DNA of 64,000 bases from Pseudoscleropodium purum (Eukaryota; Streptophyta; Bryopsida; Hypnales; Brachytheciaceae), in the NCBI GenBank assembly GCA_963969395.1, contig OZ017804.1, positions 17,050,001 through 17,114,000 on the forward strand. Reading direction: 5' to 3'. Positions 1-64,000 of this stretch are shown piece after piece; within the stretch, counting starts at the first letter, position 1; each line of letters begins with the position of its first letter. The position numbers were made by a program, and so were the translations under genes. The notes beneath the pieces were generated by a model. It saw nothing but the letters and a program-made list of their open reading frames with translations. It did no database searches and was not told where the DNA came from.

Positions 1-2
1 TC

Positions 3-977
3 TTTGTCTTACTAGGTGTGATTTGTATTTTGATTGGAATCTACACATTGCTTGCTTCATTATCGGTAATTGAACTAATCAATAGGTACGATACCTTTTG
101 TATCATGAAATATGCAATGCCACAAAGTCCATTGATAACAAAAGAGGAAAAATCTACATTCATGCAAGCATATAACAAGCAAAAAAATTGCACAATTATT
201 ATGGATGTGCCGAAATTCATGAAGCAACCCATCTATGTTTATTATCAACTTGGAAACTATTTTCAAAACCATCGAAGATACGTAAAGAGCAAGAGCGAAC
301 GGCAACTCCGAGGTCTTTCTGTTTCAAGCTCAGAGCTCAAAGACTGCAAACCAGAAGATATGGTTAATGGACAAATCATTATCCCATGTGGTTTAATTGC
401 ATGGAGTCTTTTCAATGACACTTTTGAATTCTCCACCAATGGTTTTTCCACTAAGAATGGTACCATCTTTGTCAATCAAACAACCATCTCATGGAAGAGT
501 GACCGGGAAGAAAGATTTAACAACACTATGTTTCCATCAAATTTTGTCAATAACAATAGGACAACATTTGCCAATGCTTCGCAAATTGGAGGAGGTTGGT
601 TAAATGAGAGTTTGCCATTGAATAAAAATGAAAATTTGATGGTTTGGATGCGTACGGCTGCACTTCCAACATTTCGAAAGATTTATGGTCGGATTGAAAC
701 AGACTTACAACCTGGTACAAAATTGACAGTTAATATAAATAACTTATACAATACATATGGCTTCAATGGGAGCAAGAAGCTTATTCTATCTACCACAAGT
801 TGGATTGGTGGCAAAAATGACTTTTTGGGTTTGGCATACATTGTAGTAGGTTGTATTTCTATTCTCATGGGAATGATATTTTTGTATGTACATAAGAAGT
901 ATCCAAGGCCATTGGGAGATGCGTCTTATCTTTCATGGATGCGGAAGAGTGCAACTCCAGTTACATTGACAAATTAA
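3..977 (+). CDS. ALIS: ALA-interacting subunit (CDC50/LEM3 family), 3' part
   Basis: This is the beta subunit of P4-ATPase phospholipid flippases, which helps the flippase leave the ER and move lipids between membrane leaflets. The frame is open from base 3, so the true start lies upstream of the window; GTG at 18 is not a start. Family landmarks include NRYDTFC near the start, YVYYQLGNYFQNHRRYVKS, IIPCGLIAWSLFND, ISWKSDREERF, VWMRTAALPTFRKIYG, LSTTSWIGGKNDFLG, a second membrane segment (FLGLAYIVVGCISILMG) and the C-terminal PRPLGDASYLSW. The four lumenal cysteines of the family are present, with several N-x-S/T sites. The first membrane segment is only partly in the window. About 325 residues are visible without an intron, against roughly 350 for a complete family member. 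Identification is very secure. Whether this copy is a normal gene or a retrocopy cannot be told without the upstream part. Confidence 0.95.
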   Translation, partial: FVLLGVICILIGIYTLLASLSVIELINRYDTFCIMKYAMPQSPLITKEEKSTFMQAYNKQKNCTIIMDVPKFMKQPIYVYYQLGNYFQNHRRYVKSKSERQLRGLSVSSSELKDCKPEDMVNGQIIIPCGLIAWSLFNDTFEFSTNGFSTKNGTIFVNQTTISWKSDREERFNNTMFPSNFVNNNRTTFANASQIGGGWLNESLPLNKNENLMVWMRTAALPTFRKIYGRIETDLQPGTKLTVNINNLYNTYGFNGSKKLILSTTSWIGGKNDFLGLAYIVVGCISILMGMIFLYVHKKYPRPLGDASYLSWMRKSATPVTLTN

Positions 978-3900
978 GATTCCAAAGTCCTTTATTTTTT
1001 ATTTAATGTTGCATGTTTGATTAGTGAATATAATGGTAATGATACATATTGTAAAGAAGAATTGTAATTTGAGTAAGATTCTAGGTATTGCTAATATTAT
1101 TCAATAATTGAGTGCAATTTTTGGAATTTGGAGAAGCCAATAAATTAAGACTTTAAAGATAGATTGTTACTTAAGTTGGAATGCCTTGTAACATCAATAT
1201 AGTTGAATGTATGTTTAGATTACTAGGTTATAGGTCAATATTTGATGTAGTTGGATGAGGTAAAAAACTACTCACATACCACATGTAAATCACAAGCTCA
1301 TAAAAAAACAAACCAGAAAGAATATATAGGAAATAAAATCTTCAATAAAAATAACAACTAAGTGCAATTGAATAAAATATTGGCATTAATGTTAATTATT
1401 TTGAGAAATATTATTTGTTGGCTAGACTTAATGAATACACTTGACTAACAAAAATAAGCAATCCTACTTATAATTTAATTGAAAATACAATAATACCTTT
1501 GGCAAAATATGAAATTACAATCATGCTAATTTTACCTCATATTGATGTCCTCTAATGGAAAATTAGTGTATTATTGATTTTTTCCTCTCACTACAAATGT
1601 AGACAAATATGGTAAAAGAAATCAAACCAAAGCAAGCAAATTATTTAGGACCAATAATTTGTACTTTTCAATGAAAAATAAGCACAAATAGTAAGTGAAT
1701 GAGATACAAGTGGTGAAAAAAAATCACAAAATTAAAGATGATGTACTCATTTTAAATTCAAAATGAACTCACTATCACCCGCAAACATTAAAGACATGCA
1801 AAAAGCATGTATTTTAGACCTAAATATTTAGGAAACTACTACAATATGAAAGCTCAAATAAAAAATAGAAATCCATCCAACATCAAGAGAATATGATTAT
1901 TGACAAATACATCCGAGCAATGTAAAAACTATCAATGCATTTCCATAAAAACAAGACGAAAGATTAGTTTGCTTAACCACATTTTGTCATATGTTCTTTG
2001 TGCAAGCTCTTTTGTCAATCAAATGCAACCAAGTGAGTAGAATTAGGCCTATCAAAGTCCAAAAAATATTAAATTTTAAAATGAACAAGTAGAATGAAGT
2101 CTTCCAGAAATATAAACGAAGGTTTGATTCTTGAGTTATTTTATTAGTAAGATAACAACACCTAATTTTAACCCCTTTCTATAATTGATTCCTCTAGATT
2201 CTTCCTTAAAATGTACTTTCACTATTCATGAAAGTGTAGAATTGATTTAGAATTATCTATTTTTAGCACTTTGAAAATTCATAGTTTCTTCATGCAGTGC
2301 CCAAAAAATACATTTTAAGAGAATTTAGAATACTTTTTTGACTACCAATTAGACCCCACAAAAAAAAATTCAATGTGATAATGAGAACCATGTTGAATTG
2401 GTTAATTGAATGATTTTGGGTGTAGTTACTTTAATGTAGAAGTGGTAAAGATGTAGATGAGGATGTGGAAGGCTAAACTCTTTTTTGACCAAGCAAATCT
2501 TAACTGCAATCTTGGGATTTGATTTTACTACAACCCCTACAAATTGTACAATGATATAATTTGTTAATGGCCCACATGTAATAAAAGAGAATGAAGAAAC
2601 ATAGAAGTGGTTGTCTAATACATGTTTAGCAATATAATTATCCATCTAGCAAAGATGATTCAAGAACTTGGCCTACAATAATAAGGTGAAAACATCCAAA
2701 ACTAACAAAATAAGCAAATTTGTGTAGTTGGAGACACCTTTTCTAAGAAAGAACAACAATTTAATAGTATTGGCAATTGAAATCCATGAATTTTCAGAAA
2801 ATTAAAAATTAAACTTTTTGGATAAGAAATGTAATTTCAATAAATGTTCAAAGCAGAATCCCCTAGGCAACAAAAACCATCACATAGCTTAATCATAAAA
2901 CCAAAATTTACATAAAGAATCAACAACTAACCAATCAAAATTAATTGCATAGACAATTTAATTGTACTTTGGAGGACACTTTAAATAGAAGTTTATTTAT
3001 CATGTATAGATACAAGGATAGTATTGAATGTTTTAACCTTAATAAGATTCACAATAAACATTTTTTTTTTTCAACTAGTCTTTTATTTGATTCCAGTTTT
3101 TTTTATAGGAAATACAAGACTCATTTTCACAAACACATGATTACCAACAACACAAGTTGTAATAGAATTGAATGGAAGTCTATTGTTGTTTAGTTATTCT
3201 ACACTTCATAATTGTATAATGGGCAAACACTTAGCAATCTGTAATTGGCCTTGTAATATTTGTATTATTAGTGCACTTACAAAAGTCAATATAGAATGAC
3301 CAATTGGTTTCAAGAAATAATCACTACCAAAATATGGAGTATTAGATCTCCTAGAGAATTAAAAAGTTTGCTTTGGGCTTTTTTTTCAGAATTAAGTAGG
3401 CATTTATAGTGTCAATACTTGAGATTAAATTGCGAAAATGGCTCATATACACTTATAAAAAAGCTTACATTAAAAAAATGAAATTGAAATTGAAATATTT
3501 TTAAATAAGATGTAGGTCCATCTATGATTATCATGTCAATCAAGGCTACTTCCAAAAAAATGCCAAGGAGAAGGAAAAGATTGCTCCCCTTGAATTAAAC
3601 AAAATGCAAGCCATTGCCTTTAAGAATATCTATACATCAAATGCCTACTTGCAATCTTATATTTCATGTAAAGATTATGTTTTCTAGGATTCTACAAAAA
3701 AATTTAAACTTTTAGTGCACATTGTGCTCATAGGGATATTATTACTTAAATTGGCAGATTGAAACAAGTTTTGTAATGGGATTCCTATGAAATTAAGGAC
3801 AAAAAAAATGACTCATAAAAACCTTAAATTATAGATTAGCTACATTATATTTTGGAATTTGAGAAAAAATTATATTGCCAAGAATTTTGGAATTTAAAAA

Positions 3901-4105
3901 AATTCTATCAAAACTGTTTCAAATTAGCTTTTAAGTTGAAGTTAGAAAGGAAAATAAATCACATATCAATAGGAAAAAGAATATAAGTCTAATTTTCTTA
4001 TACTCAGGCCTTACATTATCAGAGTATTTTTTTATTAAAATGTTTGAAAATATGAATGCAGATTTAAAGTGTCAAAATTGTTATTTAAAAGTATTTCATG
4101 TTTTG
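978..4105. other. AT-rich intergenic DNA
   Basis: I see no convincing coding frame, RNA gene or terminal repeat here. The first few hundred bases presumably hold the 3' UTR of the ALIS gene. Short open frames near 2370-2645 and 2945-3193 have no recognisable motif and look like chance frames in AT-rich DNA. Confidence 0.6.
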
Positions 4106-4113
4106 ATTAAATA
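4106..4113. repeat. Left 8-bp target site duplication of the giant element
   Basis: ATTAAATA directly precedes the terminal CAGGGTTGA and is repeated exactly at 27660-27667, directly after TCAACCCTG. An 8-bp duplication is typical of hAT transposition. Confidence 0.9.
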
Positions 4114-4262
4114 CAGGGTTGACACGACGTCCGGACGCGGACGTTGTGTCCGCAGCGTTCGCTGACATTCGCGGTCTCGGCGGACGCAGCGCAGCGTCTG
4201 CCGGGACCGCCCCATCCGCCTGTTACCCCGTCCGCCCTGTCCGCCTTGCCCCGCGGTCACTC
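4114..4262. repeat. Left terminus and subterminal GTCCGC-rich array
   Basis: CAGGGTTGA is followed by a GC-rich stretch full of GGACG, GTCCGC and CCGCC words. The same left-end sequence appears in the MITE at 22176 and, inverted, at the right end of the nested element (15970-16080). Subterminal arrays of short words are commonly transposase binding sites in hAT elements; that role is inferred here. Confidence 0.75.
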
Positions 4263-4658
4263 CTTTAATCTTTAAACAATTAAATGTTAAATGAAGTGCA
4301 ATGGTTCGCGATTTGTTATTAAAACAATGTCTCTTATAATTTGAAAGATTATAAAGTTTGACCATGAGTCTATGATAGTCTTGAAACTATGAAAAAATTC
4401 CAATTCATTTTCAGAAGGCAAACTAAAAAAGTTTGTAACTTCAAATATATATATATATATACTATTTAAAAAATCAAGATCAACACAAATACAAACATAA
4501 TCAATATGGGCAAAATGTATTGAATTTAATATAGAATACCATACATTGTGCACATTTGGCTAATTGCACATATAATTTTTTTCATTCCAATTCTATATTT
4601 CTAAACTAATTTTTAATGCCTATATAACCTATTCAACTACTACTTCTGCACTACCAAT

Positions 4659-6152
4659 CTAATATAAATGGCGGAAATGTTCATCTGGCATCGGCCAACG
4701 ATATGTATTAGAAAATCGCGTAATTACATGGGCCAAACTAGTATTTTCATTGTCAGTCTTCGAAGAAATGCGCTTCAAGTAAGCATAAAACACTTTTGCA
4801 AAGTCATGAAAGGCAAATTGTGTCGCACTAGGTGTTTTAAATAGCACGTTGAAATACGCCTCTGACATGTTGTTTCCATTCATTCGTCGAGTAATTTTTC
4901 GAATGGCATATTCTTCCGACTTACGTGAATACATCGGAATGACTTCTACATCTGCACCTGCTTTATGCAAATATGCAATACGTGGATTCACCCACCATCT
5001 CCTCTACAAAGTCTGTTTCATCTCATCTGTTGATGTGAATGTGTACAAAGACTTCATTGGCTGAAAAGCAAAGGTGGTCATGCCTCAATCGCAAACTCCA
5101 ATGTACACATGTGACTCATCCTCTGGAAAATGCAACAAGATGTTGTCCGGAGAAAGATCATTGTCCAAATGTCCAGCAAGATGCACTGTATACATTATAT
5201 GCATAAAGGTCCATGTCAGCTCCGTGCGCTTCTTCCGATATTGCCCTAAACGGTGAGCTTTTACAACCTCCTCTTCGGTTGGATTCGTATACATCAAACG
5301 GATTTGAATGTTGTCTAGAAAGTCCTTATCCATATTCAACATTTGTCGAAGAGTTCCACCGTTCCACCAATACGCATAACCTTCACACGTCGTTCCGTGC
5401 ACCACAGCAAACCGTATCACACCCGCGTGTGGAATTCAAATAGCCATTGATTCGTTTTGATGTTTTAACTTTGCAAGATCGGGTCGAGTTTGGTGATGAA
5501 TGGATTTCTTTGCCGCAAATTTCCAATAAGGAAGTATTCTTGGACATCCTTCAATACGGACCTTTCGAATCATTGCATATCCACCTCTCATCGTTCTATC
5601 ATCAACAGCAATCACGCGTGCTGTATCTGGAAGTGCTATGAAGTGCTGTTTGTTCCTTTTCGCTTCGGCAACCCCATCATTGCTTTTTCACCAAGCAATC
5701 GAACCAATTCGATTGTGCCTTTTGGCGAATGGAGTACATCGCCCCCTAAATAAGTCCGCTTTCAGAATCACTTCTTCAAACTGTGCGTTATTGGGTTGAT
5801 ATTCCTTACCATATTTAACCAAAATGACTTTGGAATTCCACAAAGCGTCATGAACCTCATTCTCCAAACATTTGGTGAAGTGCGTTTTATGCATTTCGTC
5901 ATGCCACTTTGCCACATTCAATGCATCCAACAACATCTGTGTCATGTCTACCTTGAATTTAGACACGCACTCCTCTTGATATCTGATGTACTTATTGTCT
6001 AAAGACAATGTTGTTTCCGATTCATAAAATTGAACGATGCACTCGATCATGAATTTTTTGCATTCTTCCGAAGGACTTTGGCGAGCTACCTCCAAGTTTG
6101 ATGGTCCCTCTCCATGTTTAAGCTTTGCAACCTTCTTCTTCCCGTTCGGCAT
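4659..6152 (-). pseudogene. Kinase-like passenger gene of the giant element, copy A
   Basis: A single 498-codon frame runs from ATG at 6152 to the stop at 4659, broken only by in-frame stops at 5688-5690, 5421-5423, 5085-5087 and 5004-5006, with no frameshift. The part after about residue 180 reads as a protein kinase fold: GGYAMIRKV like the first strands with the ATP-binding lysine, GVIRFAVVHGTTCEGYAYW and NGGTLRQML like the hinge region, a catalytic loop DNDLSPDNILLHF, and a DWG-type magnesium motif whose Trp codon is now TGA. The first 150 residues (KKKVAKLKHGEGPSNLEVAR onward) are not recognised. The gene points toward the left terminus. Copy B at 14115-15586 is closely similar. In copy A the HxD histidine codon reads Asp. 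Kinase-like structure is fairly sure; substrate and activity are unknown. Confidence 0.75.
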
Positions 6153-6339
6153 CGTGACAAATGAAACTGATATAGATGAAATTTTCTAATTTAAATGTGA
6201 ATTCACACGCAAGTATTAAAAAAATTAGCAACAAGGGGGCCCCAATAAACCACTCTTGCCTTGCCTCGGAAAGGAGCCAATGGAGGATGAATCACCAAGC
6301 TCTTCGCTCCACCTTGCATTCACAAGAGGCAAAGTAAAA

Positions 6340-6436
6340 GTGACAATGCGGACGGCCCGTCCGCCCCATCGGACGGCCACGGGCGGACAAATCTGGCGTC
6401 TGCTTGATCGGACGAGCAGCGGCGGACGGCCCGTCC
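6340..6436. repeat. GTCCGCC/GGCGGAC array beside kinase copy A
   Basis: Dense GGACGG, GTCCGCCCC and GGCGGAC words lie between the kinase 5' flank and the nested insertion. The array continues on the other side of the nested element at 16089-16155, where it stays collinear with the equivalent region of the nested element itself. Confidence 0.75.
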
Positions 6437-6444
6437 GCCCCATC
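6437..6444. repeat. Left target site duplication of the nested element
   Basis: GCCCCATC precedes CAGGGTTGA at 6445 and matches ACCCCATC at 16081-16088 in seven of eight positions, at exactly the expected distance from the terminus. Confidence 0.75.
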
Positions 6445-6600
6445 CAGGGTTGATGAATCTCTACGTCCGCCCCAAAATAGCGTCCATGCGTCTGGACGTT
6501 TGGACGCACGGACGCTAGCAGACGCAGTGTCCCTCCCGCCGTCGGAAGGCGAACGCGTAGGGCCAGGCGGACGGGCGGGGCGGCTTAGAAAACCCGTTTT
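6445..6600. repeat. Right-type terminus of the nested element
   Basis: Read on the minus strand this is the same terminal sequence as 27560-27659: GTCCG words, CTATTTTGGGGCGGACGT, then GAGATTCATCAACCCTG. A GC-rich subterminal array extends to about 6590. Confidence 0.8.
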
Positions 6601-7113
6601 GGGTTTTTTGTTTTGATTGTTTTTACCAATGAGAGATTGAGAGTGAAGTCATTTTGATTTTGATTTTTCTTATATTGCAATTGCGATTCAATAGAGTTGT
6701 ATATCACTATTTATGTAAAAGCTAAAATATGAAATATATTTTTAATTTTTTTTGTTGAATTTCATTTTGATTTAGAAACAAAATCACTTTAAAATCTAGC
6801 GAGATGTATATCATCAATAAACAAACAATTTTATAATAAAATGATTGAAGAAACCATTGTCATTTGTCAACATGAGCTCCATATATCATGAGCAACTAAA
6901 CAATTAAACATCTAAATTCACATCTCCACAATTCCTATGGACGCCAATCCACATCTCCTCTAACCTCAGCCCCACTACTCTCTCCTACAGCTCTCCGTTC
7001 AAAATCTTCATTATCGGAGTCATCTTCATTGTTGGAATCAAGTATCGTTGTCTCCTTCAAGTCTTCTCTCGAAGTAGGTTTACTCCCTTCTTTCGAATTT
7101 AATTTTTCTTTTT
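6601..7113. other. 3' flank of the transposase, no gene seen
   Basis: AT-rich sequence separates the terminal array from the reading frames upstream. I see no coding frame or RNA gene. It may hold the transposase 3' UTR. Confidence 0.5.
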
Positions 7114-7787
7114 TTACTTTGATAGAATGATTAAAGGCTTTTGAATAGGAACCTTTCTTTTCTTTCTATTTGACAAAGTAGCAACATTTTCATCAAGAGG
7201 GGTCCTATTCTTCACTGGAAAGATAGCAAAAGGTTGCATTTCTCTTTTCGCTTTCAACTTACTCGATTCTTGAACCATCAATCTCGATGTAGGGTCGACA
7301 TGTCCATGAACGGTTATCTCCACTTTGGCTTTCTTTTGAAGTAATAGAGTGCCGTTTGTTGATTTGATGGGTTCTTGCGCCATTCCTTTTTCTAAAATGC
7401 GAGCATGCAAAGATGCCAATGACATCCAATTACTATCCGTATCACTTAGGCTTGTAGGTGATGATGCTACTTTCCGTAGATTACTGCTTGTAGAAATTTC
7501 TTTGGAAATGTTCACTAGGCGTTTTCCATATCCAAAGCTTTGAGAATCATTCAATCGTGTGCTAACAGACTTCAACGGTATTGGTGGAAGAGCACTAGAT
7601 CTCGGTACTTCAAAAATTGACTTCATTGGCTCTTTTCCTTTATCATTCTTTACAATTGCTGAATTTGTGACTGCCATCCCAACTGAATCACTATTTTTCT
7701 GTACCCCAATATTTGGTTCCCTCTCATCACCACTATTATTGCCACATCTTTTGAAACATCCACCTCTATGACCGCATCTTCTCTTTT
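7114..7787 (-). pseudogene. Unidentified frame downstream of the hAT transposase
   Basis: An open frame of about 220 codons lies directly downstream of the transposase stop, in another frame. The upstream 30 codons include a cysteine-rich patch, RRCGHRGGCFKRCG, resembling a small zinc knuckle. The ATG-started part (7677 to 7114) is rich in Ser, Lys and Thr and ends in a basic stretch, NRKKRKVPIQKP, that could serve as a nuclear localisation signal. It may be a separate accessory protein, a further exon of the transposase, or the transposase C-terminus moved out of frame by an indel between 7787 and 7835. I do not recognise the family. Confidence 0.4.
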
Positions 7788-7834
7788 GTTATTTCCTTGC
7801 ACTACATTTAATACTACAGATGGAGATTGAGAAA

Positions 7835-10312
7835 TTAAAACTTCTTCATTCTCCCATCATCACCAATAGCATTCTCATTGATTTTCACTTCTTTGGCAAT
7901 AGCGTTTGCCTTTTCCGATAGAATGTTTTCGCTATTCAAGAATCCCATTCCATTGCAATATGCAGTTAAAGAAGGTAGATTCTCCTGTACCTCTACATTG
8001 TCCTCGTCTTCACAAAAGGTATATGCATCGTTTGCATTGTCGGGAATGACATCCTTGCGGTTTAGATGATAATCATGCGTATCATTCATCAAATCGGAAA
8101 AGCCTTCCATAACGTCTTCATCTCCCCATGCTGTCGCACGATTGAAGTCATCTCCACCATCTACAGCTGAAAGGGCCCTTTCCAAATCCTCGTCATCATC
8201 GTCTTCTAACGTGGGTCTATCTGAATCATCTGATTCCATCGGATCCACATTATCATTATACCATTTTTTTTCATCTTTTTCCTTCGATGCGTTTAATACT
8301 TTGGAATTGGTATACACGTACACCAAATCCGCTGCTCTCTCCGGCTTCAATTTATTTCGAGATTTGTTGTGAACAAAAGAATAGTTGCTCCAATTCCGTT
8401 CACATGAAGATGATGACACCGGTTGAGCCAATATTCTCTTCGCTAATGGAGCTATAAACTTGCCACATGCACCTTCAAAATCCCACCAAGCATGTGCGGA
8501 CAACATTTGATCTCCCGGATTCAACATATTGTGGAATGGAGGTTCCTTATGTCGAAAAGCTACAAATTCCTTCACTACTACTGCATATTCATCCAGTTTA
8601 CATATTCTCTCCAAAACTTTCTTACATCCTGACATTGCATCTGCATCATCCGCTAGTTCTTTGTCATGAAGAAGGTATGGATTCAAAAGAGCTGCAGCTG
8701 ATTGGAGATTGTTGTCCACCATTCTTCTTCGGGCATAAAAAGACTGTACCAATGGAATTGCAAGTTCTTCTAGCAAACAAAATGGTGGATTTTATAATCC
8801 GTTCACGTGCTTCTTTAACTTCCTCATGATATGCAACACCTTCCCCATGCATGGTGATTTTGAATCCAAATCGCGGAGTGCACATATGATTGGTTCAACC
8901 ATCTCCACATAATTGATGGACCGATTCCAAAAATGGTCATCAAGAACAATTTTCTTCACCACTAAGGCCAAGTCTTTTGGTTGGACTTTGGCTCCACGTT
9001 TCTTCTTGAGAGTATGTACAAACTCAACCCATTGCGGATCTACCACCGTTTGTTCCAATGCTCCTCTCAATTTTGTCAAACGCTCCATCATGATAAATTT
9101 AGAGGCGAACCTTGTATCCCCAGGCATCAAGAGACCAAGATTTGGCGAATACTTTCGCAATAGAGCTAGCGGCATATGTCTCTTCCTGATAAATTTAGCT
9201 ACAAGAACTCTTTTATCCAATTTGGAAGCAATCCGTTTCTGTGCAGCCCAATCCTTCAACAACAAATTCAATGCATGTACCACGCACCTTTGGTAAAAAA
9301 TATGAGGATATTTTGCAGATATTACATCTCATGCGGACGGATTCACGGGAGCATTATCCGTAGTTATTAACACGACGTTCTTGGACCCCACTTGTTCAAT
9401 GAACTTTTCCAACACAGCTGCCAAGTACTCTGCATTTTTTTCACAACCACTTGTATCCACAGATCCAAGAAATTCTTCACCTGCGGATGATACAAGCATG
9501 ACATTGATGAGAGGTCGATTAGTCACTGAGCTCCATTCATCAATGGACAATGTTGCTCCAAATTTTCGAATGCTATCTTCGGTCCATGCATTCAACTGTG
9601 TCTGAATGTTGGTCTTCGCCTCATTCAACAATTTGTACCGAAGTTCGTGGTATGAGGGAGGAATGTATGGCCTATCGAACGCAGCCGTTTTCTTCATTGC
9701 TTCCTTAAAAGCTGGATTTCGAGCCACGGAAAATGGTATGTTCGCCGAATAAAAAAAATTTGCCCACACTAAATGTAATTTGCGTCTATGACCTTCTTCA
9801 AACCCATTCAGTAAGCTGCCTTGCCTCTGAGGCCTAGAACTTGATGCCCTCGGGGTTTTAAGTTCACCAGAAGCTTCCGTACTCAAAGTCATTTCAGTTG
9901 TGGCACATACCATTGATACCAATTCTTTGGACGCTGGACAAGAGTCTTCGTGGTCAGAATGCGACACAGCCTTTTCGGCCGAAAACTCTTGGACATCTGA
10001 AGGGTCAGGGTTGCCATCCACATTGTCCATTACAACGCGTTTAGGAAAAACTCCTTCGCAATGCCGAAATAAATCTCGAACTGCCATTGATAATCGTGGA
10101 CAAAGGCTCACCGCTTTATCACGTACACCTCCAGGCCCAGAATAGCCTAAGTGGCTGAACATACGGCTGAGCTTCCTTGACATGCTTGCTTTGTAAAGCC
10201 TACATTTTACTTTACCACCCTCTTGCACACTAAACCAAGGAGAAAAATCCCCCGTTGGTTTGGCCACCATACTGATAAGTGTATGTTTTACCTCAATTTC
10301 AAAAGAAACCAA
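7835..10312 (-). pseudogene. hAT transposase (BED finger, DUF659, hAT dimerisation), broken by two stops
   Basis: One frame of 826 codons runs from 10312 to 7835, with in-frame stops TGA at 9329-9331 and TAA at 8792-8794. Residues about 23-75 resemble a BED zinc finger (PWFSVQEGGKVKCRLYK), though the second metal cysteine appears as Tyr. From about residue 190 comes the DUF659/RNase H-like part: FYSANIPFSVARNPAFKEA, LSIDEWSSVTNRPLINVML, NVVLITTDNAPVN, then HALNLLLKDW and GDTRFASKFIMMERL. Residues about 600-680 hold the hAT C-terminal dimerisation motif (WWDFEGACGKFIAPLAKRIL, SSSSCERNWSNYSFVHNK), followed by an acidic tail. The length suits a plant hAT transposase. It points toward the right-type terminus of the nested element. 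As it stands it encodes only fragments. It is the only transposase found in the whole composite. Confidence 0.92.
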
Positions 10313-10559
10313 TAAAATGTTTTAAATTTGAAACCCACAATGTGACAATGTATACAATATCAATGAAATTAGTCACACAAAGCTTTGAAAATCAAAGCCC
10401 CCGTCCACCGAACTATGCATTACCAAGCAAGAGACTCAATAAATTGAAGCTCATAGCCCTTGGAAATCTTAGCGTTCGATTTTTCGAGAGTGAATACCAA
10501 AGCTTCTCTTCTAACATTTATAGTCCCCTCCAAAAAAATTAAAGGTTCATTTTTAGGGT

Positions 10560-10830
10560 TTCCATTCAAAAACAAGCAACGGCCCGGACGGGGCTGAAGC
10601 GGACGGGTGGACGGGGCAGACGGGGCGGATAGGGCGGTCGGACGGGGCGGTCGGGCGGACAGGCCAGACGGGGCGGACGGACGGGTCGGATGGGCGGACG
10701 GGGTGGTCGGACAAGGCGGTCGGACGGGACTGTCCGCACTGTCCGCCTTCCGACGCCGTCCGCGCTTTGAACACACCGACCGCCCCACTTAAACACTGAC
10801 CGCCGACGGCGTCCGCCCAACTGTCCATTG
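10560..10830. repeat. GTCCGCC/GGCGGAC array upstream of the transposase
   Basis: A dense array of GGACGGGGCGG and GGCGGAC words sits at the junction of transposase and filler. Its outer part (10730-10830) is the inverted counterpart of 23260-23350 in the giant element. Long open frames read through it on both strands, but they are Arg/Pro-rich repeats of the array and are not counted as genes. Confidence 0.75.
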
Positions 10831-13220
10831 GAGCATCCTATGAGGCCGATATTACTCAAAAAGAGCAGTAACATTTCCAAAAAAAAACAGCCTAATAATC
10901 ACTGCTAAATGAGGATCAATGTAATTGATTTATCATTTTTTTTATTTTTAATGTAAACCCTAAATCCTATACCCTAATTACCCTAAACCATTTCTTTTCT
11001 CCCCTAAATTGTTTTACGAATGAGGGGAATGTGGTTAAGTTGAATATGTTTGTATTATTTACTCATATTAACCTTCTAAATAGGTTTTGAGAAGATTTGA
11101 AGATGGTGGGGATTTTTTTAAAGTTCATTAGGAAATCAAATGTTTTGCAGAAATAGTCAATTTCTTTTTCATTGTAAGCAAATGAAATTTTTTAAAAAGG
11201 CCCCAATACATAATTAGAATAACAATTTAATGGATTTCAACCTCATGATATTTAATGAAAGGTTGTGATTTCTAATTAGAAGTGCATCACGATCTTCAAA
11301 TGAGCATCGAGTCTTTCATATTTTTTAATGAAATTTTGATTAGATTTGAAAACAAAGAAAAAGAATCAATATTTAACTTTCAAATCATATATGGCTATAT
11401 TTTTCCTTAAAAACATAGAAAAATTTGTTACTTGAGTTGGTTGAGTAGAATACATTATACATGATTACATGTGCTATATTTATTTTGAAGGATAATTCCA
11501 ATATTCTTATTTAAGATGTTTTTAAATATTAATTTTAAAAAAGACGGTTCATTGTTTAAAGATCTAAAAAATTGACAAACATAATTTCTATTATAAATAG
11601 GAATTGAATTCGGAATTCAAATTTTGAAATGATTCAAATGAACAAGATATTGATTATAAAATATTTCTTCGTTTGAGTTTTCAAAATGAATTCACGAAAC
11701 AATTGCAAACTTTTGAACTTAGGTATATGATATTGTTTTCAGTTTGTACTTTGTAGAGTATAATATTTCAATTTTAATCCTAAATAAATGAAAAACTCCA
11801 TATAAATGAAATGTTTCTATGTACTGCACAAAGATTTCTACCAATTACTATGATAATTAAATACATTGTTACATTTCATAAAATATTCTACATAGAAAGA
11901 AAAAATCATTTTAGTTTTCAATCATGATAAACAATGTCTTCTACTTTTTTTGTTATATGTTCATTTTGTATAACGTGTACATTGTACAATCTTTGAGAGC
12001 AAGGTAGTTCATTTTTGACTCTCATTGAAATAGAAAATATATTTGTGTTTGGATTTTGAAATCATTATGTATTCTACGGTCTTGCAAGAATGCATCTTGT
12101 TCCTTTCTTTGAATCCTTTTGATATTTTCTTTTTGTCGTTGCTTTCTCGTAGGGCTCTTGTTTTCTTGTTCTCTTCATTTGACCAACCTATTTGACTTGG
12201 CTCTTAGTTTTTTGTTTTTTTTAATGCAATGGTTTATGCATATGTTATAAAAAATATATATTATTTATTTAAAATTAATATATTGATGAACAAACGCATA
12301 AAGGCATTCAATGCTTTCACATTTAAAGTTATAAATCTATCATAAATCACTCTTGCAAATTTGAATGATTCAATCGAAAATTTGAAAATGTAATTACAAG
12401 AGCTTTCAATTCAATCAATTGCATAAATCATAAATGTTGAAATGCAACTCATATGAGTTTAGCATCTATGAAGATTAATTCATGCCATCCACATGCAATT
12501 TTCCAATTTAATAAAATGCAATTGAGTACTTCAATTTCTTTCTCTTCAATTCTCCAAGTAACATTCACTTCATATCTTTCTCTATTTGTTTATTTAATTT
12601 TTGGGAACAAATGGAGAAACCATCTTTGTTTATATTTGCACATGCACTCTTATTTGATTGATGAAGAATAGATCTATGAAATATATAATCATTGATTTGT
12701 TCATGTTGATTTATCTAATATATTTTATATATGTATATATATTTATATATATATATATATCATTAAAGGAGTATGGAAGACAAGATTGACAGATTGTGTT
12801 CGAATGTTGTTGATTTTGAAATGATTTAGTACTATATCATTTATAAGAATATTATAATAGTGTTATGTTATAATATTCCTAAAACAATTGCAACAAATAT
12901 TAAATACATGCTAAGTTAGGTTTGTTAGCCTACCAATTGTTCATTAATAGACATAATTGAGTAGCCTCCTTAAATGAAACATTCAATATCTAATATCTTA
13001 CAATCCAAATGGTGGATTTGTCTAAAATTTTTTCCACATCTTTTCCAACTAATTTACTACAAGATCCTATAGTTACATATGCCCAAAAGTATTTTTCTTC
13101 TAAGACTTGGTATTTGCATTACTAATTGCAGTTTTGAAGTGCTTTTAGGGAAAAGAACTTTAGGGGTTAAACATCTATACCGTGAGATTTTGAAAAAAGA
13201 ACAATTTGCTTCATTGGGGA
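10831..13220. repeat. AT-rich filler module, nested-element copy
   Basis: This 2.4-kb stretch is the inverted, near-identical counterpart of 20571-23255 in the giant element, apart from the MITE present only there. No convincing gene is seen. A 72-codon frame at 12453-12671 recurs at 21114-21332 with few changes, but the two copies are so alike throughout that this says little about coding. The last 200 bases (about 12980-13170) resemble the end of the TTAA-type repeat at 45640-45822. The 5' UTR or promoter of the neighbouring module could lie here. Confidence 0.75.
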
Positions 13221-13614
13221 TAACTATAAGTCCATGCTCTTTTTCGATAGCCAAAACACACTTGCAAGGACTTGGACATTTAGCGGTTTACTAAGTGATT
13301 AGACGTCAACTAATTCAATTTAATAGTAGAATTTTTATTCAACTACCTTCTTATAATTGCTTTATACACAATGCAACGTGAATATTTGGGTACTTATATT
13401 AAACGTCGCAATCCTTTCGTGAATTTTTGCACATTTTAGCTCATATCTTTGTACAAAAATATCATTTACCAAGAATTCATAAATTTGGTCATAAAGGAAG
13501 GTACCTTTTTTAATTTCAAATTTTACATTGAATGAATGAAAAGTTAGTTGGACTATACAGTGTCATGAAGACATTTGTTTATCGTGCAAAATATGGACGT
13601 CGAAGTGCTTCAGG

Positions 13615-13925
13615 GTGAAACCGCCCTGTTCGCCCTCGTACCCGTCCGCCCTGTCCGCCCCGTCCGATCCGATACCTGTCTCCCGTCCACCCCGTCCGCC
13701 CCGATACCCGTCCGCTCCGAAACCCGTCCGCCTTGTCCGTCCGATCCGGCGTCCGCCCTGTCCGTCCCGTCCGCCCCGATATCCGTCCGCCCTGATACGG
13801 CCGTTCGCCCCGGACCGTCCGATTGGGCGGACGGGGCTTTAGGGTTTTAGGGAGGCGGACGGCCGATCCGTCCGCCACCCCCGGCCCGTCTGATCGGGCG
13901 GACGGTTTAGGGCCGTCCGCATTGT
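13615..13925. repeat. GTCCGCC array upstream of kinase copy B
   Basis: Dense CCCGTCCGCC, GTCCGATCC and CCGCCCCG words occur here. The part near 13800-13925 matches, inverted, the array of the giant element that the nested insertion split (6340-6444 plus 16081-16155). Open frames through the array are Pro/Arg/Ser repeats and are not counted as genes. Confidence 0.75.
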
Positions 13926-14114
13926 CACTTTGCTTTGCCCCTTGTGAATGCAAGGTGGAGTGAAGAGCTTGGTGATTCATCCTCCATTGGCTCCTTTCCG
14001 AGGCAAGGCAAGAGTGGTTTATTGGGGCCCCCTTGTTGCCAATTTTTTTAATACTTGCGCGTGAATTCACATTTAAATTAGAAAATTTCATCTATATCAG
14101 TTTCATTTGTTACG

Positions 14115-15586
14115 ATGACGAAGGGGAAGAAGAAGGTTGCGAAGCTTAAACATGGAGAGGGACCATCAAACTTGGAGGTAGCTCGCCAAAGTCCTTCGGA
14201 GGATTGCAAAAAATTCATAATCGAGTGCATCGTTCAATTTTATGAATCGGAAACAACATTGTCTTTAGACAATAAGTACATCAGATATCAAGAGGAGTGC
14301 GTGTCTAAATTCAAGGTAGACATGACACAGATGTTGTTGGATGCATTGAATGTGGCAAAGTGGCATGACGAAATGCATAAAACGTACTTCACCAAATATT
14401 TGGAGAACAAGGTTCATGACGCTTTGTGGAATTCCAAAGTCATTTTGGTTAAATATGGTAAGGAATATCAACCCAATGACGCACAGTTTGAAGAAGTGAT
14501 TCTGAAAGCGGACTTATTTAGGGGGCGATGTGCTCCATTCGCCAAAACGCACAATCGAGTTGGTTCAATTGGTTGGTGGAAAAGCAATGATGGAGTTGCA
14601 GAAGCGGAAAGGAACAAACAGCACTTCATAGCACTTCCAGATACAGCACGCGTGATTGCTGTTGATGATAGAACGATGAGAGGTGGATATGCAATGATTC
14701 GAAAGGTCCGTATTGAAGGATGTCCAAGAATACTTCCTTATTGGGAGTTTGCGGCGAAGAAATCCATTCACCACCAAACTCGACCCGATCTTGCAAAGTT
14801 AGAACGTCAAAACGAATCAATGGCTGTTCGAATTCCACACACGGGTGTGATACGGTTTGCTGCGGTGCACGGAACGACGTGTGAAGGTTATGCGTATTGG
14901 TGGAACGGTGGAACTCTTCGACAAATGTTGAATATGGATAAGGACTTTCCAGACAACATTCAAATCCGTTTGATGTATACGAATCCAACCGAAGAGGAGG
15001 TTGTAAAAGCGCACCATTTAGGACGATATCGGAAAAAGCGCACGGAGTTGACATAGGTGTTTATGCATATAATGTATGCAGTGCATCTTGCTGGACATTT
15101 GCACAATGATCTTTCTCCGGATAACATCTTGTTGCATTTTCCAGAGGATGAGTCACATGTGTACATTGGAGTTTAGCTTCTCAGCCAATGAAGTTTTTGT
15201 ACACATTCACATCAGCAAATGAGATGAAACAAACTTTGCAGAGGAGATGGTGGGTGGATCCACGTATTGCATATTTGCATAAAGCAGGTGCAGATGTAGA
15301 AGTCATTCCGATGTATTCACGTAAGTCGGAAGAGTATGTCATTCGAAAAATTGCTCGACGGATGAATGGAAACAACATGTCAGAGGCGTATTTCAACGTG
15401 CTACTTAAAACACCTAGTACGATACAATTTGCCTTTCATGACTTTGCAAAAATGTTTTATGCTTACTTGAAGCGCATTTCTTCGAAGACTGATGATGAAA
15501 ATACTAGTTTGGCCCATGTGATTACGCGATTTTCTAATACATATCGTTGGCCGATGCCAGATGAACATTTCCGCCATTTATATTAG
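14115..15586 (+). pseudogene. Kinase-like passenger gene of the nested element, copy B
   Basis: This is the second copy of the kinase-like gene, pointing toward the left-type terminus at 16080. The first 313 codons are open, starting MTKGKKKVAKLKHGEGPSNL. They include GGYAMIRKVRI with a candidate ATP-binding lysine near residue 197, and GYAYWWNGGTLRQML near 258-272. A TAG at 15054-15056 stands where copy A has Trp. The frame continues with the catalytic loop HNDLSPDNILLHF (Asp near 332, Asn near 337), here with the canonical HxD histidine. A 22-bp loss near 15173 then removes the DWG motif and shifts the frame. The remainder, MKFLYTFTSANEMKQTL to MPDEHFRHLY, is open at 15188-15586. Total length is 22 bp less than copy A, so this is the net length difference between the copies. 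Confidence 0.75.
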
Positions 15587-16080
15587 ATTGGTAGTGCAGA
15601 AATAGTAGTTGAATAGGTTATATAGGCATTAAAAATTAGTTAGAAATATAGAATTGGAATGAAAAAAATTATATGTGCAATTAGCCAAATGTGCACAATG
15701 TATGGTATTCTATATTAAATTCAATATATTTTGCCCATATTGATTATGTTTGTATTTGTGTTGATCTTGATTTTTTAAATAGTATATATATATATTTGAA
15801 GTCACAAATTTTTTTAGTTTGCCTTCTGAAAATGAACTGAAATTTTTTCATAGTTTCAAGACTATCATGGACTCATGGTCAAACTTTATAATCTTTCAAC
15901 TTATAAGAGACATTGTTTTAATAACAAATCGCGAACCATTGCACTTCATTTAACATTTAATTGTTTAAAGACCGTTAAAGCGGGCGGGGCAGACGGGGCG
16001 GATGGGGTGACAGGCGGACGGGGCGGTCCCTGCGGACGCTGTGGACACAGCGTCCGCGTCTGGACGTCGTGTCAACCTTC
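15587..16080. other. 3' flank of kinase copy B and left-type terminus of the nested element
   Basis: An AT-rich flank, homologous and inverted relative to 4263-4658, is followed by a GC-rich array (15975-16070) that ends in GACGTCGTGTCAACCTTC. The terminus matches the left end of the giant element except for two changes in the last nine bases. Confidence 0.75.
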
Positions 16081-16088
16081 ACCCCATC
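16081..16088. repeat. Right target site duplication of the nested element
   Basis: ACCCCATC differs from the left duplication GCCCCATC (6437-6444) only at the first base. Confidence 0.7.
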
Positions 16089-16757
16089 GGACGGGCCGCG
16101 GCTGGCGGACGCATCGGCCGTCCGCCTCCCCGAAACCCTACAGCCCCGTCCGCCCGATTTGATTTATTTTCCATATTTGAAAATAGAATCTAAAGAAGAA
16201 CCACTAATTGTCTAATTTGGGCATTTCTTCATACCAATAAGAAATCATTTTAGTTTTTAGCAATCGTTGAATGAAAAATTAAAAAAATTCAAATATTCAA
16301 ATCATTCAATCTTTTATAAATTAATTAGAAATACATTTATACCATTTACGAGTTTCTAAATGTAAGAAACACACAACAATAATTTCAAAATACACACCAT
16401 GCTAGTACATATTTAACCTCGAACGCTAAATTCAAAAATAGACATAATATGGCTCTTATAAAGTTACATTTCTTCTTCATATTTTTATTATTTATCAAAG
16501 TCGTTTATAGCCTTATACATCAACGCTATTATAAAATAATACAATGATGTCTTCAACAATATGCTTGCCTACATACATACTTGGTGTACACTATTACACA
16601 ATACTTTTTGAAAAAGTGAACAAAATTGTTGTTCAAAATTGTTCTATTCATTTAAAATTTTGTACTACTTCTACCAATCTAGTGCTCTATACTTGTCGTG
16701 AGAGTAAAAATGAGAAAATCGAGCAAATACATGCTTACTATATACTTGCATGTTTTT

Positions 16758-18021
16758 TTATTCGGAATCTGAATCGGACTCAAATTCTTGACCGCTGCCT
16801 CTTCTTTGTACTCCAATGAACGGACCACCTCCGTAGTTTCTGTAATATCCACTCGGTGCACCTCCTTGTCCATAATTTGAACCTCCAAAAGTAAGAGGAG
16901 GAATCGGAGTAGTAGGCTTTGATCCTCTTTCATTTGAAGCCCCATAATAAGAGGCCCCATGATGCCCATATGAATCACTTTTAGTTGATCCCGGATAGTA
17001 TTGGGCGCTTCCGTGAAGAGAGCAACTATACTACGGGGTTACATGGCTTCCTCCACTATCTTCGGAGCCCACTTGAGTGGGCGTCGTATAATATGAACCA
17101 GATTCACTAGACCTACCATAGTGCGTGTTGCCATAGCTACCTGCTCCACCTTGAGAGCCAATTTCAGGGGGAGTGCCATAATGAGAATCAACTGCACTTG
17201 AACCACCATAATGCGTGGATCCATAGCTCCCTCTTCCACCTTCATATTTATTTTGAGGATCGTAATCAGAGTATGAACCACCTCTTCCTTGTTCAGATCC
17301 TCACGTTCCACGTTCACGTTTGTAGGACCCACCATGCCTATCTTGCCATCCACGATCTTGAAGTCTTCTGCGTGTTGCCTCTTGCATTTGTTGTTCGAAT
17401 TCAATTCGTTCTCGTTCTTCTACTTGCGCGTGCCTAACTCCAAATGTGACAGGCGCTTACATATCATCGTCATCATCGTCATCTATCCACGCATCTTCAG
17501 CATCTTGTAGAACAACTGAAGGTTGTTGTAGATAACCTCGATTGGACCACTTTGGCATGCAATCGTTTGCACCCCTCCACTGTGTATCTTTAAACGGCAT
17601 CCGTACGTGTATAGTTCTCCACATTGCGACTTGTAGCGGCATGCCAGTCCACGTCCTTGTGGAGTACAATCTCTGCCCAAACCATTGCCATAACATTATA
17701 ATTCATTATATTTGGTTTGACGCTTTTAATGCCAAGAACTCGATGCACTTGTGTGTATCGTTGTTTGAAGTGCTCACTTTGGTACGTAGACATTTGTCCT
17801 TCCCAACGTGGCGCTTGGTGCTCTACACGTTCACGTCGCCAAAGTTTTTGAATGTGAATCATTTTCACATACTTCTTGCACATTGAGCAATCCCACACTC
17901 TTGTTGGTTCCTCTTCCCATCCCGGTTCACCCACGCACAATGGATCGGCCCAAGCATCCCAATCGAACAATTGGGGTCTTCCCTTTCGACTACTTTTTTT
18001 GGGTGTTCTATCTTTCGGCAT
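16758..18021 (-). pseudogene. Zinc-finger-like protein with Gly/Tyr/Ser-rich tail
   Basis: The ATG is at 18021 (MPKDRTPKKSSRKGRPQ). The N-terminal part has an acidic, Trp-rich segment followed by WDCSMCKKYVKMIHIQKLW; the pattern C-x2-C, then His at 56 and 68, looks like a small zinc site. The same motif occurs in the RING-type gene at 23731. A one-base frameshift falls between about 17590 and 17690. The second frame runs from 17696 to the stop at 16758-16760, with three in-frame stops (17457-17459, one near 17301, one near 17037), each explained by one C-to-T change in a CAA, CGA or CAG codon. That frame has an Asp run (WIDDDDDDDM), a charged segment (IEFEQQMQEATRRRLQDRGW), then about 170 residues of low complexity such as GRGSYGSTHYGGSS, AGSYGNTHYGRSSESGSYY and GYYRNYGGG, ending ESDSDSE. 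The tail resembles prion-like RNA-binding protein regions; function is unknown. Confidence 0.6.
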
Positions 18022-18199
18022 GATGAAACCGAAGCAAAGAGAATGAAACAATTAGAAAGCTTAAGAACCAAAATTTTGATTTAATGAATTAATTAAAATT
18101 TTACAAGCGTGAACTTTGTAAAAATTTGTAACAATGTCACAACAATCATTCACTCAAAGCGGAGGGGGCACGCAGAGCTCCCAAGACATTGGTCCGCCC

Positions 18200-18412
18200 A
18201 CTCCAAAAGAGAACGATTGTTCGGAATGAGCCGTCCGCCTCCTCATATATATCTGCAGACGCTCCGAGGCAGACGTCCAGATCATGCGGACCACATCAGT
18301 CCACGTGTCAATCGGACGCTTGTAACCGGGCGGACGAGTATCGGGGCGGACAAGGCAGACGGAGGACGGGGCGGACATGGCGGACGCCGGATCGGGTAGA
18401 GAGGAGCGCACT
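18200..18412. repeat. GTCCGCC/GGCGGAC array
   Basis: GTCCGCC and GGCGGAC words cluster at the upstream border of the Gly/Tyr/Ser-rich gene. Confidence 0.65.
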
Positions 18413-20400
18413 TTAGGAACACACGGGGTGTTTGGCTGCAACTGTTTGTTGTATACTCGGTGTCTTCTTCAATCTTCAGTCTTCAAACGGTGCTCGTTAG
18501 CCTATCCTGTGTAGGCTCTAGATAGGTATAAGGGTCAAGGAAGGGATAAGAAACCACGAGATACGGGACGGGTAAAACGGGACAGTAGACACGAGCTACT
18601 GTCCGAATGATGGGATCCTAAACTTCAAATTCACGGTCTGCTAGCCAAAACTTCAGACCATGAGAACAAGCAAGTCTCGACCATGTAGGCCATTAACCCC
18701 ACTTCGTCACCACGATAATAAATGGGGTTGAGTCTTGGTTTTACCCAGACCGCCCGCAACCAGGGTTACAAAGCAAAAGGAAATAAAAGACAACGAGCCT
18801 CTAAATCAGGCTAGGAATAACAAAGCCACATCCCACACATACATATTAAAAAATCCAAAACATTCCTCTTCAAGTCTTCAATCTTCAAGTCTTCATGTTT
18901 TGATAAAAACAATGAGAAATCTTCAAAGCCGTACTCTAAAGTAGCTGCGGCCTTTTATCTAGTGCCACAGATGGCTCACAACTCCAAATGCTAAGTGAAA
19001 TAGCACTTTGGAAAGCTAACTCAGTAACCTAACACCTCTTTAAATTTCACTTTATTCTAAACTACTGTCCAAAAGTTATAGGCAAACAAAGTGGTAGCTC
19101 TTCTCCTCCTTGCCAACCAACCACTGCCTCTTCAAACTTCTTATAACTTTTGATTTACAAACCCTGAACACAAGTGTGATAGCAATTTGAAAAGCTAACA
19201 CATCCGGCTACAATATGTGAAAATTTCACTAAGAACTAAAACTTTGTCCATAAGTTACAGCCCAACAAAATCTCGGTCTCCTATTTTGAGAATCCACTCA
19301 ACCTCATAAAATTTTCAAAAGAAATCCTTATACTGACCGAAGGTTATGGCCCTCCAAAGTTTCAGCCTTGCTCTTCACAAGTGGCAGTCAACCTCCAAGT
19401 CATCACATCTCCATAACTTCTTCCTCCAAACTCCAAATCTTAAGTTTAATGACTCTTTGGAAAGCTAAGATTAAGATAAACATGCTTCCAAAGTCCCTTT
19501 GCAAGTTGATGGACTGAACGTCAGCTATGGCTTGACAAAGTCTCAGCCTTTCTTCATGAAAGGCACTAAAACTCCTCAAATTCAAACGCTCATAACTTTT
19601 TCATCCTAACTCCAAATCAAACTTGCAAATTCATTTTAGAAAGGCAATTTTACAAGGAACAATCTCACTAAATTTCATTACCAAAGGCCTCATACAATGG
19701 GAGATATCACTCCTCGAAGTTTCGAATTTTCTTTTCCACTCAAGTTTCTCTATTCACTCCTACACACACACACCAAAAAGAATCTCTCCACACTCTCCTA
19801 CACCCCCATTTCAAGCAAGGAGGTGGGGCACATCAGCCCATACTCCTCTCCTTTCAAGCCCCACCAAAGATGCCCCTTTCTTTTCACTTATTTTTTAATT
19901 TTTCAAATCCACCTAATCCCTTAATAATTTTATTTAAATGGAAATGTAAAAACACATGAGCCTTCCAATCAACTAGATAAGTAAAATTAAATGAACAAAC
20001 CTAATAAAAAAAATCACTAAAGAGTAGCCACGTGCCTTTATGGGTATAAAAGTGTTGAAATTCATCCTCCAGTCGCCAAGTCGCGGACTTGGTTGGCTGG
20101 AGAAGCGGTGGTCTTTGGTCGCCTGCCGGTCCGGGTTCGAATCCAATTGGACCCGTCGAGCGGCTTGGGTGGCCTACGGCTTGGCAAGCTAGTGAGGCAG
20201 AAAATTGAACCAGCCAATCCGCCATCTATCCCCCCTGAGCTGTGCCTGTGACAAGACGGTGCAACATCCGAATGCTAACGGGCGCTTCGTTGCATCAAAC
20301 CGTGGTTCTCACCACGACCAACTCCTTTTATCTCAACTCCTTGTTTATTGAAACTCAAACACACAAAGCTTAGTAGATGTATTTACATGATGGAAGAATT
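18413..20400. other. Repeat-bearing module, probably an old retroelement insertion
   Basis: No reading frame is supported. From about 18960 to 19700 a degenerate unit recurs roughly four times, with cores CATAACTT, AACTCCAAATC and CTTTGGAAAGCTAA near 18979, 19150, 19425 and 19605. Base composition is less AT-rich than the filler. The stretch lies between two GTCCGCC arrays like the other modules. A SINE-like sequence sits at its right end. It may be a decayed LTR retrotransposon, but I found no clear LTR pair, primer site or protein remnants. Confidence 0.4.
20075..20335 (+). mobile_element. tRNA-derived SINE
   Basis: A perfect RNA polymerase III B box, GGTTCGAATCC, is at 20134-20144. A loose A-box-like TTGGTTGGCTGG at 20089-20100 lies 34 bases upstream, the right spacing for a tRNA-type promoter. 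The sequence does not fold into a complete tRNA in my reading, and about 190 bp of unrelated body follow, ending near a T-rich stretch at 20328-20345. Exact ends and target duplications are not resolved. Confidence 0.55.
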
Positions 20401-20404
20401 TCCA

Positions 20405-20545
20405 TCAGGACACCAGGCAGACGGAGGACAGGGCGGACAGAGGACAGGCGGACGAATATTGCGGCGGAAGGGGCAGACAGGGCGGACGGAGAACGGGGCG
20501 GACGGGTATCGAGGCAGACGGGGTGGACAAGGCGGACTACTCACC
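20405..20545. repeat. GGCGGAC array
   Basis: Repeats of GGCAGACGGGG, GGCGGACGG and GGACAGGGCGGAC mark the left border of the filler module. Confidence 0.65.
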
Positions 20546-20572
20546 TTAAACCCTAAACCCTAAACCCAATGA
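20546..20572. repeat. Short telomere-like tract
   Basis: Three consecutive AAACCCT units follow the GC array directly. The plant telomere unit is TTTAGGG, but such interstitial tracts are also common in plant promoters and repeats. Confidence 0.6.
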
Positions 20573-23255
20573 AGCAAATTGTTCTTTTTTCAAAATCTCA
20601 CGGTATAGATGTTTAACCCCTAAAGTTCTTTTCCCTAAAAGCACTTCAAAACTGCAATTAGTAATGCAAATACCAAGTCTTAGAAGAAAAATACTTTTGG
20701 GCATATGTAACTATAGGATCTTGTAGTAAATTAGTTGGAAAAGATGTGGAAAAAATTTTAGACAAATCCACCATTTGGATTGTAAGATATTAGATATTGA
20801 ATGTTTCATTTAAGGAGGCTACTCAATTATGTCTATTAATGAACAATTGGTAGGCTAACAAACCTAACTTAGCATGTATTTAATATTTGTTGCAATTGTT
20901 TTAGGAATATTATAACATAACACTATTATAATATTCTTATAAATGATATAGTACTAAATCATTTCAAAATCAACAACATTCGAACACAATCTGTCAATCT
21001 TGTCTTCCATACTCCTTTAATGATATATATATATATATATAAATATATATACATATATAAAATATATTAGATAAATCAACATGAACAAATCAATGATTAT
21101 ATATTTCATAGATCTATTCTTCATCAATCAAATAAGAGTGCATGTGCAAATATAAACAAAGATGGTTTCTCCATTTGTTCCCAAAAATTAAATAAACAAA
21201 TAGAGAAAGATATGAAGTGAATGTTACTTGGAGAATTGAAGGGAAAGAAATTGAAGTACTCAATTGCATTTTATTAAATTGGAAAATTGCATGTGGATGG
21301 CATGAATTAATCTTCATAGATGCTAAACTCATACGAGTTGCATTTCAACATTTATAATTTATGCAATTGATTGAATTGAAAGCTCTTGTAATTACATTTT
21401 CAAATTTTTGATTGAATCATTCAAATTTGCAAGAGTGATTTATGATAGATTTATAACTTTAAATGTGAAAGCATTGAATGCCTTTATGTGTTTATTCATC
21501 AATATATTAATTTTAAATAAATAATATATATTTTTTATAACATATGCATAAACCATTGCATTAAAAAAAATAAAAAACTAAGAGCCAAGCCAAATAGGCT
21601 GGTCAAATGAAAAGAACAAGAGAACAAGAGCCCTACGAGATAGAAAGTAAAGGAAAAAAAAGAAAATATCAAAAGGATTCAAAGAAAGGAGCAAGATGCA
21701 TTCTTGCAAGACTGCAGAATACATAATGATTTCAAAATCCAAACACATTAACACAAATATATTTTCTATTTCAATGAGAGCCAAAAATGAAAAATGAACT
21801 ACCTTGCTCTCAAAGATTGTACAATGTACACATTATACAAAATGAACATATAACAAAAAGAGTAGAAGACATTGTTTATCATGATTGAAAACTGAAATGA
21901 TTTTTTCTTTCTATGTAGAATATTTTATGAAATGTAACAATGTATCTAATTATCATAGTAATTGGTAGAAATCTTTGTGCAGTACATAGAAACATTTCAT
22001 TCATGTGGAGTTTTTTTATTTATTTAGGATTAAAATTGAAGTATTATACTCTACAAAGTACAAACCAAAAACAATACCATATACCTAAGTTCAAAAGTTT
22101 GCAATTGTTTCATGAATTCATTTTGAAAACTCAAACGAAGAAATATTTTATAATCAATATCTTATTCATTTGAATCAGGGTTGAAACGACGTCTGGACGC
22201 GGACGCTGTGTCCGCAGCGTTCGCTGACATTCGCGGTCCGGTGGACACAGCGTCCGCTTGTCCCCCGTTCGTCCGTCCGCCCGATTACGGCCGTCCGATC
22301 GATGCGCGGACTGATCTGATCCACACGATTTGGGCGTCCACCTCGGGCCGTCTGCCCCGCCCCGCCCGTTCGCTTTCCAACGGCGGTCGGGACGCTGTGT
22401 CCGCTAGCGTCCGTGCGTCCGGACGTCCGGAAAACGGACGCTATTTTAGGGCGGACGTTGAGATTCGTCAACCCTGATTTGAATCATTTCAAAATTTGAA
22501 TTCCGAATTCAATTCCTATTTATAATAGAAATTATGTTTGTCAATTTTTTAGATCTTTAAACAATGAACCCTTTTTTTTTAAATTAATATTTAAAAACAT
22601 CTGAAATAAGAATATTGGAATTACCCTTCAAAATAAATATAGCATATGTAATCATGTATAAGTGTATAATGTATTCTACTCAACCAACTCAAGTAACAAA
22701 TTTTTCTATGTTTTTAAGGAAAAATATAGCCATACATGATTTGAAAGTTAAAACATTGATTCTTTTTCTTTGTTTTCAAATCTAATCAAAATTTCATTAA
22801 AAAATATAAAAGACTCGATGTTCATTTGAAGATTGTGATGCACTTCTAATTAGAAATCACAACCTTTCATTAAATATCATGAGGTTGAAATCCATTAAAC
22901 TGTTATTCTAATTATGTATTGGGGCCTTTTTAAAAAATTTCATTTGCTTACGATGAAAGAAGAATTGATTATTTCTGCAAAACATTTGATTTCCTAATGA
23001 ACTTTAAAAAAATCCCCACCATCTTCAGATCTTCTCAAAACCTATTTAGAAGGTTAATATGAGTAAATAATCCAAACATATTCAACTTAACCACATTCCC
23101 CTCATTCGTAAAACAATTTAGGGGAGAAAAGTATAGGATTTAGGGTTTACACTTTTTTTTTTTAAAATGATAAATCAATTACATTGATCCTCATTTAGCA
23201 GTGATTATTAGGCTATTTTTTTTTTGAAATGTGACCGCTCTTTTTGAGTAATAAT
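20571..23255. repeat. AT-rich filler module, giant-element copy, with nested MITE
   Basis: Inverted and near-identical to 10831-13220, except for the 301-bp MITE plus its duplication at 22168-22484. The copy without the MITE preserves the empty site. No gene is seen. Confidence 0.75.
22176..22476 (+). mobile_element. Nested hAT MITE, 301 bp, with 8-bp target duplication
   Basis: CAGGGTTGA (22176-22184) and TCAACCCTG (22468-22476) are perfect inverse ends, flanked by ATTTGAAT at 22168-22175 and 22477-22484. The related filler copy near 11620-11640 has one uninterrupted ATTTGAAT followed by CATTTC (on the opposite strand), which is the empty site. The first 70 bases match the left end of the giant element and the last 70 its right end. 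It is therefore a deletion derivative or a minimal member of the same family, and the GTCCGCC words fill its whole body. Confidence 0.93.
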
Positions 23256-23530
23256 GGCCTCATAGAATGCACCAATGGACAGCTGGGTAGACGCCGTCGG
23301 CGGTCAGTGTTTAAGTGGGGCGGTTGGCGTGTCCAAAGCGCGGACGGCGTCGAAAGGCGGACAGTGCGAACAGTCCGGTCGGACGGGGTAGTCGGACGGG
23401 GTGACGGGCGGACAGTGCGTCCGCTGCCGAAGCGGACGTTGTCGGTCCGCTCGGCGGACGCGAGGTTCGGGGCCGCTTCATGCAGTTCGGAGCAGGTCCG
23501 GCGGCGGATGGCTATAAGGGTGGAGTGACT
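23256..23530. repeat. GGCGGAC array upstream of the RING-type gene
   Basis: The part at 23270-23365 is the inverse of 10730-10820 in the nested element, after which the two diverge into different genes. This marks the point where the transposase and RING-type modules replace each other. Confidence 0.75.
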
Positions 23531-23730
23531 TTCATTTCTTCTCACTTCAATTCTCCTTTGGTGCCAAGTTGGATGTGCTACTATTGCTTTATGTGCTAGT
23601 TGCTCCTACGGGGTGGAGAGTTGGGGTCCTCTATCTTTTGTTACTGTGTTACGGTTGATGCCATCACTTTTGACTATTACGTGAGATTTTTTTATTCACT
23701 TCAATTGGTTATTGAATCCAATTGACAATC

Positions 23731-26700
23731 ATGAACGGCAAAGGTAATCGAAATATTGATGGGGTGACTCCGGGAAGCGAAGCCAAGAAAAAGAGCAAAG
23801 TGAAGGGGGCTACACATGACCTTCGGCTTGACATTTTAAATGATCCTACAATTAAAGCAGAGAGCGGGTGGGAAGATGAAGACGCAGAGTATTGGACATA
23901 AAAAATGTGCAGGACCTATGTTAAAATGTACCACATTGACAAGTTGTGGCCTCAGGAGTCGCACAAGAGTCATACACGGGATTTTTGTTGTCAACCATGG
24001 ACTTGCAAGAACAAACATTTTGTCCATCGATCTGCGGAGGCGTGGCGTGTTCTATTCGGAAACAAGCCCAGAAGCAAAGGCTATATTAATTATAGCGTGG
24101 TGTGTATGGTTTACACTGAACTTATATTAGAGCGCAAAATCGATTGGAGCACGTTTCCGACAACAACAGCTTGCCCACTTCTACTTGAAGCCAATCAAAA
24201 GGACATTCCCGACTTGTACAATTCAGAGGGAGAAACAGAAAAAGTATTAAAAAATACTATTGAGGTGAAAACGGATGGTGTGGAGAAAGCCTCAAATGTT
24301 GAAGAGTTACGGTCTATACAATCTCCAACAAAAGTAATCAATGAAAACTCTTCGAAAAATGTGGGGAAAGATGTGGAGAAAGATGTAGAGGTGTAGGAGG
24401 GTGAAGTCTTTTCCACAGCTCCAACGCGTTTGACCTTTACACCAATTGTTGTGGCACAAACGCAAACAGAGTTTTGTAAACGAAGGCAATGTTTGCACGG
24501 AACGCGGGAAAACTTCAAAAAGTAAAGTAGACGAAGTCTTGGGGGAAAAAGTGGCAAAGGCTAATGCTACAATTGATAGTTTGATAGCCAACAATTGTTT
24601 TGATAGTTTGGTCTACAAATCTCCGCCTATGCATCAAGGCGTTGAATCTAGTCCAGCGTTAAGTTTAGAAGACAAAGTACATACGCCTCGTGGACAAGGC
24701 GTGACGATTGATAATATATCCTCATTATGGAGTTCCGAGCGTAAAAAGCGAGCGGAGGAGTTTCCATTTACAGCGTCATTGCCGAGTCCTCTACATCGAA
24801 CCTTGCAAGACATGTCTAATCCAAAACAATTGGAAAATCTTTTGAAGCTCTCGGTTTAGTTTGCTAACCTTCATGAAGAAATAGGTGGATCATCTAACCC
24901 CAATGATGGTGCTACTTCTGTTCCAATGAGTCCACTTGCAGGTCCAAAGAATGTTGCACATATACTTGATACAGCTTTCAAGATGACGATGTCAACTGAA
25001 TTTTTATCTGAAGTTGCTCCGACTTTTATGAATTTGGCCAAGGAGTTTTCTTTAATGGCACTAGAGATGTTGAAAGGTGCTATAGCATTTCAGAATCTCA
25101 CGAAGACTTTCGGACCACTTTTCGAAGAAAGAGATGTTCATATACTACAATTGCTGGAATATGAGAAGAAAATTGCTGACCTTGGAGGAGTGGAAGCAAG
25201 GTGCAAAGTGTTGGAGTTGAAATTAAAGACTTCGGAGAGTGAGGTTGAACATTTAAATGAACAATCATCGAAGCAAATGGAAGAGTTGATGAAGATGCGT
25301 AAACAGACTACAGAATTACAAGGGACCTCCAAGAATCCGAGTGAGGTTGCAATCTCACCAGTGATTGTACTCGGAGACAGTCAAGAGACTCAAAAGAGTG
25401 AAGATAAGCTCTCTCTTCCTTTTGATAAGGCCGAAGCAAGCGACAACCCTGCCATTGTGAATGTACAAGAAAGTCACCACATGAGCATGTTAAAAGCGAC
25501 ACAACAACCATCAATGAAAAAGCTTTCATCTGTTTACGTAAATGCGGAGACGCAAACAGAGAGTTGTGTCTTTGAAAAGTTGAAGTATAAATTGGAGGAG
25601 GCAATTGAAGCAAAAAGAATTGTTGAATCCGAGTTGAATCGATTGCAATTGTGCTTGAATTTGAAGAAGTTTATGCCATCTAGCGGCTTGGAGTCTCAAT
25701 GGTTAGCATGGGTACAAAGACTTCAAGATAGACCCTCTATAGTATCTCAAGCAATGGCAGGTCTTCAAACATTGGCAATGGAGTCGAATGAAAATTGCAA
25801 TGCCTTTCAAAGCTCTTTAAGTTGGTTCAAGACTATGTTTGACCAACATCCTTCAAAGGGATATACGGAGATCACATGTTGGGGAGACATGAATGCCATG
25901 TTTGAGCGGTTAAACCACACAAAGAAGGACTAAGTTCCACCCATGAATTGGGCCTTGGAAGTAGAGGAAGGATGGGTCCCTTACAACACACTTTCAGCAC
26001 ACATCAATGTGAAAGACAAGCGAGTGGTGCATGCTTGTGATCCAGCCTCTCCAATCTTGGATGGTTGTTGTAGCCTTTGCCAAGGCTTCTTTGGACTGGA
26101 AGGTGCAGTAACCATGGGCCAATATTGCCACTCTTTCCATGTCACTTGCATTGTGAAAGCATCACTTATTCGTTCGGTATGTACCGAGTGTCGTAGTCCA
26201 TTGAGTGCTAGGTTCTACGAAATGTTTGGTATCTTGGAAGCTATGCCTCCAAGCCACAAGTACAATCGTTGGAATCTTCCTCTTGATCAAGCGCTGTACA
26301 AATTCCAAAATTATCAACATTGGGGGAAGCCAATCCGGTGGAATGCAAATGAACAAAGGCATGATTTGTACGAGGAATCTGAGCAACCATTGGATTTGGA
26401 TGTGTGGATGACTCACAATAGAGAGGTGGAATTGCGGGCTCGAGGAATCGTAGATGACGCGACCTGTGAAATGTTTTGTCGCAACATGGGGGGACATTGG
26501 AGCTTGCAACACGAAAAGTTCTTTTGTTTTCTAGATAAAAAAGTGGAGAGAGGACCAAAAGACAGTTGGGTGGAGGTGAACCATGGAAAAAAGTTCGATG
26601 AGCAGTATAAGGCATACAACCACACCCTCGTAGGTAGGGCCCTTCTATTGTCGAAGTTGGAAGAGGCTGCAAAAGTTCGTGCTGTCTACGATACAAATGG

Positions 26701-27181
26701 ACAAACAAGCACAGGACATTCATCTGTAAATGTGGCAGCAACATTTGATAGGCGCATTGGCGATATTATAGGGCATTGGAAGGCTTTCCTATTGGATGGA
26801 GACTGCCTCACAGTATGGCAAGGGAAAGGAGATGATGAAGTTGTTTAAGCGATGGTAAATCGTGTGGAGAGCAACTTGAGAACCTTGAAGGTAGACGAAG
26901 TCGATTTATCACCAAAAAAAGAACAAAAAAGGAAGCGTGAAGAGGACGATGACTTCTCTCCGGAAACCAAGAAACAATTTCATAAGGTGGACATCAAAGT
27001 TCAATCTGGAGGGCGAATAGTCCGTTCAAGTCAACAACGGTCAACTCGTCAATTCTCTGCTAAACTCCTCGGTACAGCAGATTTTCCTTTTGTTTTGGGA
27101 GAAGGTAGTGGTCCATCTGGTGGAAAGTACGATTTGAAGAGAATTTTGTTTTTTAAAAACAATGGTCCTTTCATTGTTTAA
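23731..27181 (+). pseudogene. Large passenger gene: zinc-finger-like N-terminus, coiled coils, RING-like finger
   Basis: ATG at 23731 begins a unit of about 1,150 codons. It has in-frame stops at 23899-23901, 24394-24396, 24857-24859, 25931-25933 and 26846-26848, and a one-base frameshift near 24471-24476. After removal of that shift, everything from about 24475 to 27181 lies in one frame. The N-terminus carries KMCRTYVKMYHIDKLW, shared with the gene at 16758-18021. Coiled-coil segments lie near 25120-25320 (VEARCKVLELKLKTSESEVE) and 25570-25660. A RING-like finger spans 26069-26203: CSLC, then YCHSFHVTCI, then CTECRSPL. Its central Cys-His spacing is one residue shorter than the usual CxH. 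The end is basic (KKEQKRKREEDDD). A RING finger suggests ubiquitin ligase or protein-binding function, but the rest is unrecognised. The gene occupies the slot held by the transposase in the nested element. Confidence 0.65.
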
Positions 27182-27429
27182 AAACAAAAAAGAATGTGAA
27201 AGATTTAGATCTTAAAAAGATTGTATAGGATTCAGTAGTGATATTGGAACTATGTTTTCATGTATTTTGTTTATACATATATATTTATATATAAAGATGC
27301 TATATTTTCATTTGCGTATAAAAATATTTTTATATGTACATCTTATTTTACGTGGATGCATTCATTTGTGATTGTGTAACATTCAAATTACATAACAATA
27401 TAAAATTTTCTAATGACTAATGGTAATGT
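27182..27429. other. 3' flank of the RING-type gene
   Basis: Short AT-rich stretch with TATATATTTATATATAA near 27280. Probably 3' UTR; nothing else seen. Confidence 0.4.
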
Positions 27430-27659
27430 GAAGTCCGCCCTGTCCGTCTGCCCCATCTAGTCTGTCCGCCCAACCGCCCTGTCCGACTGCCCCGTCTGCC
27501 CTGTCCGTCCGACCCGTTTGGCTTGTCCGCCTGACCGCGCCGTCCGACCGCCCCGCCCATCCGCCTTCCATCGGTGGGAGGGACGCTGCGTCCGCTAGCG
27601 TCCATGCGTCCGGAAAACGGACCCTATTTTGGGGCGGACGTTGAGATTCGTCAACCCTG
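27430..27659. repeat. Right subterminal array and terminus of the giant element
   Basis: GTCCGCC, GTCCGAC and CCGCCC words are followed by GGGGCGGACGTTGAGATTCG and TCAACCCTG. The final 70 bases match the right ends of the MITE and, inverted, of the nested element. Confidence 0.85.
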
Positions 27660-27667
27660 ATTAAATA
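27660..27667. repeat. Right 8-bp target site duplication of the giant element
   Basis: ATTAAATA, identical to 4106-4113. Confidence 0.9.
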
Positions 27668-30600
27668 ATATAAGATTAAGAAATAATTTAAAATTTTTAC
27701 TTGAAAAAACAAACTTTCCTTCAGCTATAGATGAGTGAATTTTTAGCATTGAATTATGAAAGAAATTAATATTTTTATACATTTTAGAAAGTGAAATAGG
27801 TTGTAAGAAGATGAGATTTGGTAGATCCTTTAATATTAAAATTTATCAAGTTTGGTCAACAAATCAAAACCAACATCTAAATGTAGAATCCTCTAATTGA
27901 AAGAATAAACATTTAATAAAGTTTATAATTGACAACGTGTCTAAACTATGGAATTTTTACTTTATAACTACATTTTTGGAAAACTTGTGGTGTGAAAACT
28001 CCTTGTAAGAATGATAAAAAAATAGAAAAAAAAAAAATAGAAATTTTGGAATACTAAAATTAGAGATTCAATTTTGAAAAGCTTATTTTGAAAGGGTATA
28101 ATTGGTTACATGGTGCCAAAACAAGAATGTTGATTATTGTCATTGTAGTAATGCTATTAAAAAAAACCTTACAAAGATCTTTGGTAACTTCACATTATTA
28201 TTTAAGATATTTAGGTGAAAGAAGTGATGCAAGAAATTATTTATTTGAAGTCAAACCCTTATTTAAGGGATATAGGTGATGGAGGATATTCATTCTATTT
28301 GCCTATACAATTCTTACATGCCCTTTAGTTTGTCATTCTAAAGGTTGCCCTTGTTTTGTTGTTGAATAGGGCTCCCTAGCCTTTTCCAAAGGTCAATTAC
28401 TATTGCCACATGTTTAATGTAATGTGGACAAAAGTAGTTTATATTCAAGATAAGATGAAATAATACTAGCTAAGAATATGTCTTTTAAGATAATGTGTTT
28501 TTAGATTATATTAGAAATATAACGTAGTTTAGGATGGTGGAGTGGCAAATAAAAAATAATTAAAGGCTAGAAAGATATGAAATATTTTGATGATTGTCTT
28601 TCTTGAAATATTTGTGCATAAAGAGAGCCTTGGAGTTTTGCCTCATAGTTGGATTCTTCATGACAAAATAGACTTAATATTTGGTTTCCTTTGATATTTT
28701 AAACCCCTAAAATCCCAAGGCCTTTTTTCCATCACTAGTTAGAACTATCATATCTATTGTACATAAAGAACAAAAAACTAATTTTTTTTCATATCTAACC
28801 ATAGGATCTTGCACTAGACTAGGATGAAAAAGAAGACTTTGAATCTTTTTAGCTGAAACTTTCTCACTGCCAATATAAAAATTCTAAAAAATTATTTTGA
28901 AAAATTGAGTTGAAAGTCTAAATTTTTTTTTGAGTAAACAAACTTGAATTTCATGCTATAAAAATTGTTCAATGTAAGTAGGTACAAAACTGAAACGAGA
29001 TGGTATTGAAATACACTAATATCCAAGGTAGTATTGATTGAGAAAGCATACTAATTACTAAACCTTTGATATGTTTTTTTTGAAGATTTTGAAAATTGAG
29101 TTCAAAAACAAATCCAATATACTATTTTCTCAAGAAGATGCTATGATTGCCTTCAAAGAAAGAAGCTTAAAAAAATTCACAACATTAATCCAAATGGAAT
29201 GAATCAAATCTTTCTATGTAGAAAAAATATAATTTATAAGAAACTAATTTTTTAAATTTGCATTTCAAGTTTTTGTAAATTTTTTTGGTATTTGGTGAGT
29301 TCTATTTTGTACTTAGGATGGCAAAATGTTTGCTCTTGGACACTAATTGAAATAGAAATTATATTCCTAAAAAATAATATGTTTTTCTATGTTATAAAAA
29401 GTTTTTAAAAAATCATTGCAAAAATTGATACTACAAGAGCCTACCTAAAATCCATTATCCTCCTTATAAAGACAATAGGATTTTGGGGATTATCTCCTAA
29501 ATGCCCAAGGTCTTTTTGAGCTTCTTGGAATTTGCATAAAACTAAACAAAAAGTTCAAATTTTGATTAGTTTTTATCAATTTAAAAAAAATCACTTTATA
29601 AATTCAAACTAGGCATGTTATGAATCATATATGAAAAGAAAATACAATAATGTCATTTACAGATTGAAAAATTATAATGTTTGATGAAGAATGTGTTAAA
29701 ATTGTAAAATTGATTTGAAGTCATTCAATCCACTTTTTACTTAGAAATCTAAAATTGAGGTTGTGAAAAGACGAAGCTAAAGGTCATAACATATATAATT
29801 TTAATTGATTTACAACTTCTCAAAATCTATTCTACAATTTTTTTTAGTGAATTTCCAATGTGATTTTCCCCTCAAGGTCCAATGTGTTTGAGGAATTGAA
29901 GTTCAACTCTATAAGCCTCTAATAGTACTAAAAACCTAAAATTTGCAATTGATACCTTTATACAAATTCTTCAATAGAAAAATCATGAACAATTTTATTC
30001 AAAAATAGGTTTTTGATGCTCAAAATAGACTTTAGACTTTAGAAGATATTTGATTTTTAAAAATGTCAAGAAATAATAATTTGATAAAAATTATATAGTT
30101 TTGATGTTCAGCCAATGCTAAAATCTAATTCCTTAGATATTTAAAGACTAATACCTATACCCCTACATGACCAATTGTTGGAATTTCAAACAACGGATGA
30201 ATTCATAAATAGCCCAAGTATGCAAAAGTACATTTTTTTCATCCATGGATTTTTTTGAAGAGTTTTGTGCTAGATCTTCACCATTTGAATGGTAGATTTT
30301 AAAGACTTTATTTTTGCAAATATTACATAATTCAAAGGGTATTGGTAGGTTTGGCAAAATAAATATTTTTTAGTTCAAAAATTTCCCCTTCTAAAAAAAC
30401 TTTAATAAGAAAATAAAATAAAAATCTTCAAAATTAATTATGATTAGAACTTAACATTTTGAAATTAGAGGGAATTCTTTTTGTCAAAGACAAATATTCA
30501 TTTCTCAATCAATTTTAGAAGGAATTTCTAGTTTTTGGCTTCAAATATTATTGAAAAATATAGGTTTGTATACTAGTTGCTTTAGCCATATGGATACAAT

Positions 30601-32966
30601 CTATGAATTATATTTTGCAACTATTGCTAAGAGCCATTGATCATTAAATTCTTCTTCTAGATTGAATTTGTAGAAATTCAGACTACCTCTCTAGTCCTTT
30701 AGGGGCTAAGTACCAAACATTCAAATTTTGAGCAATGGAAGAACGCATAGACACCTAAGCACACAAAAAATGTGATTTTTCATCCAATGTTTTTGTTAAA
30801 CCCCCAAATTCCCAAGGGTTCTTAGAAGAAGACAAGTCTAAAAGACCAAAACTGACAACTTTTGATGCATTGTCCAAATATTTTTAAATTTGAAAAAATT
30901 GTGACATTATAAAATTGTATTGAACAAGTTAGGTAATTTGTAGAAAAAATTTCAGCCCATTTGACAACGTGGATAGAAAGGTTATAATGTTTGAAGTGAG
31001 AAAAAAAATATTTTCCTTCATTCCTTGTGAAAAGGTAAACAAACTTCAAGCTCTTTTGGAATAAAATTTTTTCTCTACATAAGAAACTAAAATTTTTACC
31101 ATTTACAAGTATACGTTATTAGATTCACTCATAAAAACTTTAGAAGCAAATATAGAATCTGGCTTACTCTAAATCACCTTACCATGCAAAGAAGTTAAAT
31201 GAATCAACAATACACTAGTCAATTTTTAATGATTTCTTGTGCAATGAGGAAATTTTTTATTTGATATCCAAATAATGAAAATTTTGGAGGAAAAAATTTG
31301 GGATAGATCAAAAAAATTTCAAAGACTTTGACTTCAAATATTGCAAGATAATAGGACTTGAAATAGAAGAAATTGTTTTTTCTTGAAATCAACTTGACAA
31401 AGCTAACAAAGTTTAATTCCTCTTAGAACGTGATTTGCAAATTAAAATTTATTTATTTAAAAAAAACTTTACATCATATTTTATTAGTTATATATATATG
31501 CCAAATTTCAAAAGTTGACAAGCATTTATGCAAAAGATGCCCCAAAGATGTCCAAATTGTCTAAGTTGCTAAGAAAGTTCAAGGCATGATAACTTTTGAT
31601 TTCGGCTTCCAATTGGAAAAAAATTATAGTCCTACTAAAAAGATATACATTCACAACTTATATCAAAATTTCGTAAGCATCTAACCAAAATTGACTTATA
31701 CAAACTTGTTTGGATTTTCAATTGTCCATTAAATATACAATTGGCCTTCAGAGGTTAAGATTCTTATATCAGTTCTTTACCATTTGTAAAGTATTCATTT
31801 TGATGATAATTTTGCTTTGCAAATATTTTATACTTTATAGAAAACTAGTAGGTTTGGCATCAAAAAATAACTTTTTCAATTAAAAAATTAACCCTTCTCA
31901 AATGATTCACATTGAATTTTAGAACCAAAAAGTAAAATAAAACTCTTCAAAAATCACTATGATTAGAACTTAACATTTTTTAAACTTAAAAGAAAACAAG
32001 TTCTTGTAAAAATCACAAATATTTAATCTACAATCAATTTAAGAAAAAAATTTCAATTTTGAGTGAAAACAAGAAGCATTTGTACTATTTTGTATAATTT
32101 GTTGTGCAATCAACTCAAATGCAAGCATAGCTTTTAGGATATGGAGTCAATGTATTTGAAATGAATACAAGAATTACTTTATTTAGTCTAGAATGTATTT
32201 CATATTTTTTTAAATTAGTTTTTTTTTAAATCACATGTTATTTTTTTTTAATTATTTTTATTTTTAAAAAATTGGTTGTTTTGTTGGTTTTTAGTGTTGT
32301 GGAGTGTCCAAAGCAATGCATCTCATTTAGAAATTAAAAAAAGGTTCCTCCACTTGGATTACATCTATGTGTTGAGGGATTTCTAAAGGAAATTATTGCA
32401 TTGTCCTCTACGTAGGTGCAAACATTTGAAGGCTCTCTTGTTCTTGCATTTCTAAACACTCAAAAATATATTTCTTTAGTTTCATTACATGAATCTCAAC
32501 TCCATAAAGTTTTTAAAAATAGGATATTTTTGTTTTATTTTATTGAAATTTTTCACTATTTTCAAACAATGTAAACATAAAAGCATCTTTTCAAGTGAAA
32601 CTTTTTATTCAATTGATTGGAGCATAAATTTTGGAGATTATTTTTCTTATACCTGGAACTTTGTAAATAGGATTTTTATAAGGTTTTTTTTGCATATACA
32701 CATTTTTTGAATTTATAAATATTTTATTTCAAAAATATTGTAATCTTTTCAAACTATTGACCAAATGCAACAAAATAAGCAAGTGTTTTATTTCACCTTT
32801 TTGTACTTCAAATTTTATTGAAAAATATCAGTTTGTCATTTAGTTGATTGAGCCATGTGGATATGATCAAGGAATCATATTGTACAACTATTGTTTGAGA
32901 ATCATCATTAAATTATTGTTTTTAGTTGCATTTTAGGATGATTGTAAGAGACACTTATCCTATTTT
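27668..32966. other. AT-rich intergenic DNA
   Basis: I see no supported gene. Long A and T runs are frequent. Short frames such as 28088-28279 and 30163-30357 have no recognisable motif. Phrases like AAACCCCTAAAATCCCAAGG near 28697 and AACCCCCAAATTCCCAAGGG near 30799 suggest decayed repeat copies. Confidence 0.55.
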
Positions 32967-33148
32967 CACTATAAGAAACCCATGTTTTAGGTGACAAGTC
33001 TAATTTTTTTAAATGAATTTTAAGTGACGTTTAATGCAACAAATTCATGTTTTTATGTCAATAAAATGTCCAATATAACATCAATGTTGACATGAAAACA
33101 TGGGTTTGTTGCATTAGATGTCACCTAAAACATGGGTTTTTTATAGTG
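32967..33148. mobile_element. CACTA-type MITE, 182 bp
   Basis: The element opens with CACTATAAGAAACCCATG and closes with the inverse, ending TTTATAGTG; the inverted repeat extends about 30 bp (GTTTTAGGTGACA at one side, TGTCACCTAAAAC at the other). Most of the interior is also an imperfect palindrome. A 3-bp duplication, TTT, flanks both ends. Ends starting CACTA with 3-bp duplications define the CACTA (En/Spm) superfamily. It has no coding capacity. Confidence 0.85.
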
Positions 33149-34453
33149 TTTTTATCCCTTGGCCTCGAACTAGTTTTTTTTGCTCATAACTTTTGTGTCG
33201 CATATTAGTTACATATGAAATTTGAAAAAAAGATACACTTAGTAGTTTTAGACATTGATTTTTTTCTTAAATATTATTTTATTATTTTTAAACAATCTTT
33301 AACTGGATGTCTACTTCGGTCATTTTGGGAGTTTCTCGCACTATTTTTGGTCCAAAATGCAAATTTGAAGTTCAAAATTGGGATATCTAGACTTCTACTA
33401 AAGTTACACAAATTTATGAAGAGATTTAAAATAATAGTAAACCATCCGCGACCTTCTACATGTTCTAAAGGTACTTTATTTTTGTACAAGTGCATAAAAC
33501 ACAATTTTTTTCTCCAAAGATGTAAATTGTTGAGAAGGAGTACCTTCATGGCTTCATGTTAGGAAAAATTTCTTATTTTATTTGAATTCTTTTACTATTA
33601 AAAAAAATCAAACATTGAAATGTTCATTTCTTTGGTATTTTTCATTGTCCTTATTTTGTACATAACTTTTAAAAATAAATTTTTCTAGGTCCAAATTTTT
33701 AGAGGCATATTATTTTCAAATTTCAGTGCTTTACAAATTATCCATATTTTATTTCACTTAAAAAAATTATTCCCTAAATCATAATAATTATTAAAATAGA
33801 TTGTTTTGAGCCAAAAACAGTAGATGTTTCTTGCAACGACCCTTTATAATACATCTTCACAATTTGGGGATCTTTGACTTCCCAGGTTATCTTGAAAAAG
33901 TTCAAGGAATAAACTTTAGATGAAAATAGAATATAGATTGTTGCACTTACAAAAGGTGCACGTATAGAGTTCTCACTTAGAAAAGATGCCTCAGTGTGAT
34001 GTTGGAGATCTAGGTGATGTAAGTGATTTAAGCTGGACGTAATCTTTCCTACATGTGTACTTTCTTCGTGAGCCTGCCTTGTGGCTACTGTGATACGCCG
34101 TCGAAAAGGAACCTGCTCGTGGTTCACTCCACGTCATGCAATTTATGAGTTGCTGAGCACAAAAACCATCATCACTATGTGCAAGGCAAGTCTAATAATG
34201 ATCAAGATATACGTGCTCACAAACAAACAAACTGGGTTGCACAGAGTGGACCAACAGTTTGACCAAATGCTGCACTAGAGGCGAGTTAAATGACCATTTT
34301 GCAATTGAAGCAAGCTAAGCTATGTCAAGCAATACTGAACGAGATCTACAGTTGAATGCCACAAGAATCAGCTGGGCAGGAGCTTCCACGTGGGGATCGC
34401 GTCCCTTGGAGCGCGCGGATTGCAATTAGTTTACCAGAAGAAGACTGAGTTCG
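33149..34453. other. Intergenic DNA and upstream region of the lectin receptor kinase
   Basis: No gene is supported up to about 34000; the frame at 33215-33562 lacks recognisable motifs. From about 34080 base composition rises toward the composition of the gene, so this part is likely promoter and upstream control region. Confidence 0.45.
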
Positions 34454-34462
34454 CTATATATA
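34454..34462 (+). promoter_or_regulatory. TATA box of the lectin receptor kinase gene
   Basis: CTATATATA lies 104 bases before the ATG at 34566. A transcription start near 34485-34495 would give a 5' leader of about 75 bases. Confidence 0.6.
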
Positions 34463-34565
34463 ACACGATTCTATGTAACAGCTCGTGTCTTCATCTTGTT
34501 TGCCAAGTTTCGTCAATCTGCATATGAAGATGGTGTTCCTTTGAGCAGACTGCAGTCGGTTTAAG

Positions 34566-36755
34566 ATGAAGTGTGTTCACAGTGAAACGATTGTATGTAG
34601 TCTCGTCCTCTTCCTTGCCGAGTTGTGTGTCGCAGTTGTTGGCAGTGAAGGCATCGGCATCAAGTTCCCGTCCTTCTCGGTGGACGACCACCTCATGGTC
34701 TTTAGAGACGCGGAATACAACCCCGCCCATCAATCGCACATCCTCAACCCTGTTGCCAGGAAGCAGACGACCGGTAGTTGCGGGGAGTTGAGGCATGAGC
34801 AAGAAGTGCGCATTCAGGAGGTGGCCACTGGGCGAGTGACTTCTTTCAATACGTCGTTCTCCTTTACTTTCACCACTTACGGGAAGCCTTGGGATGTCAG
34901 TAAGAATCCCACGGCGGGGTCCGGATTTGGCTTCGCATTAGCCAGCAGCAGAAGCCAGCCTTGGATGCTCAACAGTGATTATAAAATCAATGCTTTTGAC
35001 AGTTGCATCGGTTATCGAAATGAAGTCGGGATATCCACATATAGAGGTTTTGGCATGCTGATTCACACGGAGTATGCTCCCTATCGCCATGTCTTCAGCA
35101 ACAATTACATCGAGATCATGAAAAACTACAACTACGAGATTGGGAACCCCGCGTATTCGCACAATCTCTGTGGCCACAATCGCACCCACTGCTCGTACTT
35201 CTCCAATGGGAAAGTTTTCACGGCTTGGCTGGACTTCAGCAGCTCCTCCAAGACCCTGGAAGTGCGCCTGGCAAATGGGTCCGAGCCGAAGGTGACGAGG
35301 CCTCTGCAACCTCTGCTGCGCATCCCGAATTATAACATGGCCAAGGAGATCGGAGATGACGTGCACATCTCGTTTTTCGGAGCTTCTGCTGTCAACCATT
35401 TCGAAGAACACGAGGTCTTGTCCTGGAGTTTCTTCAGTACTGGGATTCCAGAGTCGACCGTCCCTTCCTTCCTCAGTCTCCTCCAATTTTCCAAGGCGAG
35501 AACAAATGTGGGGATCATGATAGGGGTCTTCGGAACGGCGGTGATGCTGGTGATGTTCTGGACAATCTCTTTGCTTGCCAGGTCAATCCGAGGCCACTAC
35601 AGATCCAGATCCATACGTGATCCTGCGGCCGGACCGCATGTGTTCTCGTATGCTGAGCTTCGGAAGGCTACTTCGAATTTCGACCCAAGCCATCTCTTAG
35701 GAAGTGGTGGATCAGGATCGGTTCATCGAGGCTTTTTGGATGGGACCACTTGGATTGCGGTGAAACAGATCAACTTCTCGGAATCAGAGCAGGCCAAGGC
35801 CGTCTTCAATGCGGAAGTGTCGAGTCTCGGCCAAATTCGGCATCGGAATGTGGTGCAATTGCTGGGCTGGTGTCAAGAGAAAGGTCGGCTGTTGTTGGTT
35901 TACGACCACCTGCCCAACGGCAGCCTCGATGCATGGCTTCACAAGAAGAGCGGATGTTTTCAACGTCACCTGTTGTCGCTGGAAGTACGGCATTGCATTC
36001 TGGAAGGGGTGGGGGCAGCTTTGGAATACTTGCACGAGGATTGTCTGAAATGCATTTTGCATCGTGACATCAAGTCCAGCAATGTGCTTCTAGATGCGGA
36101 TTTCAAAGCTCGGCTAGGAGACTTTGGACTTGCTCGCTTAATGGATCATCACAAGCCAGACAAAACCACTTTGGCAGCAGGGACTCTTGGCTACATGGCT
36201 CCTGAGATACCCTACACTAGCAAAGCCTCCAAGGAATCAGATGTCTTCAGTTTTGGCATCTTGGTGTTGGAAGTGGTGTGTGGAAGACGTCCTTTTGATA
36301 TTCAAGCAATGGGGACCGATGATCTAGTGTTGTTGTCCAGTGTTTGGCAAGCTCATGAGGCTCAAGCATTGATGACCGTGGTAGATCCAAGGCTATTTGA
36401 GACTATTGGTTCTCTTCCTTCTTCTTCAGAGTCTTGTGGTGTGAATCAAAGCCATATAGCCGCATCAATAGTTGTAGATGTGGACATTGAAGTTCAAAAG
36501 TTAGTGGTTGTAAATCTCCTTCGCTTGGGGCTCTTATGTTGCCTTCCCAATCCAAAGGCTCGACCACCCATGGCACAAGTGAATGGAATCTTACAAGAGA
36601 TAGGACACATTATGAGGAACATATCCACTGTTAGTTCTATATCAATGCCGTCTTTACCAACCATAAAGCCTCCAGGACTCTACCATTCATTAGAATTCTC
36701 ACAAGTGACTCTCTTGAGTAATTCATCAACACCTTCTTTAGATCCCTTAACCTAG
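34566..36755 (+). CDS. L-type lectin receptor-like kinase, 729 aa, intronless
   Basis: This is a plasma-membrane receptor kinase with an extracellular legume-lectin-type domain. A signal peptide (about residues 1-27) is followed by the lectin-like domain (about 31-290; FNTSFSFTFTTYG, GSGFGFALASS, DDVHISFFGAS, HEVLSWSFFST) and a membrane segment at 315-337 (VGIMIGVFGTAVMLVMFWTI). The kinase domain spans about 375-690, with LGSGGSGSVHRG near 378, ATP-binding Lys400 in IAVK, HRD at 499-501, DFG at 519-521 and APE at 545-547. All catalytic residues are present, so the kinase should be active. The lectin part lacks the usual metal-binding VEFDTF (here ISTYRG) and the sugar-binding Asp of the GDG/ADG loop (here GSG), so Ca-dependent sugar binding is doubtful. 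A Ser-rich insert lies near 614-635. The start is the first ATG after the TATA box and gives a good signal peptide. Confidence 0.95.
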   Translation: MKCVHSETIVCSLVLFLAELCVAVVGSEGIGIKFPSFSVDDHLMVFRDAEYNPAHQSHILNPVARKQTTGSCGELRHEQEVRIQEVATGRVTSFNTSFSFTFTTYGKPWDVSKNPTAGSGFGFALASSRSQPWMLNSDYKINAFDSCIGYRNEVGISTYRGFGMLIHTEYAPYRHVFSNNYIEIMKNYNYEIGNPAYSHNLCGHNRTHCSYFSNGKVFTAWLDFSSSSKTLEVRLANGSEPKVTRPLQPLLRIPNYNMAKEIGDDVHISFFGASAVNHFEEHEVLSWSFFSTGIPESTVPSFLSLLQFSKARTNVGIMIGVFGTAVMLVMFWTISLLARSIRGHYRSRSIRDPAAGPHVFSYAELRKATSNFDPSHLLGSGGSGSVHRGFLDGTTWIAVKQINFSESEQAKAVFNAEVSSLGQIRHRNVVQLLGWCQEKGRLLLVYDHLPNGSLDAWLHKKSGCFQRHLLSLEVRHCILEGVGAALEYLHEDCLKCILHRDIKSSNVLLDADFKARLGDFGLARLMDHHKPDKTTLAAGTLGYMAPEIPYTSKASKESDVFSFGILVLEVVCGRRPFDIQAMGTDDLVLLSSVWQAHEAQALMTVVDPRLFETIGSLPSSSESCGVNQSHIAASIVVDVDIEVQKLVVVNLLRLGLLCCLPNPKARPPMAQVNGILQEIGHIMRNISTVSSISMPSLPTIKPPGLYHSLEFSQVTLLSNSSTPSLDPLT

Positions 36756-37380
36756 CTCAAATTATAATTACTAGTTGTACAACTATTGCAAAAGTCTACA
36801 ACAACACTCCCATTGCATATTTTTATTTACAAGAGACAAGGGAAACGTGTGCATGACAAATTAGAGAAATAGCTGTTGAGTTCTAGATTTTCATTGTGAA
36901 CATTGGATTGAATAATTGAATGATATTTCTGCTTGATGAAAATGTGCCCGATTTTGTGGCATGAGTCGTGACACTCTTATGATAATTTGGTGACACTTCG
37001 TAGGACACACTTTGGGACTCTTTTTTCTGGCATTTCTTTTCAACACTGATTCACCACACTTTCCGACAGTTATTTCTGACCCTGGTTTTCAAAAATGTGG
37101 ACCGACGTCATGCCAAGCTCATGCCAATGTCACCTCACGGTTTCTACAGCACCAGAACTTTAAGGTCGTGGCAACTGATGGAGATCAAATTGCACTCCAC
37201 GATTCGCTTCTACGTTTGCTAAACGGTAAGTTACGGGACCTCTCCCATTGAGGATAATCGTCACAGGCCTACTCATTTCTTGTGGATAGTAGCAGTCATG
37301 GCAGGCGTAGGAAAAAACGACCATCGCGAGAGAGGCAGCAGTCTCCAAAGCCGGGTCCATCAAACGACATTAACAGCGCA
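36756..37380. other. 3' region of the lectin receptor kinase
   Basis: The 3' UTR of the kinase gene presumably lies in the first few hundred bases. No further gene is supported. Confidence 0.5.
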
Positions 37381-37382
37381 AA

Positions 37383-37971
37383 CTAGCTGGATGCTCGTGA
37401 ATTGATAGTAATGTCGTGGATTCCAAACACGGTGGCAGCACTTACTGCATCTGCATGGTGAGGGAGCGCGGCTGACGTACAGCGGAAGAGCTGGCCAAGA
37501 TTGCCATGCCGGGGAAGCCCATCAACATCATCTATCTCGGAAGACGATCCGGATGGTGAGCTGCCAAATTCAAAGTCTTTGAGCGAAGTGGTCACAATAG
37601 GAGCAGACGGGCAAGGCGAGCGTCGCTTCGGGCTGGAACCGATTGAAAATTTCTTGGTCGAGGACGCGGAGAACGGCTCCTTCGTAGACTTGCTCGAATT
37701 GGATGCAATACCACTCCACACCACACCACACCTTACGATGCGCTTTGACTTGGGTTCCCCTGCATTCATCGTTGACGATACACTCACTTCGTTTGAAAGA
37801 GCTCATGGTGATCGATTGAAGATGTGGGAATACGGACATGAGCTCAACACCAATTTCAACCAAACCATGGCGAGTAGGGCAATCGAAACTGTGCAGTTTC
37901 ATGGGTTCGAGGGGCGAGGTGTTAACTTGATGTCGGAGACTGATCTGGATCCTCTCTCAGCCTCAACATAG
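37383..37971. other. Coding-like stretch of uncertain strand
   Basis: Both strands stay open here. The plus frame (37501-37971, 156 aa) contains SISEDDPDGELPNSKSLSE and an acidic middle. A minus frame (37787-37383, 134 aa) is Ser-rich with SLKDFEFGSSPSGSSSEIDD, a style seen in small plant regulatory proteins with a DFEF-type motif. The base composition is higher in GC than the surroundings. I cannot decide which strand codes, and I do not recognise a family. It could also be a gene remnant. Confidence 0.3.
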
Positions 37972-40025
37972 CCCAGCATCCCCACATCACGAGCATCAGC
38001 TTCGACCAGCCTCATATCATAGACGTCTGCCCTGATATATACACCAGGTAAGAAGTTCCACCATCTTGTAGACTTACAAGCCTTAAACCTACGTAAAGAG
38101 TCGGTTTGCCACACTACAGAACTTTAGGGATTCGTCAATGACAAGGAATCGGAATCCTGCCGGGAGAGAATCAGGTTGAAGGAAACTTCCGTGAATCCAT
38201 TCCTGCTAGTGACGACGCCATCATTATGAAGGTTAGTCTCCCACACCACCTCCAAATTCACAATGCTCCCCCTTTCTCCTCAGCAAGGAAAATGCGTTCA
38301 GGATTTGTCACCTCAAGCGAACAGAGGCTTGTGCGAACAGAATATGCACGCTAGATTCTGCGTGTTTGTTCCCGAATTAATATTACTGACTCAGACGATG
38401 AAAGCTGCCTCCGGATATTGGAAAACTGTGTTTAGACTGCAACCTCACCGTCCACTTCATCCGCACAGAACGATGCGAGTGATAAGTATGCATCGAAGTT
38501 CAGAAACTTGGGCAAAATGCGAGCGGTAGCTGCCGCCATTCCATTCGAGCCCGAGAACGCAAATCGCAAAATTAATCCCTAATGGTACGTTCACAACAAG
38601 GGTGAAGAGAAAACTGGGGAGTACAAATCCTAACCCAGTCGGGTTAAGCAAATGATTCTCGCAGTACCAAAACGGTCGATTTTCACGGTGACCAGTCCTG
38701 GGATTAATGCAGTTGCGTGTTTTGACATGTCACTATAATTGTATTTCAAAGGACCAAATTCGGGTAGCATTGAAAGGTTCTAAAGCTCACTTTTCTCCGG
38801 TAACTCCTGCATGACTAGGATCTGTAAATCATTACAGTATCATTAAGCCAGACAAGATACTTCCCGTCGTAATTGGATAGAGGCAAAATATTCTACAATT
38901 GTAAAACCCTTAACCTTAACCAAGCAGTGACTAAAGTAGGCAAAACCCATACCCATCTGTTTAAGAGGGTAGGGTGCTACATGGACCCTGGAGAATTGGA
39001 AGAAATGTTGTCAACATTAGCCTTTTTGCACCAAGTGCGTGGACAGTGGAAAAATTAGAAAAAATAATACATTAAACTCTTTATTTTCATGCAAAGTCAA
39101 GACTCATAGGTCCCTATAATCAGCTGTAAATCAACTCTGTGGTCGAGTCTTTCTTGACCTGAGCCTGACTGCTGTAAACGGTGAAGTATTCAAAATTGGA
39201 CCTTATGCCACCCAGCACAAAACTCTGAAGACAAGCACCCATGTTCCGTTGCCAAAAAGCAGAGTATTTGAGAATTTGAATAGTGTGAGACCATCTCCCA
39301 ATAATTGGGTGAATGTGATTCAATTAGTGTGAACACTCGGATGAAATTTAGATGGCAATCATTCTATTTAGATGACACTTTTGAAGTGAGGAGATTTCCT
39401 ATCAATTCACTGCGCCCTCCAAAATGTTCCCAGTTGTATGACAAGTAGAGAGAGCTGTCATAGAGCTACAGCACAAGTCCAAGAGCATCAAATGCAAATA
39501 AGACGGAAACAAACGTTCACGGGTAATCCTTGATGTAGCAACTTTGTTCAACAGGTCATGCCAAGCAAGCTCAAAGAAAGAGATAGTTTACTACTTTTTC
39601 AAGGTCTACAATTTCCAGTACATAATCATCAGTCCTTTAACCTGCATTACCTTGCATACCGCCCAACACCTCGTCCCCACCCTGCACCACAGCACATCAA
39701 TCGTCAACGAACTTTCGTCCATTGCACAGGAATCTCTTGTCAAGAGCAATATTAGATCGTTACGTGCCAAGTGCAATACTAGATCGTGTAGTAAATTGTG
39801 TCTTTACTAGCACACTTTTGAAATAATTCTCTCCAGCTCTTCAAGTTTGTTCACCTCCAATGGACCATGAATTCCTGGTTTCAAAATGATTGATCATACT
39901 GTGAAAAAAAAAAATTCAGCTAGTGCCATATGCTATTTCACTAAAATCAGTAATGTTACATGGTTTGGTCGACAATTAAATAAAGTTGGAGAATAACAAA
40001 AGTAGGAAAAAAAGATGCAATAGCA
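37972..40025. other. Intergenic DNA
   Basis: No frame with recognisable motifs and no RNA gene is seen. The 3' UTR of the minus-strand gene that ends at 40026 probably occupies the right edge. Confidence 0.45.
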
Positions 40026-41879
40026 TTATCCTACACTCTGCTTGAACCTAGCAACGTTGTTAAATGCAGATAAAATATTGAGTAGGATAACATTACTTTG
40101 AAGTCTCTGCTCTTGTTCAGTGGCGTGTGCCAACCGTCGCTGTCGAGTCAATTCATCCTTCTCACGTGCTTTTTCTTGCAACTCTTGTTGCTGTCTTTCC
40201 CGTGATGCTGCTATTTCTTCTCTCTGACATAATCATTATTCAGACTTCCAAGTCAAAATGGGCATGATAACAGGAAATCGCAGTAAAACCGAACATAGAA
40301 ACAGTGTGAAAGTACTCATTGAAAATCTCATTCACTTTGGGACCTCTCAAGGCACAGACCTCATCATTGATGATTCTGCATCGAAGAGGAGTAATTGAAT
40401 TTCCAGAACGAGAGTCCAAGTTGCGTTTCTGATTGTTGACCCCTAAAGGACCAATTAAGCCTCATAGGCTTTTAGCAGTGTTGAATAGGTCATAAGGAGA
40501 CTTTCGATTGTTCAATTTTGTTTATTATTGGATCAACACATGCTATGCTCTTCACTAATTCTGGTGATATAAAATTCTGATTATATTTCCACAAAAGGCT
40601 CAATCAAGCTGATCCTTATAAAACCATAATTGGTCCCTACGCGTTGATGCTATTCAGCTTCTACAACCCTACAAAGAGAAAGAAAGTAAACAGGTTGGGA
40701 GGTTACATTCACACTCCGAGGCTCCACACTGGCTTCGCTTCCTTTGATTTGAGCATTCAAAGAGACCAACCCTTTCTGCAAGATGGGCAGAACCCGAGCG
40801 CAGAATAATGCTATAATAGCAAATGTCATGAGAGCCTTGAGGAAGAAATATAACCCCTCGCCCGATTCGAACCAGTCCACCACGTCTCCGGGCAGCTGCG
40901 TGACCACTGCCGACAATTTATATTACATAATACTCTGCAGCATGAGAACGACCTCCTCAAGTAGATTTTATCTCACGGAAAAGAGCCTCATGCATATATT
41001 CATGCATTTTGGAAGGTAGTGAATCTCATAACCAGATTATTGACAGGCAAAACTTGAACCATTTGTTGGACTGTAAGGCCTCCAAACAGGCCAAGATATG
41101 ACTCAACACTTTCATAGCGCCGTGAACAGTAACCTTAAAGGACAGAGATGTCCAGAATACAAAGAAATGGCGCCCTATTGGTCCCAATTGGGTCCTTCAA
41201 GAGTAAAATGCTACAATTGCAAAAGATAATTCAACCCTAAAGCGACAATTGTGAACCCATACCCAGCTACATAAAGTGAAGAAGGTTTCAATGTGGACGA
41301 ACCGTTAAAGAGAGAGTGCAAGCCAGCAAAAGGTGTCTCGGCATAAGGAGCCACCACATGCCAATTGATTGTTACAAGGGCCAAAAGGACGCCCAAAACT
41401 CCGATTCCGAAGATGTAGAGGCAAGTCTTGCACCTAACCCACCTCCTGCCTTGCGCATCTGTTAGAAACAGGGGCACCAGCAGTAGAGGAGCTGCTCAAA
41501 CATTCACAGCAAGCACTGTCAATCACACAAAATCTTTCTGATACCAGTGCCATTGTTCACAGGAAAAAAGAAACAAGATAGAAGACAGTAAAATTGTTAG
41601 GGCCGTGATGCCGTGGTTTCCAAAATCCCACTTTGAATGATTGCATACGAAATTCATACATAGAGGTAAAAATTTGATCTCAAAAGAGTCTGGTTCTTGT
41701 ACCCAAAGCCCCCTCTCCACTGCACTACACGTCTCTCAAAACCACTCGTAAATATGTTAAAATGACGCAAGTAGTATCCTCTACCTTAATGTAGGAGTGT
41801 AATAAGAGACGAGGAGAAACTCACACATTGCAGTAAGAAACATCAGCAACAGAAACAAGATTGCCCTGATTCCATCCAT
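40026..41879 (-). CDS. Probable multi-exon membrane protein with C-terminal coiled coil
   Basis: Four exons can be pieced together on the minus strand. Exon 1 starts at 41879 (MDGIRAILFLLLMFLTAM, a signal-peptide-like start) and ends before GTGAGT near 41827. Exon 2, from about 41461, begins AQGRRWVRCKTC and holds a membrane segment (IFGIGVLGVLLALVTI); its 3' splice site is uncertain. Exon 3 (about 40904-40703) begins VVTQLPGDVVDWFESGEG and has another membrane segment (FFLKALMTFAIIALFCARVL), ending at AAT before GTAACC. The last exon (40223-40026) continues in phase with REEIAASRERQQQELQEKAR, a strongly charged helix, and ends ARFKQSVG before TAA. The product would be about 195 residues with a signal peptide or anchor, two membrane segments and a coiled coil. 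I do not recognise the family. Exons 3-4 are the best supported; the join of exon 2 to exon 3 is the weakest point. Confidence 0.5.
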
Positions 41880-42589
41880 AGTGTCACCATCTTGATGAGG
41901 GGTACTCCCTTTGAATCCAACCATGGCAGAGTGATGTTTCCTTCAGCAGCAGTCATCCACACAGCATGAAGTGAGCAAGTATTATCAGAATTGAGAATAT
42001 TAGCGCTTAACGTCTGAGGACCAAGTTTGAAAATGACCAATTCGGTTGATCATACTTGTGACAAAACATAACTCAGATGAGGAGGTCCTGATTTATCACT
42101 TGAATCAGTGACGAACACAGCATGTGTAGGTCAAAAAATAAATCAAATTTACAAGAAAACAGTCTTATTATGTCCTACTCAAAAGTAGTAAAACCAACTC
42201 TCGAGGCCCAATTGGAGCTTCTTTCTTGTTCCAGAGCTCATTACCAGACTCACTTCAGCGTCTTTGAAGAAGCTTTCTTAAGCAACTGGACAATTGTTCT
42301 TAAAGAGGTGCAGAATTGAGCCCTAAAACCCTCATTGCCACAGATAGATGATTTCCAACAGATATTATGCGCAGATAGTTCTTTCATAAAAGCATCTGCC
42401 ACAATCACAGAGTATGCACACGCCACAAGCCAATATTATTGACAATGGCCACATCAAACTCCAGCTACAGAGCATAAATAAAAATCTGTCGAAGGGAGTG
42501 AAACAAGTGAATGGCAGTTATGGATCGAAAATTTCGAAAAAGAAACTACCAATTGCAGATTCGAGAACTTACTCTTGAATGTCTACCTC

Positions 42590-42870
42590 CCCACACAGAA
42601 ACACTAAATCTCCGACAAGACTTTCAGCGACAGGAAACAGGGTGTGGGGTTAAACCCTAAACCCTAAAAAACCCTCAAGAACTTCAATTTTCTGTTGTCA
42701 CCGCAACAATTCTACGATCTACGACCTTCGTTGCGAAAATTTCAAATTTGTTCTCGCCTCTTTCGATTGCCCGCAGTTGACAATCGAGAAGAATCCCATA
42801 TCGGAAGACTCGTTGCGCGGTCCTTTGGCACCAATTCTTGGAGCACGTGAAACAAGGACCCATTCCTGCG
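42590..42870 (-). promoter_or_regulatory. Probable 5' leader/promoter of the minus-strand membrane protein gene
   Basis: GC content rises and a telo-box-like tract, AAACCCTAAACCCTAAAAAA (42653-42672), occurs. Such tracts are frequent in plant promoters and 5' leaders. An intron in the 5' leader would be needed to join this to exon 1. Confidence 0.3.
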
Positions 42871-44898
42871 CTTAGCTATGATTGGACAGAGCCTATGACC
42901 ATGTAATCAAACGTGAGAACACTTTGCTATAAGGACGGGACCAACTTTCCATGTAGGTACAAGATGAGTAAGTGATTTTAATTATTTTAATAATTGTTTG
43001 TTTAAACCGATGCATGCATTGTTTTGCACTCAAGCTCATAAAATAATAAAATTTTCCATTTAGATTATACTTTCAACAATACGATTAATCAAAGTCTTGA
43101 ATTTAAAATGATGAATTCTTACTATGTAAAAGGTTCACCCTATGAAGACTCTGTAAACACTAAGTTTCCAATAGACGACTTCACTCATAGGATGGAAAAA
43201 AACATTTTTCCATCCAATAATTCTTTTGGAAGTGGGTTGAGTACATTTTTAGTGAAGAGTATTGCAAATTCCCTCATTATGGTATTATTGGTTTTTCTAA
43301 AGACGAAGATGTCTCAAATCCACAAATCACCCTTGTAGAGAATAATGACCATTTTTTGCTATTTACTCTTAATGTGAATTTTATCTATCAAAATGATGAT
43401 TTTTTAATTTGAGTCCAACTAATGAAATGAAGCTTATCAAGTATGATTTCTATTCCAAGTGAAAATTTTGAAAAATTCACAAATTTCAATATTTTATAGC
43501 AATAGGAATTTTGGGTCAATAACTATGGTTTGTTGATTTTCTAATTATAGAATGATACAATGACTTTGGTTTATTACATGATATTGTACACTATAATATG
43601 CATCTTTAATGACAATTTCAGATTTCTTTTGAGTATTTTTTGTATTTGATATGAATTTTTCTTCATTTTTTTCATGGAAAATTCATAGTAATTTCAAAAG
43701 TTTCCAAAAATTTTGAAAATTTAAAGACTTGTAGTAGACATATTATTTTATTTCTAAAAAGTAAATATAGAATTTTTCATTTAAATCTAGTTCTAAACTA
43801 TTAGCAAACAAAGTGATGGATAGTGAGGCTTGAAATCAATGGTCATTGGCACATCTTTTAAGGTTATATATTCCATTTGTAACCCTCATCTCCAAGCACC
43901 CTCAAAGTTGAGGGAGGGCTCCTTCCATCTAAGCCGCTTAGATGGATCCATAATGGAGATGGAAGGATGGGCCTAGTTGCTTGAATGGGGTGGGTTTCGA
44001 GAGGAAGGTATCAGGCAAAATGTAGCAAGTTATGCTCCTTTTTGTTTGTCATAGGAATAAACATTAATGCTTGTTATGCAAGTAGGTTCAAGCCATGGTG
44101 TTGGATAGATAATGTTCCAAAAAAACAAAAACTCTCCTACATGAATTTCAACCAACATGTTGGAGGGGCCTACCAAATTCCATAGAAAGCACTATAGGGG
44201 AGTGGTGGTGCCTCCCCTCAAAGTACATGGCAAAGATGGTAGTGAGGGTTGCCATTGCAAAATAAAAATTAGCATTGGGGATTGTAGTGACCGTCACCAC
44301 CACTAAAAATTGAACATGTGGAAGATGGTAGTGACAGCCACCACTGCAAATGAAAATAGTGGTGACCGTTACTACAACCAAAAATTTAACTTATAGTAGG
44401 TAGCACCACCTGACCAAGAGGATGGTGGTGACTCCTACCACTTTCAACAAAACAAACATGTCATTAGAGGAGATTTATCTGTTTGGAGGGCTGTGAGTTC
44501 CCTAGGGTTCTCAATCCGTCGGAACTCGTGATAGTTGATGTTTGGCGTGGCATAGTGATTGCCACATCATTTTTAAATATATTTTTTTAACATTTTTTTC
44601 ATTTTAAGAATTCAAAAAAAATTCAAAAAAAAAATTATGATCACCTAGCATTCTTTAACTATGGGGGAACTATGGAGAACACAAGCTCAAAACGGCCCTT
44701 CCACCCCTCCACCCCAAAACTCTTCTAATGGGTGGAGTTCTACCGGGTTTGAAGTAGAAGTGCTCATTTTATTTGAAAAAGTGGTGGTGAGGACCACCTT
44801 TTCAAAACTAGTGGGAATTGTAAGTCCAGTAGTTGTGGCTTGGGCCTCAAGATTTTTTTTTTCTTACCTTTTTCATTTTAAAAGACCTAAAAAGTGTA
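42871..44898. other. AT-rich intergenic DNA with a GTGGTGAC-type degenerate repeat
   Basis: No gene is supported. From about 44185 to 44460 variants of GGTAGTGA, GTGGTGACCGT and CACCACTA recur every 30-60 bases, giving a decayed tandem repeat; open frames through it are His/Val/Thr-rich repeats, not genes. Confidence 0.5.
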
Positions 44899-45822
44899 TT
44901 AACCCCTAAAGGTCCAAACTGTGTTTTTTAGCAACATAGCGATTTTGGGCAGCTCACTACGAATGGAGTTTTTAGTTTTTTTTGCTGAAATTTTCACACA
45001 ACATGTGCCCAAGGCTTAGCTTTAAGGCTCAATAGTTTTCATAACTTTTGACTATATGATTCAAAAGTTATTGCATGATATGTAATTTTCAATGCTCGGC
45101 AAGCAACCCAAAAATTTCTTAAAAAATCACTTTTTTCAAAAATAAAAATTTGAAGTTGATTTTCTAGATTTATATATGTGTAAAAAGCTTTGGATCATTC
45201 CATTTGGGTTTACGAGATGAAAGTTATGAGGTGTTCTAGTTTGTGGCAATCATGGATTTCCTACTCAAAAATAAACTTTGGAGTCCTTTATTTAACTCAA
45301 TTTTTAATATTTTTTGAAAAAAATAAAAAAATATATAATGTATATTTTTTATTACTACATTATCACTATTGGAATTGGAATTTTTCAATTCCGTAATTAA
45401 ATTTGTAACAATTTAGTGTTTTGAATTACTTTGTACTTCTTTCTATTTACTATTTTTTTCCTTTATGTTGTGCAATTCCAAATAATCTAAAATTTTTGAA
45501 GCATGTAGCCAACTTGCTTTGAAGAATGAATTAAAAGAGTAACCATCATTTTAGACATTTTTTCATACAAATGTGAGCTTGTGAAGTGTAGCTGCCCGTA
45601 TTTACACAAGGTCAAAAAAATGGTTTTTGTCACTTCAAACGTGAATATCTTGCAATCTGCATGGTGGAAAATTCTGAAATTTTTTCTACATCTTTTCAAA
45701 ATAATTTACTACAAGATCCTATGGTTACATGTGTCTAAAAATATTTTTCATCTAAAATTAGATGCTATGGAAGTTTTGGAGTGTTTTTGTTGAAAACATA
45801 GTCTCCAACCTTTAGGGGTTAA
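44899..45822. mobile_element. TTAA-flanked repeat element, 916 bp between duplications
   Basis: The unit opens TTAA-CCCCTAAAGGT and closes ACCTTTAGGGG-TTAA, a 15-bp perfect inverted match. If TTAA is the target duplication, the ends are CCCCTAAAGGT (44903-44913) and its inverse (45808-45818). TTAA targets and CCC-type ends are features of piggyBac-like elements, but no transposase is present and TTAA is itself palindromic, so family assignment is tentative. An inverted copy lies at 47801-48728 and a partial direct copy near 46110-46800. Confidence 0.5.
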
Positions 45823-46109
45823 CATAATTTTAGTAGAAGTCCTTGCAATTACGGTATTTTAATTCTTGGAAGTCCACAAGTCCACAAGCACTTCCATTTA
45901 CCATTTCTAATTTCTAAATAGGTGTCTAGTATGTTGATTAGGAATTTGAGATAGACTTGAGCCTTGATAGAAAAAGTCATAGAAGATACTTATTTTAAAT
46001 TGTTACTAGATTAACCTAAATATGCTTATTCATGAAAAACACGCATTAAAGATTGAAAGAAGATGTTTTTAGCTTAAAAACATGTGACAAGCTCAATGGC
46101 AAAGTCAGT

Positions 46110-46800
46110 TTGTAAAGTTCAAATAGATAAAAAAATCATTTTTTTCAAATACAAAAATTTGAAATTGGTTTTCTAGATTTATATATATGTAGAAAGCTTT
46201 GAATCATTATATTTTCATCAAAGAGTCAAATGTTATGAGGAGTTTTAGTTTGCAGGTAGTTATGGATTCTCTACTCTAAAATAAACTTTGAAGTTGTTTA
46301 TTTAATCCAATTTTCAATAATTTTCAAAAGAAATAAAATCTTAGGATGTAGATTGCTTATTACAAAATTGAAAAATCCCCCATTGGGATTGGCATTTTTC
46401 AATTCTATAATAAAATTCTTAATAATTTAGTATTTTGAATCATTTTTTATTTTTTTCTACTAACTCTTTTTTACCTATATGTTGTACAATTCCAAATGAT
46501 TTGAGAATTTTTAAGCATGTAGTCAACTTATTTAGGAAAAAAAATCTATAGAAGCACCAACATTTGGGACATTTTTTTTATAGAAAAATGAGCTTGTGAA
46601 GTGCAGCTGCCCCATTTTTTTTGTAGGGCCCTTAAAATGATTTTAGTGAATTTGAATGTTTATATCTTGTAATCTACGCAATGGAAATTTTTGAAATTCT
46701 TACCATGTGTATTCAAGTCAGCATACTACAATATCCTATGGTTATGTATGTCAAAAAAGTTCTTTTTAAGAAAATTGGTACTCAAACTTTCTTTCAATAG
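46110..46800. repeat. Partial direct copy of the 44.9-kb repeat
   Basis: Shares the order of landmarks with 45120-45790: TTTCTAGATTTATATATAT, a stretch on AAGCTTTGAATCATT, ATGGATTTCCTAC-like sequence, GAGCTTGTGAAGTG-AGCTGCCC and ACAAGATCCTATGGTTA-like sequence. The terminal motifs are not seen, so it is truncated or decayed. Confidence 0.5.
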
Positions 46801-47800
46801 CTTCAACCAAGGTGTTTTTTAAGCAATTAAATGCCCAATTTCCTCAAAAGAAAATGTGCAACTTTAAGCTTATAGAAAAAAGGGGTTAAGTGTGTTAAAT
46901 AAATGCCAAATTGTAATGATGGTGCTGTACATTGTTGCCACAATGTTTCCAAAACTTCATTTCATCCATTTTGTAGAGCTAGCACATACAAAAATTGTAT
47001 ACAAAAATTATATATTCAAAATTGGTCTTCTTCAATTCAAAACCCCAGAATGAAGGAGCCATAAACTTAAAACCTTCTTGAAAGAAAGGTCACATAACCA
47101 TTTGTCCAAAAATCCCCCCCAAAAAACTTGACTTCAAATATCATATGCCAATGAGAAGGTATTTTTTGAGCTAAAAGCAATTTTTAGGGAGTGATTCATC
47201 ACTCAAACACTACATAATTGTTTTGAGGGATTATTGAACAATAGATTTTTCTATTTTCAATGAATGAAATCACTCAATTGCTACATAATCCACGAACAAT
47301 TATATTGCTCTATTATGAACAAACATATACACTTGGGATGAATATGTGTGCTTTCATTTACATTTGTATGTTTCATCTATGTCAATGGATAAAAGTAGCT
47401 TCACCATTCACTACACCTCTCTATGTAGGATAACTTTCTAGTTTCTTTGCTATACTTACAAACAATGCCAAAGAAACAAAATATTGGTTTTTTGTTCTTG
47501 GTCAATTTTTGGTTGAAAAGTGATGAAATTTTTTTCAAGAAATATTATGGCAAGATGTTTTTGCACTCACAATGGATGAAATCATAAAATACTACCAAAT
47601 TTTGAGACAATATCACTCTATTTTGAATGAATGTACATTACTTTGTATGAAAAAATAAAATCTCATTCATATAATTATGGTAGGTTTCATCTATTTCCAT
47701 GGATGTAAATAGATTCTTCTCTATATTGAAGATTATGACTTTTTTCATTTTCTATTAAATGCAAAAGTGGTGATATAAAATGTTGTAGTAGTGCTTCAAT

Positions 47801-48728
47801 CCCTAAAGGTTTTTGACTATGTTTTAGTCAACAAAAACACTCCAAATCTGCCATTTCTAGTACAAGTACCAAATTTTAGAAAAAACACATTTTTGGACAC
47901 ATGTATCTATAGGATCTTGTTGTACATTAAATTCAAAAAGATGTGGAATTTTTTTTTCAGAATTTTGCACCATGTAGTTGGCAAGATATTAGCATTTGAA
48001 TTAACAGAATTCATTTTTTTGTCCCTACCAAAACCAAACAATTGTACTTTATAAGGTCACCTTTTTATGGAAAAATGTCCAAAATGGTGGTTATTCTTTG
48101 GATTCATTCTTCAAGGCAAGTTTTCTACATGCTTGAAAATTTTTAGATCATTTGGAATTGTACAACACATAGGAAAAAAACAATAAGTAGAAACTAGCAG
48201 ATAATGATTTAAAACACTAAATTGCTAAGACTTTAATTATAGAATCAAAAAATGTCAATCCCAATGGTTGTCATGTTATAATAAACAATCTACATCCTAT
48301 TTTTTTTTTTTTTTTCCAAATACTGAAAATTGAATTAAACAAAGGACTTCAAAGTTTATTTTAGAGTTCAAGTTCCATAATTGCCCCCAAACTAAAACTC
48401 CTCATAATTTTCATTTCATTAATCAAATTGGAATGATTCAAAGCTTTCAATGTATACATAAATCTATACAACCAATTTCAAATTTTAATTTTTCTTAAAA
48501 GAATTTCTTAAGAATATTTTTGGCTACCCACCTTGCAATCAAAACAACATATTATACAATAACTTTTGAACCATGTTGTCAAAAGCTATGAAAATTATTG
48601 TGCCTTAAAGCTACTCCTCAAGCACCTATTGTATGAAAATTTCAAAGAAAAAAAATTAGAAATTCCATTCGTAGTGAGCTCTCTAAAAATGCTATGTTCC
48701 CAAAAAAGTATGTTCAGTACTTTAGGGA
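47801..48728. repeat. Inverted copy of the 44.9-kb repeat
   Basis: The sequence is the decayed inverse of 44903-45818, beginning CCCTAAAGGT and ending CTTTAGGGATTAA, with nearly the same length (about 927 bp). Together the two copies form a large inverted repeat with a spacer of about 2 kb. Confidence 0.6.
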
Positions 48729-49035
48729 TTAAATTTGAACTTACATTCATCCACATATTGGATAGAAAATATCCCACCAACACATATTACATATCCATAA
48801 TTCTATTTTCATCCGCAATACAACGATTTTATCCAAGATGACTTTTTAATTTGAAGTTTTCTGATGAAAAACTTCACACCTATTTGTCCTCATTTCTTAG
48901 CCAAATTATTTTCTTTTGATACAATCTAGCACTAGAGCAGGCAACCCATTTTCGACCCACCCCACCCCCACCCCCGCCTCCCTTTTCACAACATAGGCTG
49001 CTCTATTTTTATAGTATAGACTACTCTATTTCCAA

Positions 49036-49056
49036 CCCCCCCCCCCCCCCCCCCCC
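49036..49056. repeat. Poly(C) tract of 21 bases
   Basis: An uninterrupted run of C, preceded at 48956-48985 by a CCCCACCCCCACCCCCGCC stretch. The complementary strand could form a G-quadruplex. Length is likely variable. Confidence 0.85.
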
Positions 49057-49359
49057 AACACACACACAATTTTCACAATAAATGTCCAATCAATGTATAT
49101 TGAAAGCATAGAATGATCACAATATGTACATTAATTCACTTACATCAATTTGGTAAGCGGCCTACGGTTGGAATTACAACAACCTACTTAATAAGAATTG
49201 GTTGCACAAGAATTTTTGTGGAAAAAAATTCACAGTAATTACAATTTTGACCCCCAAAAGGTGATTTAAAAAAAAATTCTCCTTAAATCACTTTGCCGAC
49301 ATAGTAAAAATATTTCCTTGAATACACCATGAGTGGAGCTATGCTGAATTCCTTAAGTG

Positions 49360-52300
49360 GTCGGAAATGGGTCGTCATCCCATAAAAAGCAAAAATAAAA
49401 AAGCCCTGCATTCAAGATCGCTGCTACACTGCCTATAATAAATGAAAAAAACAAAACCCTGACAGGATCCCTTTCTGGTAGAGTTCAGTCGCTTTACTTA
49501 AGTGGAGGCGGAGTCACTGAGTCAGTGTCAGAGTGGACCATGTTGTGCAAGAAAACAAAGAAACCGTTCGTGCCGTACTGCCGTTGGTCTTAAATGTCAA
49601 CGCCGTAGACGAAGTCAGGTACTGGAGTGATCCACTCGAATTTGTAGGACGCTAAACGCGTCCCGTGAAGTGGGACGTACGTGCAGGGTAATTGTAAGAA
49701 AAAAGCCCCCCATATTGTGCATCTCCTAGCTGACTATATTTGGGGTCTCTGATTGCAAATAAGAATTGAAAATTTGCAAATCTTATCATGTGTGAAAAAC
49801 AAAAAATTCCATGCGTTTTTCCAATAACAAATTCACTGTGCATGGGCCACTTCGAGGGACGCTTCTCTCGTCCTGCAATGCACCCAGGTCGAATGTCTGC
49901 AGTGCATTCCACTGGCACCTGCTAAGGATTCCATATCTGATTGTCTGCAGTGCATGCATTTCACTTGCCGTGCATTTCATGTCTGCAGTGCACTGCAGAC
50001 ATTCCACCGGCCTGTCGCTACAATTAAATACAGTACTCCAAGGCTGTCTCGATCTATCTTTATCTGCAATGGGGGCCAATTGGGTACGCATGATGTGCTG
50101 CTGCGGCGGCGAGACTGGTGATGTGCCTGCTGCTGATGAGACTGGAGATGATTTGGCTCTCCGACATGAGATGAGACTAGATGAGACCGATTTGGGAGAC
50201 GGCATTGTTGTCGGAGGACACCCAATTAAGAAGGAATACCACGAGATTGTACACGGCCTTTGCCCTCGACGTCTGGCTGAAGAAGATTGAACGGATCGGA
50301 GGCGAGCTTGCCATGGTTGTTTTTCACAGGTGCGTAACCCAAAGTCATTTTCTTACATCAACGTCCAACATTTCTCTGTCATGTAATCGGCATATTATGA
50401 GGTCTTTCAGCATACGGACATGGGCTGTCAATTTCATGGAGTTGTTTTAGGGGTAGAGTCATTTCATTCTTTTCTTTGAAATGCTATCAAAGTACCTGTC
50501 AATCTAAATTCCCTTGTTTTCTTCCGAGTATTCTACTTGCTCTTCAAAACGTGAAGCAATCGGAAGGAAGAAAACTTGTCTTCGTCTTTGAGAGCTCTAA
50601 GTTAGGCTATAAGTGCGCTTATTGTTGCGCTGAACCTCATGGTTCCGCAGCCTGCACCTACGATCGTGGTTTGGTTTTCCACCGTTGGATCTAAAGTCGG
50701 TGGATGTCAACCTTTGGATCTTTTCCTGTGAGTGTGCAGTGTTTTCACTTCTTTTTAGCTCCAGGGAGTTCTTCTCCTATATCGAGAAGTTCTCTACAGT
50801 AGTTTATTTGCTGTGTGTGGCAAAGGTGCATCCGAGGCACACCTAATTGCGGTGTGGGTATCCATTTTCGATCGAGATTGTTCTTTAAGCTTAGTTCGAT
50901 TGTACAATCTGTAGGACACATCGTTGCTCACGGTTTCTGCAACGTTGCCCGCTACGACGATATTATGATGTTTTCCTTTCGAGTAGTTTATATGTGATTA
51001 GTTTTCACTCAATTTTGATTTTTTTGCTGTTGTAGAAATTTGCGCACTTCCGAGCTTTGTCCAGGTCAGTCTGATTCTCTTTGTTTTCACGACTTTGTTT
51101 TCACTGTCTCCTTAAAGTTTTTTGTTCCGACCATAGCGGTTTTAGGTTTCATAAGCGGGGTGGCATTCTGTCACAATTGTTCCTTTGTTTTGACTCCTGA
51201 GAGTTCTCCGTTGCTGTGGAAGAGTAGATTAATTTATCGCTTGCGTGTGGCGAAGGAGCGTCCTTAGGTTATTGTGGTGTGAGGTATTATCGATTTTCGG
51301 GATTATTTGCCGCCATGGCCACAAGCGCCATTTTGTTGCAGTTCGTGTATAATTACAATGTTAAGTGGAAGCATGTTCTTTTTTCAGGATCCAGAGCGAG
51401 CAATGGCTAATTGCGCTCTTCAGAAATCACTGACAGTGAGTAGTAGCTTATGGAAGTTTGTACAGCGTCAGAGGTAAAAGAGAGCTCCGCCATGGCCACA
51501 AGCGCCATGTTGGCGATGCTCTGCAGATGAGTACACTGCAGAAATTGAGTGTCCTGTTGCAGTCGAAGCAGGCGTTGGGAATGCTTCGCTAGGGTTTGGG
51601 TGTCGGTGTGAGAGTGGAGTCATTGCTTTTGCGCGCTTAGGAATTTCCGGCGATCGGTTCAACCTACAATGCTGTGAAAGACGGAGTTTGTAAGCAAATT
51701 GTGAACCATTACATAAGCTGGGGAGGGAAATTTTTACTGCTTTCTGAAAGAGGGGTATCCTGGGAGAATTTCAAATCAATTCTCATGCGTTGATTAGTAT
51801 GTAGACCATTGGGCTACGTTTTGTTGGTAGTATCAGACATTTTTGTCTGAATGTGAAAACTCTGAAACATTACTCAAGCCGAGGTTATTTTACAGCTTTC
51901 AGAGGAAGTATTTGGAGAAGGGAAGTGGCGTTGGGGATGAAGTTCCAAGAAAGAGAATGTGGTGGTGGCCAACCATGTGTCTTTGAAGATGAAGATGTCA
52001 ATGTGCTGCTGCTCGCTTTGCTAAATAATGCCATTCTTAGATGAAATGGCTTCGTTGCCGCGAGTAAACATCGGAGTCGGTGACGCAGTATTGGGCTGAA
52101 TCAATAAGACTCTTACAGGGTAGTGTTGTATGCACAAGGAAGGAAGTTAACTTTATATAACTTTATTTTATCGATGTGTACAATACTTGATAAGAACTCA
52201 TTTAATATAGTATTATTTCAGCCTGCAAGTGTCAAGGTTTCATCCTTCATACAAAGTATCATGTTTTCATCTGCATTGCATTTTATTTGTTTGTTCTGTC

Positions 52301-53400
52301 TAAATTTTAACAACTTCCTGCAACTTCTCAATGAAATCTTGCAGGTTGATGAAACCTTTTTGGTGCCCTTGCATTGCAATGTGATTTGTTCTAGTTTAAA
52401 ATACATTACAAATCGTGTCATTTTGATAAACCAGTGTCACACGCACTAATCTGATACGGAGTAATATTTTCCGTTGTAGTTCATGATATCTGTCTCTACG
52501 TTTTTGTTTGGTTGAGAATGCGTGATCATCTTCTTCATTTAGGCATGTTTATGATGTGACTTGCTCTGGCCTTAAAACACCCCGATCACGCGGGGAGCGC
52601 GGATATCCCCCCCTCCATGTGGGATCCGGGGGGTTCTGAAATTTGGTCTTGAAATACCCCGGGGGTTGGACAGACCCGGTTAAATTTGAGATTTGTCCTC
52701 TCGCTTTCACGTTGTTCCCGTTTTGGCAGCTCTCCTCCGTTTTGTAAGGTTGCGCATCTCTTCTCGCTTGCATTCCATTAGCTTGCACTCCAATTTTTTT
52801 TGGATTCCGGCATCACGTAGTTGCGGGTTTTTGGTGGAGAGAGCATCCATGGTGTTGTAGCGGCACACAGGGTTTTCGGACGATTTTCAGGCTCCGGAGT
52901 GGTTCGCAGCCGTCGCATGAGTGATCTGTACTACAAGAGAGCGGCATCCTCGTGGGACTGTACGTGCTCGCACTTCTCCTGGCGTTGGAATTCTGTTTTG
53001 AATGAATTTGAAGCATTCTCATGTCCTTATTTAATTTCTTTCGGTGCAGCGGTCAGTCTTTACGGTTTCATCGGGTTTCATCTTTCTAGTGTTTCGTTCA
53101 TGACGTAGACGCGTTGTGGTTTATGCTAGGGGTGAAGAAGCATTTTTTTACATCAGCAGGAATTGACTTTCGTAATCATTTTATCTGCAGGCCTCAAGCA
53201 GTGATGGCGACGGGCCAGGCGAATGTGTTGTTGTGGCAGTAATTGTGACTTTTCCTCACTGGTTGCTGCGCGGTGACCGCTACACATGTTCTTCACGACG
53301 GGGACACATTTTGTATCGGACGAAATGTGTCTGGGGTTAGGTTTCATTAAACCCCAACCGAAGATGATGTCTTGCATTCATTACTGTTAGTTTATGAGGC
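49360..53400. other. GC-richer, gene-like mosaic without an identified gene
   Basis: Composition is clearly higher in GC than the flanks at 48 kb and 56 kb, and several splice-site-like signals occur. A frame at 50070-50290 (MGANWVRMMCCCGGETGDVP, ending AEED) and frames near 50181-50330 and 52821-53108 are coding-like, but I recognise none. A 17-base sequence ATGGCCACAAGCGCCAT occurs at 51315 and again at 51492. TGTCTGCAGTGCA occurs three times at 49894, 49942 and 49980. The stretch may be the 5' part of the mosaic that continues with the carbonic anhydrase and helicase exons. Confidence 0.35.
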
Positions 53401-53407
53401 TCGCCAG

Positions 53408-53820
53408 GTCAACTTTCCAGGAGTGAACAAGCTGCGCGTGAAAGGAAAGGAGCAGTTTCATTTCCACACTCCTTCACAGCATACATTTGATGGACTCCGT
53501 TTTCTCATGGAAGCTCACTTCGTACACCGTATGTGCTTTGGAACCTTGTGTGCGTTTTGTTCGTCCTTAACCTCAGTTGGTTACAGCAGGGGATGAACTG
53601 TTCGTGAACTCAACTTTTCAATCTTTATAGAACATCTGAATATGTTTGTATACTGATTTGCCATGCTTACTTGCTGTGCAGAAGATGCAGTCACCAAGGC
53701 TTATGCTGTTGTTGGGTAAGAAGGCATGTTCAGCAACTTTTGTTTTTCAGTATTCGAGACATGGCAATGGCAGACTTTGTGTTTTTACCTGGTATTAAAC
53801 AAATAGGACGCTATCTTGTG
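53408..53820 (+). pseudogene. Alpha-carbonic anhydrase exons, fragment
   Basis: Three spliceable exons are visible. The first (53408-53528) reads VNFPGVNKLRVKGKEQFHFH, then TPSQHTFDGLRFLMEAHFVH, which is the zinc-site core of alpha-carbonic anhydrases. All three zinc-binding histidines are present (two in QFHFH, one in EAHFVH). The next (53682-53715) joins in phase to give HQDAVTKAYAVVG, and the third (from 53751) continues IRDMAMADFVFLPGIKQI. The glutamate that normally follows as S-E-H-T is Gln (SQHT); this Glu106 equivalent orients the active-site Thr, so activity would be impaired. The N-terminal part and the C-terminal GSLTTPPCSE region were not found. These enzymes hydrate CO2. Given the missing parts it is called a fragment. 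Confidence 0.7.
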
Positions 53821-54320
53821 AGGATTTCGTTGAGTGCCTTACCCATGTGTAACATGGCTTTTATTTGCAGGGTTATGCTGGATGCCACACCTGATGCATA
53901 CTCAAATGGCGCTCTTGTAGCAGCTCTTCGGAACTTTGTAAGTTCTCTTCTGACATGCTTTGGGAGTAAGGAGGGTGTTTCGCATCATAAGAGTCCTGCT
54001 GTTGCTGTTTCAGGAGCTTTGAAAATGAAGGAGTTTCTGGTGGTCACTAAGGAACATCCTTTAGTATTAGAGGCCGAGCTCTTGGTGCCATTGGGTACGT
54101 TCCAGAGAGTTTTTCTGTGGCAATTTTTTCTGTTTATAGCAGTTGGACAGCTTTTGATTGGATCGATAGCTTAAGTGAGATTCTTCCTTGAATACCAAAT
54201 ATGCTCAAGGTGTGAGGATCTGATTTCAAGAACCTTATGTTTGTATTTCTATAGTACGAGCATTTTGCTGCCCTGGCTCACCTCCCGGTAATTCTTCTGG
54301 GAAGTTCCGTATTACCACAG

Positions 54321-55599
54321 GAAGTGCAGCTAATTTGTCTCTCAGCCACCGTTGCTAACCCAGAGGAGCTTGCTGGTTGGATCGTTCAGGTGCGATTAAT
54401 GGTTAAAATGTTACGATTTAATACATTATGGCCAAATCTACATTTTTTTAGGCTACCGGAAATAGTGTTAATCATCATGACTATACATTGTTTCGAGACC
54501 TTTGAAGCGTGAGAACCAGAAGGTTTTGTTGGAATTAGTCCTGTGTGATTGCCCGCCACTTTACCTTCGTGCTCTGATAGTGTGGCAGTGAAGTGTCTTA
54601 GCTTTGAATAACATGGGAGAGTTATGCGTGGGAAATCTTTGTTTCCTCGTTATGAGCCATCTGTGAGATTTGAAACTTGAAGATTAATCTTGTGCTTGCT
54701 TGGTCAGGTGCATGGTCCTAACGAACTTGTGAAATCATCGAGAAGACCTGTTCCACTTGTTTGTCATTTTTCTACTCATCACTCGCTTCACCCACTCTTA
54801 AACAAACAAGGGAATGAAATGAACTGGTCATAAGTCCAGTCTTTGCTTCTCAGATTCTAATTGGAAGAGCTGATAATGTTATTCGGCTGTGTTCGTTATT
54901 AGTTTTCAACTTTCGCATTAGAAACGCTTGCATTGTACATTTACAAGTGGGTTGATTTGGTTCTGTTGTACTCACATTAATGGATCGCACCCTCTGTTTC
55001 TTCCTCGGGAGGCTGAACCTCAGGAGGACCGAGCGTGAAAGAGAACCCGATCCATTCTGGGATGAAGCAACAGACTCCCCATGGAGGAAGCAGCGAAAAC
55101 TTCTCAGAGTTGGCAAATGCTCCAAAGAACCCGACGTCCGCAAAGAAAATCAGCGGTGATCAGGTGGGTGGGGGCAAGTAGAGCTCCATGTGTCCGAAGA
55201 GGAGCTTCAGTTTATTTGGCACAGGCAGGTATAAGAGCACCTTCATGTTCATGTTGCTTCCAAGACTTCCCCTTGAAATTGTTGGTTTCGTTGAGAATTA
55301 CTTGACCGGGACCTTGTGACTATCGATTTATTCTGAATCGGTTGGCTCAGATCCCGCAAGTGAGGGATACGTTGCACCATTTGAAAGAGCGGGACATGCT
55401 TCCAGCTATTTGGCTCATTTTCAGTCGCAGGGGCTGTGACCTTGCTGTTCACTATGTTCTGGTAATATCCACTCTCCTTGCCTCAACATTTACTATCTGA
55501 AGTTTAGTTCGGAAGTTGCAGAGGCGAGCTAGAGATGCGCTTGAAATTTTTTGGGAGCAGCATCCAGATTCTGTGTGCGAAGTGGCAGTGAAACCACAG
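54321..55599 (+). pseudogene. DExH-box helicase exons (ISE2/DExH15-like), fragment
   Basis: Exon 54321-54389 reads EVQLICLSATVANPEELAGW, helicase motif III (SAT) with family-specific flank. Exon from 54708 continues VHGPNELVKSSRRPVPLVCH then FSTHHSLHPLLNKQGNEMN. A stretch ending at 55163 (ANAPKNPTSAKKISGDQ) joins in phase to exon 55351-55461 (IPQVRDTLHHLKERDMLPAI then WLIFSRRGCDLAVHYVL, motif IV). Exon 55522-55599 reads RRARDALEIFWEQHPDSVCE then VAVK. This order is that of the plant chloroplast RNA helicase ISE2. Motifs I and II upstream and motifs V-VI downstream were not found, and homology stops abruptly near 55599, so it is a truncated copy or a captured fragment. Confidence 0.8.
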
Positions 55600-58267
55600 A
55601 ATTTTTGTTGCTATCGTCTATAGTTATTTCATCCAGCCGAAATATTTCTTCCAAAAGTTACATTGCGGATTGCAGTTGTTGGAAGTTTTAACCCCCCTGG
55701 TATCACCCTCCCAGTCTCCTTGTGACTTATGTGTTGTGTTCTACCATAACATTGTTTACCAATGAGGTAGGGGTCCCTTTTGCATCCTTGAAAAAGGGAC
55801 ACCTGCAATGAACAAAATTGTCTTATATGGGCCCTCAACCAACCCCAATCCTTGAATTAACTGATAAATCCCTCCCATATATCTAACAAAGTATAATACC
55901 TTTCCAACATGAAGAGGATCACTACATGGTTATACAATGTAATGATCTTTGTCTTGCATTGCATGTAGCTTATTGGGAATGTAGAATGTAAGGAGGAATG
56001 TATGAGGAGAATGTTCTAGTTGTAGTATTCTTAATCTTGAATTTTGGTAAATTGTAGTTCAACAATTAAAGATGTTCTAGTTGTAGTATTTGTAGTCTTG
56101 AATTTTGGTAAATTGTAGTCCAACATTTATAGATGTTTTAGTCACCAATTAGGGCCAAGTGGGTATGAGCCCTCCAATTGCTATGTTCATAGGTTGAACC
56201 AAATTTTAGCCATCCAAACCAATTCATCATCAGTTCTTAAAGGATGAAAAGGGTTAATGATGAATTGGTGAGATTGAAAAGTGGTCAATGGATGAGTTGC
56301 ATGTTCATTGTAGAAACTAAAAATGCATCTATTGGTTCTATAATCCAAGCATTTTGGTCATTACCTTGGTTATATAGGGCAATGTTCTTTAAGGAGGATG
56401 TTGCTATTCTAAGATATAGAATAATCTACTTTTTTATTCATAAAATATTTCAATAATAAAAAAATTGTCACAAAATTTTCCACCTAAATGTTCTTTTTTG
56501 AAATCAAACTAGAAATTAAACAGTCCCTCCTTTAATTTATAAGACCTACATTAAGAAATCTCTTGCCTACCATTGACCACTCTTCAAACCATCTCTACAT
56601 TATATCATATTTCCCTTCAATTCTATAATGCTAGATCAATCCCTTATGTTTTTCATTTGTCCCCAATTACTTGTCCTTTTCTAGTAATGTATTTTAGATG
56701 TGATTTTAGGCTTGAAAATGTTATCTTTTGTATTTGACATTAACTACTGAAATAAAGCAAGAGAAGTCTAGTTTATTATCCATTCTAGAAATAAAAAAGT
56801 TATAAAAATTGAATATTTTATAGCAATTAGAAGTCCATGGATTCAACATCCAAAGGACATTGCACTTTTCATTGAATTCCAAATCAATCTTGTGCAAATC
56901 TATATAGAGAGAGGGCAAGGTAGTTGCACAAGAAGTCTTCCTTCTCTATAGAATCTACCATTTTTTATGTGTGGCACTTTGTATTTGTTGCAACTTCCTA
57001 CTTTTTAATCTTTCTTTGATTTGCAGTTAATAGCCATGTTCATTCGATTTGTACTTGAGAGGATATACATTCTATATTCACAAGAGAATCATATAGTTAT
57101 AACATACATTTCGAAAATCCTTGCCGAATTATTAATACTTTCATTAATACTAAGAAATAAGAGTATTATGGAATAGGGGAGTTTTACCAAAGTGGGATGA
57201 TCTATTGTCATCCCTTTGGTCATTGCACATATATAGATAGATTAGATTTATAGTTTCTATTATAAAATATAAAAGCAAATTAGATCATTTTTCACATGCA
57301 TTTTGATAAATAAAAAATTGAGGGAAAAAAAGATAAATTATTGATGATTAAAGCAAAGACATATAACTGTCTACATATTGTTGTCCCTTGGGAGGATACT
57401 ACCAATATCCTCTTTCACTTGAATTTTAATTTGGTTCTTTTAATTCCTTACATACCAAATTTTTTTTGGCACAGTAGGGTTAAATTGCACCAATTGGGAA
57501 TAATCTCTAATTCTTCTTAGATGAATTTAGTCTTTTCTACCTAAAAGAATCCATTAATTGCTATTTTAAGTATCTAATTTTGGATGAAAAATGATTTAAT
57601 AGAATTGAAAATTATTTTTTGGTTCTAAAGGTAGATAAATGCAAAAATACAATGCTTTAAAGTCAACATTTTGTCAGCATTTTGCCACTTCTCAAAAAAA
57701 AAAGGAAAAGTCATCTTACATGGTTACTTTAGTATTTCAAAAATCTCCTTCAATAATAAATGAGTTTTTTGCCACATGTAGAAATCACATACTTGTGTTC
57801 CTTGAAGTTATAAAACGTTGATTTTTCAACCCAATTCTACATTGAAGTAATAGATCACTGCAAGAAATACATTAGAAGAGATTCACTTAGATTAGAGGGT
57901 TGTGAGTTCCCTAAGGTTCCTAGCCTGTCAGAACTGATGGTAGTTGTTGCTTGATGTGGCAAAACAATTGCAACATTATTATTTTTTAAATTCAATTTTA
58001 ATTTTTAATTAATATTTTAAGAATTTTAATTTTAATATAAAAAAATTGACAGCCTAGTATTCTTTAACTACTGGAGAAATTGCAAAGAGAATTGCAAGAA
58101 AACAAGCTTTGAAATGGCCCTCTCGCCCCGAAAAACTCTTCTAATGTCCACTTGTTTTCACGTCACAATTAGAGTGACTTTCTTATTGTCCACTATAACT
58201 TTTGAATTTTGAACCCAATGCCAAAAAAAATTTTAAACATTTCTAGCTAATTTGATTGTAATCATAT
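55600..58267. other. AT-rich intergenic DNA
   Basis: No supported gene. A tandem duplication of about 60 bp occurs near 56030-56130 (units sharing GATGTTCTAGTTGTAGTATT and CTTGAATTTTGGTAAATTG). Short frames at 56244-56456 and 57639-57821 have no recognisable motif. Confidence 0.5.
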
Positions 58268-59080
58268 TTCTTATTATTTAGAAATTAAAAAAAAATCATT
58301 TTATATTTAAATGTCAATTTTGTTAATATGTCACACTTTAGGGTTTAGGGTTTTTTATACTAAATATTGATTAGTTCAAATTAATGATTTTTGGTTGAAA
58401 TTTTTGTGATATATTCCTATAGTATATAGACATGTCCCTACTAAAGGGCATCTAAAAAAACATTATCAGTTTTATATCTTCCACATTCTTGCAAAGAGGC
58501 TTCCTTGTGTACACATTTGTAAACATTAGAAATGGTTTTGACATCATTTTTTTAATCAAATCTCATCACTATGAAGTCTTTTCTAATGATAAATTTTTAG
58601 TTTTGTTGAAAATTGATTTTTCTATTTTTTACAAATTAAAATGTCCAAATTGTATTTTCTAGGACAGATTTTTGGACATAGAATTGTAGTGAAGAAAATA
58701 CATAGTTGGACATTTTAATTTGTAAAAAATAGAAAAATAAATTTTTAACAAAACTAAAAATTTTACATTTGGGAGTACTTCTAGGTGATGAGATTTGACA
58801 AAAAAGATGAGGTCAAAACCATCTCTAATACTTACAAGTGCACTTGCAGAGGACGCCTCTTTGCACAAACGTGGAGGACATAAAATAATGGTTTTTTAAA
58901 TGCCCTTTGGTAGAGACATGTCTGCCTACTATAAGAATATACTACAAAAATTTCAACCAAAAATCATTAATTTGAATTGGGATTTAGTATAGAAAACCCT
59001 AAATCCAAAACCATGGCTATTTAACAAAATTGATATTTAAATATAAAATGATTTTTTAAATTTTTGAAAAATAAAACATA
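58268..59080. repeat. Long imperfect foldback repeat, arms of about 390 bp
   Basis: The left arm (about 58268-58660) is the inverse of the right arm (about 58692-59080). Landmarks are TTTTACAAATTAAAATGTCC at the inner end, AATGATTTTTGGTTGAAATT in the middle and ATCATTTTATATTTAAAT at the outer end. The spacer is about 30 bases. The transcript would form a long hairpin. No coding frame is present. A foldback transposon or a local inverted duplication are the likely origins. Confidence 0.8.
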
Positions 59081-60639
59081 AGATTCAAATAAAAAACTGT
59101 AGGAATAGATTTTATTATTATTTTGGGCTTTGGATTCATAATTCAAAAGTTATAGTGTTAGATTGAAATCAGTTTTTCAAAAGGCTACACGAAATGGTTG
59201 GTGTTTCTTGCAACAACCCTAATGCCATTTGATTTTTTACAGTTTTCATTACAATAGGTAGTAAACACATGCAATTAAGGGCTAAAACAATTATCACAAT
59301 TAGACTTGGGGCAATTTTGGGTCTATATACCTTAAACCTCAATATCCAATCACCCATCACTTCCCATTCCTAATACCTCTCCCCCTTGTTTTTCCTTCAT
59401 GTAAAACTAAGTCTTCTTTTCTAATGGATAAATGTAATTTAGGAGTCATTTATTTTGACTTCTCAAAGTTAGTAATGCAACCTTAAATGAATTGATTTTT
59501 AATGTATGTCAACTATAATAACATGGTTGGAGTATCTTTTATCCTTCTATTTCCTTATACAATTTCTCTATTTGGTTCCAAAGAACAAATTGTAGAAAAA
59601 AGGACTCATTGTATTGTTTTCAAATTGCTCTATATGAATGTTATCTCATTCAATGTCAATTTCGTTAAAATGGCGCCCTTTTGTTAATTTGGCACTTTTG
59701 GCAATTTAGACTGCATGATTTGAACCATTTTTTCTATACTAGAATCTACATGAATATTAGATTTTTGAAATCTATACCTACCCTAGATTTTTTAGATTGC
59801 TTGGTTTAAATTCTATGTCAATCATAGATTTTTGAAATCTAAAAGTGACCTACATGTTAGCTATGTATACTTGTCCTAGATATCAAGGTATGAAAATGGC
59901 ATATGGAATATTGCCATTTTAACAAAATTCGCCATATTCATAAAAATAGTGTAGAAAACTAGAAATAGGATTAGACTTGTCTATGTTGTAGAGCTGCCTT
60001 AGAAATTTGTTGGGATTCTAAGGAGGGATGTCCATAATCTATCCCTTTAAGAGTTGATTTCTTTTGTTTCGGGTTTTCATCCCTCTTCTCAAATATTCAT
60101 TCACCAAAAATTTGTTCTTGAAAGACAAGAGAAAGCTATGTCTAAATGTAGTTAAATAAATTAAATAAAATTGCTTCCATCGACCTTTGTGGACTAGTCA
60201 CAACTGAACTTTCACAATTAGACACATTTTTGTGTTCTTCTAGGGATGAAAAGCACCGGTTCTTTTAGAGAGAGACCAGTTCGGACTCTTGTGATCACTG
60301 GTTGCTTTGAAATGGTCAGATACCACAAGATCATAAGTTCAGATGTGCCCCATAATTTGTACACTATAATCGCTTATTGTGCGAAAGAAGTTCAGCCACC
60401 TCACTCCATGCTTTTGAGTGAAACAGATATTTCGTTAAAATGGTGCCATTCCTTCGGCGTTTTTCCATGAATTTTCTAACACTAGTATAGATTTCAGACC
60501 CTCAAACCCTGAAATCTAGGACAGGTATACAGTTTAGAAAGCAAGTCCTGAACCGAAAAGTGCCAAGTTTGTGAAATACCGCCTTTTTAATGAAATATCC
60601 GTTGTGAGAACATTCTCGATGAAAAAGGAAGTTTAGTCA
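59081..60639. other. Intergenic DNA
   Basis: AT-rich at first, with composition rising after 60240. The frame at 60246-60470 (74 codons) has no recognisable motif. It may be an upstream exon or promoter part of the next gene-like stretch. Confidence 0.4.
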
Positions 60640-61961
60640 GTGTATCCAGCCAGGGTGTTCTCGTGGAGCTCCTGGAGACCCGCAGTCGACGTTCAGTTCA
60701 GTTCAGTTCTCTTATCTTCTAGGAAGCGCAACGAAGTCTCGCTCGTGCAATTCTATCCTTCCCTCCAGATCGATTTGTGTAAGCAAGCTGTGTTTTGGCC
60801 CAGGCAGTCCAGTTCTTTGGGCTTGCATTCTGGGAACAAAGTGTTGCGGCGGAAGATCTCTCCGGAAGAATCGAAGCTCCTGTCTCTCTGGATTCACCAA
60901 ACCTCGGTGGAGGCTTTCGCGTCTAGTCGCATCTCATGTCGAGCTGGGCATGCACTTCGATCGACGTCGAACAGGAAGAAAGCTCTATTGCTCTTTGTCA
61001 CCGGACTGACTCTGTGCACAACTCTGCGTAAATTGGGGCGTTTGACCCTTTGATGTTCCCCTGCTCGCGTGAGGTGCGGCTGGATGCGAACGCCGAACTC
61101 ATCACCGTTCTCTGCGGTGGTTTTGGGCGAGTGGCTTTCATATTCAGGTGTCTCGATTTTCTTCTTTCCCGCATATATGCTTCGTTGACTTTCAAATACT
61201 CTTGTCTAGGTGATCCCAGATGTCGGGATTTATTGAACAGGAACCAACCGTTTGTTGTGAATGAGAATGAGTGAGACTCGTTGATTGATTGGATAAGGAA
61301 GTGTGAGTGTAGCACTGTAGCATGTAGCGTCGTGCCAACAAACTGTGAGGGTATATGTCATGCAAACAAGCTTTGAGTGTAGACACCTGGGAGGCGTCCT
61401 GGGTGGAAGCGGTTGGGAAAGAAGTGTGTATTGTACATGTAGAGAAGTTCTAGCTTGGTTTTGAGTTTTGATTTTGTTTGGCGTCCGCTTGATTAGTTTT
61501 TCTTTGTTTTTGAACAAGCTTGCCCTGCGACAAAAAGTGTTTGTCTTGCATGTTTCTTCTGCACTTGTACTGCAGGATTATGAGCTCGCCTCACACGCTC
61601 GACCCGAGATTCGATGTGGTTACCTTGTGCGGAAGAACGTCATTTTCGATCCAATTCTGTCAATGTGAGTGACCACTTAAGCCTTCCTTTTGAACAGTTC
61701 CAAGTTCCAGTCCAGTTTTGATTTGTATTTGTAACATCCATTTCGTTCCAATACTTAGGCACTTTCCAGAGTGTATTGGCACTTTTCACATAAATCCATA
61801 CTGTCCTAGAGTTTAGACCATTGTGTACATATATGTCTCACTTTTTGGTGCCGGTTTCAAACTTGCATGGTTTCTTACTTTCTTTAGTATACTTGGTCTT
61901 TGATGGGGGAATTTTAATGTGACGCTTTTGTGTTCTGTTTTGCAGTTTCAACAGTGGCTAG
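60640..61961 (+). CDS. Unidentified gene-like unit, possible multi-exon
   Basis: An open frame at 60640-61053 (137 codons) has GC-rich, coding-like composition and reads MYPARVFSWSSWRPAVDV to TLRKLGRLTL, with many Ser and Arg and few acidic residues in its N-terminal half, as in organelle-targeted proteins. A later exon-like stretch at 61576-61664 is bounded by TGCAG and GTGAGT and reads DYELASHARPEIRCGYLVRK then NVIFDPILS. It joins in phase to 61946-61961 (FNSG, then TAG). Whether the first frame and these exons belong together is not shown. I recognise no family. Composition, splice signals and phase agreement are the only support. Confidence 0.3.
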
Positions 61962-64000
61962 CAAGCATATCGAGGTTCTTCATACGATTGAGAACGTACA
62001 TCCTGTAGCTCGCTGTTTTGAAGTTATTTAGTCAAGCGATCTGAGTGCCCGGTATTAGGCTTGGGAGTTGAGCATATCTGTTTTTTGCAGTTGGCAGTCC
62101 AGGTCCATTTCCTGGTCATGTCCTTGAGCTAGCTCTGGACCTTGGGTTTTTCACAAATGTAGTGCAAAAATTATTCTACAAATGTACCACCAAATTTGAT
62201 GATGAATTTTTCCACAAATTGTGAATGTGATGTCATGACATCCAGTAGTCTACACCACTTTTACTCTTCAGAGTGATGTAAAATATCATTTCGCATCAAA
62301 TGAAATGATGTGAAATATTTCACATCCTTATAGTAGTTATGGGGCATGTAGCATGAGGCATGAAGATGGTGAGAGGTTTAAAAAAAAATTAAAAAATTAA
62401 AAAATTAAAAGAAATCCATAGAAAAAAAAAAGCAAGAAGCATATTAGTAATCAAAAGTAGTCAGTAATGTTGAATGAACTTCACAGATAAAACTGAAATT
62501 AGATTCTCTGAAGGCTCCAAAAGATTATGGTATCTTGATAATTATGTCATGCAACCATTCTTTTGTAATGTGAAAAAATCAATCTACTCACACATTTTTG
62601 TAGTTGTTGTAACTTGTAAATATCATCAAATTTGTCCAACTGGTGATATTCCAATAGCCAAAATTGTGGCATATCATAACATTTTGTAGGTTTCCATAGA
62701 GGCTGCCTTGAATCCTCTTCACGAAGTTCATCCAATATTGTTGATTGCTCTTTTGATTACTGCTTATTTTTATTGACTACTTTTGTAAACCTCTCACCAT
62801 TCTCCTACTTAATGCCATGTATCTAGTAGCTATTGACGAGATGTAAATATTTCACTTCATTTTGGTTGAGGAAGAACAAAAGAAATATAGACTATTGAAC
62901 ATTACTACTGAATATTACTATCTTCACAACTTTAGGTCTAATTTGAAGTCACAAACCAGGACAAGTGTAGATTTTGTTCAAAATCTGGACTAGGACGCTC
63001 CCAGAGTTCCAGCGTCAGCACTAATCTATCAGTTTTGTTGAACTTCATTAATTTCCAGAGAATTATGAAATGTAATGTGAATTAACGCCGGACATTGGAT
63101 TCTCCAGAAGTCGATTCTCCTCGTACCCTACGCAACAGTAGTCTAAGTCTCATGTCGAAGACACGATGGGTCGGGAAGACAGAACTTCACTTGCCTTGTA
63201 ATAACTGACATGCAGTCCTTCCATCCAGTCCTTTCCCGCAAAAGACGAGCCAGCACAGACCTCAGTCACATGCGGCTTGTGCGAAGGCTCATATCACAAG
63301 TCACAGCACCCACCGTCCGAACTGACTGAAACACGGGATCAGTCATTTCTCTAACGTATCAAATTTGAAGCCTTACTGATAACAATCCTTTGAGTCTCTG
63401 GTGGGTGACATGATTGTGGCAACTGATGGTTTCTACGGTCACGAGGATGGCCTTAGAGCCTGTTTCCATGGGCAACCGGAGCTGGAGGCCCTCCATGTTG
63501 ACCGTGGGCAGAGAGAGGAAAAACTCTAGAATCTTGACACTGCGTACACTTCCGAAAGCAAGTTCTAGAGAAGGGTCCAAAAGGTCCACTTCTGTATTTG
63601 ACTTTTGCAAAGTTGGAGGCTGGAGGTCCAAGCCTGGACTCCTCTAGCCGCTCCATGGAAAACGGACCCTTACTTCTCCCCGTATGATTTAGGTTGGAAA
63701 CTAGCGGTAATGTGTCCAGTAGGGAGGCATTAGTGAACAAAGGCAAAGGCATTGCAAAACTTATGTGATCTCCCTTTCGTGTGAGTTGCTTAAAACCTAG
63801 TGTACCCGTCTTTCTTTACACTAATATGCCTTGTTTGTGGGTGTGAAACTAGTTTATCAAAAGTCACTATTTGAAATTATTATAGTTTGAAATAAGGTTC
63901 CTACTCTTTTTTGATTGATACAAGATAGGATTTTTTTTGTGATTTTAATTTCATGCCGTGAACAATAGGATAAATCAGTGCATCAATGACCTATGGCATG
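61962..64000. other. Mostly intergenic DNA with a coding-like patch
   Basis: AT-rich until about 63080. At 63359-63640 the minus strand has a frame reading LQPPTLQKSNTEVDLLDPSL, then LELAFGSVRSVKILEFFLSL and LQLRLPMETGSKAILVTVET, which looks like real protein but is not recognised; it could be an exon or gene fragment. The remainder holds nothing I can support. Confidence 0.3.

Follow-up and report, generated by a model that had tools for sequence, protein, structure and literature searches.

How 23.5 kb of moss DNA came to lie between two perfect hAT-type ends is the question raised by positions 4114 to 27659 of a 64,000-nucleotide stretch of Pseudoscleropodium purum contig OZ017804.1 (here, the window). 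The original prediction, made from the letters alone, read the block as one cargo-bearing hAT transposon that had moved whole with a kinase-like and a RING-type gene. Here, we report that the block is four stacked insertions and not one giant element: an 11.6-kb outer element is interrupted by a 9.6-kb reversed relative, a 2.0-kb dispersed repeat, and a 301-bp MITE (Table 1). Its span of 23.5 kb is an artefact that nesting produced; the stack, once nested, may later have moved together.

Table 1. Coordinates of the outer element, its insertions, and their genes in the window
Feature	Position	Strand	Remarks
Left copy of 8-bp duplication ATTAAATA, outer element	4106..4113	.	
Outer RING-type hAT element	4114..27659	+	~11.6 kb without the three insertions; all genes broken
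Outer kinase gene	4662..6176	-	Full length; 4 in-frame stops; 90% identical to intact 505-aa copy of T3
Left duplication GCCCCATC, nested element	6437..6444	.	
Nested transposase-type hAT element	6445..16081	-	9,637 bp; left end 16081, right end 6445
Nested hAT transposase gene (DUF659, Dimer_Tnp_hAT)	7144..10372	-	2 stops and frame changes
Nested segment B	10706..13218	-	AT-rich spacer between divergent genes
Nested kinase gene	14091..15583	+	1 stop and a frameshift
Right duplication ACCCCATC, nested element	16082..16089	.	
Outer gene 2	16761..18051	-	N-terminal domain common with gene 3, then Ser/Tyr/Gly-rich tail; broken
2.0-kb dispersed repeat	~18384..20416	.	Absent from E1-E3 and T1; borders blurred by GC-rich repeats
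Outer segment B	20565..23397	+	Interrupted by MITE
MITE, same family, 301 bp	22176..22476	+	Duplication ATTTGAAT on each side
Outer gene 3	23716..27127	+	N-terminal domain, coiled-coil-like part, RING finger, C-terminal part
Outer element, right end	27560..27659	-	
Right copy of duplication ATTAAATA, outer element	27660..27667	.	

The outer element begins with CAGGGTTGA at 4114 and finishes with its exact inverse at 27659; the original prediction had placed these ends (4114 and 27651-27659), with ATTAAATA directly outside both, exactly where they lie. The window contains six occurrences of the 9-mer end, where shuffled sequence averages 0.50 (0 of 100 shuffles reached six); the outer ends and their 8-bp duplication are not due to chance. 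With up to one mismatch allowed, the window holds five plus-strand starts and eight minus-strand ends; when their flanks are required to differ at no more than 2 of 8 positions, just two pairs remain, 4114/27659 and the MITE pair 22176/22476, and both match exactly. The additional ends at 6445, 22176, and 22476, which had gone unmentioned, are signs of nesting. An end-like 9-mer at 34744-34752 was rejected as a family end; it lies inside the frame of a lectin receptor kinase and is probably a chance match. That gene, of the L type (Lectin_legB plus Pkinase), runs as a single frame from 34545 to 36755, outside the transposon, and suggests a plant host.

Comparison of the window with itself shows the layers. 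Positions 4180-6403 recur inverted at 13855-16057 (93% identity), and 10706-13218 recur inverted at 20565-23397 (91 to 97%), where the MITE interrupts the second copy. The outer remainder and the nested element follow a common plan of left end, left gene, AT-rich spacer, right gene, and right end. Approximately 12 kb of the block consists of further insertions (6445-16081, ~18384-20416, and 22176-22476). Subtracting the nested element and MITE leaves 13,592 bp, and removing a further 2,033 bp leaves ~11.56 kb; this agrees with relatives of 11.6 kb, which sets the true unit at about that length. These relatives came from a search of the genome (313 Mb, 52 contigs), in which three full-length RING-type copies (E1, E2, and E3) and three transposase-type copies (T1, T2, and T3) were picked from the top of the hit lists and not at random. 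Between the same ends, E1, E2, and E3 measure 11,677, 11,589, and 11,588 bp; they are collinear with the outer element once its nested element and MITE are removed.

Two other accounts of the block concern its outline. That a single 23.5-kb element was mobilised whole, as originally proposed, would fit the perfect outer ends and duplication; however, all three insertions are absent from 3/3 full-length RING-type relatives, which have the same ends and genes in 11.6 kb, the nested element and the MITE bring ends and duplications of their own, and the 2.0-kb repeat is found dispersed elsewhere in the genome, which together contradict the claim and leave this account very improbable. It is barely conceivable that the left and right ends derive from two independent insertions and were paired by accident: the block does contain several ends of one family, but an exact 8-bp duplication is found only for 4114/27659 and the MITE pair, and the relatives join the same two ends through the same internal sequence, so that E1-E3 already contradict it. 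We keep the nested stack as our reading, and with it the caution that several later insertions may lie hidden between ends and duplications that match perfectly.

The nested element ends in CAGGGTTGA and a degenerate TCAACCTTC, and its duplication (GCCCCATC/ACCCCATC) matches at 7 of 8 bases. It is collinear along its entire length with T2, a layout also seen in T3, and it contains the only hAT transposase recognised in the block (Dimer_Tnp_hAT, E value 1.8e-9; DUF659, E value 7.6e-24; T3 gave 3.5e-9 and 1.3e-21, respectively). The site of the MITE is empty in the nested copy, near 11630, and the spacer of T1 has received another MITE of this family (L053/L054, element coordinates ~6679-6974). 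For the 2.0-kb repeat, 40 of 632 candidates were scored and most match in two pieces, and the idea that this piece is freshly captured host DNA was rejected, as it is a dispersed repeat; most scored copies have ~80 to 90 bp between the two pieces that are missing from the window copy (18384-20416). GC-rich TCCGCC tracts of the hAT family serve as insertion sites for the nested element (6437-6444), in T3, and at the right flank of E3. The GC content of the insertion flanks was 0.72 and 0.66 in T3 (L057/L058) and 0.73 at the right flank of E3 (L051). Insertion into the family's own TCCGCC tracts may reflect self-targeting or the abundance of the tracts alone.

Further loci with both ends and 8-bp duplications, for which the original prediction had proposed a search, are present in the genome. 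Of 482 candidates for the RING part, 39 other copies were scored, at 96% identity, and of 580 for the transposase DNA, 39 were scored, at 97 to 98%; the candidate numbers come from a loose first look and are not copy counts. The 8-bp duplication matches at 8/8 bases in E2 and 7/8 in E1. Slices of ~10 kb upstream were taken for 20 of the 26 remaining RING loci; the left end lay within the slice at 12 and not within it at 8. Eight of those 12 have exact duplications, one is exact over the six bases visible (L023, 6/6), two have one mismatch, and one has none. RING-type copies with both ends examined thus carry the duplication in 13/15 cases (nine exact, one exact over six visible bases, three with one mismatch), and it is lacking in E3 and L022. 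L027 and L041 have common flanks and are probably a single insertion that was duplicated. The right end was found downstream of 28/29 RING loci outside the window. Two RING copies that lie 31 kb apart on one chromosome, inverted, are 99.3% identical over 3.2 kb, and in each the match stops precisely where the right end does, which together suggest recent movement; no left end was found for either. The hAT-type assignment of the ends is supported by these relatives, which have matching ends and 8-bp duplications of their own, and the original prediction was also right that the kinase and RING genes are part of a mobile unit, since genomic copies carry the same genes between the same ends.

Transposase-type copies T1, T2, and T3 measure 11,250, 9,682, and 9,545 bp and have exact 8-bp duplications in 3/3 cases. 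They have the ends and the left kinase gene in common with the RING type, and a hAT transposase takes the place of the RING gene; the kinase is present in all four transposase-type copies examined (T1-T3 and the nested element). T1 holds gene 2 as well, which places this gene in both types. The family is of two types, with common ends, a left kinase, an AT-rich spacer, and a right module that is either the transposase or the RING gene, found as whole units between 8-bp duplications. Among end loci outside the window, 7/7 left ends run on into the kinase, and of seven right ends five continue into the transposase side, one into the RING side, and one into neither. The 40 transposase, 39 RING, and 86 kinase matches include 11 neighbouring pairs, 10 of them in the divergent order of the elements (chance expectation, ~0.35 per module); one of the six transposase-kinase pairs has the wrong geometry. 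Stop-free kinases were found in 4/5 pairs in transposase-type order and 0/5 in RING-type order, small numbers from a list ranked by score.

Stops or frame changes break the genes in both window elements; the original kinase-like and RING-type labels are right. The left gene encodes a diverged protein kinase of ~500 aa with 42 homologues in a database of public genomes and metagenomes. Residues K217, H332, D334, N339, D357, and G359 of the catalytic AxK, HxDxxxxN, and DxG motifs (Lys, His-x-Asp, Asn, and Asp-x-Gly) are invariant in 20/20 aligned homologues. Pfam Pkinase matches 7/8 homologues, all below the cut-off, and PK_Tyr_Ser-Thr lies above the cut-off in one. All 50 listed PDB matches of the predicted structure (pLDDT, 73.5) are kinases, with a coarse fit (rmsd, ~10); by sequence, the PDB gave one weak match, and a viral structure library gave generic kinases only. 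Searches with only two peptide patterns gave 11 matches in bacterial and archaeal genomes and 8 in viral contigs, none of which was confirmed as a kinase relative. In the moss genome, 86 of 1,506 kinase candidates were scored, all 48 to 50% identical to the query, and 36 of the 86 are free of stops.

Gene 3 encodes a RING-finger protein with 41 homologues; zf-RING_2 lies above the cut-off in homologues P0003 and P0017 and below it in the window copy. That copy has several stops and frame changes, and, read against the eight-zinc-ligand pattern of RING-H2, a Tyr in place of one RING Cys. The N-terminal domain of gene 2 is 39% identical to that of gene 3 over 105 residues, and its Ser/Tyr/Gly-rich tail (16761-18051 and relatives) presumably resembles the low-complexity regions of condensate-forming proteins. 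No transposase domain was found by profile search in the larger frames of the outer element, and the RING type is thus taken as non-autonomous. The transposase of the other type is ~1,100 aa long, with many relatives of 960 to 1,200 aa.

The module genes may also occur together outside this genome. A contig size of 27,639 bp is given for both kinase P0066 and transposase P0097, and one of 45,926 bp for both RING protein P0011 and transposase P0094, from the same source; the entries give sizes and no contig names, and the equal sizes suggest that each pair shares one contig. A pairing of kinase P0047 with transposase P0109 (both 3,215 bp) was set aside, as their sources differ and the element layout would not fit.

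Substitution counts, which ignore the exact tree and CpG effects, set the kinase apart from the RING gene. Across 13 kinase copies (five of those compared were selected for being unbroken), substitutions found in at least two copies were 49 synonymous to 55 nonsynonymous (omega-like ratio, 0.44; P = 4.3e-5), and private substitutions were near neutral at 0.75 in six unbroken and 0.88 in seven broken copies. A smaller count over two kinase parts gave 0.39 and 0.53 (for the first, only 7/15 sequences passed). In 30 copies of the RING part, the ratio was 1.30 for shared (P = 0.31) and 0.67 for private substitutions (P = 0.026); for the coiled-coil part it was 0.85 and 1.21, respectively, neither significant. 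Four transposase copies gave 1.18 shared and 0.70 private, with no clear constraint, and gene 2 gave 0.30 for shared substitutions, on 14 changes. By this measure, the older substitutions of the kinase show purifying selection and those of the RING gene do not; selection thus preserved the kinase in the amplifying lineage and did not visibly preserve the RING gene.

Trees of two segments, kinase and spacer, both place the outer RING-type element with the nested transposase-type element (supports, 0.995 and 0.975), apart from E1-E3, which group together (0.897 and 1.000). By these groupings, the outer copy either is a chimera, with a left half from the transposase lineage and a right module of the RING type, or was converted by its nested neighbour.

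With high confidence, we read the block as a decayed RING-type copy of 11.6 kb, hit by three insertions and belonging to a large hAT family in which the transposase type would be the helper and the RING type the passenger; this confidence covers the anatomy and the helper/passenger reading and excludes the target of the kinase. Ac moves Ds in trans. In the same way, the transposase type, which probably is or was autonomous, would mobilise the RING type by supplying a transposase in trans that acts on the ends common to both; those ends are the sole basis for this step. Less certainly, the kinase may be a working part of the element, with the transposase or a host silencing factor as a possible target, for example. 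Any benefit of the RING gene to the element is putative. More tentatively still, and as a possibility that we would not favour over its negation, the family may form a two-part system with shared ends and a selected kinase, in which transposase and RING modules are swapped and transposition and anti-silencing or copy control are spread over cooperating types that use one transposase.

The reading that competes with a working kinase is passive capture: the kinase and RING genes would be host genes that were picked up, as in Pack-hAT elements, and would have no role for the element. Gene-bearing non-autonomous hATs are described in the available portions of two reports (PMC8903248, PMC6710886), and the shared RING substitutions look neutral, as capture would have it. 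Against this stand the kinase in the transposase-bearing type (4/4 copies examined), the purifying selection that its shared substitutions show, the lack of a diverged host-like parent among the 86 scored of 1,506 candidates, and the equal contig sizes that suggest kinase with transposase (27,639 bp) and RING with transposase (45,926 bp) elsewhere; passive capture is, in our view, rather unlikely. In the maize Pack-hAT, also a non-autonomous hAT with coding DNA, the accessible text describes captured host coding DNA, whereas the genes here are full length and one is shared with the transposase type (PMC8903248).

The kinase-carrying family agrees with the hAT superfamily (Ac/Ds, Tam3) in its short CAGGG-type inverted ends, 8-bp duplications, transposase with DUF659 and Dimer_Tnp_hAT, and non-autonomous and MITE derivatives; it differs in units of 9.5 to 11.7 kb, transposase relatives of 960 to 1,200 aa, and a kinase in both types. 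For comparison, the sections available of a 2018 survey give a longest plant hAT consensus of 7,144 bp and no moss hAT (PMC6027215). hAT elements with cargo are already known, for example in fungi, and, within the accessible parts of these sources, the closest precedents are fungal. The histone-H3 hAT of Pseudocercospora fijiensis (9.5 to 9.9 kb, 8-bp duplications, DUF659, and 471 copies with the captured gene) is of the same size class, with the same duplication length and domain, but it carries a housekeeping gene whose host parent is known (PMC6710886, in part); the cargo here is a divergent kinase family that bears a sign of selection and for which no parent was seen, and there are two alternative right modules. 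Fungal DNA transposons that carry TET/JBP genes, as far as the source extends, include hAT7 and an IS3EU element with an alpha-kinase gene opposite the transposase; as here, accessory enzyme genes are regular parts and kinase and transposase lie in opposite orientations, but the IS3EU case involves another superfamily, another kinase class, and fungal hosts, and hAT7 makes 7-bp duplications against 8 bp here (PMC12730594). No plant hAT with a kinase gene was found in the literature searched, whose coverage was partial, so absence is not proven; a hAT lineage with a selected kinase and interchangeable transposase and RING modules looks like a new form of such cargo-bearing elements. If the kinase works for a plant hAT, a long-studied superfamily would gain a new class of helper protein, and two types that swap transposase for RING would illustrate the way in which accessory functions are recruited and shared by cut-and-paste transposons, so far mostly studied in fungal elements.

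Elsewhere in the window, positions 44899-48732 hold AT-rich inverted and direct repeats (74 to 77% identity), and 45644-45755 and 47833-48001 resemble 110 to 170 bp of segment B of the transposons.
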